Assembly (NCBI GenBank): GCA_024138025.1
Contig: JAMXBD010002246.1
Span: 62,001 to 126,000 of the forward strand
Reading direction: 5' to 3'
Length of the DNA: 64,000 bases
Origin: Combretum micranthum
Lineage: Eukaryota > Streptophyta > Magnoliopsida > Myrtales > Combretaceae
Shown here: piece after piece, positions 1 through 64,000 of the stretch
How the letters are laid out: each line of letters begins with the position of its first letter
How positions within the stretch are numbered: position 1 is the first letter of the stretch
Position numbers and translations under genes: made by a program
Notes under the pieces: model-generated
Told to the model about the DNA's origin: nothing
Database searches by the model: none
What the model saw: the letters and a program-made list of their open reading frames with translations, nothing else

Positions 1-764
1 AATCTTCTTTTTTTTTTTGAAAAATAACAAAATTAATTAAGACTCCATTTGAGAAAAAAAAAATTAGTCACTATCCATGCCAATGGGGATAATGACAAAA
101 AAAAAAAACTTTACTTGAAGTGGTATTATTTTTTTTAAAAAATAAAGGTTTAAAAACCATTCAATCTAAAATTTTATTTACTAAAAAAAATGTTTGATTT
201 TTGAAAACTTCCTTTTTTAGGAAAGAAACAACTCCACATTTTTTAAAAAATTTGGTGGACTTTTTTGAAATTTTTTTATTTTTGAAAAAACATTTTTGGA
301 AGAAAATACAACTCCATTTTGAAAAGTTTGGTCAAAATCCCATGTTGAAATGCATGATTTGGTAAGGTTCTATAGGTTCCCCGATTTAGTGGTATTAAAC
401 CGGAGTGGAAGGACATTTCTTGATCTAGAGGGTGGAAAGCCACAGCCCCCGGACCTTACTTCGTCCTCCTCGCTTAGGCTCTTAAGACGGCCCTGGTACG
501 ACCGTATCTAGCACACAATCATGCTAATGCAAATGCAAATGCAAATACTTAAATAAATAAACAAACAAGCTTTTTGCCTTCTTTTTTTTTTTTTTGTATA
601 CCTGCAAAGTTAGTATATATTTACAGAACAATTATTCAATATAATATACAAAGAATCATATATTCACAAAAATTGAGCAAGGATAAATTTAAAATTTAAA
701 ATTCCTAAGTGGCTAGCCCTCTTTTTTTAAAAAAATTTAAATATCCCCAGTGGAGTCGCCAAGC
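1..764 (-). mobile_element. 5' internal segment of an adjoining Tat/Ogre-like unit (partial)
   Basis: These bases match about 8,562-9,321 closely: the same homopolymer-rich blocks, the same GC-rich leader patch (about 380-510) and the same primer-binding-like sequence (744-761, read on the minus strand) abutting an LTR edge at 765. On the minus strand the order is LTR, primer site, 5' internal sequence. This segment is therefore not a flank but the start of another internal region that runs off the window, sharing the LTR 765-3,236 with the element to its right. No coding region is seen. Confidence 0.7.
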
Positions 765-1978
765 TGTCGAGCCTGGATTTTTCCACTATCTGGTTTTTTC
801 TCCTAACCCATTCACATTAAACCCGAACCCATTTAACATGAATCCTCGACTAGGGTTAAAAGAAATTTTAATTTTTGAAAACTTTTTAGAGTCGCCACCC
901 GATATAAATCGGGAAAAAATAAAAGCTAGGATCAATGGGTCGGTTGATCCTAACTTAGCTACTAGTCTGCGAAAATTTGATTTAAAAAAACAAACTTTTA
1001 AAACCATATCATGGATTCGGGGGCTAACCTATTAAAACCAAATTTACCACTTTTGGAATTTTAAATTTATAATTATCCTTTTCATGCTCAAAAATTCAAA
1101 TAATATATTATGAAACAATATTCACAAGTCACATTATTCATTTTTTTATTTTTTTATGTGCTTTTCTTCATTTTTATTTTTTTTTAGAATATCAATATCA
1201 ACAAATATGTTTCCTTTTTTAAAAAAAAAACTTATATTTACAAAATATTTATTCACAATATTAAAAACAAAACATTTTTTTTTTTTTTAATGTCGCCCCA
1301 GGTGCCTACGTACTCGCTAATCGAGATCAGACAAAACGTAGTTCTTTTAAAAAGAACTTTAATTTGTTGATCAATTTTAATTTTTGAACTTCTCAATTTA
1401 AGTTCATTAAATTTTATTTTTATGAAAATCATTTTTGATGGTCCTATGATCTAATCAATTGATTTTCATTTCATGAAAACATATTTTTCTAAGTCCAAAA
1501 ATCATTTTTTTATTTTGTTTTGGAAAATTCAATTTTTATTTTATTATTTTTATTTATTTATTTATTTTTTTAAAATCATTACATAAATTCACAACATATT
1601 CAAAATATTTTACAATATATTAAAATTATTTTTCATGCATTAAATATACATTTCTAAAGCAATTTATGTATAAATACATATTAAAAATATTCAAAAATAT
1701 CAAAAAAATAAATTTATATAAAAAATAATTATTTTGATTTTTCTGGATTTTTCTGAATTTTTCTGAATTTTTACTATTTTTGAAATTAATTATATAATAA
1801 AAATAAAATAAAATATGGCGAATGACCTGGACCGTTGGATGGAGCGGCGATCTGGATCGTCTGATCTGAAACCAATCCTAGCCGTCTGATTTCGTTAACT
1901 CAATCTGAGGCGTTGATCACTTGATCAAATCTGGGCCGTTGGATTTATGATTAAATCTGGACCGTCTGATCTTCTTGA

Positions 1979-2120
1979 TCAATCTGGGCTTCTGCTCTGC
2001 TTGATTGAATCTGGGCCGTCTGATCTGCTTGATTGAATCTGGCCGTCTGACCTGCTTGATGAATCTGCTTCTGCTCTGCTTGATTGAATCTGGCCCTGAT
2101 CTGCTTGATTAATCTGGGCC
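1979..2120 (-). repeat. 28-bp tandem block, short version
   Basis: About five degenerate units built on 'gccgtctgatctgcttgatt'. The partner LTR has about eight cleaner units. The reading frames seen across it come from the repeat and are not a gene. Confidence 0.75.
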
Positions 2121-2587
2121 GTCTGATCTCTGACCGTTGACCGATGACAGACCGTTTGGTTCGGATCTTCGGTCGGACTCGAGCTCCACGGTAAGAAATG
2201 AATCGCGGCGTTTTCGGGGCTGATTTCGGCGGCTGTGGTGGTTGGTGCGCTGCAACTTTCGGCCCGACTCCTGGTGCGACGGCGGATCTCCTGAGTGGTG
2301 GCGTGCACCCAAAACGGCGGCAAGGGCGGCTCCGGGTGCACCGGTGTTGTTCATAAAAAAAAAAAAAAAAAATTGCATAGATGATTTTGATTTAATTTGA
2401 TCAAATCCAAGCACACTAAAACAATCAAACTTTGTTTCTAACACTCCTAAACCACTCAATTTGGATCAAATCTATCCAATCACTTCGAATTTGAAAATTC
2501 AATCCTACATCCTAAATTCGAAAATCCGAATTGAAATTGTAATGTATTTTTCTTCGAAATTGACTTTGCCTTTGATCCTAGTACCCC

Positions 2588-2597
2588 CTATTTATAG
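2588..2597 (-). promoter_or_regulatory. TATA box of the 3' LTR
   Basis: Minus-strand CTATAAATAG followed by a G run, about 640 bp into the LTR. It is the same in the partner LTR at 11,276-11,285 and recognisable in the diverged LTR at 40,328-40,336. Confidence 0.6.
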
Positions 2598-3058
2598 GTT
2601 GCATGCTCAATTTTACGTTTCGTACAGTTTCGAAAACGAATCGATTTTTGCCTCTTGATTTTTCACGAATTTAATTCGAAAATTCGTGATTAATTTGTTT
2701 GAAACTGATGAATTGATGATTGATTTCTCACATCCTTCATCAAATCATTTAATTTGGATAGATAAATCATCCAATTTTTATTCAATTCTTGTAACTCCCC
2801 ATTCATGTGCAATTGAATGCTTTGCAAATTGTATTTTTTCCCAATTTTTTTAGCACGAATTTTGTGACTTTTGGGTTGTTTTTACACATGAATTGTGCAC
2901 TAATCTTTCATATTCCATAACTACTTTGCAATTGCATCATCAATTTCAACAATTAATGTTGTTTTGTCAGTTAAAAACTGATGCAAAGTAAGGCAAAAAG
3001 TCACTTTGAGAAGGCAAAAAATATGAGATGATAAAAAGGCAAAAATTTGCCTTTACTA

Positions 3059-3123
3059 GGGTTTGAACCTGTGTCCTTGAGCTTGGGTATGTGTTTGGGT
3101 CAATGTATTTAACCAACAGGCCA
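3059..3123 (-). promoter_or_regulatory. tRNA-like A and B boxes in the 3' LTR
   Basis: Same box pair as in the partner LTR: A-like at 3,123-3,113, B-like at 3,069-3,059, minus strand, identical in sequence and spacing. Confidence 0.4.
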
Positions 3124-3236
3124 TTTGGCCTGTGCCTTGATCACTTAGCAAATTTCATCAATACTTAAGGCTTTTGGAAAAATGAGTTTAATTAAATTTA
3201 AGCCTTAATTAATTAGGCAAAAATTGGGTGTCTACA

Positions 3237-3254
3237 GCTGCCCTTCGTTGTGGT
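3237..3254 (-). other. Polypurine tract beside the 3' LTR
   Basis: On the minus strand the sequence GAAGGGCAGC directly precedes the LTR start TGTAGACACC. Its place and purine richness fit the plus-strand primer of a Gypsy-type element. Confidence 0.6.
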
Positions 3255-3360
3255 AAAGTTTGAACAAAACTTTTGCCACAAAGACAAAAAGATAACCAAT
3301 TTTTGCTTAGCTTCTCCTCCCAAATTTTATTTCAACAAGGAGATTTTATCTTGTGCTAAA

Positions 3361-3850
3361 CCATCTGTCGAGTTTAGACTTTGAGATTCGCTAGGTCAAC
3401 TGTCGGACCTAGACTTAGAAAACTGATAGACCATCTGTCGGGTCTAGATTTTGAGATTTGCTACGTCAACTGTCGGACCTAGACTTAGAAAACTGATAGA
3501 CCATCTGTCGGGTCTAGATTTTGAGATTTGCTAGGTCAACTGTCGGACCTAGACTTAGAAAACTGATAGACCATCTGTCGGGTCTAGATTTTGAGATTTG
3601 CTAGGTCAACTGTAGGACCTAGACTTAGAAAACTGATAGACCATCTGTCGGGTCTAGATTTTGAGATTTGCTAGGTCAACTGTCGGACCTAGACTTAGAA
3701 AACTGATAGACCATCTGTCGGGTCTAGATTTTGAGATTTGCTAGGTCAACTGTCGGACCTAGACTTAGAAAACTGGTAGACCATCTGTCGGGTCTAGATT
3801 TTGAGATTTGTCAGGTCAATTGTCGGACCTATAGGCTTTAATTTGGTCAT
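3361..3850. repeat. 70-bp tandem array, about 7 copies
   Basis: The start 'ccatctgtcg' recurs at 3,361, 3,431, 3,501, 3,571, 3,641, 3,711 and 3,781, an exact 70-bp period. Copies are almost identical except the first and last. It lies between the purine tract and the body of the internal region. Confidence 0.9.
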
Positions 3851-3920
3851 TTGCCGGATCTATGGGCTTTAATTTGGTCATTTGCCGGACCTATGGGCTT
3901 TGGTTTGGTTATTTGGTCTT
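3828..3920. repeat. 31-32-bp tandem array, about 3 copies
   Basis: Units containing 'ggacctatgggcttta' and 'tttggtcatttgccgg'. They start inside the last 70-bp unit, so the two arrays overlap in origin. Confidence 0.65.
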
Positions 3921-3944
3921 GGTCACCATCTGGAATGGATGGAT

Positions 3945-4190
3945 TCCTCAATTCTGTCTTGATCACCATCTTTAATGGATGGATTTCTGAATTCTGTCTT
4001 GATCACCATCTTTAGTGGATGGATTTCTGAATTCTGTCTTGATCACCATCTTTAGTAGATGGGTTTCTAAATTTTGTCTTGGTCACCATTTTTAGTGGAT
4101 GAATTTCTGAATTCTGTCTCGATCACCATCTTTAGTGGATAGATTTCTGAATTCTGTCTCCATCTTAAAAGAATGGATTTTGAATTTGGT
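3945..4190. repeat. 40-bp tandem array
   Basis: About six units with 'gatcaccatctttagtggat' followed by 'ggatttctgaattctgtctt'. It grades into the 33-bp array that follows and shares the core 'caccatct...ggatggatt'. Confidence 0.75.
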
Positions 4191-4845
4191 CATGATCACC
4201 ATCTCGAAAAGATGGATTTCTGAATTCTGTATTGGGTCACCATCTCGAAAGGATGGATTTTGTATTTGGTCACCATCTCAAAAGGATGGATTTTGTATTT
4301 GGTCACCATCTCAAAAGGATGGATTTTGTATTTGGTCACCATCTCTGAAGGATGGATTTTGAATTTGGGTCACTATCTCAAAAGGATGGATTTTGTATTC
4401 GGTCACCATCTCTAAATGATGGATTTTAAATTTGGTCACCATCTCAAAAGGATGGATTTTGTATTTGGTCACCATTTCTGAAGGATGGATTTTGAATTTG
4501 GGTCACTATCTCAAAAGGATGGATTTTGTATTTGGTCACCATCTCTAAAGGATGGATTTTAAATTTGGTCACCATCTCTAAAGGATGGATTTTGAATTTG
4601 GTCACCATCTCTAAAGGATGGATTTGTATTTGGTCACCATCTCTAAAGGATGGATTTTGAATTTGGTCACCATCTCAAAAGGATGGATTTTGAATTTGGT
4701 CACCATCTCTAAAGGATGGATTTTGAATTTGGTCACCATCTCTAAAGGATGGATTTTGAATTTGGTCACCATCTCTAAAGGATGGATTTTGAATTTGGTC
4801 ACCATCTCAAAAGGATGGATTTTGAATTTTGGTCAGTACTAGACT
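4190..4845. repeat. 33-bp tandem array, about 20 copies
   Basis: The core 'ggtcaccatctctaaaggat' recurs, for example at 4,632, 4,665 and 4,698, with a 33-bp period. Since 33 is divisible by three and the unit lacks stops in some frames, repetitive open frames appear on both strands (minus residues such as MVTKFKIHPLE). They are by-products of the repeat. Confidence 0.9.
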
Positions 4846-4884
4846 ATCTGTCGAGTCTTAACTGAGGGGTACTTGTGATTTTTC

Positions 4885-4995
4885 AATCCACTTGGGGACT
4901 TGGTTTTTTTCTGATCCACTTGGGGACTTGGTTTTTTCTGATCCACTTGGGGAACTGGTTTTTTCTGATCCACTTAGGGACTTGGTTTTTCTTTT
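4885..4995. repeat. 27-28-bp tandem array, 4 copies
   Basis: Four units with 'tccacttggggacttggttt' and 'tctga'. Confidence 0.8.
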
Positions 4996-4996
4996 T

Positions 4997-5370
4997 TGGA
5001 AAACTCGAATAGGCTTCAGACTTTTTTCTTTTTTGGGACTCTTGGATGGGCTTCAAGCTTTTTTTTTTTTTTTTGAAAACTTGGTTTGAAAACTTGGATG
5101 GGCTTCAAGTTTTTCTTTTTTTGGAAAACTTGGTTTGAAAACTTGGACGGGCTTTAAGTTTTTCTTTTTTTGGAAAACTTGGTTTGAAAACTTGGATGGG
5201 CTTCAAGTTTTTCTTTCTTCTTGGAAGACTCGGATGGACTTCAAGCTTTTTTTGAAAACTTTGGAAACTTGGTTCAAACCAAAACTTGGATGGGCTTCAA
5301 GTTTTTCTTTCTTCTTGGAAGACTCGGATGGACTTCAAGCTTTTTTTGAAAACTTTGGAAACTTGGTTCA
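4997..5370. repeat. About 50-60-bp tandem array, degenerate
   Basis: Units built on 'gatgggcttcaagtttttct' and 'ggaaaacttggtttgaaaac', about seven in number with variable spacing. One longer unit (5,206-5,365) is itself duplicated. Confidence 0.75.
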
Positions 5371-5429
5371 AACGTACCCTATGAACTGGCGTTTGGTTTT
5401 AACATTAGTGCACTTCTCGAGCTGACACT

Positions 5430-5790
5430 CGACTTGTTAAGGCGCTCCTTGAGCTGGCCTAAAACTTACAACTTGCAAGGCAGCACAACACTTCCTTAAG
5501 TTGGCGATTCTCAATTTGAAGAATAGGATGAAGCTCCTTTGAGCATACGATCCTAAAAAAAAAAACGACAAGCTCCCTTGAGCAGACTATCCTGATGTTG
5601 AAGAAATAGGATGATGCTCCTTTGGGCATACAATCCTAAAGATTGAAAGGTAGGATGACGCTCCTTTGAGCAGGTGACCCTAATACCTAAACAGGTAGGA
5701 TGACGCTCCTTTGAGCAATCGATCCTAAAACTTAAACAAATAGGATGACGCTCCTTTGAGCAGGTGATCCTAAAACTTAAACACAAACTT
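5430..5790. repeat. About 54-bp tandem array, 6 copies
   Basis: Units of 'taggatgacgctcctttgag' plus 'gatcctaaaacttaaaca'. The related phrase 'ctccttgagctgg' recurs in a separate array of the second Tat/Ogre-like copy at 44,915-45,130. Confidence 0.8.
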
Positions 5791-8340
5791 GAAAATCAAG
5801 TTTTGAAAACCGTAGCCTGAATTTTTTTGGCTAATTTTTTAATGTGGGAAATTCTTCCCCTTTTTTCATTGAAAATTTTTAAGAAAACCTTTGAGAATTT
5901 TTTTCTTTTAAAAACCAAAACCTTATGCCCCTTTTTTTTTTTTTTTTTTGCTAAGTTTTTTTTTTTAATTTAAACCAAAGGCAATTTTTTTACTTTTAAT
6001 GAAGAAAACTTATTTTCTCTTTTTTTTTACTTTTTTTTATTACTTTTCAGATATTTGGAAAAAACTTTTTTTATTTTTATTTTTTTGGAAGAAATTCCTT
6101 CTTTTCTTGGACCTTTTAAAGGTAAAAAGTTTCCTTTTTTCTTTTTGAATTCCAACTTTTTTTGAAAGTTACCAACAGGTAAAAATAATCATAAATAGGG
6201 TTTGCCCCATTGATCACTCATTTTTTTTTTTCAGCCTAAGGCTTCACTATTAACCACCTAAGGTCTTTTATTGAAAAATTTTAATCATTGGGGGCAAAGT
6301 TTTTCTTTTAGGACATTAATTTGAAAATTGGGGCATTGTTTCCAACTTTGGGGCAATTAATTCCTAACCCTGAGGCAGACTTCTTTCAAATTGGGGCAAA
6401 TGATTTCATGCCCCTGGGATGATTCTTACACCAAGGTTGGTTATCTTATTTTAAGTTACCTAATCAAAGAGGACTTCCTTACACTCTCTTAGGCTTATTT
6501 TCACACATTTGACTCGGATTCCAAAAATTATGGTCCGGCTTGCAAGTGACACACTTTGGTCAATCTATTAGGTCTTTTTTGGACTATAATGTGGGCTTTT
6601 GGTTGTTGGCTTTAATCAAAAAGGATATTTCATAAAGGCTTTTTTTTGAAAATTTTTCAACACATCCCGGGTTTACAAGTCAAGAACCCTTAAGGAAAAC
6701 TTGAATATGCACTTATCCTAGTTTCAAGGCATTAATAATCAACTCCTTTGATCCAAAGAGTCTCCAAAGGGTGGAATTGTGGATGGGCCCATAATATAGA
6801 TTTTGGACCTTGTGTTTTGATGGGCTTTGAACTTTGAGCATGTGCCCCCAGTGTTTGGGTATGATCACCTTGTGTGATTGTCTTCCATCAGGGTGGAATT
6901 GTGGGTGGGTCCATGATATAAATTTTGGACCTTGTGTTTTGATGGGCCTTGAGCTTTAAGCATATGCTTCTAATTTCTTGGTTTAATCACCTTGCTTGGC
7001 TATTCTTCATTTTTTTTTCATTTTTTTTTGGCACTTTATTCATGCATCCCTTTTTCTTCTTTTTTGCAAGGTGATTTGTATTTTTTCCATTGGATGGCTT
7101 ATAGCTCAAAGTATATGGATTGTGTATGGTTTGGGATAGAAACTCTTCTTCCTTTCAAAGGAAATGATTTATTTATGTCAATTGACTACTCTTGAATTGA
7201 TGCAACTAGGGCAAGTGCATATAAGTTAATCCTTTTTCTCCTTGATAATGACCCTGACCTCCAAATTGCCCCGTTGTGGGGTACCCTAATGTAGGGTGGT
7301 TCTTGACAGGGCTTAATTTTAAAAAATTCTTCCTTAATAGGCTCAAATGGGTTAACAAAGGATAATGTGTTTAGGACTTTGAAATGAATGCCTAATGTCA
7401 CTTTGACCTATGTATCAAATTCAAACTAGACCTCCTTTAAGGAATGAGTCCATTTTATCTCTCACAATTCACTCCACTCTTAGTGTGTAGGGTAGTGTTT
7501 GGGATTAAGTTTGCCTCTTTTCATTCTAGGCACTATTTAATAAGAATTTTTGGGTTTTCAATCATCCATTTTTTTATTGCCTCAGGATATTAACTAAATG
7601 CCCCATTTGGGTTTATCTCTTGGAGATTAAACTTAACAAATGCCCTTAATTGGCAATGAATAATCTTTGGTTGCCCCCTAGTTTTGATTTCATTTGCCTT
7701 TAGCTTAAAATGAATGATCATTGAGGTAACAATTTTGAAACATTCTTTTTCTGTTGGCAATTTTCCTTCTTTTCTAATTTTTTATTTTTTTATTTTTTGA
7801 AAATAACCTTTATTCTCTTTCTCATTTGTTGGAAAACAATTTTCATTTTTTTTTCTTAAAAAAAATTGTTGGAGAACAAGTTTGAAAAACTTTTATTCTC
7901 TTTTTTTTTAGACAACAACTTTTTGTTCTCACTTTTTAAAAAAATCTTCAAAAAAAAAAGTTGTTAATGGATATTTACAAAAAAGAATGTTTGAAAATGA
8001 TTATTTATCCTAAAGTGGAAAAAGGATATTTACAAAAATAATTCATTTTTTTTCTTTTTTCTTTAAGGCAAAAATTATTTTACAAGAATAGTGGAACAAA
8101 AAAGACCCCCCTTTTTCTTTTAGAAGGAAATTCAAATGGGGGTTGATTTTTACAGGGATGATTATCCTGAAGACAAGGGAGAGGAATACATATGACAAAG
8201 GTAATTTTGATTGGAGAGGACCTATAACTATAGGTGGACAAAATTTACTCTATGAGTATTTACAAGTCTACTGTACACATTTTTATTTTATTTTATTTTT
8301 TTCTTAAAAAAATGCAAAGATGCAATGCAAGCATACAGAT
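5791..8340 (-). other. Internal region without recognisable genes
   Basis: Apart from the 122-bp duplication, this part of the element is homopolymer-rich. A minus-strand frame of 71 residues at 7,186-7,401 has ordinary amino-acid composition but matches no family I recognise. It could be a remnant of an element gene or chance. Confidence 0.5.
6769..6990. repeat. 122-bp duplication
   Basis: 'gggtggaattgtgg' starts at 6,769 and 6,891, and the following about 90 bp match closely. Two copies only. Confidence 0.75.
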
Positions 8341-8344
8341 GCAA

Positions 8345-8660
8345 TTGGGGATAATGACCTTGAAAATTTGATGAAAAAATTTTGCTGGAGTTGATGAAAA
8401 ATTATTTTTTTTTTTGAAAACCTTTTTTTTAAAAAAAGCAAAAAAAATAACTCCATTTTTTAAAAAAAATTTTGGTCACTATCCATATAAATGGAGATAA
8501 GGACCCTGAAAGTTTTGGTGAAAAAGTTTTGTTGGAATTGATGAAAAATCATTTTTTTGAAAATCTTCTTTTTTTTTGAAAAATAACAAAATTAATTAAG
8601 ACTCCATTTGAGAAAAAAAAATTAGTCACTATCCATGCCAATGGGGATAATGACAAAAAA
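8345..8660. repeat. Degenerate triplication in the 5' internal region
   Basis: Three related blocks of about 130 bp, each with 'aactccat', an A/T run, 'tcactatccat' and 'ggggataatgac' or close variants. The last block also occurs at 1-95. Confidence 0.55.
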
Positions 8661-8929
8661 AAACTTTACTTGAAGTGGTATTATTTTTTTTAAAAATATA
8701 AAGGTTTAAAAACCATTTCAATCTAAAATTTTATTTACTAAAAAAAATGTTTGATTTTTGAAAACTTCCTTTTTTAGGAAAGAAACAACTCCACATTTTT
8801 TAAAAAAATTTGGTGGACTTTTTTGAAATTTTTTTATTTTTGAAAAAACATTTTTTGGAAGAAAATACAACTCCATTTTTTTGAAAAGTTTGGTCAAAAT
8901 CCCATGTTGAAATGCATGATTTGGTAGGT

Positions 8930-9085
8930 TCTATAGGTTCCCCGATTTAGTGGTACTAAACCGGAGTGGGAGGACATTTCTTGATCTAGAGGGTGGAAAG
9001 CCACAGCCCCCGGACCTTACTTCGTCCTCCTCGCTTAGGCTCTTAAGACGGCCCTGGTACGACCGTATCTAGCACACAATCATGC
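8930..9085 (-). other. GC-rich structured patch in the element leader
   Basis: A GC-rich patch in an otherwise AT-rich leader, near-identical at about 370-510. It contains an inverted repeat around 'ttagtggtactaa' with short complementary flanks. Close to the primer site, it could be a packaging or leader RNA structure; this is inference from position. Confidence 0.35.
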
Positions 9086-9300
9086 TAATGCAAATGCAAA
9101 TGCAAATACTTAAATAAATAAACAAACAAGCTTTTTGCCTTCTTTTTTTTTTTTATACCTGCAAGGTTAGTATATATTTACAGAACAATTATTCAATATA
9201 ATATACAAAGAATCAATATTCACAAAAATTGAGCAAGGATAAATTTAAAATTTAAAATTCCTAAGTGGCTAGCCCTCTTTTTTTTAAAAAATTTAAATAT

Positions 9301-9318
9301 TCCCCAGTGGAGTCGCCA
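9301..9318 (-). other. Primer-binding-like site (Tat/Ogre-like element)
   Basis: Minus-strand TGGCGACTCCACTGGGGA lies three bases after the LTR end, where a tRNA primer site belongs. The assignment to the Tat/Ogre lineage is from memory. A second copy at 744-761 follows the other LTR, which is what reveals the tandem arrangement. Confidence 0.7.
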
Positions 9319-10569
9319 AGCTGTCGAGCCTGGATTTTTTTCACTATCTGGTTCATTTCTCCTAACCCGATTCACATTAAACCCGAACCCATTTAACATG
9401 AATCCTCGACTAGGGGTTAAAAGAAATTTTAATTTTTGAAAACTTTTTAGAGTCGCCACCCGATATAAATCGGGAAAAAATAAAAAGCTAGGATCAATGG
9501 GTCGGTTGATCCTAACTTAGCTACTAGTCTGCGAAAATTTGATTTAAAAAAAAACAACTTTTAAAACCAGATATCATGGATTCGGGGGCTAACCTATTAA
9601 AACCAAATTTACCACTTTTGGAATTTTAAATTTATAATTATCCTTTTCATGCTCAAAAATTCAAATAATATATTATGAAACAATTTCACAAATCACATTA
9701 TTCATTTTTTTATTTTTATGTGCTTTTCTTCATTTTTATTTTTTTTTTAGAATATCAATATCAACAAATATTTTCCTTTTTAAAAAAAAACTTATATTTA
9801 CAAAATATTTATTCACAATATTAAAAACAAAACATTTTTTTTATTTTTAATGTCGCCCCGCAGGTGCCTACGTACTCGCTAATCGAGATCAGACAAAACG
9901 TAGTTCTTTTAAAAAGAACTTTAATTTGTTGATCAATTTTAATTTTTGAACTATTTCTCATTTAAGTTCATTAAATTTTAATTTTTATGAAAATCATTTT
10001 TGATGATCCTATGATCTAATCAATTGATTTTCATTTCATGAAAAATATTTTTCTAAGTCCAAAAATCATTTTTTTTTTATTTTGGTTTTGGAAAATTCAA
10101 TTTTGTTATTTTTATTTATTTTTATTATTTTTATTTATTTATTTTTTTTTAATAATCATTACATAAATTCACAACATATTCAAAATATTTTACAATATAT
10201 TAAAATTATTTTTCATGCATTAAATATACATTTCTAAAGCAATTTATGTATAAATACATATTAAAAATATTCAAAAATATTCAAAAATATCAAAAAAAAA
10301 TAAATTTATATGAAAAATAATTATTTTGATTTTTCTGGATTTTTCTGAATTTTTGAATTTTTCTGAATTTTTATGAATTTTTTACTATTTTTTGAAATTA
10401 ATTATATAATAAAAATATAATAAAATAGTGCGATTGACCTGGACCGTTGGATGGAGCGGGCGCGATCTGGATCGTCTGATCTGAAGACCAATCCTGGCCG
10501 TCTGATTTCGTTGACTCAATCTGAGGCGTTGATCACTTTGATCAAATCTGGGCCGTCGGATTTGGATTA

Positions 10570-10795
10570 TTAAATCTGGACCGTCTGATCTTCTTGATCA
10601 AATCTGGGCCGTCTGATCTGCTTGATCGAATCTGGGCCGTCTGATCTGCTTGATTGAATCTGGGCCGTCTGATCTGCTTGATTGAATCTGGGCCGTCTGA
10701 CCTGCTTGATTGAATCTGGGCCGTCTGATCTGCTTGATTGAATCTGGGCCGTCTGATCTGCTTGATTGAATCTGGGCCGTCTGATCTGCTTGACC
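10570..10795 (-). repeat. 28-bp tandem block, expanded version
   Basis: About eight units with the core 'ctgggccgtctgatctgctt', nearly exact 28-bp period. Because 28 is not a multiple of three, each frame cycles through all codon phases, which gives three overlapping long minus-strand frames with the same repeating residues (DGPDSIKQ). These are artefacts. Confidence 0.8.
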
Positions 10796-11275
10796 GTTGA
10801 CCGATGACAGACCGTGTTGGGTTCGGATCTTCGGGTCGGATCTCGGAGCTCCGACGGGTGAAGAAGATGAAGTCGCGGCGTTTCGGGGCTGATTTCGGCG
10901 GCTGTGGTGGTTGGTGGCGGCTGGAAGCTTGTCGGCCCGACTCCTGGTGCGACAGCGGATCTCCTGGAGGTGGTGGCGTGCACCCAAAACGGCGGCAAGG
11001 GGCGGCTCCGGTGGTGGTCGCCGGCGGTTGTTCAGAAAAAAAATAAAAAAAATTTGCAGAAATGATTTTGATTAATTTGATCAAATCCAAGCACACTAAA
11101 ACAATCAAAATTTGTTTCTAACACTCCTAAACCACTCAATTTGGATCAAATATGATCCAATCACTTCGAATTTGAAAAATTCGAATCCTACATCCTAAAT
11201 TCGAAAATTCCGAATTGATATTGTTATGTATGTGTTTCTTCGAAATTGACTTGTGCCTTTTGATCCTAGTACCCC

Positions 11276-11285
11276 CTATTTATAG
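11276..11285 (-). promoter_or_regulatory. TATA box of the 5' LTR
   Basis: Minus-strand CTATAAATAG followed by GGGGG. It is the most likely RNA polymerase II start region for the element, and its strand supports minus orientation. Confidence 0.6.
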
Positions 11286-11746
11286 GTTGCAAGCTCAATT
11301 TTACGTTTCGTACAGTTTCGAAAACGAATCGATTTTTGCCTCTTGATTTTTCACGAATTTAATTCGAAAATTCGTGATTAATTTGTTTGAAACTGATGAA
11401 TTGATGATTGATTTCTCATATCCTTCATCAAATCATTTAATTTGGATAGATAAATCATCCAATTTTTATTCAATTCTTGTAACTCCCCATTCATGTGCAA
11501 TTGAATGCTTTGCAAATTGTATTTTTTCCCAATTTTTTTAGCACGAATTTTGTGACTTTTGGGTTGTTTTTACACATGAATTGTGCACTAATCTTTCATA
11601 TTCCATAACTACTTTGCAATTGCATCATCAATTTCAACAATTAATGTTGTTTTGTCAGTTAAAAACTGATGCAAAGTAAGGCAAAAAGTCACTTTGAGAA
11701 GGCAAAAAATATGAGATGATAAAAAGGAAAAAATTTGCCTTTGCTA

Positions 11747-11811
11747 GGGTTTGAACCTGTGTCCTTGAGCTTGGGTATGTGTTTGGGTCAATGTATTTAA
11801 CCAACAGGCCA
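11747..11811 (-). promoter_or_regulatory. tRNA-like A and B boxes in the 5' LTR
   Basis: On the minus strand TGGCCTGTTGG (11,811-11,801) resembles a Pol III A box and GGTTCAAACCC (11,757-11,747) fits the B-box consensus GGTTCRANNCC, 43 bases apart. The pair recurs at 3,059-3,123 and, diverged, at 44,414-44,467. Function is inferred only. Confidence 0.4.
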
Positions 11812-11924
11812 TTTGGCCTGTGCCTTGATCACTTAGCCAATTTCATCAATACTTAAGGCTTTTGGAAAAATGAGTTTAATTAAATTTAAGTCTTAATTAA
11901 TTGGGCAAAAATTGGGTGTCTACA

Positions 11925-12544
11925 CATACCTTATAAAATTAAAAGATAAAAATCCTCTTCTTAGATCTTTAGAGAACTTCAAACTCTTCAACAATTCCTT
12001 TTTAATGCATTGTTTACTATACCTAGATTCTTGATTGGTATATGTAAATGGGCTTAATAAAATACAAATATTATTATTTATATCTGAGCTTGACATGTGG
12101 GTTGTCTGAGAGAGACCAACAAATCCAGTTTTATTATTAGGATAATTAAAGGAGATTTAATATGGTGAGCTTGGAGTAGGATTTGTTAGACCGGCTTGTT
12201 TGTCTTCCAACCTTTCCCATTATAACTTATGCACTAAAATTGAAATACCCCAAAAATCTATTTTAAAGAAAAGGAAATTTTGTAATGTGATTATGGTTTT
12301 ATTAGGATTTTATTTTGTTATAATTACAATTCATCTTACTTTAGAAAGGTGGCTATATCATAGCAATAATATACCTTACTAAAATATTAAAGGATGTAAG
12401 GGGGAAAAAAAAAAGATGATAACCTGGCTTTAATGTTGGCATGATATGCTTAAGGAATTTTTGCAAGAATTTTGAGAGGATATTCTACTAGGTGTAGGTG
12501 TAAATTTATAAATAGAGAGTAAGGAGATTATTAAGATATTATGA
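11925..12544. other. Unassigned DNA between two elements
   Basis: AT-rich. It holds no gene, repeat or element edge that I can support, apart from the start of the Tat/Ogre-like flank (CATAC). Confidence 0.5.
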
Positions 12545-15090
12545 TCTTGGTGATAGGTATCCCATCCTAAAAAAATAAGATTTTAAAATTTATCTAAGGC
12601 TGTCTATAAACATAATGTTTATATTGATTGTTTGTTTATAGATGCCATAAAACATTTTCAAAAACTACTCATTAAAAGTATAATATTCTTTTACAAAGGT
12701 TTGTTGTTTCAAAATATAACAAAAGACATGATACATAATATTACAAACCAAAGGCTTATGATTAAGCCTTAAAAAACATTATATTCAAACTTGAGAAGTC
12801 TTTAACTTAATTTACATCATTTATGAAAACATCTTTTCTATTCTACTACAAAAACAACTTCGCCAAGGTCATGCTCCATAATCGGCTTATTCATAAAAAA
12901 TTCCCCAAAGTTAGTCTCATAACCCAAGTAATCATAAAACTTGTTTTCGTTAACATTTGTAATAGGAAAAAGTGAGTTAGAGACCCAAAACACAGGTAAC
13001 ATACACAAATATAAAATGGGATACACTCCTAATCTAATGTAATGCATCAACCATTAAGTTATTAACTATTAGTTAAGTTAACCAATCAACATAGGAGCAT
13101 TCAAACTCCAGAGACAAGCCATTGGAAAGCTAAGGGTCCTAAGTAACAACAACTGCTCAGGGGGTTGATATAGGTAGCTCGGATACGTATATCACCTATA
13201 TCTAATAGAAAAGGGAAAATAGTTTCATTTAAGGTTCACAACTGTTTTTCATTTCTACTTAACTTAATCCATAATATCGCTTAGTTCAACTGGTCCCATA
13301 AACGTGAGCTAAATCATATTATTTCTTTTTAAGAATAAGTAAAAGCGATATTGATATTGTTACCCCCATCCACTATCTACGAAGCCACTTATAAATTGTC
13401 ATTATGTCAAAAAAATGGGGTGACCTAAGCTCCTAATTACTGTGTTGGCATCACCAACAAGGTTTCTACTCCTTGGACCAGATTAAACAACATACGCACA
13501 AACAATTTAAACACTTTTAGTTCATCTTTGTTTATAGTTTATTTATATATGCTTATCCTATCAATAAACAATTAAGTTACTGTGTACCTATATAAATGGA
13601 TTTATCTAGCAAAAGATCTGTGTGCAAACACAATTGAGTGGGAATATTTGTTAAAAAGAAATCATTTCATAAAAGGTTTAATTCAAACCATAAATTAGTG
13701 TGAAGTCCTCAACTATTTTATCAAACATATGTGATCTTTCATGTAATAAATAACTTAGGATTTATACATATAACATATTCATTTAATTTATTTTGTTTTA
13801 TTTTATTTATTTATTTATTTATTCTTTAAACAGGGAAAAACAACAAAACAGGGGAGTCAGACTAATCATACCCATGATTGTCAAGTTTTCAAGATAAAAT
13901 TGGTCAAGGACTGGATCATGCCCCTAATTCCACAGAATTTGCCAACTTGAGCCTACTAAGGTATGAATCACACCTGTGATAAGTTCTTAGTTTAAAATTC
14001 GAGCCCTCAATCATTTTTAAAATTGTTGCTCAATCTCTATCACAGGATCAATCATGCTCGTGATTGGCTATCATGATTGTGATCACGCTCGTTATTGTGA
14101 GATTCAAAAGATTTTTAAAAGACCCTAGGCTACCACACCTACAATCATGCCCGTGATTCATGCTTCTTGTACATTTTCAAGTTTCCCTTATTTCGAAACC
14201 TTAAACTTTAGCCTCTTTAAACTAACTCAAACACTTCTAATGTAACATATAACTTAGTATTGAGTATAAAGGGATCATATTCACTCATTATACACTCATA
14301 TACAGACAACACAACCATTCTATCATTCACCACTTTATAACATCACCAACTTCATTTCTTAACACTAATATGACCTTCATACCATACAAATTCATTTACT
14401 TATCAAAACAATCACAAAAAACTTTATTTCCTTACTCTACCAAGTTCTTGAGATTCATTCAAGTCTAAGAATCAACTTAGTTCACTAATTCTACCATTAC
14501 TTTTCTAAAAGCTCATTTACATGAAAGTTGTCTTATTTAAGATAAACAATTAAACAAAAGCTCAAGAGTAATAACACTTAACTTAATTGAATTTAATTTA
14601 TAGATAAAAGCTTGAAGGAATTCTGGATAAATTTAGGAAGAAAACTTGATCATCTTGATAGAGTATGTTGGCTCATGAGGAAGCAGTTGCTAAGGGTTGG
14701 TTTTGGGATCTATTTTGGAAATGAAATTATGCAAAAATTGTCTTTGATAAAGTCTCATAATCTGCCCTTGACTTTTGTGGCATTAGAATATTAAAGAAGA
14801 GGCTTTAGTTATGGGCTTATTTTGCATATGGGCTTGGGTTTTCATTGTGCAAAAGTTAGGCTTGGGTTTTAGAAGACAAAATTGTAGCAAAAGGGCTTGA
14901 TTTGTTTTGAAAGAAAAAAAAAAAAAAACCATGGGCTTCCTCAATATACAAACAAATACGATAAAATTGCTAAGTTATGCTAACACATTCAATTTTATTA
15001 ACTAAATATTTACCACAATTTCATATATCAATCAATCAATATATATACATAAATGTAATTTAATTAAGTTTATTATTTTAGAATATTTTA
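12545..15090 (-). repeat. 3' LTR of the Tekay element
   Basis: Aligns with 28,048-30,529. By eye, differences are on the order of one in ten bases, mostly transitions. The right edge is fixed by the purine tract at 15,091. The left 30-50 bp do not align clearly. The splice donor near 14,580 and the short acidic frame (about 12,880-12,957) seen in sister LTRs are damaged here. Confidence 0.75.
12880..12957 (-). pseudogene. Damaged LTR acidic microexon (Tekay 3' LTR)
   Basis: Minus-strand residues NKFYDYLGYETNFGEFF align with the conserved DEFYDQLGYGTNFEEFL frame of the partner LTR (28,403-28,482). The acceptor dinucleotide is lost, acidic residues have changed (D to N, E to K), and the usual stop is missed by a shift near the end. 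Confidence 0.55.
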
Positions 15091-15104
15091 TTATTCCCTC
15101 CTTA
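15091..15104 (-). other. Polypurine tract of the Tekay element
   Basis: Minus-strand AAGGAGGGAATAA runs straight into the LTR start (TAAAATATTC, with the usual TG changed to TA). It overlaps the end of the pol frame, whose TAA stop is 15,093-15,091. Confidence 0.75.
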
Positions 15105-16335
15105 AAGAAGTTTTGTCCTTGGAACTTACCTTACTATATTGATCAAAGAGCTTAAGGTACTTTTGTCTTATAGAACTCTCTATTTCCCAAGTAGCTTCTC
15201 TTGCTGTTTGACCACTTGATTGCACTTTTACAAAAGGAATAGTTTTCCTCCTCAAAACTTTATCCATTCGGCCTAAAATCCTAATATGTTTCTCCACTGT
15301 AGTTAGATTAGGTTGTATTTCGGGCTGATTGGTACTGATGATAGCATTTGGATCAGATATACATTTCCTTAACTGTGATACATGAAAAACATTATAATCC
15401 ACTAAATTTGGAAGCAAAGCTAGTCTATATGCTAGTGGTTCGATCTTCTCCAATATTGCAAATGGACCTATATATCTAAGGTTTATCTTACCTCTTACCT
15501 CGATTCTAAACACTCCTTTAGTTAGAGATACCTTAAGGAATACATGATCACCAATTTCAAACTCAAGGGGTCTTCGCCTTATATCTGTGTAGCTTTTATA
15601 CCTGTCTTGTGCTGCCTTCATTCTTTGTTTAGCAATCAAAACCTTATAGATGGCTTGTTGCACTAAATCTAAACCAATCAAAGCTCTTTCACCCACTTCA
15701 TCCCAATACAGAGAGGATCTACACTTTCTTCCATATAAAGCTTCATAAGCAACCATTTGTATGGTTGCTTGGTAACTGTTATTGTATGCAAACTCAACCA
15801 ATGGAAAATGGTCATCCCATCGTCCACCACGCACAAGCTCTTAACATACCTTCCATAATTTGAATTATTCTTTCTAATTGTTCATCTATTTGAGGATGGA
15901 AGACAGTACGAAACTGTTGGCGAGTACCTAAAGATTCATGTAAACTCTTCTAAAATCGACTAACAAATCTTGGATCTCTATTAGACGTAATCAATATTTG
16001 TATGCTATGTAGCCTCACTATCTCCCACATGTATATTTGTCTCATCTTTTCTTATGAACATCCAACCTTCAGAGCAATGAAATGCACTGATTTAGTTAAT
16101 CTATCAATAATTACCCATACTACTTCATGTTTAGTTGGAATTATTGGCAAAGCAGATACAAACTCCATAGTTATATTTTCCCATTTCCATTATGTTATTG
16201 GTAAAGGTTGTAGCTCACTTCCGAGTCTCTGATATTCGATTCTTCTCTTTTGACATATTAAACATCTTGACACATGATCAGCCACATCTTGTTTCATATT
16301 ACCCCAACAGTAGAATTTTTTTTCTAGTCTTTATA
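15091..16335 (-). pseudogene. pol: Tekay integrase and chromodomain (degenerate)
   Basis: The best-preserved part is a 247-residue open frame (15,091-15,834) covering the C-terminal half of integrase: a GPF motif (RYIGPFAILEKIEPLAYRL), the FHVSQLRKC region, then a chromodomain-like tail with KTIPFVKVQ and EATWE. Upstream, to about 16,335, the catalytic core is readable with stops. It shows a zinc-finger half (CLICQ), MEFVSALP where the family has MDFVS, SNRDPRF where the family has SDRDPRF, and a retained DEQLER. Two of the three DDE-type acidic residues therefore look replaced (D to E, D to N). The integrase would insert cDNA; the chromodomain is known to steer chromoviruses to marked chromatin. 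Non-functional. Confidence 0.85.
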
Positions 16336-16771
16336 CATTTTAGTGCTTCCAAGATGGATGGAATAAGTTTATGTGTAAGCTTCTCTCATAACTTCCTTTC
16401 TCAAATCAAGAATTCTTGAAACATATACTCTGTTTCCATATCTAATTACACCATCATCACTGAGTCTCAACTCTCTTCTTTTCCCATTCTTTATGGCAGT
16501 AATCAATTTCTAGAATCTTCTTTTCTAGCCTTGCTTGATTTGATCCAAAATGGTAGGTTGCAAAGTGAAACTAGCAAGCATGATATCAATTCTATTTAAA
16601 GTCACCTCAATGTCTATTCTTTGAAAATCTTCTAATATCTCTTTTTGATCTATAATAAAGGTTGCCACATTCATTGTTTCTTTTTACTAAATGTATCAAC
16701 CACTACATTGGGCTTTTCGGATGGTATGAGATTTCAATATAATCATCTTTCATCAACTCCAACCACAGTCT

Positions 16772-17056
16772 CTATCTCATATTTAGTTCCTTTTGAGTAA
16801 TTATATACTTTAAGCTCTTGTGGTCCGTGTATATTTTGCATTTCTCACCAAAAAAGTAATGTCTCCATAGTTTCAGCACCAAAATTTTTGCTGTCAACTC
16901 TAGATCATGGACTGGATAATTCTTTTCGTGTGATTTCAACTGTCTTGATGCATAGGCAATTACTCTTCTATCTTTCATTAGAACAGATCTAAGTCCTTGG
17001 ATTGAAGCATCACTGTAAAACACAAACTCTTTTTCACTAACTGTTAGGATTAACAC
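16772..17056 (-). pseudogene. pol: Tekay RNase H domain
   Basis: A 94-residue open frame with the family's order of motifs: [46 protein letters not shown]-like [10 protein letters not shown], then [10 protein letters not shown]. The acidic residues in SDAS, DLEL and TDHK are present. RNase H degrades the RNA strand during reverse transcription. Although this piece is open, the frames on both sides are broken, so it is a fragment of the inactive polyprotein. Confidence 0.85.
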
Positions 17057-17877
17057 AAGGGTTTATACCAATTGTTTCTTCAGTTCTTGGAAACCCCACT
17101 TGCGTTTATCATCCCACACAAATCTCATATGCTTTTGTGTCAATTTTATCATTGGAGATGCAATTTTCGAAAATCCTTGAACAAATCTTCTATAATGTCG
17201 TACTAACTTAAAAAAGCTTAGTACTTTTATGAAATTATAGGTCTTTGCCATTCCATTATAGCCTTAATTTTCTTTAAATCAACTGATATTCTATTCTTCG
17301 TAGCAATATGACCAAAAAATGCTACTTCCTCCAACCAAAACTTGTATTTACTAAACTTTGCATATAATTTCTTTTCCCTCGATCTTTGAAGAGCAAGCCT
17401 TTAGTGCTCTTCATGCTCTGTCATACTCCTGGAATATACCAATATATCATCTACGAATACAATCACAAATCGATTGAGATAATCCTTGAATACCCGGTTC
17501 ATCAAATCCATGAAAGTAATAGGGGCATTCATTACACCAAATGGCATAACTAAAAACTGAAAGTATCCATACCTATTACGAAAAAGCAGTCTTAGGGATC
17601 TCTTGAGGCTTAACTCTAAGCTGATGATACCAGAACCTTAAATCAATCTTTGAAAACACATAAGTCATCGATTATTGGTAGAGGATATTTATTCTTGATA
17701 ATCACTTGGTTCAATTCCCAATAATCTGTGCACATTCTTAAACTTCCATCCTTCTTCTTGACAAATTATATCGGAGCACCCCATGGTGATATACCAGGTC
17801 ATATAAAACCTAGATCCTGGAATTCTTGTAGCTAGTTTTTCAATTCCTTTTATTCAATCAGAGCGATTATGTAAGGC
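17057..17877 (-). pseudogene. pol: Tekay reverse transcriptase (degenerate)
   Basis: Read on the minus strand from 17,877: a PYR-like motif (KPYIIALIE), [25 protein letters not shown] with YPLP following, then the catalytic FVDD at 17,454-17,446, and the connection region in 17,063-17,251 (VRHYRRFVQGFSKIASPM). Several in-frame stops and at least one frameshift break it. The nested copia element lies immediately upstream of the PYR-like motif. The RT copied the element RNA into DNA in virus-like particles; this copy cannot. Confidence 0.85.
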
Positions 17878-17883
17878 TTTTTT

Positions 17884-19110
17884 TATTGAACTTGTATATT
17901 CAATGTGGATTTTGATGAAACAATATGACGCACAATTAATTATTCAATTATGGAAAACTGCACTTAATTAGTTAAACTGATATGGATATATATATGTGTG
18001 TATGTTGCCTGTTTTTATGGAGTTTTTACAGGTTTTTAGTAGGAACAAATAAGTAATGAATAGTATTAATTGAGGGTCAAGTCAAGTGCAACACTAGTTC
18101 ATTCACTAAGGCGTGATAAACTCAAGACCAAAACTCAAGAAGCCAAAAATGCAGAATCAATGGTCGATGGGTTCATCAAGGGCTCGACAAGCCCATTGTT
18201 TAAGGCATGACAAGCTAAAAGTCTAAAGCATGACAATTCAAAAATGTACAGTCTTGGTCAATGGGTTCATCGAGGGCTCCATGCGTCAAGTAGTTAAGGT
18301 GCAACCAGCTCAAAACATGCACTTGACAAGCTCAAACCTCAAACTCAACAAGATAAAGATAACAGACTTGATTGAGGGCTAAATTGAGGTATGACAAGTT
18401 AGGCACGACATACTTCAGGGCATGGCAAATTTGAATATGAGGCTCAACAAGTAGAGACTTAGTTGAAGGTCAATTAGAGGTGCAACGAGTTAGGGTGTCC
18501 GATGAATCTTAAGGCACAACAGTTTTAAAAATATGGAGTCTATGTGGCAAAAAGAGTTGTTGAAGCACATTAAATGCTTGGCGACTTAAAGATGTTGTCT
18601 CTAACGAACATTTGAATTTTTTAGGGCTATATATATACACTCTGTGCTTGAGGGATTCAACAGACGTGAAGTGCAAAAAGAACTTTTATTTGCGATCAAA
18701 CAAAAATAATTAATTTTCTTGTTCTCTCATTCATAATTTATATATCTCAGAAAAGAGAGAGAAAACTAGTCTAATGCTTTGTTCTTGTATTTGCTATACA
18801 TCTAAGAGCATCTAGAGAGAAAAAGGAAATACTTTATATACCGTGTGCTGTAATTGCTCAGCTTGAGCGTGCGATTTTTTTGTGATTAATAAAAGTGGTG
18901 GTGAAGTCCTTGATTAGTGGCAATGGTGGATTGTGGAGAGTAGGAAGTAGGTTAAACTCTACGTTAAATCTGGACTCAATTTTCTATCCTTATCTCTTTA
19001 ATTTTTTATATTATAATTTGCTGCATTAAAATTATCTGTTTGAGCATTTTAGGGCAAATACTCAATCCACCCTCCTTCTTCAGTATTTTATAGTGCGTTT
19101 TCATGTTTCA
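17884..19110 (+). repeat. 5' LTR of the copia element
   Basis: Starts TATTGAAC (TG changed to TA; the partner has TGTTGAAC) and ends TTTCA two bases before the primer site. The middle part (18,100-18,530) is rich in loosely repeated 'gacaagct...aaagtct' phrases. Confidence 0.85.
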
Positions 19111-19112
19111 TT

Positions 19113-19125
19113 TGGTATCAGAGTC
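19113..19125 (+). other. Primer-binding site, initiator Met tRNA type
   Basis: TGGTATCAGAGTC, two bases after the LTR; the common copia primer site is TGGTATCAGAGC. Confidence 0.85.
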
Positions 19126-19379
19126 TTGTCTCTATTTGCTCTGTGCTTAATCGCATATAGAGTAAAGATCACGGTATCTAATGCGCTAGGTTTTTAGAGG
19201 GGCAAGCTATAAATAGACCATCATATCTAAGTGAGAGTAACTTCCCATATTAGAAGTATAGGATGAAATTTTTTTTTAAATCTCAAAATAGATTAATTGA
19301 AAATGTTATAGAAAATGGGCCTTTAAAAATAGAAGAAAAAGATTACAATGAAGAAGACTGAAAAAAATAGATTTAAATA

Positions 19380-20557
19380 AAATTACTATGAATATTTTGC
19401 ATTGTGGTTTAAAGGAAAGAGATTTCAATAGAATATGTATATGTAATTCTACTAAAGAGATATAAGATGAACTAGAAAAGAATTATAAAGGAACTTCTAG
19501 AGTTCAAGATACAAAAATAAGTCTTCTATGTGGTCAATTCGAAAATTTCAAAATACTTCCCAATGAATCTATAGATGAAATGCATAACAGATTCATTAAT
19601 ATCATAAACCTCTTAAGTGTACTTGGGAATAACTTTTCTAACTTAAAAATAAATTTTAAACTTCTTAGGTCACTACTTAAGTATTGGAAAGTTAAACGAA
19701 TTGCCATAGGAGAAGCACGAGACTTAAGTGCTATGAGCAAAGAAGAACTCCTTGGAACGCTTAAAATGCATAAGCTCTTCAAAAAGCAAGGAGAGGAATC
19801 TAAAAAGAAAGTTATTATCTTAAAAGCCACAAGTCAAGATTACAGTGATGATGAAGATGAAAATGAGGAACTTGTCTTGATGGCTAAAAAGCTTAAGAAG
19901 TTCATGAGGCCCAAAAACAAGACAAAGAGAGTGGATAATGATAGTAGCTCATCAAGATACAAACAAAAGGATATGATAACATGCTATAAATATCATAAGC
20001 TAGGACGCATCCAACAATATTGTCCACTACTCAAAAAGGCATCCAAAGGATCCAAGAAAAAAGCATTCATTGCCACTTAGAGTGATGATGACTCAAGTGA
20101 CTCAAATGAGGATCTGTGCTTCATGGCACTAGATGATGAGGTAAATTCCCTCTCTTCTCCTTCTTATACTGAGTTGTATGCCATGTGTGATAAAGTATAT
20201 TGTAAGTTAACTACAGTAGGAAAAAAGAACAACATGCTTAAATCTGTAATGATGAAAGTAAGAGAAGAGCTAGAAAATTTTTAAACTAAGCATGAAAAGA
20301 ATAAATCAGAAAATAATAAGCTACATGATGAAATAAATATATTAAAATTAGAAAATAAAAAGATGAACAATAAGTATAAGAAGTTGAAAAGAAAAAATAA
20401 TGAATTGAAGGAAATTAATGAAAAATTAACAATTAAAAATGGCTTGCTAGATATTGAAGTTAAAACATTAAATAGTAATGACGATGTTACAAGTGCTGGT
20501 AGTATTAGTGATGAAATCTTAAAAGAGCTAGAAGAATTAAAAAAAATGAAAATATAA
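19380..20557 (+). pseudogene. gag: Copia gag (capsid, zinc knuckle, coiled coil)
   Basis: A UBN2-type capsid region is readable from about 19,390 (KISLLCGQFENFKILPNE, then a MHNRFINIINLL stretch). It is open from 19,580 to 20,080 and ends with a degenerate zinc knuckle CYKYHKLGRIQQYC: the second Cys has become Tyr and the His has become Arg, so the CCHC site is destroyed. After a stop at 20,080 the same frame continues with an acidic stretch and a Lys/Glu/Asn-rich heptad-like coiled coil (20,270-20,557), a feature of SIRE-like gags. Gag would form the virus-like particle. Several stops; no clear start codon. Confidence 0.75.
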
Positions 20558-20943
20558 TGTTAAAAGCTAGCTTAAATGATTCAAAGAAACTATAGCCAAA
20601 TTTATAAATGGTAAAAAGAATTTGAACACACTTCTTGGAAATTAAAGGTATGATTCAAATAAATATAGAATTAGCTATAGTAGAAAAGGTAGGTGCAAGT
20701 CCCATAAATCTCAATTTGTAAAAGCCATTCATGGGACAAGCAATTACAGTGGCAAATCTAATCATATTGCACATAATTGTGCAATAGGAAAAACAATACA
20801 TTTGAATCATTGAAGCAAGCTGGTTTGGGTTCCTAAGAGAGAGGTTATTTTTCCACCTAACCAAAGAGAACCCAAACTCAAATGGATACTAAAGAAGTAA
20901 TGTTCTGTTTTTGTAGGGATCTTCAAGTGAAAACAACAAATGA

Positions 20944-21235
20944 TTCTTGGACAGTATCTGCTCTAGACATATGATTAGAGATGCATCCAAGTTCACATCA
21001 CTAGACTTGAAAAATCAAGAGAGTGTTACCTTCGGATACAATCAAAAATCAACTATTCTTGGTGAAGGTAACATTCTTGTAAACAAAAATTTAATTATTA
21101 AAAATGTATTACTTGTTAATGATTTGAAACATGATCTTCTTAGGGTAAGTCAATTATGTGATAAAAGTTTTAAAGTAACATTTCTTGCCAACAATGCTCT
21201 ATTGAAAAAATTGACAATAACCAAGTGCATATTGA
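20944..21235 (+). pseudogene. pol: Copia aspartic protease (degenerate)
   Basis: Frame containing LDSICSRHM, where the family has DSGCSRHM. The catalytic Asp-Ser pair remains but the Gly is Ile. It is followed by VTFGYNQKSTILGEGNI, NVLLVNDLKHDLLRVSQL and CDKSFKVTF, all typical of copia protease. A frameshift near 21,230 separates it from the next domain. The protease would cut the Gag-Pol polyprotein. Confidence 0.75.
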
Positions 21236-21455
21236 AGAATATAGACAAAGAAATATTTACAAAATCAATTTATATGGTTTTAAATCATCAAATGAAACTT
21301 GTCTATACTCCCAAAATGGAAATAGTTGCCTATGGCATAGAAAATTGGGACATCATAGCATGGGTATTATTTCAAAACTTGTTAAAAGGAATCTTATCAA
21401 AAGTTTACCAAAAATAAATTTTCAAAAAGATAAGATTTGTCAAGTATGTCAATAA
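21226..21455 (+). pseudogene. pol: Copia GAG-pre-integrase zinc domain
   Basis: In a different frame from the protease: CLWHRKLGHHSMGIISKL then DKICQVCQ. This is the HHCC-type zinc-binding region ahead of the integrase core; the His pair and the CxxC are intact. A stop follows at 21,453. Confidence 0.8.
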
Positions 21456-21489
21456 GGAAAGCAAACTAAGACCTTTTTTAAGTTTAAGG

Positions 21490-22335
21490 ATGTTTTTTTT
21501 TTTCACTATTAAGCCATTGGAACTATTGCATACAAACTTATTTGGTCCTACTCAAACTCAACGTTTGGGAGCCAAGAAATATACCTTGGTTAATGTTGAT
21601 GACTTCATTAGATATATATGGACTTTCTTCCTTGCATCTAAAAACGAAACAAATCATGTCTTTTTTAGATATTGCAAAAAATTCCAAAATGAAAAAATGT
21701 CTTAACATTGTATCTATTCAAAGTGATCATAGGGTAGAATTTGAAAGTTATGAAATAGATGATTTTTGCGGTAAATATGGCATTAGACATACTTTTTCAG
21801 CATCTAAAACCCTACAATAAAATCGCGTAGCCGAAAGGAACAACAGAACCTTAATTGAAATGGCTAAGACCATATTGTGTGAAAACATTTTACCAAAATA
21901 TTTTTGGGCTGAAGATGTAAATACTACTTGATATATAATCAAATAGATTTTTATAAAACCTATTCTCAAGAAAGCCTCTTATGAGCTTTGGAAAGGAAAA
22001 AGAGCTAACATATCTTATTTTCATCATTTTGGCATTAAATGTTACATTATAAATAATGGAAAAGAACAATTAGCTAAATTTGATACTAAAAGTGATAAAG
22101 GAGTCTTTCTAGGTTATTCTTTAACAAGTAAGGCATATAAATTATTTAATAAAAGAACATTAGTTGTAGAAGAAACTATAAATGTTGCTTTTAATGATTC
22201 TTTGCCTTATTTATGCTCAAATGATCATGCGGATACTGTTTGTGCTAATTTGAATCGATTTTCTCTTGAAAATAATAATAACGAAGATAATAAGCATAAA
22301 ATGGATGCTATTCATGAACCTGCTAATTATTGGTG
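21490..22335 (+). pseudogene. pol: Copia integrase core (degenerate)
   Basis: Motifs in order: LLHTNLFGPT at about 21,525, where the family has HTDL, so the first catalytic Asp is Asn (codon 21,535-21,537); SDHRVEFE around 21,723; and VAERNNRTL around 21,827, which carries the catalytic Glu. A frameshift lies near 21,690 and stops follow. The C-terminal part is recognisable as KKASYELWKGKRANISYFHH and KGVFLGYS. The enzyme would insert element cDNA; the D-to-N change and the breaks make it inactive. Confidence 0.8.
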
Positions 22336-22399
22336 AACCTTCCAATAGAGTACAAATAAGATCATCTTTAAGGAATATGAGTAATGTTGTTTTTCTATC

Positions 22400-22890
22400 A
22401 CAAATCGAGATTTGCTACATTAAATAATTTTACTTTTTTTCAAATGGATGTCAAAAGTGCTTTCTTATATAGTTTTATAAAAGAATAAGTCTATATAGAA
22501 CAATCACTAGGTTTTGAGAAAAATGAATTCCCCGATCATGTTTTTAAATTAAACAAAACTATTTATAGTCTAAAGCAAGCTCATAAAGCTTGATATGAAA
22601 GACTTAGTAGCTTCTTTATAAACAATAGATTTTTTAGAGGAAAAGTTGATACAACTCTGTTTATTAAAAAGCACAACTTAGACACATTGATTTTACAAAT
22701 CTATGTGGATGACATTATGTTTGAGGCTACTGATATGAGTCTTATAAATGAATTTTATTGAGTTCATGAAGAATGAGTTTGAAATGAACATGATAGGGGA
22801 ACTCAATTATTTTATAAGTCTTCAAATAAAACAATCTGAAAATGGTACATTCATCAACCAATCAATATAAACAAGAGATTTGTTGTAAAG
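22400..22890 (+). pseudogene. pol: Copia reverse transcriptase (degenerate)
   Basis: QMDVKSAFLYSFIKE, LNKTIYSLKQAHKA, and the catalytic IYVDDIMFEAT with the YVDD codons at 22,702-22,713. Stops and a frameshift near 22,750 interrupt it. The N-terminal part of the domain is shortened or unreadable between 22,335 and 22,430. Confidence 0.8.
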
Positions 22891-22897
22891 GTCTAAA

Positions 22898-24003
22898 ATG
22901 GATAATAGCGAAACAAGTCCTTCACCTATGAGCACAAATGTAAAACTTAATAAAGATGAAAATGGGAAAAATGTGTATAAAAAAAGGCTTTATAGAGGCA
23001 TGATAGGTAGTTTGTTATATTTAACAGCTTTTAATATCATGTTCTTAGTGTGTGTATGCACACGATTTCATTATTGTCCAAAAGAATCATACTTAAGTGT
23101 AGTAAAAAGCATTTTCAAGTATCTTGCAGGCACGATTAAAATTGCTTGTGGTATCCAAAGTTTATCTCTTTTAATCTAATTACGAGTAAATCAAAATGTA
23201 AGGCATCAACTTTTAGGGGTAAGTTCATTTAAGGTATCAACGTTTCAACTAGTTCAAAAAAAGAATCAACGTTTGAGAATAAATTTATTTAAGGCATCAA
23301 TATTTCAAGTGGTTAAAAAAAGGTATCAACGTTGTGCAAAGTGAGTCAAATAAGATATTAATACTTAACCATTAATAAAAACTTTAGAAGCTTAATTGAA
23401 AACTAATCGAAACATTGATACTTAAATGAACTTTACAGAACATTAATATCTCATTTTACCACTTTGCGAAACGTTGATACATCTTTTTAACCACTTAAAA
23501 CATTAATATCTTAAATGAACTTATCCCCAAATGTTGATACTTTTGGTATAATTTACCCATCTAATTGGATACTTCAATGCTAACTTTACTGGGTGCAAAG
23601 TAAATCGGAAAAGCACCTCTATGCTACTTTCATGGAAATTTCCTAATATCTTGACACTCAAAGAAGCAAAATTCTATTGCACTTTAAACTGTTGAAGCTT
23701 AGTATATAGCTACTGGTAGTTTTTGTGCACATTTTATGGATAAAACAAACCTTGCTTGATTATGGTTTAAAATTTGAAAAATGCTCCAATTCATTGTGAT
23801 AATATAAGTGCTATAAATTTGACAAAATATCCGATCCAATACTCAAGGACCAAGATATCAAAATCAGACGTCATTTCATTAGAGATCATATTCTAAATAA
23901 AGATATCATCTTGGAATTTGTTAATACAAACAATCAAATTGTTGATATTTTTGCAAAACCCTTGAGTGAAGATCATTTTACACATTATGAAGAGAATTAG
24001 GCA
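22898..24003 (+). pseudogene. pol: Copia RNase H region, split by a MITE
   Basis: The first part (22,898-23,179) reads PMSTNVKLNKDENGK, LYRGMIGSLLYLTA and SVVKSIFKYLAGT, which is typical of the copia RT/RNase H connection. A 377-bp MITE follows, and then the domain resumes at 23,567 with LIGYFNANFTGCK (the family has YSDADFAG). Later pieces include CDNISAINLTK and a degenerate terminal region near 23,940-24,003. Stops and frameshifts abound. RNase H would remove the RNA template. Confidence 0.8.
23182..23558. mobile_element. Fold-back MITE in the copia RNase H region
   Basis: The 377 bp are bounded by an 8-bp duplication ATCTAATT (23,174-23,181 and 23,559-23,566). The two halves are long imperfect inverted repeats: the right end reversed reads GGGTAAATTATACC, then AAGTATCAAC, GGGGATAAGTTCATTTAAG, and the left half shows GTAAGTTCATTTAAGGTATC. 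Short repeats of 'gtatcaacgttt' fill each arm. No coding capacity. The type (Mutator-like or hAT-like) is uncertain from an 8-9-bp duplication. Confidence 0.8.
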
Positions 24004-24149
24004 TGATCAAGCAAGACGAGTGCTAAATATCATGGAGCTAAAATGATCTAGATCTTGATCTAAGGATAAAAAAAGCTATTAAAATTTAAATGTTCATATC
24101 TACTCTGAGATGCTCGTGATCTATTATGTTTTGCCAAAATTTGTTATAT

Positions 24150-24430
24150 GTGTGCTTATGGTTTTGTGAAGTCCTCATGAGTTGAGGCATTTGTTTTGAA
24201 TTCCTACATGTGTGTAAGCAGTGTATGAAGTCCTCATGTGTTGAGGAATGTATGTGAAGTCCTACGTGTGCATAGGCATCGAGTGAAGTCCTCTATTGAG
24301 GCAAAGTGAAGTCCCTTGTCGAGGCATTTGTTAAGTCTTCTATTGTTGAAGCAATTGTTGTGAAGTCCTCTATTGTTAAGGCAATTGTTATGAAGTCCTC
24401 TTTGTGAGATAATTGTTTTGTGCTAAAACT
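24150..24430 (+). repeat. Degenerate tandem repeat in the copia 3' region
   Basis: About eight copies of 'gtgaagtcctctattgttga' and 'ggcaattgtt' type units of 28-45 bp, between the pol end and the purine tract. The surrounding 24,004-24,722 has no readable gene. Confidence 0.7.
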
Positions 24431-24722
24431 TGTATGTTATCTATGCATCTCTCTTTGTTTGCAATATCATAAGGCTATCATCTTTTTTTGATGAGTACAA
24501 AGGGGTGAAGTATAGAATGCACAATTAACAAGCATGCATGTAGTTTATTTTTATACATACAAAGGGAAGCTAAATGACATATTAAGTGTAGTTCGCATAT
24601 TTCTAGAATTAAGTATCAAGTCTTTGAATCAAACTTGAAAATTTCCATTGAAACCTATATGCTTAATTGGAGGGGAGTATGCTAAATTGAAAAAGGGATA
24701 CTTGTGCATGATTGTCTTCATC

Positions 24723-24736
24723 AAAAAGGGGGAGAT
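24723..24736 (+). other. Polypurine tract of the copia element
   Basis: AAAAAGGGGGAGAT immediately before the 3' LTR start TGTTGAAC. Confidence 0.85.
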
Positions 24737-25948
24737 TGTTGAACTTGTATGTTCAATATGGATTTTAATGAGACAATATAATGCATAATTAACTATTTAA
24801 TTATGGAAAACTACACTTAATTAATAAAAAATGTGATGGATAAATATGTGTGTATGTTGTGTGTTTTTATAGAGTCTCTATAGATTTTTAGCAGAAACAA
24901 ATCAATGATGAAGAGTATCAGTCGAGGATCAAGTTGAGTGCAAGACTGGCTCATGTCCTAAGGCATGACAAACTTAAGACCAAAGCTCAATAAGCTAAAA
25001 ATACAAAATCACTAGTCGAGGGGTTCTTCGAAGGCTTGATGAGTCCATTGTTCAAGGTACGACAAGCTAAAAGTCTGAAGTGTGATAAGCTAAAAGCCTG
25101 AAGCATGACAAGTTCAAAAATACACAACCTTGGTCGAGAGGTTCGCCGAGAACTCGACGTGTCAAGTGGTTAGGGTACGACAAGCTCAAAACATGCACTC
25201 GACAAGCTCAAGTCTCAAACTTGACGAGATAAAGATAACAAACTTGGTTGAGGGTTTAAATTGTCAAGTTAAGACGCAATATGCCCTAAGTGCGACACGT
25301 TTGAATATGAGGCTTGATAAGTAAAGACTTGGTTGACAGTCAATTTGAGGCACGACAGTTTTAAAAATAAGGAGCCAATGTGGCAAAAAGAACTGTTGAA
25401 GCACATTAAATGTTTAGCGACTTAAAGATATTATCTCTAACAAAAATTTGAATTTTTGAAGGTTATATATATACTCTATTCTTAGGAGATTCAACAGAAG
25501 TGAAGTGCAAAGAGAGCTTTTATTTGTGATCAAACAAAAATCATTAATTTTTTTGTTCTCTCATTCATTAACTTGTATATCTTAGAAAACAGAGAAAAAG
25601 CTAGTTTAGTGTTCTGTTCTTATACTTGACATATATCCAAGAGCATCTAGAGAGAGAAAGGAAATACTTTATGTCACATGTGTTATAATTGCTCAGCTTA
25701 AGCGCATGATTTGTTTGTGATTAGTAAAAGTTGTGGTGAAGTCCTTGATTAGAGGCATTGGTGGACCATAGAGAGTAGGAAGTAGGCCGAACTACACGTT
25801 AAATCTAGATTCAATTTTCTATCTTTATCTCTTTAATTTTTGATATTATAATTTGTTGCATTAAAATTATTTGTTTGGGCATTTTAAGGAAAGTACTCAA
25901 TTCAAAACCACCACCACCCAATTGAGTATTTTATAGTACATTTTCACA
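24737..25948 (+). repeat. 3' LTR of the copia element
   Basis: Pairs with 17,884-19,110. Ends TTTTCACA before TTTTT. It lacks a few bases near its end relative to the partner. Confidence 0.85.
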
Positions 25949-26123
25949 TTTTTACTTTCAATATAGGAGTTGTTCCCATAATCAAATCAATCAAAAATTC
26001 AATCTCCTGACTATGAGGTAACCCAAGTAATTCTTTGAGAAACACATGTGCAAAATCCTTTGCTACTAGTACCATGGTGATATTCACTTCTTCAGCATTA
26101 ATTATTGCCACAATAGCTTTTTC

Positions 26124-26537
26124 CTACAACTCTATAGAGCATATACTCCTTGGTCTTTTTCTCTCAAGAGCATAAGAAATATTTATATTTTCTAATTCAA
26201 AACTCAATTCAGCCTTGTTAAAATTTGTTACAACTTTATGCAAATTCAACCAATTCATGCCTAAAATCACACCGAAATCAGACATAGATAAAACCTGCAT
26301 ATCAATCAGCATATTCACATTGGAAATCAAGACAGTAATATTTCTACAAACACATGGCTTCCTAGATTCTACACCAAAAAAGGTGTTAATGCACATGCTA
26401 CGGTCAGATAATATTTCAAGAACAAGTTCATAATCATTCATAAACTTTTCCAATATGTTCATATGTGTAACTCTTGTATTTGTTAAGGCATAGGCATATT
26501 GTTTGGACATGAATAAGGTACCTACCAATATATCCAC
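26124..26537 (-). pseudogene. pol: Tekay protease (degenerate)
   Basis: A 137-residue open frame with LVGTLFMSKQYAYALTNTR near its N-terminus and MSDFGVILGMNWLNLHKVV near its middle. In the family the first block carries the catalytic Asp-Ser-Gly and is followed by ATHSF; here it reads ALTNTRVTH, so Asp and Gly are lost. The second block (family VILGMDWL) is well kept. The frame is open over 414 bp only by chance of decay. The aspartic protease would process the polyprotein. Confidence 0.75.
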
Positions 26538-26559
26538 CGAAGGTGTTTCTTCAATATGT

Positions 26560-27784
26560 TATAAAGAAAATACTCTTGCTGTCGTTTTTCCTTTTCTCCG
26601 AATTGGGTCCACCACTATTGTTGCTGGGTCTTTCTTTACAATTTGCTAGATGATGTCTCCTTTGTTTACAGTATGCATAGAATATAGCTTGCACTACTAG
26701 ATTTTTACACTCCGAAGCTTTGTGTCCCTCTTGACTATAAGCAAAGCAGGCTTTTGAATTCCACTTGCATTTAGCTAATTCATGTGGCCCGAAACATCTA
26801 ATATATTTCTTTTTAAAAACAAGAGTAGGAGTCTTGGTTACTATCTTTTAATCGGCCTTCTTTCTCAAAAATGGCTTCTTACTTTTCCCTTGATAACCTA
26901 TACCTTTATCGGTACTATAGGCCTTTTCGCTAAATAAACAGCTTTCCTAGCTTTCTTTGCTCTGCTTTCATGTTGAATTTATTTAACCAACTTAGCTTTA
27001 ACGACAACATCAACTAGGGTGTGAAGCTAAAACATCTCGAATTCACCTTTTATTTCATCATTCAAGCCATTTTGAAATTTCTATACTTTCATTCTGATAT
27101 CCTTCACCAGCAAACCTTAATAATTTACAAAACTTTGCATGATATTTATCAATTGACTTGCAACCTTGTCTTAGACTCAACCAATCCTAAATCATCTGTT
27201 CATTAATAGTAACTGAGAAGTATTGCATAAAAAATGCATCCTTAAATCCGATCATTGCAATAGGCCTTAGCATATTTTCACTAGCTAGTCTCTACCAATT
27301 ATAAGCCTCTTTCTTCATCATATATACAATCAAATCTACTTTTCTCTGGAGTATCATAAGCTGCAAAAGTTTTTTTCAATTCTTCTATCCAGCTTTTGGC
27401 CACCGTTGGATCAGTATTAGTTCCATCAAAATTATGGGCTAATTTATTAAACTCATGTAGTTTCACTTGACTGCCTTGATCATTTGCTTATACATTCTCA
27501 CCTTATCTAGCTACATAAGGCCCATAATGTTGTATGAATTGTTACTGTTGTTGATACATCATTTGCTATTATTGCTGCATCATGGCGAACATATCTCTAA
27601 ACATGGCATACATGGTTGCTGAATCTCCCATGTGCACTTAAGGCATAGGAGGAAAAGGTGATATCTATGACAGTTATGGGGTCCATGAAGTAGATGCTAG
27701 AGTAGGAGATGGAGTAGTAATAGAACTTGGAGAAGTAGATGGAGTATATGTCGGTATAGATGATGGTGGAGGTAGAGGTGGCAT
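26560..27784 (-). pseudogene. gag: Tekay gag (degenerate)
   Basis: Begins at an ATG (27,784) with MPPLPPPSSIPTYTPSTSPS, a proline- and serine-rich start, followed by a Met- and Gln-rich stretch (about 27,520-27,620). The centre is broken. Near the C-terminus a zinc knuckle reads CFAYSQEGHKASEC (26,748-26,707): the CCHC pattern with the second Cys replaced by Tyr. Many stops. Position between primer site and protease agrees with gag. Confidence 0.65.
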
Positions 27785-27862
27785 TATTTCCCTTCCTTGT
27801 TTGCTTTCTAGTTTGTCTTTGAGACCTATTTATCTTTTACATAAACATACAACACATTGATA

Positions 27863-27880
27863 ACACACACACACACACAC
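27863..27880. repeat. (AC)n microsatellite
   Basis: Nine AC dinucleotides in the leader of the Tekay element. Confidence 0.9.
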
Positions 27881-28025
27881 ATAGCAAGTCATGCATTATT
27901 CTTATTAAGTTTATTTTAGTATCAATGAACAAGAAAAAAAACAAACAAATAAAACACATTTACCCCATCTAAGATTAGGTCAACTCCTAATATGTCACAT
28001 TTAGACGAAAAATCGTACAAACATT

Positions 28026-28037
28026 GCCCTAATACCA
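28026..28037 (-). other. Primer-binding site of the Tekay element (diverged)
   Basis: Minus-strand TGGTATTAGGGC, two changes from the initiator Met tRNA site TGGTATCAGAGC, ten bases after the LTR end at 28,048. Confidence 0.7.
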
Positions 28038-28402
28038 TTTTAGGAACTGTCATGCTTCGAATATAAATCCGAATGTATCTAGTCCTAGCCACATGTAATC
28101 TTAAAGTATTACATGTAAGGCCGTCTGTAAAGATAATATTTATGTTGATTTTTTGTTAAATATGCCATAAAAACTTTTCAAAAACTACTCATTAAAAGTA
28201 GAACTACATATACTTTTACAAAGGTTTGTTGTTTCGAAACATTAAAAAAGGCATAATACATAATATTGCAAACCAAAGGCTTACGATTAATCCAAAAAAA
28301 AATTGACATTCAAACTTGTCAAGTCTTTAACTTGATTTACATCATTTATGAAAATATCTTTTCTATTCTATTACAAAAACAACATCGTTAAGGTTAGGCT
28401 TC

Positions 28403-28482
28403 CTAATCACCCCATTCATCTAGAAATTCCTCAAAGTTAGTCCCATAACCTAACTGATCATAAAACTCATCTTCGTCAACAC
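28403..28482 (-). other. LTR acidic microexon, family A (Tekay 5' LTR)
   Basis: Frame read in phase G|GT after a former acceptor: GVDEDEFYDQLGYGTNF, then EEFLDEWGD and TAG (28,405-28,403). The intron end AG has become GG in this copy. Against the copy at 47,464-47,540 most changes fall at third codon positions, which points to past selection on the peptide. No start codon lies in the leader, so how it is translated is unknown. Confidence 0.6.
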
Positions 28483-28751
28483 CCGTAATAGAAAAACGTG
28501 AGCTAGAGGACCAGTATACAAGTAACACAAATAAATACAAAATAACATATACTCCTAATTTAATAAAAAAGGAAAAATAGCTTCATTTAATATTCACAAT
28601 CGTTTCTCATCTTTACTTAACTTAATCCAGAATATTACTTAGTTCAATCGATATGATAAATGTGAACTAATCGTATTACTTCTTTTTAAGAATAAGTGAA
28701 TGTTATACGGATATCATTACCCCTATCCACTATCCGCCAAGCTACTTACAA

Positions 28752-28773
28752 ATTGTCATTGCATCATGACAAT
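28752..28773 (-). other. GATGCA-loop hairpin (Tekay 5' LTR)
   Basis: Perfect 8-bp stem ATTGTCAT/ATGACAAT around the loop GATGCA (element strand), inside the LTR intron. Confidence 0.7.
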
Positions 28774-30922
28774 GGGGTGGCCTAAGCACCTAACTACTAT
28801 GTTAGCATCACCAATAGGGTTGCTGCTTCTCGGACCAAATTAAATCATATATGCACAGACAATTTAAACACTTTTAGTTCATCTTTGTTTATAGTTGATT
28901 TAGATATACTTATCATATCAACTAATAATCAAGTTACTGCGTACCTATATAAGTGGAGTTATCTAGCAAAGGATCTGTGTGCAAACACAATTGAGTGGGA
29001 ATATCTATTAAAAAGAAATCATTTCATATAAGGTTTAATTTAAACCATAAATGCATGTTAAGTCCTCAACAATTTTATCAAACTTATGTCGTATTTCATG
29101 TAATATATAACTTAGGATTTATACATATAACATATTCATTTACTTTATTTTATTTTATTCATTTATTTATTTTTAAACAGGGCAAAACAACGAAATAGGG
29201 AAGTTAGACCATTCACGCTTGTGATTCAAGCTGTGATTCCAAATCACGGGTGCAATCATGCACGTGACTCCAAATCATAGGGACAATCATGCCCATGATT
29301 GTCAAGTTTTCAAGATAGAATTAGTCGAGAATTGAATCATGCCCGTGATTCCTTAGAATTTGCCAACTCGAGCTGCCAAAGTATGAATCACACCCGTAAT
29401 AAGTTTGTGGTTTAACATTCAAGCCCTTTATAGTTTTTAAAATTGTTGCTCAATCTCTACCACAGGATCAATCACGCCTATGATTGGCTATCGCGACTGT
29501 GATCATGCCCAGGATTGTGAGATTCAAAAGTTTTCCAAACGACCCGAAGCTACCACACTCACAATTACGCCCACGATTCATGCTCCTGTACATTTCAAGT
29601 TTCCCTTGTTTTAAAACTTTAAACTTTAGCTATTTAAACTAACGCAAACAATTCTAATATAACATATAAACATAGTATTAAGTATCAAGGGATCATATTC
29701 ACTCATTATACACTCATTTACAAACAACCCAACCATTCTATCATTCACCATTTCATAACATCAGCAACTTCATTTCTTAACACTAAGATGACCTTCAAAC
29801 CTTACAAATTCATTTAATTATCAAAAAAATCACAACAAACTTTATTTCCTTATTCTACCAAGTTCTTGAGATTATTCAAGTCTAAGAACAACTTAGTTCA
29901 CTAACTCTACCATTAATTTTCTAAAACCTAATTGACATGAAAGTTGTCTTGCTTAAGATATACAATTAAACAAAAGCTCAAAAGGAGTAATAACACTTAC
30001 CTTAAATGACTTTAACTTGTAGATAGAAGATTGAAGGAATTCTTGATAAGTTTAGGGAGAAAACTTGATCATTGTGATAGAATATGCTAGCTTATGAAGG
30101 AGCAGTTGCTAAGGCCTGATTTTGGGGTTTGTTTTGGAAATGAAATTGTGAAAAAAATTACTTTGATAAAAATCTCATAATTTTCCCTTGACTTTTGCGA
30201 CATAAGAAGATTAGGGAAAAGGCTTTAGTTATAGGCTTATTTTGCATATGGACTTGGGTTTCATTATGCAAAAGTTAGGCTTAGGTTTTAGAAGAAAAAT
30301 TGTAGCAAAAGAGCTTGATTTGTTCTAGAAAGCAAAAAAAAAAATTAAAAATTAGAAAAATAAAAAAAAATGGGCTTCCTCAATAGACAACCAAATAATA
30401 CAAATGCTAAGTTATGCTAACACATTCAATTTTATTAACTAAATATTTACCATAATTTCATATATCAATCAATATACACACACATACACAAATGCAATTT
30501 AATTAAGTTTATTGGTTTAGAATATTTCATAAATGTAGAAGAAAATAATGTTATTATATTATTAATGTGCAATGTGATTCTTTTAGTACAATAGATCATA
30601 AAATATATGTAGATATGATAGTTATTCAATAATTCATGTATATTTTAATAATATTAATTGAAGAAAAATAGTTACTACGTCAAATTATATGATTAGTGTG
30701 CAATAAGATTTAAATATAATATGGATAATAATAATTATTACTTGTCGTATACTTTGAATATAAAAAGGTTATTAATAAGATTTGTTTAGTTATATAATTT
30801 TATGATAAAAAATTTAATATTATTATTATTGTGGAATGAAAAGAAACGTGTATATATATAGACATGCACAGAGCAGCTAGTATAATAAATGTATGCTGAA
30901 AAAATGAAATAGTACATTCATA

Positions 30923-30976
30923 GGATTTGAATCCATAACCTCATGGATTAAAAATAGATACTTAATCACTAAACCA
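30923..30976 (-). repeat. Possible SINE or tRNA-derived fragment
   Basis: Minus strand: TGGTTTAGTGATTAAG (A-box-like, 30,976-30,961) and GGATTCAAATCC (B-box-like, 30,934-30,923). This is the layout of plant tRNA-derived SINEs. No clear ends, tail or target duplication. Confidence 0.3.
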
Positions 30977-32231
30977 CACTTAATTCTATATTATAGTTTT
31001 CTCTTTATAATATATATATATATAATTTTTTTCCTTTTAAAAATTAATTTTTCCCAAGTCTAAGGGGCCGGAGCCCCGATTAGCCCCCTTAATTTTCCCC
31101 TGCGTCTACTTGAGTAGATATCAAAATAATACAAAATGCATAAAAATAAGATTAACCTAACATAGTGAATATTTATTTGATGCAAGCATGTTATCGCAAA
31201 ATATCTTTTAAAACTTAGGACAAATATTTCTATTTAGGTGTAATGTACTCGCAATGAGTACTATTTGTTGTATTAGCTATAAACTATTTTTCTATTAAAG
31301 AGATTATTTTTTTACTTTGAATATAATAGTTTTCTGTTTGACTAATCATTACCATGGCTCGATTTAGCTTCTATCACTCTTTATTAGGGACTATTAATGA
31401 AAGCTTTGAGTCGATATGATTACTCTTTATTGGTTTAGGATCATATGGATTATCCTTTTCATCCTGCTCATCTTCCATTTTAAGGCTTTGACGAAATGGT
31501 TTTAAATTTGTTTCATATTTTGGTCACAGTGTTCCTTTTTGTTTTGAGAAGATAAATTTTGTCTTATTGGTTGCAATAAGATGAAATTATGAAACTTCTG
31601 TTATATATATCCTCATTTTATCAACAGTGTATAGATTCAAATGTTCTTTCAAACTATTTGTTGATTCCAACTTATGAATCTTTTGGATGATTGAAAATTT
31701 TCCTTTTATTGGAGAAATCCAAAACCAAGTTCATGCTGGTTTGGATTCAAATTTTAACCATTCATGTGGTATTGCCTTTTCTATAAAAAGTGAGTAGGTT
31801 TTAGGTTTAGGCATCGAAAGTTTTAGGAAGAGAAAGGCTAATAATAATTAAGTGTTTAGTTTCTGCAAAATGTCTTTATAATAGCTATAGCAAACTGTCT
31901 CAACCATTATAACATACCTCTACTATATTAAATAAAGCTTTTGTAAGTTTTCCTTTTTCATGTCTGGCTAGTTATCTATTTAAGGTATAAAGGTAACTAT
32001 GTTCTAAAACCTTATTAAGTCTTTGTACCATGTAATAAGGTTTTATAGTATGAGTTAACAGATTAAGGCACCATGCTTGGTAGTAAAGCTCTTATTTGTT
32101 TAGAGAATAAAGCAAAAGGACCAACCTAAAAACCCTTTAATAAGGCTGTTGAAGGCAGAGGTTGCCGTGTTTTAGTCTTATGGATAATGATGTGGGCATG
32201 AGGTACATTTTCTAAAGAAAATATTGCTCCA

Positions 32232-32450
32232 TTGATTAACTTTTTACTTTATTTGTTTATCCCTATCACGAAGTTTTTTCCCGTTGCACAAAGATTCTTG
32301 TTTAGGCAAATGTTTGGAATATTCGCTGAGCACATCCAGTCACCAGATGATGTTGCTGTTGTTGTTGTTTCTTTTTCCTTCTCTAATTTTCAGTCGGATC
32401 AGTCCTTTAAATTCTTCTCTTCAGGAGTTGGTGTTGGCCATGTTGATTAG
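32232..32450 (+). pseudogene. Possible exon remnant of unknown gene
   Basis: A 72-residue frame with balanced composition (FGIFAEHIQSPDDVAVVV) in a less AT-extreme stretch. Inside it, a long pyrimidine tract ends TTCTCTAATTTTCAG at about 32,391, a textbook plant 3' splice site, and the following frame ends at TAG (32,448-32,450). The next bases, from 32,451, read on as VKKVLTRDARLVQDDF. I do not recognise the family; it may be chance or a decayed host gene exon. Confidence 0.25.
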
Positions 32451-33929
32451 GTGAAAAAAGTTTTGACCCGTGATGCTCGTTTGGTACAAGATGATTTTAT
32501 TAATCCAGGATCACGTTCATTGTTAGTCGTGAATGTATCTGTCACTTTACATATATATATATATATTTGTTATATGTATTTCTATTATATAGAATTCTAG
32601 CTTTGATCATTTCATTATAATATACCTTTATACAATATGCTTCACGCCAGTCCTTTCATTTTCGACGAATTCAAGCGACTATAAAATAATTTAATTAAAT
32701 GCTTTTTTTTTTTTTTTATAGGAGAACATGGATAAATCTAAATTTTTCTACCCACTTTTGTAATTAATAATCTTAAGTGTCAATTCACTACTGGTACAAT
32801 TTTTAAAGTCAAATTTATAATATCTAAACAAGGTAATTAATTAAAAAAAAAAGGTAATTTGGGTAATTGAATTAAAAGTCGATGAAATTTAGTAATTAAT
32901 TAAAAAATAAATTAAATTTACATATAAATTTGCACTTTTAAAAACTTTAAATAATTAATTATGAAAGTAGTTAAACTTCTTGTAAACGTTACATTGCCCA
33001 GGAACATTGTAAAAGTTAATCTCTACTACTTAAGTATTAATTTAGAACAAATTGGGCAACAAAGTACCATTTTTAGTCTGAAGAAAAGGAATGATACTGA
33101 TGATTTAGAACTCGTGTAGTAATAATATATTGAAACCTTATAACTAAAAACATGAACTAATTCCATGAGCTAAGTTATCGAATTTGAGGTAGACCTAATA
33201 ATTACAAAATAATTGAGATAGAATAACACTCTAATTAATTATAATATATATTATTTTTATTATGTTAAAATTCAATTAGGTTTCTTAGATGAATTGCAGT
33301 TAAATAAGTTGTAAGCTGATCATGTTAGGCTTACGTAGATAATACTAACTAGTGCTCTCATGAAATAATAATTTCGAATAATAGACAAGGAAGTGAGGAA
33401 CTCCATATAAACAACTCCTAGAATAAATAATGAGGAATCCTAGGATATCAAGTAAGAGAATGGACAATCTGGTGATAAACAGGAGAAAATCCCAAGGTCG
33501 AACTCCAAGTCCTTCCAAAACCGATCAACCGCTTTAGTCTTAAAGTCGGGTCAATTGCTGTCCTCCTTGAACCAGTTAACCCTTTTTTTTACTTAACTTA
33601 GTTGACCACCCTCAACCAATTAAGAGGATCCCTAGGTACCTCAAACGAGAAGCATTAAGCCATAGTAAATAATTAAATAATAAATAATAAATAATAAATA
33701 AAACAAAGGTCAATAATTTAATTGTTTAATCTTTACATAAGAATGAAAAGACGAGATAAAGACGATACATTTTAAAGATATGGTAAGTGACTTCTCCCTT
33801 ATAATTTTTCTTTTTTTGAGCGCATATTAACCTAAGTTTATAATTCGTCAACAAGGGTCTGACATGAAATTGTTATGTGTTGATAGTGCTTAAGCAAATG
33901 AAAAGAACATTTTATGAAAATTTTTTGGA

Positions 33930-34320
33930 ACCACTGTTAACCCAAACTTAAAAGATTTTGGACTCTTGTACTTATTGTACACTTTCAAAACTTTAGACTC
34001 TGGATTTTGCTCTGCACTTTCAAATTTTGAACTTCTAGAACTTGTACCACGATTTCAAAACTTTGGAGTCCAATTATTGGACTCATGAGAAATGTAAAAC
34101 GGATTCACACTTTAAAAACAAACTGAGAGATGTATTGAAAGTTCATATTTTCAAAAATTTGACTCATAAGGTGTACTATGATTCATATTTTCAAGAATTA
34201 GACTTATTGATGCATTAAAGGATTCACACTTTCAAAACTTAATCTCACAAGACATTAACCAGTAAAAACTTTAAAAACTCGGACTTCTAAGGTCTCATTC
34301 GAAATGGACCAAGTTTTATG
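33930..34320. repeat. Degenerate tandem repeat
   Basis: About seven loose copies of 'gattcacactttcaaaactt' plus 'gactcataagg' units at 50-65-bp intervals. Confidence 0.5.
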
Positions 34321-35013
34321 TGCTCAAATTAATATTACACTAAATTGAATTGTGTAATGTTGTTTGGTTTTTTGATTTATTAGATGTTAAGTATGTATAT
34401 GGTATGATATTTGTATCAATGTTATTCACTTAACTTTGATTACCAAATTTAATAATTTTTTTTAGACATATAGTAAGTGAAATAGCCATAAATTTTCCAA
34501 ATCATATTTTATAAATATGTTAATGAATTTATGCATGATTATGAAGCATGATGAATATAATTTATGCTAGTATATGTGTTTGTATTAGTGAATTTGAATA
34601 TTAGTATAACTGTCATTGATATTTATATGGTACTTGATTGATGTAACTGTTATGAAGTATGTAAAAAATTTGTTTAAGACAAGTTGATTATTCTTAATGT
34701 GTATTTTTAAACATAGCAGAAAATTTTGATTGAACCAAGCCCCAAAAACATTGATTTTAAGCCAAAAATCAAGCCCAAACACATGCCAATTTAAGCCCAT
34801 ACTTAAACAGCACTTAAAGTCAAGTTTTGGATAAGTATAAATCTTATTTTTTATCAAAAAGATACTTTCTAAGACAGACCAAAATTTTATACGAATTTCC
34901 TCTTTATTTCTTTCAAACTTTGCTCCTTTGTCTCTCCATGTGTTGCACCCCATCACCTTAGCTAGAACAAGACTTGGAGTCTAGTGTCTTCTAAGAAACT
35001 AAAGCTTCTTAAG

Positions 35014-36623
35014 GTAAGTTTATACTTGTTTAAAAACTTATTTTCTTGTTTAAATTTCTCCAGACATGTGAATTTCATGTTGCTATGAATATACATGTTA
35101 AAATGAGTATTGCTGATATACAAGTATTTGTGGTGTATTGAGTGCATATTTTGATGATATAGGAGTTGTCGGTATATGCTAAATAGGTAACAAGTAGTGT
35201 TGGAGTGCATGAAGTTAGAAATGAGTAAGGTTAGGATAATTTAGAGACGAGTAGATTGGCTTAAGGAGGGTTAGATGATGACTTATGTTTGAAATGGTAA
35301 ATATGAGCATTTAATGAAGTTAAAGTGTAGATTTTGTGTGTTAAAGAAGTTGGAATGCATATAGATGAAGGTTTGATATTTGGAATGTGTTGAGAGGAAG
35401 TTTGGAAATAAAAACTTAAGTAAAAGTTGTGTTTTAAGCAAGGGAAGTCTGCAATTTTTTGGAAAAAATATGTGTTGCAGTGTACGCCGTCGGCATAGGG
35501 GTCAACACTGCCGGTGTTGGGGGTATCCATGGGCGTGGACCATCCTTGTGGAACTCTCGAAAATTTTGGAAATTTGGAGTTGCAGTCTACACCGGCTCAA
35601 AGCCGTCAACATAGACCACAACGTGGCCAGCGTTTGTTAAATGCTACCAGCGATGGCAAGCATGGAGTTTTTAGCGCAAACTACACTGGACCAACGCCGC
35701 CGGTGTTGAAGGCCGGCATATCCTCTACAGTTTCCATTTTCAAAAACTCTCTCAAGAACTTTCCAAAGTGTGATATATAATCTTTTGAGTATTCGTTGAG
35801 CATGTATGATGTTATATGATATATAAATATCGTGTTATGACCTTGCATTGAATTTCTTTGAGTGTTTTGCATAAATTTAATTATGTTTATGTATGAATTT
35901 AAAATTAGAATGTTGATTTGAGATGATTCTTCTTGGAATAGTGTTAGATTCTCGCTTGGCTACCCCTATAAATTCCCGATTTGCTTCAGATACGCAGTAA
36001 CATGCTTGATTCCTTGCATAGGATAGATATACTATAAATTTACCCTAGTTTAAAAAAAAACTTAGGGATTGTTTGTATGATTGTCTTTTATGTCGTTGAA
36101 TCCGGTTTGGGGAGTGGCACCCTGCTCAGATTGGGGGCATGGTAGTCTAGGCGCTTAGACCACCTAGTCATGATGCAATGACTTTCGTAAGTGGTTCAGC
36201 GGGTAGTTGATAGAGTATTTGGTATCAGTATAACATTTTCTTATTCTTAAGGAGATATAATATGATTTAATTCAATTGTTTATGGGAACATTTGAATTAG
36301 GTGATATTATGAATTAAGTTAAGTTGTGAAACGGCTAAAAACCCTAAAGGAAGCTACTTAATTGTTATTGGATAGATTTATTTAGGAGATATAAGTATCC
36401 GAGCTACTTATATCAACCCCCTGAGTGTCGAGATCGTTATTCAGGTTCCCCAGATACCCCTGTTGTTTGGAGTTTGAATACTTCTGTGTTGTTTGATTAA
36501 CTAAAGATTATCTAATAACTTAATGATTGTGGCATTTGCATGTAGTCTAAGTTTGTGTGCCATTGAGCTTGTGTTTTACTTACTTGCGTACTAGGCATTT
36601 GGCTCATATTTTATTAATTTCAG
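35014..36623 (+). other. LTR leader intron, family A (solo LTR 34,478-37,087)
   Basis: AAG|GTAAGT donor and TTTATTAATTTCAG acceptor, 1,610 bp. It contains a GC-rich patch (35,480-35,720) with repeated 'gccggtgtt' and 'accggctcaaagccg' palindromes, and the GATGCA hairpin. Confidence 0.5.
36166..36183 (+). other. GATGCA-loop hairpin (solo LTR 34,478-37,087)
   Basis: AGTCAT/ATGACT stem with loop GATGCA. Outer bases ACCAC (36,159-36,164 region) and GTGGT about 10 nt downstream can pair to close it. Confidence 0.65.
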
Positions 36624-36706
36624 GTGATGATGACTCAGATGAGTTCTATGCGAGAATGAGATATGGTACGGACTTTGAGGACTTCCTAGATGACTTGGAG
36701 GATTAG
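36624..36706 (+). other. LTR acidic microexon, family A (solo LTR 34,478-37,087)
   Basis: After CAG at 36,621-36,623, phase G|GT: GDDDSDEFYARMRYGTDF, then an EDFLDDLED tail and TAG (36,704-36,706). Same length class and stop position as its sisters; nine or more acidic residues with interspersed F, Y and L. In the spliced leader a TAA would sit directly before the frame. Confidence 0.6.
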
Positions 36707-37092
36707 AAGTTGGCCATGGACCTTGATGGACCTTCTTTTTGTAATAGATTAGCTTAATATAGCTTGATTATATGTAGTAAATACTATAGTTTGTCTATCT
36801 TTTATGTTTTTTATATAAGACTTGTTATTAGCCTATGTTTGTAATGTATATACTTAACTATGTATGTTTTAAGTTTATATCTTTTATAAATGAGATGATA
36901 AGAATTGTATGTTTTCTTAAAAGGTTATTAAAGTCAATAGTTTTCAAATTTGTTATTTAGAAGATTTAGATAATAAATTATTCAAACACTTCTTGGAAGA
37001 TAATCTTACATATAATACCATAGATTATATGTGGTTGGGTATCCGTAATCACTTATTTTAACTATCAGGGTGAAGTCAGTCATTACAGTGAG

Positions 37093-39047
37093 AGAATGTA
37101 CAAAAAAAACATGAGAGAATAAGATTGAGAGAATAATAAAATGTCTTCTTTCAATACCAAGGCTCGTTTTTTAAAGAGAACAACGTTCAATTTGGAGTGG
37201 TGATGTCGTACACAAAAAGGAAGAGATGGACCGAGAGCCCCTCTAGTCTTTTTTACTTTAATCAATTAGCCCTTATGGAATAAATATTCAACGGCTTGGT
37301 AACTCTCATATTCAATGTTTGTTTAATTACTAGTGGAAATTTAGGGGTGAAGTTTCCCTGGGTGCAGCTTTAAGTTTAACGTATGACATGACGTGACATG
37401 TGTCCCCTAATTAACCATTACAAATAGCAATGACAGATTTGGCTATGAGTTTTTTTTTTTTTTTTAATAAAAGAAAAAAGTGATTTAATTGTAAAAGCAC
37501 TCAACTATAAGTCATTTTTCTTATATTTTTCTCAAATATGCCTCGAATGAAGTTTTTTAGGTGTCTTGTCGTATACTTTCAGTATATAATACCATATGTC
37601 AATAAAATGGGAAAAAAAAATACATATTGATGTATCAACAAGGTGTAAAGATTAAAAAGAAAAAATGAAAAAGAAAAGAAAACAAACATTAGGAAAATAA
37701 AATGCGTTTGAACCTAATAAAATCTCGATAAGATTTGGAAAGAAAGTGGTCGATAGCCGAGAATCCTTGGACTAGCTAAACCATGCTTGTTTTCGTTTTC
37801 TTCTTAAATTAGATATAAAAGCACCTCATATTGTCTCACGAGTGGAATTGAACATAACCACACGCTTAAATCTATTCTTATTTCTCATGGATGATGCCAA
37901 ATTCATGTTGCCACAATTAGGTAATAAATTAGAGGTGGGCAAATGGGTGAGGGCTTATGAGCAAACCCATTTAACCTACTTCAAAAACAGGTTAAAGCTA
38001 ATATTTTTCAGTCTATTTAAAAGTGAACCAATTTTATTCAGTACGATTAACCCATGTCCAAAGTGAGCTAGCCCAAATGGGTTGGCTCACTAACCCACTT
38101 ATATATATAAACAAAAAGTGAAAAAAAAACAATTAATCTAGTGTCGTTCTTGTGTCTTTTATATTTGAACTTAAACTTATGTATTAATTATAACAGAGAA
38201 TAATAAATTGATATATCTAAATCATAATATTTTTTAAGTATATCTTTATTACATCAAATACAATAAGATATCTAATAAAATTATTTTAAAATATTTTTTA
38301 AAAATGTATAAATAATTATAATAATAATGAAATTAATTATTTATATATGTGAAAACCCATAAAATTTAATTTTTTATTATATACATTTTATTCAATTAAT
38401 ATAAATGAGTTAAATGCATCAATTGAACCCATTTAATCCATAAAAATATACAAGTTGGTTAAATGAATCAAGAAGAGAGTCAATTCGTATAATCTACAGG
38501 TCAAAGTGGTTTGAGTTAGGGTCAATATCCTATTTTTAAAATGGATCAAATTTTTTAGCTCTTTTAACTTGTGGCTAAAATGAATCGAAATAGATTAGCT
38601 TGCTCAACCCGATTGCTCACTTGGAGGAAAAATCATAGTAATGCTTCGGATGAGCACCGGTTTCGACGGCTACTAAAAGACAACATCTAAAGGAAAAGAA
38701 ACATAGGACTTCTTAAATCTTTTGACTTTTCGGTAGCTTTCCAGCCGGCAGCTTTGAAATTTCTGATTTTTGCAGCGGCTTAAACCTAGCTTCCATGACT
38801 AAGCGAAAGGGAACGCTAACTCCCTATGATTGTGGTAATATGGATGTGGTTGCGTTAGTTACTTTGCAATAGCTTAAAGAGTTCACGAATTCATAAGTTT
38901 TATTTATTTGCTTTGAAACGGATATAAAAACCATTTAGGGTTAGACTGTTTGAGTTTAGGAATATGGAAAAATGTGATGAAAACTGGTCCGTGATATTTA
39001 TGTAATTTCAGCAGTTTTGAATTTTTAGACAAATTTAATCATTAAAG
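37093..39047. other. Mostly unassigned DNA
   Basis: Contains a candidate non-autonomous DNA element (37,930-38,640). 38,640-39,047 is slightly richer in GC but shows no gene or repeat that I recognise. Confidence 0.45.
37930..38640. mobile_element. Candidate hAT-like non-autonomous element
   Basis: Left end 'agaggtgggcaaatgggtga' and right end '...aacccgattgctcacttgga' are weak inverted repeats, and the ends are rich in 'aacccatttaa' type phrases as in plant hAT elements. No target duplication was found, so limits are uncertain. Confidence 0.35.
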
Positions 39048-41246
39048 TGTTGAGCCTGGATTTTTTCATTTTTTAGTTTAATTTTTTTTAATCCGATTCA
39101 TATTGAATTCTATCGACTAAGAATTAAAGAAAACTTCTAAAATTTAAAAATAAATTTGGAGTTGCCACCCAACTAAAGTTTCGAAAAAAATAAATTAGGA
39201 CTAATGGGAAAGTTAGTCTTAATTTTGCTACTGATTTGCAATAAAATTATTTTTCAAAATGAACGAGCGATACGAAGTTCGAGGGCTATCCTATTAAAAC
39301 CATTTGGTTATCACCTTAATTCTTAATTTTAAATTTTTTTTTTATGCTTGAAATAAATTTGCTAATGTTAAAATATTACAAACTATAGTATTTACAAAAT
39401 ATTATTATTATTAAAAAATTAGTATTTACATTAATATTTGCAAATAAATAAAATGACAATGATATTTAAGAAAAAATAAGAAAATATATTTTTTCAGTTT
39501 TTATGTCACCTCGAAAGTGCCTACGTACCAACTAATCGGGATCAGATAACACATAGTTCTTTTTTAGAAAAATTTAGTGTGTTGGTTTCTTTTAGATTTA
39601 TAAATTCTTTTCATTTTAAGTTCTTCAAATTTTGAAATTGAAAAAAAAAAAGAAATCAAAATTTAAGCATAAGCCTATAAGCCATCAAATTTATTTATAT
39701 TTATTATCACTTAAAAAAATTTTCCAAGTGAAAAAACACTTTATTTTATACAAATGTATATATAGGATGGCTCATGCATGCCTCATATTTCTACTTTTAT
39801 TATATATTTTTTTTGTTTTAACCTTTACTAACTATAATAATAATAATAAACAACTTACTTGGGCAGGTCCAACTAGAATGGTCGGTTCAGGTCGGACTAG
39901 GCATCGGGTCGAATCCTGAGGGCAATTGGCAGGTGGTCAACAGCATTTGAAATTGCCGTTCTAGGGGTTTTAAGCGGCCAAAGACTTGTTGGAATGACCA
40001 AACGAGAGGTAGCGAATGCTCCTGTGGCAATTACTTGGCTCAAAAAACACCCTAGTTAGTGGCTCCAAGCTTCAACGAGTGGCAGTCAATGGTAGTTTTG
40101 AGTCGAAGTGGTCGCCAGTCTTCTAAGGTCAAATTGAAACTCTCAATAGGTAGATTGAACTCACTTGAAACTTCCTATAACACCCAAATTGCTCGAGAAT
40201 TTCTTAAACATGTCAAATTCAAAAATTTTGAAAATGACGAAATAAAAACCTAGATCTTAGATCCGATTAGAGTGTGTTTTCTATGTTTTCTTGTTGATTT
40301 CTCTTGCTTGAATGAAGAAATTGACCTCTATTTATACTAGTTAGAGATCGAATTGGTAGGAAATTGGTCAATTTCAAGGATGAAGCACGAGCGATGTTGT
40401 GTTTTTCGAGCTTAATTAAACACATTTTGCATCTTTCAAGTGTAATTAACTTTGAAAATGTACAGAATGTGTTGAAATGAGTTTGACCCTGTGATCTTGG
40501 AAGCTTAAATTGTTGAAATGATTTGAATTTGGACTTTGCTTTGAGCACAAAATGTAAACCCGGTTTTCTTAATAACCCAGTAAACTCCGTAAATCGGAAA
40601 TCAAAACCCTAAATAGGATTAGTACAAGCAACCTAGGAACCCTAATTCCAGCTTTTCTTCGATTTTTATATAAAAGAACCTCTATAAGCTAAATTAATGT
40701 GGATTATCGTTTTATAGCATATTTCAAACCATAAAAAGTTTTGATTTTGAAAATTTTTCTATTTCGGGTTTTCCCGAGCTCCATTACGGAAAAACGAGCC
40801 CCGGAACTAGAAACTCAGAAAAATATTCCGGAATACTCGTTAGAACCAGAATTTTATAAGGATTTTAAAAATATATTTTTTTTTAATTTTTCAGGCTATA
40901 AAAATTACAGTTATATCCTTTTTTCCGTATTTTCGTTACTATTGGTAAAGTAGATGTCTTATCTACTATTTATTACTATTCATAAGTACAACCTACTACA
41001 CACATACCCATATCCTATTCTTACAACCTTTCAATCACTCAATTCATTTTCTTTTCCACGAAATTTTGTCTCTTAACAAATTATTACAATTAATACAATT
41101 TATTACACAAATTCAAATTTCAAATGAAATCAAATATATCTCCCTCTCACTCCCTTCATTGGCCGACGCATATCCCCATGTTTTTCCCCCCAATTTGTTT
41201 CATTTTAACTCCTTTTATTATACAAACAAACCCTAAATCCACCTAA

Positions 41247-41254
41247 TATAAATA
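41247..41254 (+). promoter_or_regulatory. TATA box of the family B solo LTR
   Basis: TATAAATA followed about 30 bp later by a pyrimidine-rich, ATG-free leader (41,270-41,422), the usual look of a plant LTR start region. Confidence 0.6.
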
Positions 41255-41422
41255 CTCCTTTACTTTTCTCTCTCTTCACCTTTCATTCCATTTGTTCCAA
41301 AAACTCTCAAACCCTCTCTTTTTCCCTTTCCTTTCTCTTCTTCTTTGCTTTGTTCTTCTTAAGAACAAGCTACCACCATTTTCTTTCCTTGCTCATACAC
41401 ACTTTTCTTGCAAATATTTGAG

Positions 41423-42929
41423 GTAATCATTCTCTTTTAACTTCCATAGGATGTTCTAGGATGATATTATGGGTGTTTCATGCATCAAAGGATATTCCAC
41501 AAGCTTAAAAAGCTATGGATGATGATGCTAAAAATTGAAACACTCCTCTTGTTGATGATCTCTTTTTGTTATTAGTATATTTGTTATCTTGAAAGCTTGT
41601 TTATACTCTTATTTTTGTGATAACTTATAGATCTAGAGTTTTACAAAGCTTTAGTTATGTTTATGTGTAGATCTAGAAGTTTAAGGCCTACTACCAAGTT
41701 TTTCTTATGTGTTCATGGTTGTATTTTGAGTAGATCTTAGATTTGAGTTTGAATGAAAAAGTAAATTCGTAACTTGTCAAGGCACCATTTTAAAAACCCC
41801 CTTTCAAGTCTTAAAATGGAAGTTTTTGTTGAGAAAATGAAGGTTTGATGGATGTATATCATCAAGACTTCATCTTACAAGAATCAAAGTTGATTTTCAA
41901 AGTTTATTTTCAAAAACAAAAATTGTATTTTCGGATCAAGACAAAGATCTAAAATAAAAACATGTTTTCCAACTCAAAAATGAGGATTTTATTCAAGAAA
42001 TGAAGGGCTCTTAAGATATAATGTGTAATGGGTTGTTTTTCATGAGTTTTGATGAATTTTCTCAAGAGATATGTTCAAAATAAATTTATGAAAATTCGGA
42101 TCTAGACCAAGACCCATTTTTGGAACCCATCATTCAACTTTAAAATGAAGATTTAGACAAGAATATAAAGGGCTCTTGGTATAGATATCTTCAGGAATGA
42201 ATTTTCATAAGTTTAAATGAGTTTTCCTAAAAAGTATTTCTAAAATCAAGTGCTTTGTAAAAGACAAAATTTAGGTCTTGTTTTCATTATAAGCTTCAAA
42301 GAGGAAATTCGTATCTAAGGGAAGACCAATTTTGAAAACCTTCTTTTAGGTCTCAAAACAAGTATTTTAAATGGAAAATGGAATGCCTTGATGATAAATA
42401 ATATAGGAAAATTATTTTCATTGAACTAAGTAAGTTTTAGTAAAGGAATTACTCAAAACAAGACAATGAGTTTCAACTTATAAATTTCGGTTTTATGAAA
42501 ATGGATTTTTAGAAGCTTCATTTGAACTTTATGTTTGGGATTAAATAAGTGTGTAATCTCTTGATTTTGTTTTAAAGGTCTCCTTGCAAGTTAGGACTAA
42601 AATAAGTTAATCTAAGTAGTTAAATAGAGTAGATATGGCAATTTTTCACAAAGGCTCAAATCTTGGATTTTCGCAACCCTACTGTACAGTAAGTTTCCGA
42701 CCCTTACATGACCTTAAAAGTTTGAATTAACTTTGGAAATAGATAGCTCTTTTGAAGTAGATAGAAATCGGTATATTATAAGCTTAATTCCGAGTTAAAA
42801 TGAGTTAGATATGACCTTTTTAAGTTAAGAATTCAACCTAGGCGAAAATTGACGAACTTAGTAAATAAAATTGTTAAGTTTAATGGAACTTCATAAGAGA
42901 TACTCATTGAGGGTATTCTTTCTACTTAG
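41423..42929 (+). other. LTR leader intron, family B (solo LTR 40,553-44,128)
   Basis: GAG|GTAATC donor and TTCTTTCTACTTAG acceptor, 1,507 bp. AT-rich, with repeated 'caagttttgaaaacccc' style phrases and no ORF of note. Confidence 0.5.
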
Positions 42930-42976
42930 GTGAATTGGAGGACGGGTTACCACTCCCCGAGGACTATTACGACTAG
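42930..42976 (+). other. LTR acidic microexon, family B (solo LTR 40,553-44,128)
   Basis: Phase G|GT: GELEDGLPLPEDYYD then TAG. It aligns with GIEDQDLLFLEDYFDS (54,334-54,383) and GNEEYETLLSEDYHN (58,454-58,500): shared acidic start, a Leu pair and the EDY-aromatic end. Confidence 0.55.
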
Positions 42977-43339
42977 TGGATTTCACTACATGGACAAGTG
43001 AGTTCATTTCTCAATTAATTATGCTCTTGGGTGTGCTTGTAGTAGTAGTGGCATTAGACTTAGGAAAAAATAAAATTGTGATTGAATGGTGATCTAAACT
43101 TGTATGAATGAACGATAAGTATATCGAGGCAAGCTTTGTTGCAATAACCTTGTATGAGCTAGTATAGATTTGGAGTGTCTGAAATATATGATCACTTTTA
43201 AATTATCTAATTAATATGCCATGATTATATGAATAAATTGTACATGCATATCATGTAGTGAGTCACATATCATTGTCGAGTATGCCTTTGGTGGGACAAA
43301 GGTGTATTTGGGAGGCAGCGGGTCTTTAATAAGGGGACT

Positions 43340-43520
43340 AGGGTTGCATGACTTATGGACCACCCCATAATGAAAACTATGGTTGCATGACTTATGGACC
43401 AACATTAAAATTGTGGTTGCATGTCTTATGGACCACCCCACTTAAGATTGGGACTATGGTTGCATGTCTTATGGACCAACATTGGAACTGTAGTTGCATG
43501 ACTTATGAACTACCCCAAAC
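43340..43520 (+). repeat. Short tandem repeat in the family B solo LTR
   Basis: Five copies of 'ggttgcatgacttatggacc' at 33-44-bp spacing. Open frames across it are by-products. Confidence 0.8.
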
Positions 43521-44413
43521 CCCGAGTGGAGGGAGTAAATCCATTCACATATGATTACCGGAAAGGCATATGCTTGCTTGCTCATTTGCTTGTGCATTCA
43601 TATGGTTGCTTAATTATAACTTGCTTGTATAGATATTTTAGCTTGATCGAGTATGTTACTTACAGAATGAATCTCACTAAGCAATTAGCTTATACACCGA
43701 TAGTTTTTGTTGCAGTGTCCCTATTTTTTGTTGTTCCGAGAGGACGCTTTGTGCAGGTTTATCACATGGAATTAAAGAGCTTTTGAGGAAGTCGAGACCT
43801 AGTATAGGCGTGGACTTCTAGGAAAATCTCTTTAATGCAGATTCAGATATATGTAATTGGAGCTAAACGGTGTAGACTCCCATTATTTTGGCGGGGGTAT
43901 GCCCCCTTGGTTTTTGTAAAATTTAACTATTTATCTGTTGTGATTTCTATTCTTAATGCTATGAATGCTTTCTTAAGACTACTCGATTCAAAGTGTGATC
44001 CTAAAAGTTGTGAAAGTACACCTTACACCCGATATGTAAACTTATGGGATGACTAAGGTTGTCATTCTTAAGTTTAAATATCGAGTATGGTGGACTGTCG
44101 CGTTTAGGGTACTCTTTGGGGCGTGACACAAAAAACAAGTGTTTTCGCAATCCTTGGATCGAAATTCAAGTATTAAAACAAGATCTTTAAGAGAATTCTT
44201 GGGTTGAAATCATAGTATCATGTGTCCTCTTTAAATTCCCTTCATTAATTTGGTGAAGATCAAAGCAAAAATTGGCCAAAAATGAGCTTGAACTGGACTA
44301 GTTTGAACGTAGAAATGGACTGTCGCCCTAACACGAGCGTCCCACGCGCACTGACGTGGTGGCACACGTGCTACACGCAACTGTTTAAAAAAAAAATGTT
44401 TCCTCCTCTGTGT

Positions 44414-44467
44414 GGATTTAACCCGTGGTCTCCTCTATGTGTGTGTGCTTGCTCATCCAACAGGCCA
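44414..44467 (-). promoter_or_regulatory. tRNA-like A and B boxes (second Tat/Ogre-like LTR)
   Basis: Minus strand TGGCCTGTTGG (44,467-44,457), identical to the younger copy, and GGGTTAAATCC (44,424-44,414), a weakened B box, in a context that has otherwise diverged strongly. Confidence 0.35.
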
Positions 44468-44710
44468 TTGGCCTATGTCTCGGTTTTATTTTGCAATGAT
44501 ATAATATATAAGGTTCACAAAATAGGCCCAATTAATTTATAATTGGGTCTAAAACAACTTATAATTAAAATTAATATTATATTAAGCTAAAAAAATTTAT
44601 TATTGTGTGTATATATATATTTATTATTTTATTTTATTTTTTTAGTCTTAATACAATGTTAATTTTACCATAAATTAAAACACTAATTGATCAAAAATGA
44701 GGTGTCTATA

Positions 44711-44727
44711 GCTTCCTCTTTTTGTGG
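44711..44727 (-). other. Polypurine tract of the second Tat/Ogre-like copy
   Basis: Minus-strand CCACAAAAAGAGGAAGC directly before the LTR start TATAGACACC. Confidence 0.55.
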
Positions 44728-44914
44728 TTATGTTTGGTAAAACTTTACTAGAAAGATAAAAATGAGAGACCCCATTTTTGAAAGTTTCATGGTGAACCTA
44801 GAGGTGGACAAATAGCATTTGCAAAGGATCCATTGGGGATTATGATCAAACCATAAATGCTCCTTGATCATGTTCCAATAATTTAGGATGGGCCCCCTTT
44901 GAACTGACCTCTAC

Positions 44915-45130
44915 TCACGTATAAACATGCTCCTTGAGCTGGCATTTGGCTTAGATGCGGTATAGGTGTGCTCCTTGAGATGACTTTTGGCCTGGAGAGG
45001 CACTCCTTGAGCTAGCAATTGGCTTAGATGCGGTACAAGTGCGCTCCTTAAGTTGGCACTTGACCTAGAGAGGCACTTTTTGAGCTGGCCCATGTTTTGT
45101 CTCAAATGTGCTCATTGAGCTGGCATTTAG
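44915..45130. repeat. About 38-bp tandem array
   Basis: Units with 'gctccttgagctggcatttg' and 'gcttagatgcggtataggt', about five copies. A solo LTR is inserted inside one unit at its GCTT, and the array unit resumes at 47,921. Confidence 0.75.
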
Positions 45131-46114
45131 CTTTGAAATGATCTAGGTTCAAAGTCTATTTAAATTCCATGTGTTTATTTATTCATCTTAAGTATTGAAT
45201 TGAATGAACATGATGATTATGATGGTTGTGTTGCTAGTAGTCTAAAATGTATTATTTTGTATATATATATTGAAATTAATACCTTTGTTTTATATGTATT
45301 AATGTGTGTGTGTAGTAAAATTATTAATTATGTCTTTTATACATTAAGGTGTTAGTTAAGTTAGATTTATAAAATCAACTTTGGTTTTCACAAGATTAGT
45401 GATAGAATTTTATTTCCTTAGTTAAGTTAGCATTTATGCCCTAAATGAAGCCCAAATGAGACTCAAATTCACCCAAATTGCAAATTAAAGTTGCATATGC
45501 CTTAGAGGGTAAATTTGGAATATGTTTAATGCATAATTATGCTTAATTGAACTACTTTTTGGGGCAGCTTTCTTTTATTCCGAATTTTCTTTTCTTTCTT
45601 ACTTTTCTCTTCCTCTTCCATTGCCATTTCCAAGTCCAAACTAAGAGCTATAGCAAGCTTTGAAAATCAAAGTTCTTTACAAGGCAAGGCAATTACATGT
45701 GAGTTGATTCCATTATGATTGTTGTTTTGTTTTCCTTTCTTGTGGTGGTTGTATGAGTTCTTGAATGAAATGAGTTTAGTGTTATTTAAATTGGTTGTTC
45801 ATGCATTGAGATAAGCTAGGAATGTGTTTTATTAGTGTGTGAGTTTGTTTATGCATTGTTGTAGTGATATGAAGTGCTTGAAAGAAACAAAGATAGTTTG
45901 GGTAGTTAAAGTGGAGGATGGTGGAAGTAGGAATTGGAAGTGTTTAAATGTGTTGATTTCTTGTTTTGAGTTGCTAAGCTTGAGTAGTGTAGATTGGAGT
46001 GTGTATATGAAGTTGAAAATGTAGTTGAGGAAGGTTTTAAAGTGTAATAGGATAGAATTTTCGAAATGGAAAAACAGGGGATTTGTGTGTTCTGTTGTTT
46101 AGGCCTGTTTTTAA

Positions 46115-46510
46115 ACGTACGCCGGCATCTGGGGATCCTACGCCACCGGCCTACAGGCGGTGTTGGAAGCCCACAGAATCAGATTTCATAAGGCCGACCG
46201 AACGCCGCCGGCTTTCACTAGAAAAGTCAGCCGGCGTTCATTCATTCATATTGTACGCTGGCCGCTGGGAATCAAAGCCGCCGGCGTATGTGTTAAAGCT
46301 GCCCACATATCTGGGTAAGCGGACGGCTTGCACCTCTCTGGACGTTTTGAAAAATTTTAGGTTTTGCATTCTACACCGGCTCAAAGCCGCTGGCGTAGGA
46401 TGAAAGGCAGCCGGCGTACCCTTGAGCGCTGCTAGCGTTGGCAGTGTTGTTTTTCATAGTATTGAACACCGGCTCAAAGCTGCCGACGTTGAGTACCGGC
46501 GTATCCCTTG
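46115..46510 (+). repeat. GC-rich palindromic motif cluster
   Basis: About a dozen 'gccggcgta' variants, with 'accggctcaaagccg' (a GGCT-CAA-AGCC hairpin) appearing at least twice. Strong GC contrast with the AT-rich surroundings. The sister LTR has the same phrases at 35,480-35,720. Confidence 0.75.
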
Positions 46511-46937
46511 GGCTTTTGAATTTTAAAAACTTTTTCTAAAATTTTCCGAAGTTTGTTATTTAATCAAATAAGTATTTATTAAGCAATTTAGGATATAATA
46601 GGACCTTTAAATGCTTTATTATGACCTTGTATTAAACTATTCGAATTTCTTTGATTAATTGTGATATATAGATATAATATGTGTATAATTGTGAGAGTGA
46701 AATCTATATTTATTGATTTATTGATTATTGTGATATTCCTATTTTAGTTAAGGATTTTTTGGTTAGTTCTTCACCGAGAGATCCTAGTTATATACTAACG
46801 AGTTCAGGTACGCAATAACTTGTCTGATGATTGCTAGGAATAGGCATTCCTAATCTGATCTAAATTGATTTGACTTAATATTTGAATGAATTGGATGTCT
46901 ATTACGCTATTTAATCTGGTCCGAGGAGCAGCAAACC

Positions 46938-47047
46938 TGTCATGATGCAATGACATGTTAGTTAGGCGCTTAACCAAGTCATGATGCAATGACTTTACCA
47001 TGATGCAATGGTACGCTATGATGCAATAGCGATTCTTTTGGTTAAGT
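46938..47047 (+). other. Array of four constant-loop hairpins
   Basis: Four perfect hairpins with the same loop GATGCA and different stems: TGTCAT/ATGACA (46,938-46,955), AAGTCAT/ATGACTT (46,976-46,995), TACCAT/ATGGTA (46,996-47,013), CGCTAT/ATAGCG (47,014-47,031). GCTTAACC (46,968-46,975) can pair with GGTTAAGT (47,040-47,047), enclosing the last three as a cloverleaf-like fold. The loop contains the self-complementary TGCA. Confidence 0.85.
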
Positions 47048-47463
47048 GGGTAGCTGATAGGGGGAATAGTATCTGAGTAACGTTGGCTTAAACTTCGGGG
47101 GAAGTACCATGATTTAGTTCAAAGTTTATGGGAACTTGTGAACTAGGCTCATGTTACGGACTGAGTTTAAGTAGAGTCGGGCAACGGCTTTTAAACCCTA
47201 AATGAAGCTATTATCTTCATGAAATAGATATAGGAGATATAAGTATTCGGACTGCTTATATCAAACCCCTGAGCAGCTGCTGTTACTCAGGATCCCTGAA
47301 TTCCCGAAGTGTGACCGGGGTTTGAATACCCTCTTGTTGATTTGTGCAAGAAAACGTAATAAAGATAATCACCTGTCTAATGTTGCATTACATCAATTTG
47401 ATGAATTGTTTTTGCATTTGTTATTGTGTACTGGGCCTCTGGCTCACTTTTGCTACTTTGCAG

Positions 47464-47540
47464 GTATTGGAGACGAGTTTTATGATGATTTGGGCTATGG
47501 GTCCGATTTCGAGATATTTCTGGATGAGTGGGACGAATAG
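47464..47540 (+). other. LTR acidic microexon, family A (solo LTR 45,134-47,920)
   Basis: After TTTGCAG (ending 47,463), phase G|GT: GIGDEFYDDLGYGSDF, then an EIFLDEWDE tail and TAG (47,538-47,540). The frame extends upstream without stop to an ATG at 47,322, but that upstream part is not shared with the sister copies in the same frame. Confidence 0.65.
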
Positions 47541-47925
47541 GATCCGTTCACCTTGGACTTTTGGGAAGAATTTTTGCTAAGTAAAAAGTTATGTATAGAA
47601 GGCTTGTTAGTTAAGCCTATTTGTTGTAAAGACCTTAAGATCCTCTAGGGTCCTTTTGTTTAAGCAAACATGTAATTTTTTTTTGTAGTGTCTTGTATTG
47701 ACACTAAACAGTGATTATATGATGTAAATGTATGTATAGATTGCTTTTGTTATCAATCTTGTTTTGTTTAAAAGTTCTTTATAAAGTTATAGTGGTTTTG
47801 ATCAAACAATTTTCATAAACTGTTAGTTTTAGGACAATCTTACATATAATGTGAAAACGTTATATGTGGTTGGGGACTCGGTACTCTAAGTCTTGGGATT
47901 TAGAGGAACGGGTCTTTACAAGCTT

Positions 47926-48786
47926 AGAAGCGGTATAGTTGTGTTTTCTAGCCAAGGGTTTTTCGCACAATCGGTTTATAGATTGTGAGATCTAAACAAT
48001 TTATCTGAATCTGATTTTTATTTTGGATATTCGTATATCTCCTTTTTTTTATTATTATCTTGTTTGATTGACGCAAACTAAGGCACATTTGCTTGATTAG
48101 CAAGATAATTTTTTCAATTAGAATATCATATTCATAATCGTTCGATTATTCTAATGTTTGTGGTACAATAGCATGATTAATTTATGAGATAAACTATTGA
48201 TTGTGTTATGGAGATATATAATCTGATTTAAACGAATCATCTTATGATTTGTTGATCTAAATTGGTGGTCTCTCTTGTTCTTAAAGCTATTGATAGATTA
48301 AACCCTAAGAGGTTATTTAGGGTTGTTTAATTGATAAGGAAAATAATCAAAGATCTTATCTTGATTATCGAAAAATAAGGAGAGGTAGGTTGTTAGAGCT
48401 TATTGATAGCCATAACCAGTTTATTCAAGATAAAGAATAGAAATTCTTAAATCAATGATCAATCCTTTAAACAGAGCTGTGATATACCTTTGGTTAGGGA
48501 CTTCTTTCAAATTGAATTAAATCTTTTAATTTGTTTGTTAGCTTAGATATAATTAGTTTTCTTTTGAATTTCACAAAAAAAAACCCTCTTTCTTCTCTTC
48601 TTCACTTGATTTTTGAATAGAAATAGATTTCACTAATCTTTGTGGATCGACCCTTCTCACTACTATATACAAATTGTATAAATTTTGAGAGTAGGATTAT
48701 AGTTGTTGGATTCGATACCCACCAAAAATCAATAATAATTTAGCACAATTCGTTCAATTAAAAGTGACTAAAATATGCTTTTATCA
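47926..48786. other. Element remnants: end of Tat/Ogre stub and partial LTR
   Basis: 47,926-47,960 continues the Tat/Ogre-like tandem unit. The rest includes a minus-strand LTR start at 48,786 (TGATAAAAGC) whose first 65 bp match the LTR start at 57,181. Beyond that, toward the left, the sequence reads like the tail of a plus-strand LTR (GTGGATCGACCC at about 48,641). I could not resolve this junction. Confidence 0.4.
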
Positions 48787-48825
48787 ACTCCCCACACTTG
48801 AACTTTTGTTTGTCCTCAAGCAAAA
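48787..48825 (-). other. Polypurine tract region of an Athila/Tat-like element
   Basis: Minus-strand CAAGTGTGGGGAGT before the LTR start TGATAAAAGC, preceded by CTTGAGGACAAACAAAAGTT. This combination is common at the 3' end of Athila/Tat-type internal regions (from memory). A second similar tract (AAGTGTGGGAGAAGGG) lies at about 50,703-50,718. Confidence 0.5.
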
Positions 48826-49150
48826 TAAATAAGAACAAAAGAGAAATCTATGATAAAGAGTACAACATTTTTAACTTTCCCATTTTCAAGCATCTTTTCT
48901 TTTATAAGTCATGTCTTGTAATTCTGGTGCCTACCGCTTTAACCAAACTGGGTATATATAATTAGATTACTATTATTAAAATTTAGTAGCTAATCTAGAC
49001 AAAACAAACTTTAATTCTAGTGTTTAGCAAAAGAACCTTTATCTAAAAGTAAATACTCAATCCAATAAGGAAAAACACCCATTTAAACTTCACTAGACAT
49101 TAGCAGGCATATAATCCTTGCTACACATAGTGAAAGCATATGGTATCTAC

Positions 49151-49835
49151 TAGGAATGCAATCGGGACGAGTATACTAAAACCCGAACCCGATAGGATTC
49201 CCAAAACCTATCCCAAACCCTATAGGATTTTTGTCCATGAACCCAAAACCCACTAGACAAACCCTATAGGGTACCCGAACCCGAAACCCAATATAAAATT
49301 AGAATCATTATGCAATAAAATATTTAAAAACGATGTTTTTTTGTCATCTTTTTCTATTTCCGATCCGTTCCTACTTTACAGGCCAAGAAAAAAAAAAACT
49401 CTTATCATTACTTATGCAATCCTCTTTATAAAATCTCAACCATTTTCATGGAAAGAAAATCATTGAATGAAATAATGCGGCAAAGGGAGTGAGAGGCTTG
49501 AATTTTAGGAGAGTGAGCAAAGAACAAGACTAAAAGTGGAGACCATAGAGTATTAGTCTACTATCCTAGGGTTTTTTATTTTTTCTAAATGATTTAATAA
49601 AAATAATTACCTTTACAATTAATGAAGCACAACTAGTTAATTTCAGAGATGAAGGCTAAACATAATATACATTTATATATTTAAACGAGTTCAGGTTTCC
49701 CAACGGGTTTTATGCTCCTCCTAAAACCCTATAGGGTTTTATTATTGATCCCAAAACCCATCCCAAAGCCTATAGGGTATTTATCGGGTTGGGTGGGTCA
49801 GGTACCCTATAAAAACCCGCCCATTTACATCCTTA
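49151..49835. mobile_element. hAT-like MITE with 8-bp target duplication
   Basis: GTATCTAC flanks both sides (49,143-49,150; 49,836-49,843). Ends are imperfect inverted repeats: left TAGGAATGCAATCGGGACGA, right (reversed) TAAGGATGTAAATGGGCGGG. Subterminal arrays of 'aaccctatagggttt' and 'aacccgataggattcc' fill both flanks, as in plant hAT elements. The 685 bp have no coding capacity. Confidence 0.85.
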
Positions 49836-49843
49836 GTATCTAC

Positions 49844-51700
49844 TCTTTCTCTGGATTTTCTTCCTCTTTATTATAAGTCTTATTTCATTTGGTGCTTCAG
49901 CATTCATATTCTTTTGATTCATACATGCAATTTTTTTGTTTCATTTTTCAAAGTTCATGGATTGAACTTTTGTCTTTTCTCCCTTCTTGTTATAGTGAGT
50001 TCATTGAGTCGGCACATCCCAGATTCATCATCTAAGTGACCAGGTTTTAAAGGAACCCCTAAGGACTCTTCGTCACTCTAACATACAAGTTTGGATATTG
50101 TTAACTCAAGTACCAGAGTCATTGGAGTAAAGGCTATACTTGTTTTTTTTCTTTTCTTTTGAATGCTACAACAAAATTAAGACTTTTTTTTAATAAAGGA
50201 TCATTAAGTAAAGAGTTTCTTCTACTTTTTTCATAAGGTATTGAAATGTTCTCAAAACAACTCAACAGAGTATATACAAGCTAAATTTTTTCCGAAAAGT
50301 AGACCTATTTATTTTTCACTTTATGACTCAACTTACTCTCAAAATACAATTCTAAAGCTAAATACAATAATACAAGTAAATTTGTTCCTTAAAGATTTCA
50401 CTACTTAATTTCAACTAAGTATTTTAATTACAACAACAGTTGAGTAAGGCACCTAGCAAGTCAATTTCACATTTTTGCTCCTTAAAGATGCTATCAACAA
50501 TATTTATCACAATCTCTAGATTTCATTTCCAATTTTCAAAAAAAATTGGCATAAATTGTTTAGGATAAATAATTTAGGCCAAATAAGTTCAAAGTATAAG
50601 CCAACAATTCAAGTTCATATGTCATAAATATTCAATCAATTCAAAAAAAAATTCAGACATTAGCGATTCATATACTCCACTCTATTCATTATATCTTATT
50701 ATCCCTTCTCCCACACTTAAATTGAATAGTATCCTCACTATTCCTAATTTAGCTCAAAACAAGAAAGAAATAAGGATAAACGAGAAAATGAATGATGGTA
50801 CTTCCCCGATATCAATGTTCAGCATCAGAATTTGAATTTCAACCATGATATCTTTTAGAGGGTTATTTGTTTTAGCTTAGCCCCATGTTCAGATAATGCA
50901 ACTACTCAGCAAATACTTGATGTGATCTTTCGCCTCTTTTTCTTTGGCTAGAGATTTTTAGGTGGTATTCCTAGGTAAATAGTTCATGTTAATTACAAGG
51001 AATACTTAAATCAATGGTAATTCACACAACCAATTGCAAATGTGTTCTTACCTAATGTCTATATCTATCAATGAGTAGAATAGAACATTTTAAAACTAGG
51101 CATTTAACAAGTTAAAATTCCAACATAATTCCATTTCAAACAAGATCCACATCAACTAGGTTGTATGCATTACATCTTTATGTCTAAAACATGATATAAC
51201 ATGAAATTGTAGGACCAAAGCCATAAGCATGTGATTTATCCAGAACAGATCATGCCATTAGGCTTATACTTGCAAATCAGTTTTAACAATATTTCACCAT
51301 TCATGCAAATTCAAGTAAAATCCTAATTTCTAGCAAAATATGGATTTTTGATGAAATCAGGCACAATCTAATTGTAAATCCACATATATGCAAGTATAAG
51401 AATAACCCAACTCCATAAATCAGTAGATCAATATTATCAATTAACCTCAGAATATCAATCTTCTTAAGACAAAATTTATAGCCAAGAACAAGAAAACTTG
51501 AGAGAGAACACTTACTTGCAACAGTTGATTAAGATCCTTAGTCCTTGATGGAGTGAGAGTGAATGATTAAGTGAGAGAGTGAGTATGTTTTTGAGAGTAT
51601 AGGAGAAAGCTAGAGAGAGGAGGAACAGGGTATAGGGAAGAAATGATAGTGAAGGAATGAGAAAAAGAGAGAGAAAAAACAATTTTAATGTGTACGATAG
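49844..51700. other. AT-rich internal DNA without genes
   Basis: Belongs to the unresolved element. Contains the second purine tract (50,703-50,718), a CT/GA-rich stretch at 51,540-51,680 and a GCAAGTAAGTG donor-like site (minus) near 51,520. No open frame of note. Confidence 0.4.
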
Positions 51701-51749
51701 GACAAAGGCCAGCCTATTTCATCTATACACTGTCGGCCTACATAGTCGG

Positions 51750-51905
51750 CATAGAAATTCAAAATTTTTCCAGGCAAAAAGGCTAGTAGCCTTCAATCTT
51801 GTTAAGTCGGCCTTAAATATGCGGAGGCATAGAAATTCAAAATTTTTCCGAGGCAAAAAGGCTAGTAGCCTTCAATCTTGTTAAGTTGGGCTTGAATATG
51901 CCGAA
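51750..51905 (-). repeat. 78-bp tandem duplication with GGCC/CGGC motifs
   Basis: 'atagaaattcaaaatttttc' starts at 51,751 and 51,829; each unit ends in 'gttaagtcggcc' or 'gttaagttgggc'. Similar GC phrases occur at 53,040-53,200 and 56,905-56,980. Confidence 0.75.
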
Positions 51906-54333
51906 GCCTAAATCATAGGACTTATGCCGACTTAAAGCCAGCAGTCTATTTTGTCCAGTAGTTGGCCTTCATTATTCTATCTCTCATTGAGTCATGACAG
52001 TGTTTCAGCGCCAAAAACTGATCATGCTTTTTCTATATGTGCTTTTTAATCTCTTTTTAAATTCCTATAAATGAGCATATATTTACAAACTAGTGTATCA
52101 GGTGCGTGTACAATAATAAAATTTCGGTGAATACTGAGTCGTGTCCACAGGGAGTGAAGACTAGCTCTCAACTATATTAATCCTTATTATAGATAGGCAA
52201 ATAAAAAAAGATTATATTTTTGGAATTTTAGATAGAACTAATATACAAAGAATTTTAGATTTCCAACACCTTAAATTGAATTAAGTTAAGAGCCAACAGA
52301 TCAGAAAGACATCGAATGTATGATATGACCAGAATATACTTGCAAATCCAAATTGCTAATGAGTTTAGTATCTTCAAGTATTTAAGCACCAGGTAAAAAC
52401 TCATTTTCCCAAAGAAAGTGATTATCTGAATTAACCAATCAATATTCCTTATCCCTAGGAAAGTGATCAATTGACTAATCTGTATAAATTACCAAACCCA
52501 AATCTAATTCAAATCCATTTCCCTATGAGAATTATAATCCAAATTAGCTAATCATAGAATCGATTAGAAAGGAATTTCCCAATTGCAATCCTAATCTATC
52601 ATGCATTCCAAAATCAATTCAAAAACATGATCAATGAATCATCATTAACAACATGAACTTAAGCAACAATTCAATCAACAGGCGAAAAACATCAACTGGA
52701 CAATTCAAATCAGTAACTCAAAACCCTAAATAAGCACAAAAAGAGCAAGTATTGAACACCATTCATAAAATGAATATAAGAAAAAAACAAAATCACATTG
52801 TTAAGAAAATCTTGTTCTTTAATGCAAGTAAAAATGATGTTTCCCACTTAATCCCAGTATAGTATCCTCAATCAATATAAAAATAAAAAGCTTTCTACTA
52901 GTCTAACCCCTAATCTATATCTAGGAGCAAAGGAAATAGGCTCTCAATTCATTCTAGGGTTCTTCTCTTTCATCCACAGGATCCACAAAAGAAAAATATA
53001 TATGAAAAAACACATGCAGGATATAGGATGGCATTTTTCATCTGTACATCGGTAGCTTACATGCTGGCCTTGAATTTTTATTTAATTTCCAAAGCAAGGA
53101 GTCCATCAGTGTTGGAGGCAATGTAGGAGTACGCTGACTCAAGGCTAATGGTATAGAATCCAATTTCGTCGGTGTTCTTGTTATTTTAAGGCTAGCGGTA
53201 TTGTCACGCCCCAACGGGTACCCTAAACGTGACAGCCCACCATACACAATATTAAAACTTAAGAATGACTACTTTAGTCACTCGAAAGCTTCCATATCAG
53301 TACAAGGCATACATTCACATAAAAGGGCGACCGGTGGAGTAATGCATTTTAAGATATTGGCAGCGGAACATGCAAAATAACACTTAATATATTTCATTGA
53401 AATATAAACTCCTACAACTTCTAAGGGGCATTCTCCTTATAATAACCATAGCAACATAGTCTTAATATGAAGATTAACTAAAACTAGAAGATTTTAAAGG
53501 AAATCTAGTCTAAGACTTTAAAACAAAGTTCCTCCAAAAGCTTCCCAAAATAAAGATTCTACCCAGATGATCAAGATGGTCTCAGGTGCAAAATAACGAT
53601 CCTGCAATATCAAAAATCTATAGGGGCATAAGTAGAACTAGCTTAGTGAGATATTCCTTACGCAAAAGTACTCATAACAGACATTCAACCAAGTTCATTA
53701 AACAAGCATATGAAATGCAACAACCATATGATCAAACAGTGCATACGATTATCCGGTTTCGTATGTGTGATGGATTTACCCCTCCATCGGTAGTTAGGGA
53801 ATGATTTAAACTGGGTCCCAAACAACCTTCTTAAAAGTTTGCGTGCATCTTGGGGTTCCAACGAACCGTATTATTAGTCCCCGGGCTTTCCTTACCCAAA
53901 GCAATCAATCTAGCTCGACTACAACTTGAGGTCGTATTCTCCGAACGTCTTAAATCATCAAGATGTAGCTAAGCAGCTTACCTTTCCGGTCCCACGCTGA
54001 GGAGTAATAGCAAAATTTCGAAATGATATTCTATGTGATATACATGAGCAATTTATTTATGAGATATTCAATCCGACATTAATTTATTTAAAGCGATCAA
54101 GCAATAATTGCACGTATAGCAATACATACATAGAAGCAATTATGATAATCAACAAATCGTGCTCCACTATACTTACTATTCTTTGATCACACATAGCAAT
54201 TCACATACACAATTCCCATAATAACCCGCATGCATATCAATTTTATCTTTTCCTAACATCTAGTGCTCTATTCTACAAGCACATGTGCGAATACATAAAA
54301 TGTAAAGGAAACTCACTCATCCGTAGCGATCTT

Positions 54334-54383
54334 CTATGAGTCGAAGTAATCCTCGAGGAAAAGAAGATCTTGATCCTCGATAC
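54334..54383 (-). other. LTR acidic microexon, family B (solo LTR 53,202-56,900)
   Basis: Phase G|GT: GIEDQDLLFLEDYFDS then TAG (54,336-54,334). Same layout as 42,930-42,976. Confidence 0.55.
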
Positions 54384-56011
54384 CTAAATAAAAGAAATAC
54401 CCAAAATGAGTATTTCATCCAAGATCTATTCAAATTCTTTAATTCTAACTTATTAAATTCGTCAAAATTAGCATGAATGGGAATTACAACTTAAAATGGT
54501 CATAACTTGCTCATTTTAACTCGGAATTTTGTATATTATATACTGATTTCTACCTATTTGAAAATATCTATCCATTTCTAAGGTTATTTTTATCAAAAGA
54601 AGTCATTTGGGTCTCAGAATAGTGACGTACATAATTGTTACGAAAATTCAACATTTCAAAACTCAAGTCTTCAAACTTTTCTCTATCCAAAAATTCTTGC
54701 ACAAAAATATAGTTATTTGTATGGTTAAAAAAATCCTTTGAATATATATATATATATAGAGAGAGAGAGACTCAAATTACATACATGAATTTAGTGGTGT
54801 TGTCTCAATAATGATTTTTGTAAAGCAATGTGTGAGATTATGCTAAGACTTGAAAAGAAATTTCTTTTTAGTTTTGTTGGGAAATTTTCCTAAATTATCA
54901 TAAGTGAGCATCCTCTTCTTTCAACTCCATTTCTTAGTTATTGAGAATAATTAAATTTCAAAAAGTAATTTTAATCTTTTAAGATTCCTACAAGTTTATT
55001 TCTAGTGGTTAGAAAATGTAGTTTTCTAAATATTCCTTGGTAGTGACTAAAGTTTTTAAAGTTCACTTGTTCTTAGTTTTTCCTAAATTTTGGTCCATTT
55101 TAAAATAATAGGGTTCTTCTAATTTTAGTTCCTAAGTAAGATTTATCTTTAAAAAGATTTATTCTTAGGTGATTTTGGAAAACTTATCTAAACCTTAATA
55201 TGTTGATGAAAACTTTACATATGAGTTTAAGAAAACTTTTGTTAAACAAAGAATTAAGTTTAAAGAAACTTTCTTATTTCATTGGTTTGAAAAGAGTGTT
55301 TTGTGATAACTTTATTTTATGTATTCATTGATAAAATCCCATATAGTATTATTACTAAAACTTGAGTTAAACTTATCTAACTTTAGAAAATATTTGTTAA
55401 GATAAAACTTTAATTCTTTATGGAAAAATCATTTCTTATGTGACAAAATTTATTTTTAAAGAGAGTTCTTATTTTTACTTAAGAAAACTCCTTTTTATTA
55501 TGGTTGAGACAATATCAACATGTTCATGCATGAATGAGATTATGTTGATATGAAAAATATAACAATATCACATAATAAGAAAATATATGTATAATAATAA
55601 ATAAGAGCACAATAATAAAGTCAAGTATTGGGAACCTTAATTTCATCAAGGTATCATGGGGCTAAGAATAGACTAGTTCCAAAAGGAAAAGAAAAGAAAA
55701 AAAATTGTTTTGACTTGATAAGGACAAATCTAATACTAAAAAGACTAGTCTTAATAATAGCATGAAATAAATGAATTGCAAAGCATAAAAATAAATAAAT
55801 AAAAGTGAGCTTATATGCTCTAAAGAAGTATATATACATAATATACATAATACTATATAGAAGTTAGATTAGAGCAAATAATAATAATAACATAATGGAA
55901 AATAGGAACATGAACATATTGTTGCTTCTTTAACTCTCATGAGTCTAAGAAACATACACTAAGCTCATGCTAAGTTGTATGAACATAATGAGTATGTGTA
56001 AGAAACTTTAC
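54384..56011 (-). other. LTR leader intron, family B (solo LTR 53,202-56,900)
   Basis: CCTTAG|GTAAAG donor at 56,011 and TTTCTTTTATTTAG acceptor ending at 54,384; 1,628 bp. It contains a TA/GA microsatellite at 54,748-54,770. Confidence 0.5.
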
Positions 56012-56187
56012 CTAAGGTTATGTGTTTGTTGAAGAGTAAAAGAATGGGTTATAATATTATATAGAAAATGGTTTTATAGAGAGAAGAGAGAACTTGGGAG
56101 AGAATTTGAGAGAGAGTGTTTGTGGAGAAATTTTGGTAGAGTTTTAGTAAGAAATGAGTTGTGTGAAAGAACGAAGAAGAAAGGGGG

Positions 56188-56195
56188 TATTTATA
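56188..56195 (-). promoter_or_regulatory. TATA box of the solo LTR 53,202-56,900
   Basis: Minus-strand CTATAAATACCCCC, about 180 bp before the splice donor. The leader between them lacks ATG. Confidence 0.6.
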
Positions 56196-58453
56196 GAGTT
56201 TTGAAGTGGAAATTAGATGTAATTAAATAAATTGAAAAAGAAAATAAAATGAGAGTGAAGGAGAGGGATAGTGGACGGCAACATGGGGAATAGGGAGAGA
56301 AATTGATTAAATTTGTTGTTTTGTAATAAAAAGAAGTAATATGTAAAGTGTGATGTGATTAAAGTTGTATAGGAAGGTAAATTATGAGGTATAGGTATGG
56401 TAGTATGTAAGAATAGAGTGTAAGAAAAAGTAGAGATAGTGAAATAATAATGAATAGAAGAAATAGTGCTATAAATAGTAAACTAGACAATTAAAATTTC
56501 TGATAGTAAAGCAAATACGCGTAAACGGCCTATATCTGATATTTTTAGTTACCAAAAATTCTAAAACTGATATTTTTGAAATCTTTATATTTTTACGAGT
56601 CTAATGGTGTTTTCGGAATATTTTTACTATCCAGTGCACCAGGGCATGATTTTTGAAAACTGATTTCGTTCAGATCCGAAAAGCACTAGAAAATTGCAAA
56701 AATGATATTTTTAAGCTTTCCTATATTACTACGAATCATTTTCCACAATTATCTTAATTTTGTTGTCTACGGTCTAAGAACATGGGATTGCCGGATCTAA
56801 ATTCACTAAACTAATCATAGAACTATGTACTTTAAGGTTCTGGTTTGACTTCCGGTTCTTAGGGTTTACTTATATTTACCGAAAAATCTAGGGGCTTACA
56901 AGTATAGCTTGTTGTTGAAGGTCGGCTGTGTTGATCTTGTAATGGCCTGTGTACATTATACGCTGACGGCCTTTATTCTCCATTTGCCAACCTTGAATGT
57001 TACATGTCTTCAATTTTTCACAAAACTCCTCTAAATTGCTTGTATTTGCATTATAAGTCCTTAAAGACATGAAATATCATAATAAGCATACTTAAGTACC
57101 ATTTCCTTAAGATTTCTATAAAATCAATAATAATTAAGCATGATTCGTATGATAAAAAGTGAGTATCATATGCCTTTATCAAGGGTACGGTGTAATGACT
57201 TAGTATTCAATAATGGATTAACAATTTTTATATGAAAACAAATTCCTGTACTTGGTTGTGTCTGAACACTGGTCTTTTGCTAGATAATTTCATTTATCTA
57301 TGTCACAACCCAAGGGATACCCTAAACGTAGCAGTTCACCGTGCACATTATTAAATCCCAGGAAAAATTTCCTTAGTTACGCGAAGGCTCCATATCATGC
57401 ACAAGGCATATAACACATCAGAGAGAATGTATCGAAGTTGTGAAATTTACTTGGATAACATTTAACTAACAAGGCAAGAGAAATACTTAACATGAAACAT
57501 AAACATGGTCGATTACAATTCTTAGGGGCATACCCCCACTAATGTCTACAAGTCTACACAAATACACTTTCTATTAATCTCCAAAATATGAACATAACAT
57601 ATATTGCTCATAAAGAAATTTCAAGAAAGTAAATTCCTTCTATGCTCCTACTTTTTCCACAAAAGCTCAATGATCCACCAATGTTTTTTCTTAATGTCTT
57701 GTCCTTGATTTGAGTCTCGCGCATACCTGCTTCAACAAAATCAATGGAGGTATAAGCTTACAACGTGCTTAGTGAGATATTTCCCCATCATTCACACTGA
57801 CAATCATAGACAAACAAGTCAGTTAGTCAAGCATATACTATGCTTACGCAATAATCACATGAAGAACACATATATGTATAGTTATCTGGAATTTATACAT
57901 AGAATGGATTTACGCCCTCCATATCAAGGGCTAAGGAATTGTTGATGAAGATCCTCTTGATCTTCCATTACTAATCTTCAGGCACTCGCCCAAAGCGTTC
58001 GGTTGGCACGGCTCCAAATCTGGAGTTACATTCCCCAAGCGATGTAGATTCCCTAGAAAGGAGCATGGCCCCGTATCCCAACACGCTAGCGGCCCATCCA
58101 ACTCTATGTGTAAGAGTAGCAGCCTTCCGAAATGTGACTCGATGGATGTTATGCGTGACCATTTTCTTGTTAATGTCATTCCATATTATGATTCATTAAG
58201 GGTGATCAATCAATTTAAACACATATGGCAATTAAGCATACAAATGAATAAACATAGTTAAACAAACATTCTAGCGTTACGATATGCTTAATGTCAACTT
58301 AATCAAACAAGCAAGAAACACACTTTACCCTTAATAGTCCCCCATGCATATTCATTTTTATATTTTCTTAATCATGCTAGTGCAACTACTTACATGCACA
58401 AACAAAATAACTAATTTAGAAGGAAAAACTCACTCGTTCATATCGCAATCTTC

Positions 58454-58500
58454 TTAGTTGTGATAATCCTCAGAAAGGAGAGTTTCGTATTCCTCGTTAC
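58454..58500 (-). other. LTR acidic microexon, family B (LTR from 57,301)
   Basis: After TTTCTTTTCTCTAG, phase G|GT: GNEEYETLLSEDYHN then TAA (58,456-58,454). The donor is at 63,334 (CCTTAG|GTTAAAA), beyond the inserted LTR. Confidence 0.5.
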
Positions 58501-59727
58501 CTAGAGAAAAGAAATACTCGAAATGAGTATTTTATAGAAGTTTTACTTAAACTTCCTAATTCTATCTTGTTATTTTCATCAAAATTCAGATGAAGGGAAA
58601 TTTCAACTTAAAATAGCCATAACTTGTTCATTTCAACTCAGAATTTCACATATTAGATATTGTATTCTACCTACTTGAAACGATCTATCTATTTCTAAGT
58701 TATTTTTGACATTTAAAGCCATTTGGGTTTCAAAATGGGTCGATATAGATTTGACCCGAAGGTTCCAACCCTTAAATTGCAATTTTTCCTAAGTTTTTCT
58801 TCACTTTGACACTTTATAGCAAATATATAAATATTTATACTTTTGAAAATCATTTAATATTAACAATAACGCATATTATGCATGATCTTAGTCATATTGT
58901 CTTGAAAATAAAATTTCTAAATAATATTTATGAAAAATAGAGTTTTGTGAAATGTCATTTTTCAACTTGTGATTAAATTTGCCATTTTGCAATCATGTGG
59001 CTTAACAACAAAAATCATAGTTCAATACATATATTTAGGAATCTCAAAGGTTTTATATTTGTTCCAAGATTCTTATTTAACAATTTATTTTATAAAACAT
59101 GGTTTTACTTATTTGTGACCTAAAGTTCTAAGTGTATTTCCTTTTAAAAATTTCCTAAGTCTGATTCTTAAACAAAATTTTAATTCTTAAATTTTGTAAA
59201 TAAGAAACTTAATTAAAGAAAAACATGGTTTTATATTAATTTAAAATTCATGAATATTTTATTTTCATATTAAACTTCTTTTTAATCATTATAAGTTTTA
59301 TTACCTCTAAAATGTTTTAAGTTTTAGCATGAGGAAAATTAAATGTGTAAGGACCCGGATTCACTACTAATTAAAACAGGTGCAAATCCAATTCCTCAGC
59401 CACATATAGGATTACATGTAAAGCTATTTGTAAAGAGAAAGTTTGTAGAATTGTTTGCCCAAACCTGTAGTAAAACCATTCCAATAGCATTTCGCTAAGG
59501 AAACCATAATATATATTACATTACAAAACCTTATTTTCCTTTTAAACATAGGTCTTAAGGCTATAATACATATATTTACATACTTAATATTACAAAACAT
59601 TGGTTTGAGATCAAACCTATATCAAAATACATGTATGATTATCAAAATATCTACCCATATATTACATTGTTCCAAAACATATTTCTTCTAATCTATTACA
59701 ATAGATTTCCTTATAAGTTCGGGGTTC

Positions 59728-59798
59728 CTAGTCAAAAAAGTCTTCAAAATCAGTTCCATAACCCATTTGAGTATAAAACTCATCATCATCATCAACAC
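59728..59798 (-). other. LTR acidic microexon, family A (solo LTR 59,346-62,068)
   Basis: Phase G|GT: GVDDDDEFYTQMGYGTDF, then EDFFD and TAG. The acceptor is intact. The DEFY and GYGTDF blocks match all sister copies although the flanking DNA is strongly diverged. Confidence 0.65.
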
Positions 59799-60243
59799 CT
59801 AAAAGAGAAGATCATGAGCTAAAGGCCCAATACACAAGCAACAAAAGCAAATATGTAGTGACAAGTATTCTTAGACTAAATGCAATGCATCAACTATCCA
59901 TTTATTATCTATTAGTTAAGTTTATAAATCAACAAAGGAGTATTCAAATTCTGGATAAGCCATGGGGTATCTAGGGGTCCTAAGTAATGACATAACGCTC
60001 AAGGGATTGATATAGACAGCCCAAATATTTATATCTCCTAAATGATATAACCGATAAAGAGAAAAGTAATTTCATCTAAGGTTAATAGTCATTACTCAAC
60101 TTTACTTAACTTAATCCATAATATCACTTAGTTCAACCAGTCCTATAAATATGAACTAAATCATATTATTTCCTTTTAAGAATAAGAAAATGTTACACTG
60201 TTACTATTCTTCCTATCAATTACCTACCGAGCCACTTATAAAA

Positions 60244-60303
60244 GTCATGACACCATGACAAGGGTGTCCTAAGTGCCTAAACTATCATGTCTGCTCGGAC
60301 ATG
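60244..60303 (-). other. Hairpin pair in solo LTR 59,346-62,068
   Basis: CATGTC/GACATG stem with a 6-base loop (60,286-60,303) and GTCAT/ATGAC stem with a 6-base loop (60,244-60,259). Same place in the LTR intron as the GATGCA hairpins, with loops changed and stems still paired. Confidence 0.6.
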
Positions 60304-63300
60304 GTTGCCGCTCCCTGGATCAAATTCAACGGCATAAAACACAATCAATACAGACATTTATTAACCCATTTCAATTAAGATTAATTTATACATGTCTATC
60401 CTAAGCAAACAATAACCAAGTTACTGTGTACTGACTTGTTACACAAAGGATCGGTAGATGCACTCAACTGACAAGGATAATCTGTAAGAAAATAATTCAA
60501 TTCATATAAAATTGAATATCATTCATAAACAATTCTTAAGTTTGCTATACAATGTAAAACATAACTAAAACCCATATTAAATCACAATTTGACATTCATT
60601 CATACACGCACATAACACATATGTATATACATAACATTCCTTTATTTAATTTTTTTTTCAAATAATAATTTAATTTAATTTTTTTTTATAAAAAATAGGT
60701 CAAAACCCATAGTGTACGACCATACGAGGGTGGTACAAACTTACACGAGTACAAGTATGCCCGCTAGAGGAAAAGAAAAAGAAAATTTTCATCAGAGGCC
60801 AGTAAAGGCTAGTACACGTGTGTAAGGGCCAATACATGCCAGATCATGTTAAAAAAAAAAATTGACCAGAGGCTAGTAAGGTCCTCTATACCCCTGTACA
60901 AAATGAAAAATCACCACCAGGCTTGTAAGGGGCTTTGTACCCGTACAAATGGAAAACATCACTTTTAGAGGCTTGTAAGGCCCTGTGCACACTCGTACAA
61001 CGCAACTTACTAGGGGTGTCGAAATCGCCTGTTTTCCAAACATCATTTTGTCATCTTTTTACACATTTTAAATCAATCCAAACACCATATAAACATCATA
61101 CAACTCATTACATGCAATTAACAACTCTAATTGCATATAAACTCTACTTCTCAAACATCCTACAACTTCATATCCATCATGAATCATCACCTATCCACAC
61201 TAACCTATTTTTCCCTCAAATAACTCTAACACTTCCCCATACTCCAACAACACACTTCAAGAACTCATTAAGTCCTTTAAACCAAATTATAGTACTAATG
61301 CTATAAACCAAGCACATGGATAGCCTCAAAATCACATTTAAACCATAAATTCCCATTAAAGCAAAGATTCATTCTTGCATGAAAACAAAGAAACAACTAA
61401 CTACAAAAGCATACAAAGCTTACCTTAACTTGTGGATGATAAGTGGGAGTGAATTCTTGGTGATTTGAGCAAGGAAACTTGATTAAAAAGGTTAGGAAAA
61501 TAAGCTTGAATTTTTCCACGAAGTTTGGTCTTTTTTTATCTATTTTTAGTCTATTTTTGCTTTGTTATTTGGACAAATAAAATAGTTGATATTTATCCTC
61601 ATTATGTTGACTTTAGGGGCAGATTTTAAAGTACAGAACAGAGGGCTTTGGGCTTTGTTTTGGCTTGGCTTTCGGCTTTGTTTAGTTAATAATTGGAGCT
61701 TGGGTTTGGGCTAAGAAAATCTACTATGTTAAGCTGTGGTTTTGGGTTGAGTTTGATTTTGAAAATTCAAGTTTAACATGAATTAAAACAACAATAAACA
61801 CTACTATCAATCACACTAACACACTATACTTATTTTTATCACATAAAACTTATCAACCATATTTATATATAATAAAAGTAATTTTAACAATATCAAATAT
61901 ACATAACACATTTATAAACTAATCATGCCATTTATCTATATTACTAATTCATACTAATATATCAATTTTCATTCAAGTCAACACTTAATAAAATTTTATA
62001 ATTTATTCAAATCAACATATATTTATATATATATATATCTAATTGTGCATGAAAATTAAGTTATTTCAAAATGAATGGCTTTTTCTAAATTTTTATTCTC
62101 ATAATAACTCTTTCTCTATTAATAGTTCTTCAACATTTTGGTATTTAAGGGGTCGTTTGGAAGAAAACTAAAATTTTGAGTTGTTACAAATGAGTAACTT
62201 CTTATTATAACTATTGTTTTAGCATTTTTCTTAATTTCATAAATTTTTACATTCTTAAAAATTGGATTCCTTGGGTTGTCTGTCTATTTTATTTTTTAAA
62301 TGAGTTTTTAACTAGTGAGTTGATTTTAAACTTAACTTGGAAAATAGTTATTTTTTTTTATTATTCGTCAAAGTGTTGGTATAAACCATCTAAATAAGTT
62401 TTTAAGAAAATTTTATATAGCAAAGTGTTATCAAAATTAAAATTTAACAATAATTATAGTTTAATATTTTGCAAAGCATGTAGTTGAACCATTATCCTAA
62501 GTCTTAGTGTAGGTTTCTTCTAAGTGTTAAAAAAATTATGTTTCTTGAGAGTTTAGTCCTACTTTTAAGTGAAAAAAAAAAATCCTTTTATTTCTTTGAA
62601 AACTCCATCAAGACAGCAGCATTATGATCATGCATGAATATGAACTTGTAGCTATGTAAGAAAAACAACTCATATGAAAAATAAAAGATATAAAGAATTA
62701 AATAAGCATATATATGGGAAAAAAAATTTTTTGAAGTCTTAGCTTGTATCACTTAGACATGGACAAGTTTCACAAAATGAAAAGAAAAGCATAAGAAAAC
62801 CTAAGGAAGAGAAAAAGAAAAAAATTATGGAAGTCTTAGATTTTTATTCAAGTCTTTCCAGGACCTAGAAATGGACAAGTCACATAAAGAAAAGCAAAAA
62901 AAGAATTAGATTTGTGTCAAGGTTCCCTACACTTAGATTATGGATAAGCCCTTAAAGAAAAGAAATAAAAAGTTTTGACTTGATGAGGACAAGTCTAAGA
63001 CTAGAATGACTAGTTTTAATTATTTAGCATGTAAAAAATAAATGTGCAAGTAAATAAAAGCATAAATAAAAGTTAAATTAGTGAGCATTAGGCTCTAAAA
63101 ATATATGTATATATACTCATACTTAATAATATATAGGAGTTAGGTTAGGAGCAAAAATAAAACAAAAACATAACAATATTTATAAATAACATGGTGTTAA
63201 ACAAGACATGAACAAGCTGTTATTTTCATGAGTTCTTCCCTAACATAAAGCTAATGGGGTTTTAGAAATCAAAACAACAAAAATGTTCATGTTATATTAA

Positions 63301-63520
63301 CATGAAAGAAAAAAAAAAGGATTTAGATTTTAACCTAAGGTTTATGAGGATGGATGGTGGTGGATGGTAGATGAATGAAAGAAAAATTTGCAAAAATTGT
63401 TGGGGAATGAGAATAGAAGGCTCATGGTTTTTGAAGGAGAAGAAGAGAGTTTGAGTAAAAATTTTGCAAGAGTTTTGCTAGGAAAAGAAATTGTGTGTAA
63501 AGAATAAAGGATGGATGGGA

Positions 63521-63528
63521 TATTTATA
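63521..63528 (-). promoter_or_regulatory. TATA box of the LTR from 57,301
   Basis: Minus-strand TATAAATA followed by a leader to the donor at 63,334, as in the sister at 56,188-56,195. Confidence 0.55.
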
Positions 63529-64000
63529 GAGTTTTGGAGTAGAAATTTATGTAAATAAAATTAATCGAAAAAAATGAAATAGATAGAAGAGAGAGGGGGG
63601 TGGACGGCACAATAGAGAGAGAAGGGGGAAATTTTATTAAAAAATAATTTTAGTAATAAAAAGTAAGTAAAGTTTAAGAGAAGTTTAGCAAAAATTAATA
63701 TTAGAAAAGTAAATATAAGAAATAGGTATATAGGTTGTAAGAAGTAGGTAGTCAGAAAAAGTAGAGATAAATGAATAGTAGTAAATAGTACTTGAATAAT
63801 AAATAAGACAAATAAAATACTGGTAGTAAGAAAAATACCAATAAATTGACTATATATGATATTTTTAGAAACTGAAAAATTCTAAAAGTGATATTTTATG
63901 AATCCTTATTTTATTACTAGTCTAAATATGTTATCGGATTATTTTCACCATTTTGCAGGCTAGAACCTTGATTTTAGAAATTGATCTCGTTCGGGTCCGA

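What the first reader, a model, noticed from the sequence alone, without database searches (positions are those of the whole stretch)
28403..59798. Family A LTRs carry a protein-level conserved acidic peptide frame that starts exactly at a 3' splice acceptor
Four LTRs (frames at 28,403-28,482, 36,624-36,706, 47,464-47,540, 59,728-59,798) share DEFY-x2-(L/M)-x-YG-(T/S)-(D/N)-F followed by an acidic tail and stop. A decayed fifth is at 12,880-12,957. Between 47,464 and 28,482, 11 of about 17 differences in 23 codons fall at third positions. The upstream bases are not conserved in frame, but each copy has a pyrimidine tract and AG (GG in one) at the point where the frame begins, always in phase G|GT. 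The acidic-aromatic composition resembles transcription activation domains. In three copies the spliced leader would put TAA just before the frame, so it may serve as a terminal exon joined from some other donor (element gene or host gene) and not from the leader. I know of no description of this.
Basis: partly seen in the sequence, partly recalled or inferred. Interest (0 to 1): 0.88.

Follow-up and report, generated by a model that had tools for sequence, protein, structure and literature searches.

The report
Hidden protein tail in plant LTRs
End-repeats of plant retrotransposons carry a short acidic protein tail that begins at a splice site and has been kept by natural selection, so these elements probably make a spliced protein that I found no description of.

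Summary
All five are inside LTRs of Ty3/gypsy-type elements in a 1.86-Gb plant genome that the session holds. A codon scan over the aligned LTRs ranks this frame first of 4,669 windows, beginning within 4 nt of the acceptor. In 43 copies, changes on internal branches give omega 0.29 (p = 1.4e-10) against neutral rates from the flanks; without C>T and G>A, 0.19. Wrong frames and flanks give 0.77 to 1.78. So it is a real terminal coding exon, shared by LTRs only 61-65% identical; one 49-aa relative is in a protein database. Unspliced, 38 of 43 copies meet an in-frame stop before an ATG, so an upstream exon is needed. The LTR leader donor and a strong donor just after the pol stop both fail (wrong phase, or a stop at the junction). 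The only donor above 8 bits in gag-PR of the window element is in phase 1 in gag; 18 of 26 copies keep it. This partner is weakly supported. There was no RNA, so splicing is inferred. Seven paper searches showed no description.

The parts
28403..28482 (-). Copy B, terminal coding exon ('exon 3') in the 5' LTR of element 1: VDEDEFYDQLGYGTNFEEFLDEWGD and stop
   Evidence: selection test
36624..36706 (+). Copy C, same exon: DDDSDEFYARMRYGTDFEDFLDDLED and stop
47464..47540 (+). Copy D, same exon: IGDEFYDDLGYGSDFEIFLDEWDE and stop
59728..59798 (-). Copy E, same exon, shorter tail: VDDDDEFYTQMGYGTDFEDFFD and stop
12880..12956 (-). Copy A, decayed exon in the 3' LTR of element 1 (acceptor AA, frameshift, stop lost)
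28483..28545 (-). Acceptor region of copy B: conserved stretch TTGTATACTGGTCCTCTAGCTCAC with branch-point-like CTCAC, pyrimidine tract, GG in place of AG
28048..30529 (-). 5' LTR of element 1 (TG...CATGACA), about 2.5 kb, followed by a primer-binding-site-like stretch at 28037-28026
12550..15090 (-). 3' LTR of element 1, about 80 to 85% identical to the 5' LTR (exact 3' end not fixed)
30001..30002 (-). Leader donor in the LTR, TTTAAG|GTAAGT (last exon base 30001); the same site at 35013 (+) and 61424 (-), decayed at about 14582 (-) and about 45683 (+)
28945..29004 (-). Candidate internal exon 2 (60 nt; 51 nt at 60431-60481), in phase with exon 3; selection signal weak
15094..15840 (-). Integrase C-terminal part of element 1 pol (Pfam SH3_Tf2-1; no integrase-core hit)
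15130..15131 (-). Donor AAG|GTAAGT at the 3' end of pol, 5-6 nt after the end of the pol stop codon in related copies (the stop reads TAT here)
27502..27503 (-). Donor AAG|GTGAGA in gag, phase 1 in the gag frame: best in-element candidate for the upstream partner. In this window copy the codon before the phase-1 G reads TAA (CAA in the near copies L079 and L080)
26127..27784 (-). gag and protease part of element 1 (protease: Pfam RVP_2 at 26127-26558; gag decayed, no Pfam hit in the piece tested, named from its position and zinc-knuckle-like cysteines)

Best explanation
These LTRs carry a selected 3'-terminal coding exon: branch point, pyrimidine tract, AG, then about 22 to 26 codons rich in acidic and aromatic residues, a stop, and downstream TTGTAA-type sequence that fits plant poly(A) signals (recalled). 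In the 3' LTR of a complete element this exon would end a spliced mRNA whose upstream coding exon lies inside the element, so the element makes a second product that is not plain Gag-Pol and ends in this tail. Shown here: coding constraint that starts at the acceptor, acceptor-like context, phase, presence in LTRs of quite different sequence, many copies. Inferred: that the RNA is spliced, that the 3' LTR copy is the one used, and the partner. My best guess for the partner is the gag donor at window 27502 (phase 1, G|GT), which would put the tail on the proline/glutamine-rich N-terminal part of Gag; I give that partner about 0.2. The same exon in the 5' LTR and in solo LTRs would then be a passenger.
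For: Codon scan: rank 1 of 4,669 windows, mean z 3.18, each of 6 copy pairs 2.9 to 3.4. Selection test on 43 sequences: internal branches 58 synonymous / 52 nonsynonymous against 35.1 / 109.1 expected, omega 0.29, p = 1.4e-10; terminal branches 0.51; internal versus terminal Fisher p = 0.004. Without C>T and G>A: internal 29/28 against 13.1/66.9, omega 0.19. Sliding scans of the LTR find no other comparable window. The frame that continues upstream of the acceptor has omega 1.68 internal and 1.19 terminal. Unspliced, 38 of 43 copies meet an in-frame stop before any ATG. A relative with the same tail and the same upstream GPLAH stretch is in the protein database (P0121, E = 2.2e-12). Own genome: 150 scored places for the peptide, all at E <= 8.3e-4, out of 15,024 loose first-look candidates. 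The gag donor keeps G|GT followed by A or G in 18 of 26 copies.
Against: No RNA evidence of any junction. No upstream exon is proven. The gag donor is lost in 8 of 26 copies (GGA in 3, other changes in 5), and in 5 of the 18 that keep it, the window copy among them, the codon before the phase-1 G is now a stop (TAA or TAG where others have CAA or CAG, a C>T change); with few donors tested a phase match is weak evidence. No genomic copy with a spliced junction was found for exon 1-exon 3 or exon 2-exon 3 (0 matches); the gag-exon 3 junction pattern did not complete. The acceptor is AG in only 24 of 43 copies, 13 of 43 copies have a frame-breaking length and 21 of 43 are no longer open to a stop, which fits old insertions but leaves the set decayed. 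One flank control also deviated slightly (upstream frame 0, terminal branches, p = 0.035). The proposed exon 2 is not clearly coding (omega 0.67, p = 0.05).
Confidence: 0.68

Rival explanations
1. The tail is an alternative C-terminus of the integrase: pol is spliced from the donor at its 3' end to the LTR exon.
For: AG|GTAAGT sits at the pol end in 23 of 32 copies (one locus is in this set twice, as L023 and L051), and this site is the most often kept donor in the last 800 nt of pol (22 of 29, next best 12 of 29). An acidic tail after a chromodomain-type integrase would make sense.
Against: A Gln codon followed by the next codon could be matched in 17 of 32 copies: 16 have a stop there (8 TGA and 1 TAA in phase 2 to the donor, 7 TAA in phase 0) and 1 has TAT, while exon 3 needs phase 1; the codon before the phase-1 G is a stop in 24 of 25 copies with G|GT. 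Of 6,825 pol relatives 120 were listed, and a regex for the tail found none among these.
Confidence: 0.05
2. The frame is part of the 5' leader (exon 1 to exon 3 of the 5' LTR) and acts as an upstream reading frame for Gag.
For: A donor AG|GT lies at the same LTR position in 29 of 53 aligned copies (L023 and L051 are one locus), so leader splicing to this acceptor is likely in itself.
Against: TAA directly before the frame in 23 of 29, and no ATG in the frame of the window copies. The other two frames of exon 3, one of which has ATGs, show no constraint (omega 0.83 to 1.7).
Confidence: 0.07
3. The third-position pattern is chance, decay or a DNA/RNA-level constraint, and nothing is translated.
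For: Nearby noncoding sequence is also well conserved, short stretches can mislead, and the p-values treat related changes as independent.
Against: The signal is in one frame on one strand, begins at the acceptor, survives removal of C>T and G>A, and length differences in the intact window copies are multiples of 3. Wrong-frame tests show nothing; the best reverse-strand window (p = 0.0013) overlaps the same exon and is far weaker.
Confidence: 0.08
4. The exon was captured from a host gene and is used by host transcripts as a gene-trap exon, without a role for the element.
For: The acceptor and poly(A)-like context would make a working trap, and there are at least 150 scored places.
Against: Use by scattered host genes would not constrain the sequence along the lineage of LTR families. 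No Pfam or PDB match. Of the 150 places I read the upstream sequence of the four with the longest open frames; all four show the conserved LTR stretch directly upstream, by eye. The context of most of the other places was not read.
Confidence: 0.08

Closest known systems
Alternatively spliced plant LTR retrotransposons: BARE1 (Ty1/copia) and Ogre (Ty3/gypsy)
   Same: Splicing used to make more than one product from one element (BARE1: passages of PMC3735527; Ogre: a passage of PMC6317226).
   Different: There the introns are within gag-pol; the exon here is inside the LTR and is terminal.
Retroviral genes that reach into the 3' LTR (foamy virus tas, MMTV sag, lentiviral nef; recalled)
   Same: Coding sequence in the 3' LTR, in several cases reached by splicing; regulatory products.
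   Different: Host and family are unrelated; here only about 25 codons with no start codon. No homology was tested.
Cer1 of C. elegans (CERV protein)
   Same: An LTR retrotransposon whose RNA has splice donor and acceptor sequences and which makes an extra protein (search listing and start of abstract of PMC10309623 only).
   Different: I saw nothing there about an LTR-encoded terminal exon; sequence not compared.
Tekay/Del chromoviruses of plants
   Same: Closest elements by gag-pol layout and integrase (clade assignment recalled; clade list seen in PMC6317226).
   Different: The passages I read mention no coding exon in the LTR for this clade.

Membership tests
Ty3/gypsy LTR retrotransposon | Two LTRs flanking protease, reverse transcriptase, RNase H, then integrase in this order | tested here: met
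   LTR pair 30529-28048 / 15090-12550; RVP_2, RVT_1, RT_RNaseH and SH3_Tf2-1 in order on the minus strand, interrupted by a nested copia element; the integrase core itself gave no Pfam hit in the frame tested
Ty3/gypsy LTR retrotransposon | Primer-binding site for a tRNA next to the 5' LTR | tested here: met
   TGGTATTAGGGC at 28037-28026, 10 nt after the LTR end; the pattern count in the window is at chance level (4 found, 2.67 expected), so this rests on position; 6 of 38 fetched copies have such a site after the LTR
Tekay/Del chromovirus | Chromodomain at the integrase C-terminus | tested here: inconclusive
   No Pfam chromodomain hit in the window ORF at E <= 0.01; some of the best relatives carry PF00385
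Plant element with alternative splicing (BARE/Ogre type) | Spliced and unspliced RNAs demonstrated | not testable with these tools
   No RNA data
Spliced 3'-LTR-encoded accessory gene (retroviral type) | Coding constraint inside the LTR that starts at an acceptor | tested here: met
Spliced 3'-LTR-encoded accessory gene (retroviral type) | Upstream coding exon joined in frame | tested here: inconclusive
   Leader and pol-end donors fail; gag donor in phase but kept in only 18 of 26 copies
Acidic transcription activation domain | Activates transcription when tethered to DNA | not testable with these tools
   Composition only: copy B has 10 acidic, 6 aromatic and no basic residues in 25

The most novel reading that the evidence does not exclude
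These plant Ty3/gypsy elements make a small spliced regulatory protein, in the manner of retroviral transactivators, from an N-terminal exon in gag and a terminal exon inside the 3' LTR. The LTR exon supplies an acidic-aromatic tail that acts in the nucleus, on transcription of the element or on chromatin. Because the exon sits in the LTR, solo LTRs spread a ready-made terminal exon for host genes to pick up.
Probability: 0.17. Interest if true: 0.9.

Novelty: new variant of a known kind. Interest (0 to 1): 0.72.

Why it matters
LTRs of plant retrotransposons are normally treated as noncoding. If a coding exon has been kept in the LTR across families, plant Ty3/gypsy elements have an accessory product that annotation between the LTRs would miss. 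It also means that many solo LTRs carry an acceptor, an acidic tail, a stop and probably a poly(A) site, which is a testable source of new protein ends for host genes.

Tried and rejected
Rejected: in-frame fusion to pol (phase and stops); joining from the LTR leader; a donor in the integrase at 15492 (2 of 29 copies); a PBS-overlapping leader ORF as first exon (closed in L037 and L078); decay as the cause. Exon 2 as a coding exon: open in phase in many but not all copies, length a multiple of 3 in 26 of 35, but weak selection (28 sequences, p = 0.05; 23 sequences, p = 0.15). A conserved palindromic block 100 to 230 nt upstream of the exon looked like RNA structure; RNAalifold gave no support there (z -0.45 to 0.45); of seven 130-column windows only the one at -520 to -390 stood out (z -2.43). 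Rfam had no match in the C LTR. In the first exon 2 test misaligned rows spoilt the counts; for I left out 8 of 38 fetched copies before aligning and then 7 of 35 rows (12 for the smaller set). For one search I left out 5 of 35 rows, because copy B lacks 140 nt there. For the integrase alignment I left out L064 and L076, which have nested LTRs; that script then stopped on an error after its table. In the LTR-5' scan I left out row D.

A protein search with the copy D frame found nothing; a profile of four copies found P0121 only (1 of 12 candidates). Viral contigs gave one contig with a short integrase fragment at the edge of phage-like sequence (L001), probably chimeric and of no use. The 43 copies are the best 40 matches to copy B (two of them A and B themselves) plus C, D and E, so they lean towards B's family; the first look had 1,598 candidates, 40 scored. 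A first, simpler count without a mutation model gave dN/dS 0.18 internal and 0.36 terminal. In the pol-end and leader counts one locus stands twice (L023 = L051).
Full report
Setting. The window is plant-type DNA; the session holds its genome (1,864,781,351 bases, 5,442 contigs; the window is C2246:62001-126000). Element 1 is a Ty3/gypsy retrotransposon on the minus strand: 5' LTR 30529-28048, primer-binding-site-like stretch 28037-28026, gag and protease down to 26127, reverse transcriptase 17637-17404, RNase H 17062-16775, integrase C-terminal part 15840-15094, 3' LTR from 15090 to about 12550. A copia element is nested at 17883-25946. Copies A and B of the frame lie in the 3' and 5' LTR of this element. 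Copies C, D and E lie in LTRs that are 61 to 65% identical to each other over their main alignments. Their end differs from the CATGACA of B: it reads (C/T)TTACA, clearest in a C-like LTR nested in pol of L076 (by eye). So at least two LTR families, probably more, are represented. The clade name Tekay/Del is recalled, not tested.

The observation. The count of 11 third-position differences among 17 between copies D and B is right by my own recount.

Is it coding? (1) I aligned the LTRs of B, C, D and E and scored 25-codon windows on both strands against column permutations, where at least three pairs could be scored. The frame is the top window of 4,669 (2,338 forward, 2,331 reverse), mean z 3.18, with the six pairs at 2.9 to 3.4; it begins 4 nt before the exon. 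The next separate forward window is 2.46 (three pairs only) and the best reverse window 1.86. (2) With 38 further copies from the own genome I built a tree from the flanks, took CpG-aware neutral rates from the flanks, and counted changes by parsimony. Internal branches: 58 synonymous and 52 nonsynonymous, expected 35.1 and 109.1, omega 0.29, p = 1.4e-10. Terminal branches, which include neutral decay after insertion: 72 and 130, omega 0.51. The two classes differ (Fisher p = 0.004). The two wrong frames of the exon and all frames of the flanking 87 nt give 0.77 to 1.78; among these controls one reached p = 0.035 (upstream frame 0, terminal). The frame that continues upstream of the acceptor gives 1.68 internal. 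(3) Without C>T and G>A changes, internal omega is 0.19 (29 and 28 against 13.1 and 66.9), so CpG or methylation decay does not explain it. (4) Sliding scans over the rest of the LTR find nothing comparable: the best windows apart from the exon are p = 0.005 (071 windows, 31 rows), 0.0012 (30 rows) and 0.0003 (165 windows, 52 rows), before any correction. These p-values treat changes as independent and are a guide only.

How widespread? In the own genome 150 places for the peptide were scored, all at E <= 8.3e-4, out of 15,024 loose first-look candidates; by my count of the table 22 of the 150 carry a stop. The ranking favours intact copies, so this is no rate, and I did not read the context of most of these places. 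Of the 43 aligned copies, 30 keep the frame length and 22 are open from acceptor to stop. In the protein database one prediction matches: P0121, 49 aa on a 2,041-base contig, E = 2.2e-12, with the same conserved upstream stretch. Its organism is not given and may be the same species.

Why an upstream exon is needed. In genomic sequence, reading upstream in frame, 38 of 43 copies meet a stop before an ATG, most often at the tenth codon (14 copies), and 5 meet an ATG first. The exon has no ATG in its frame before the motif in the four intact window copies. An acceptor context is present: AG in 24 of 43, and yUnAy at -30 to -10 in 39 of 43, a loose motif for which I ran no chance control.

Which exon? 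The LTR has its own donor about 1.5 kb upstream (TTTAAG|GTAAGT in B at 30001; C 35013, E 61424), present as AG|GT in 29 of 53 aligned copies. At the 3' end of pol a second donor, AG|GTAAGT, is present in 23 of 32 copies (one locus counted twice, L023 = L051). Where a Gln codon before it could be matched (17 of 32), 16 copies have a stop next, ending 5 to 6 nt before the donor in nearly all, in phase 2 (9 copies) or 0 (7 copies). The codon before the phase-1 G is TAA or TGA in 24 of 25 copies with G|GT. Both donors are therefore excluded as in-frame partners, and the pol-end donor is best read as the start of a 3'-UTR intron. In gag and protease of element 1 the only donor above 8 bits (matrix frequencies recalled, so approximate) is at 27502, in phase 1 in the gag frame. 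Here 18 of 26 copies keep G|GT followed by A or G; of the other 8, three have GGA and five other changes. In 5 of the 18, the window copy among them, the codon before the phase-1 G is TAA or TAG where others have CAA or CAG. This is my preferred partner, but a phase match alone is weak evidence.

Exon 2. Between leader donor and exon 3 lies a stretch of 60 nt (51 in some copies) with a good acceptor and donor, open in the right phase in many copies; its length is a multiple of 3 in 26 of 35. Its selection signal is weak (omega 0.67, p = 0.05 in 28 sequences; p = 0.15 in 23). I treat it as a possible exon and not as shown.

Splicing in genomic copies. Patterns for exon 1-exon 3 and exon 2-exon 3 junctions gave no match in the genome. 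Copies that lost the LTR intron would arise if spliced RNA were reverse-transcribed; their absence fits the view that unspliced RNA is the template, as reported for BARE (passages of PMC3735527), but the patterns allow only 3 mismatches and most copies are old.

What the tail might do. Copy B has 10 acidic, 6 aromatic and no basic residues in 25. No Pfam or PDB match. Acidic-aromatic peptides of this kind are known in activation domains and in histone-binding tails (recalled). Nothing here separates these.

Literature. Searches (listings and abstract starts), with passages of PMC6317226 and PMC3735527, showed no description of a coding terminal exon inside a plant LTR. The library lacks most subscription journals, so this is not proof of novelty.

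Noticed in passing
window 15130 (-) and 31 other pol-end rows (L023, L039, L049-L077; L023 and L051 are one locus): AG|GTAAGT in 23 of 32 rows, 5-6 nt after the end of the pol stop codon where that could be read, and about 40 nt before the 3' LTR; probably a 3'-UTR intron that would shorten a very long 3' UTR.
   Followed up: partly
window 30001 (-), 35013 (+), 61424 (-), 15130 (-): Both the LTR leader donor and the pol-end donor tend to read T(A/G)AG|GTAAGT, which puts a stop codon directly before the phase-1 G (23 of 29 and 24 of 25 rows). Unexplained.
   Followed up: partly
window 28037-27820 (-): Between primer-binding site and gag, donor-like G|GTGA/GTAA and an acceptor-like TTTATGTAAAAG suggest a leader intron ending at the gag start (ATGG follows in 4 of 7 rows, by eye); an ATG overlaps the primer-binding site and opens a short frame in some copies.
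   Followed up: partly
window 36340-36600 (+) and same place in other copies: Highly conserved block with palindromes (GATATAGGTA..TACCTATATC and others) 100-230 nt upstream of the exon; deleted in copy B and L010/L011. RNAalifold did not support a structure there.
   Followed up: partly
window 1-11924 (+): Direct repeat pair 1-3236 / 8562-11924, 93% identical over 3.4 kb, with several tandem arrays (33-, 35-, 28- and 40-nt periods) in and between: probably another LTR element.
   Followed up: no
window 17883-25946 (+): Copia-type element with 1.2-kb LTRs nested in element 1 between its protease and reverse transcriptase.
   Followed up: no
L076 and L064: LTRs of the C-like and D-like families without visible internal part, inserted in pol of B-type elements.
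   Followed up: partly
L001 (IMGVR_UViG_3300037193_003197): A viral-collection contig with a Ty3/gypsy integrase fragment at its edge joined to phage-like frames; likely a chimeric assembly.
   Followed up: no
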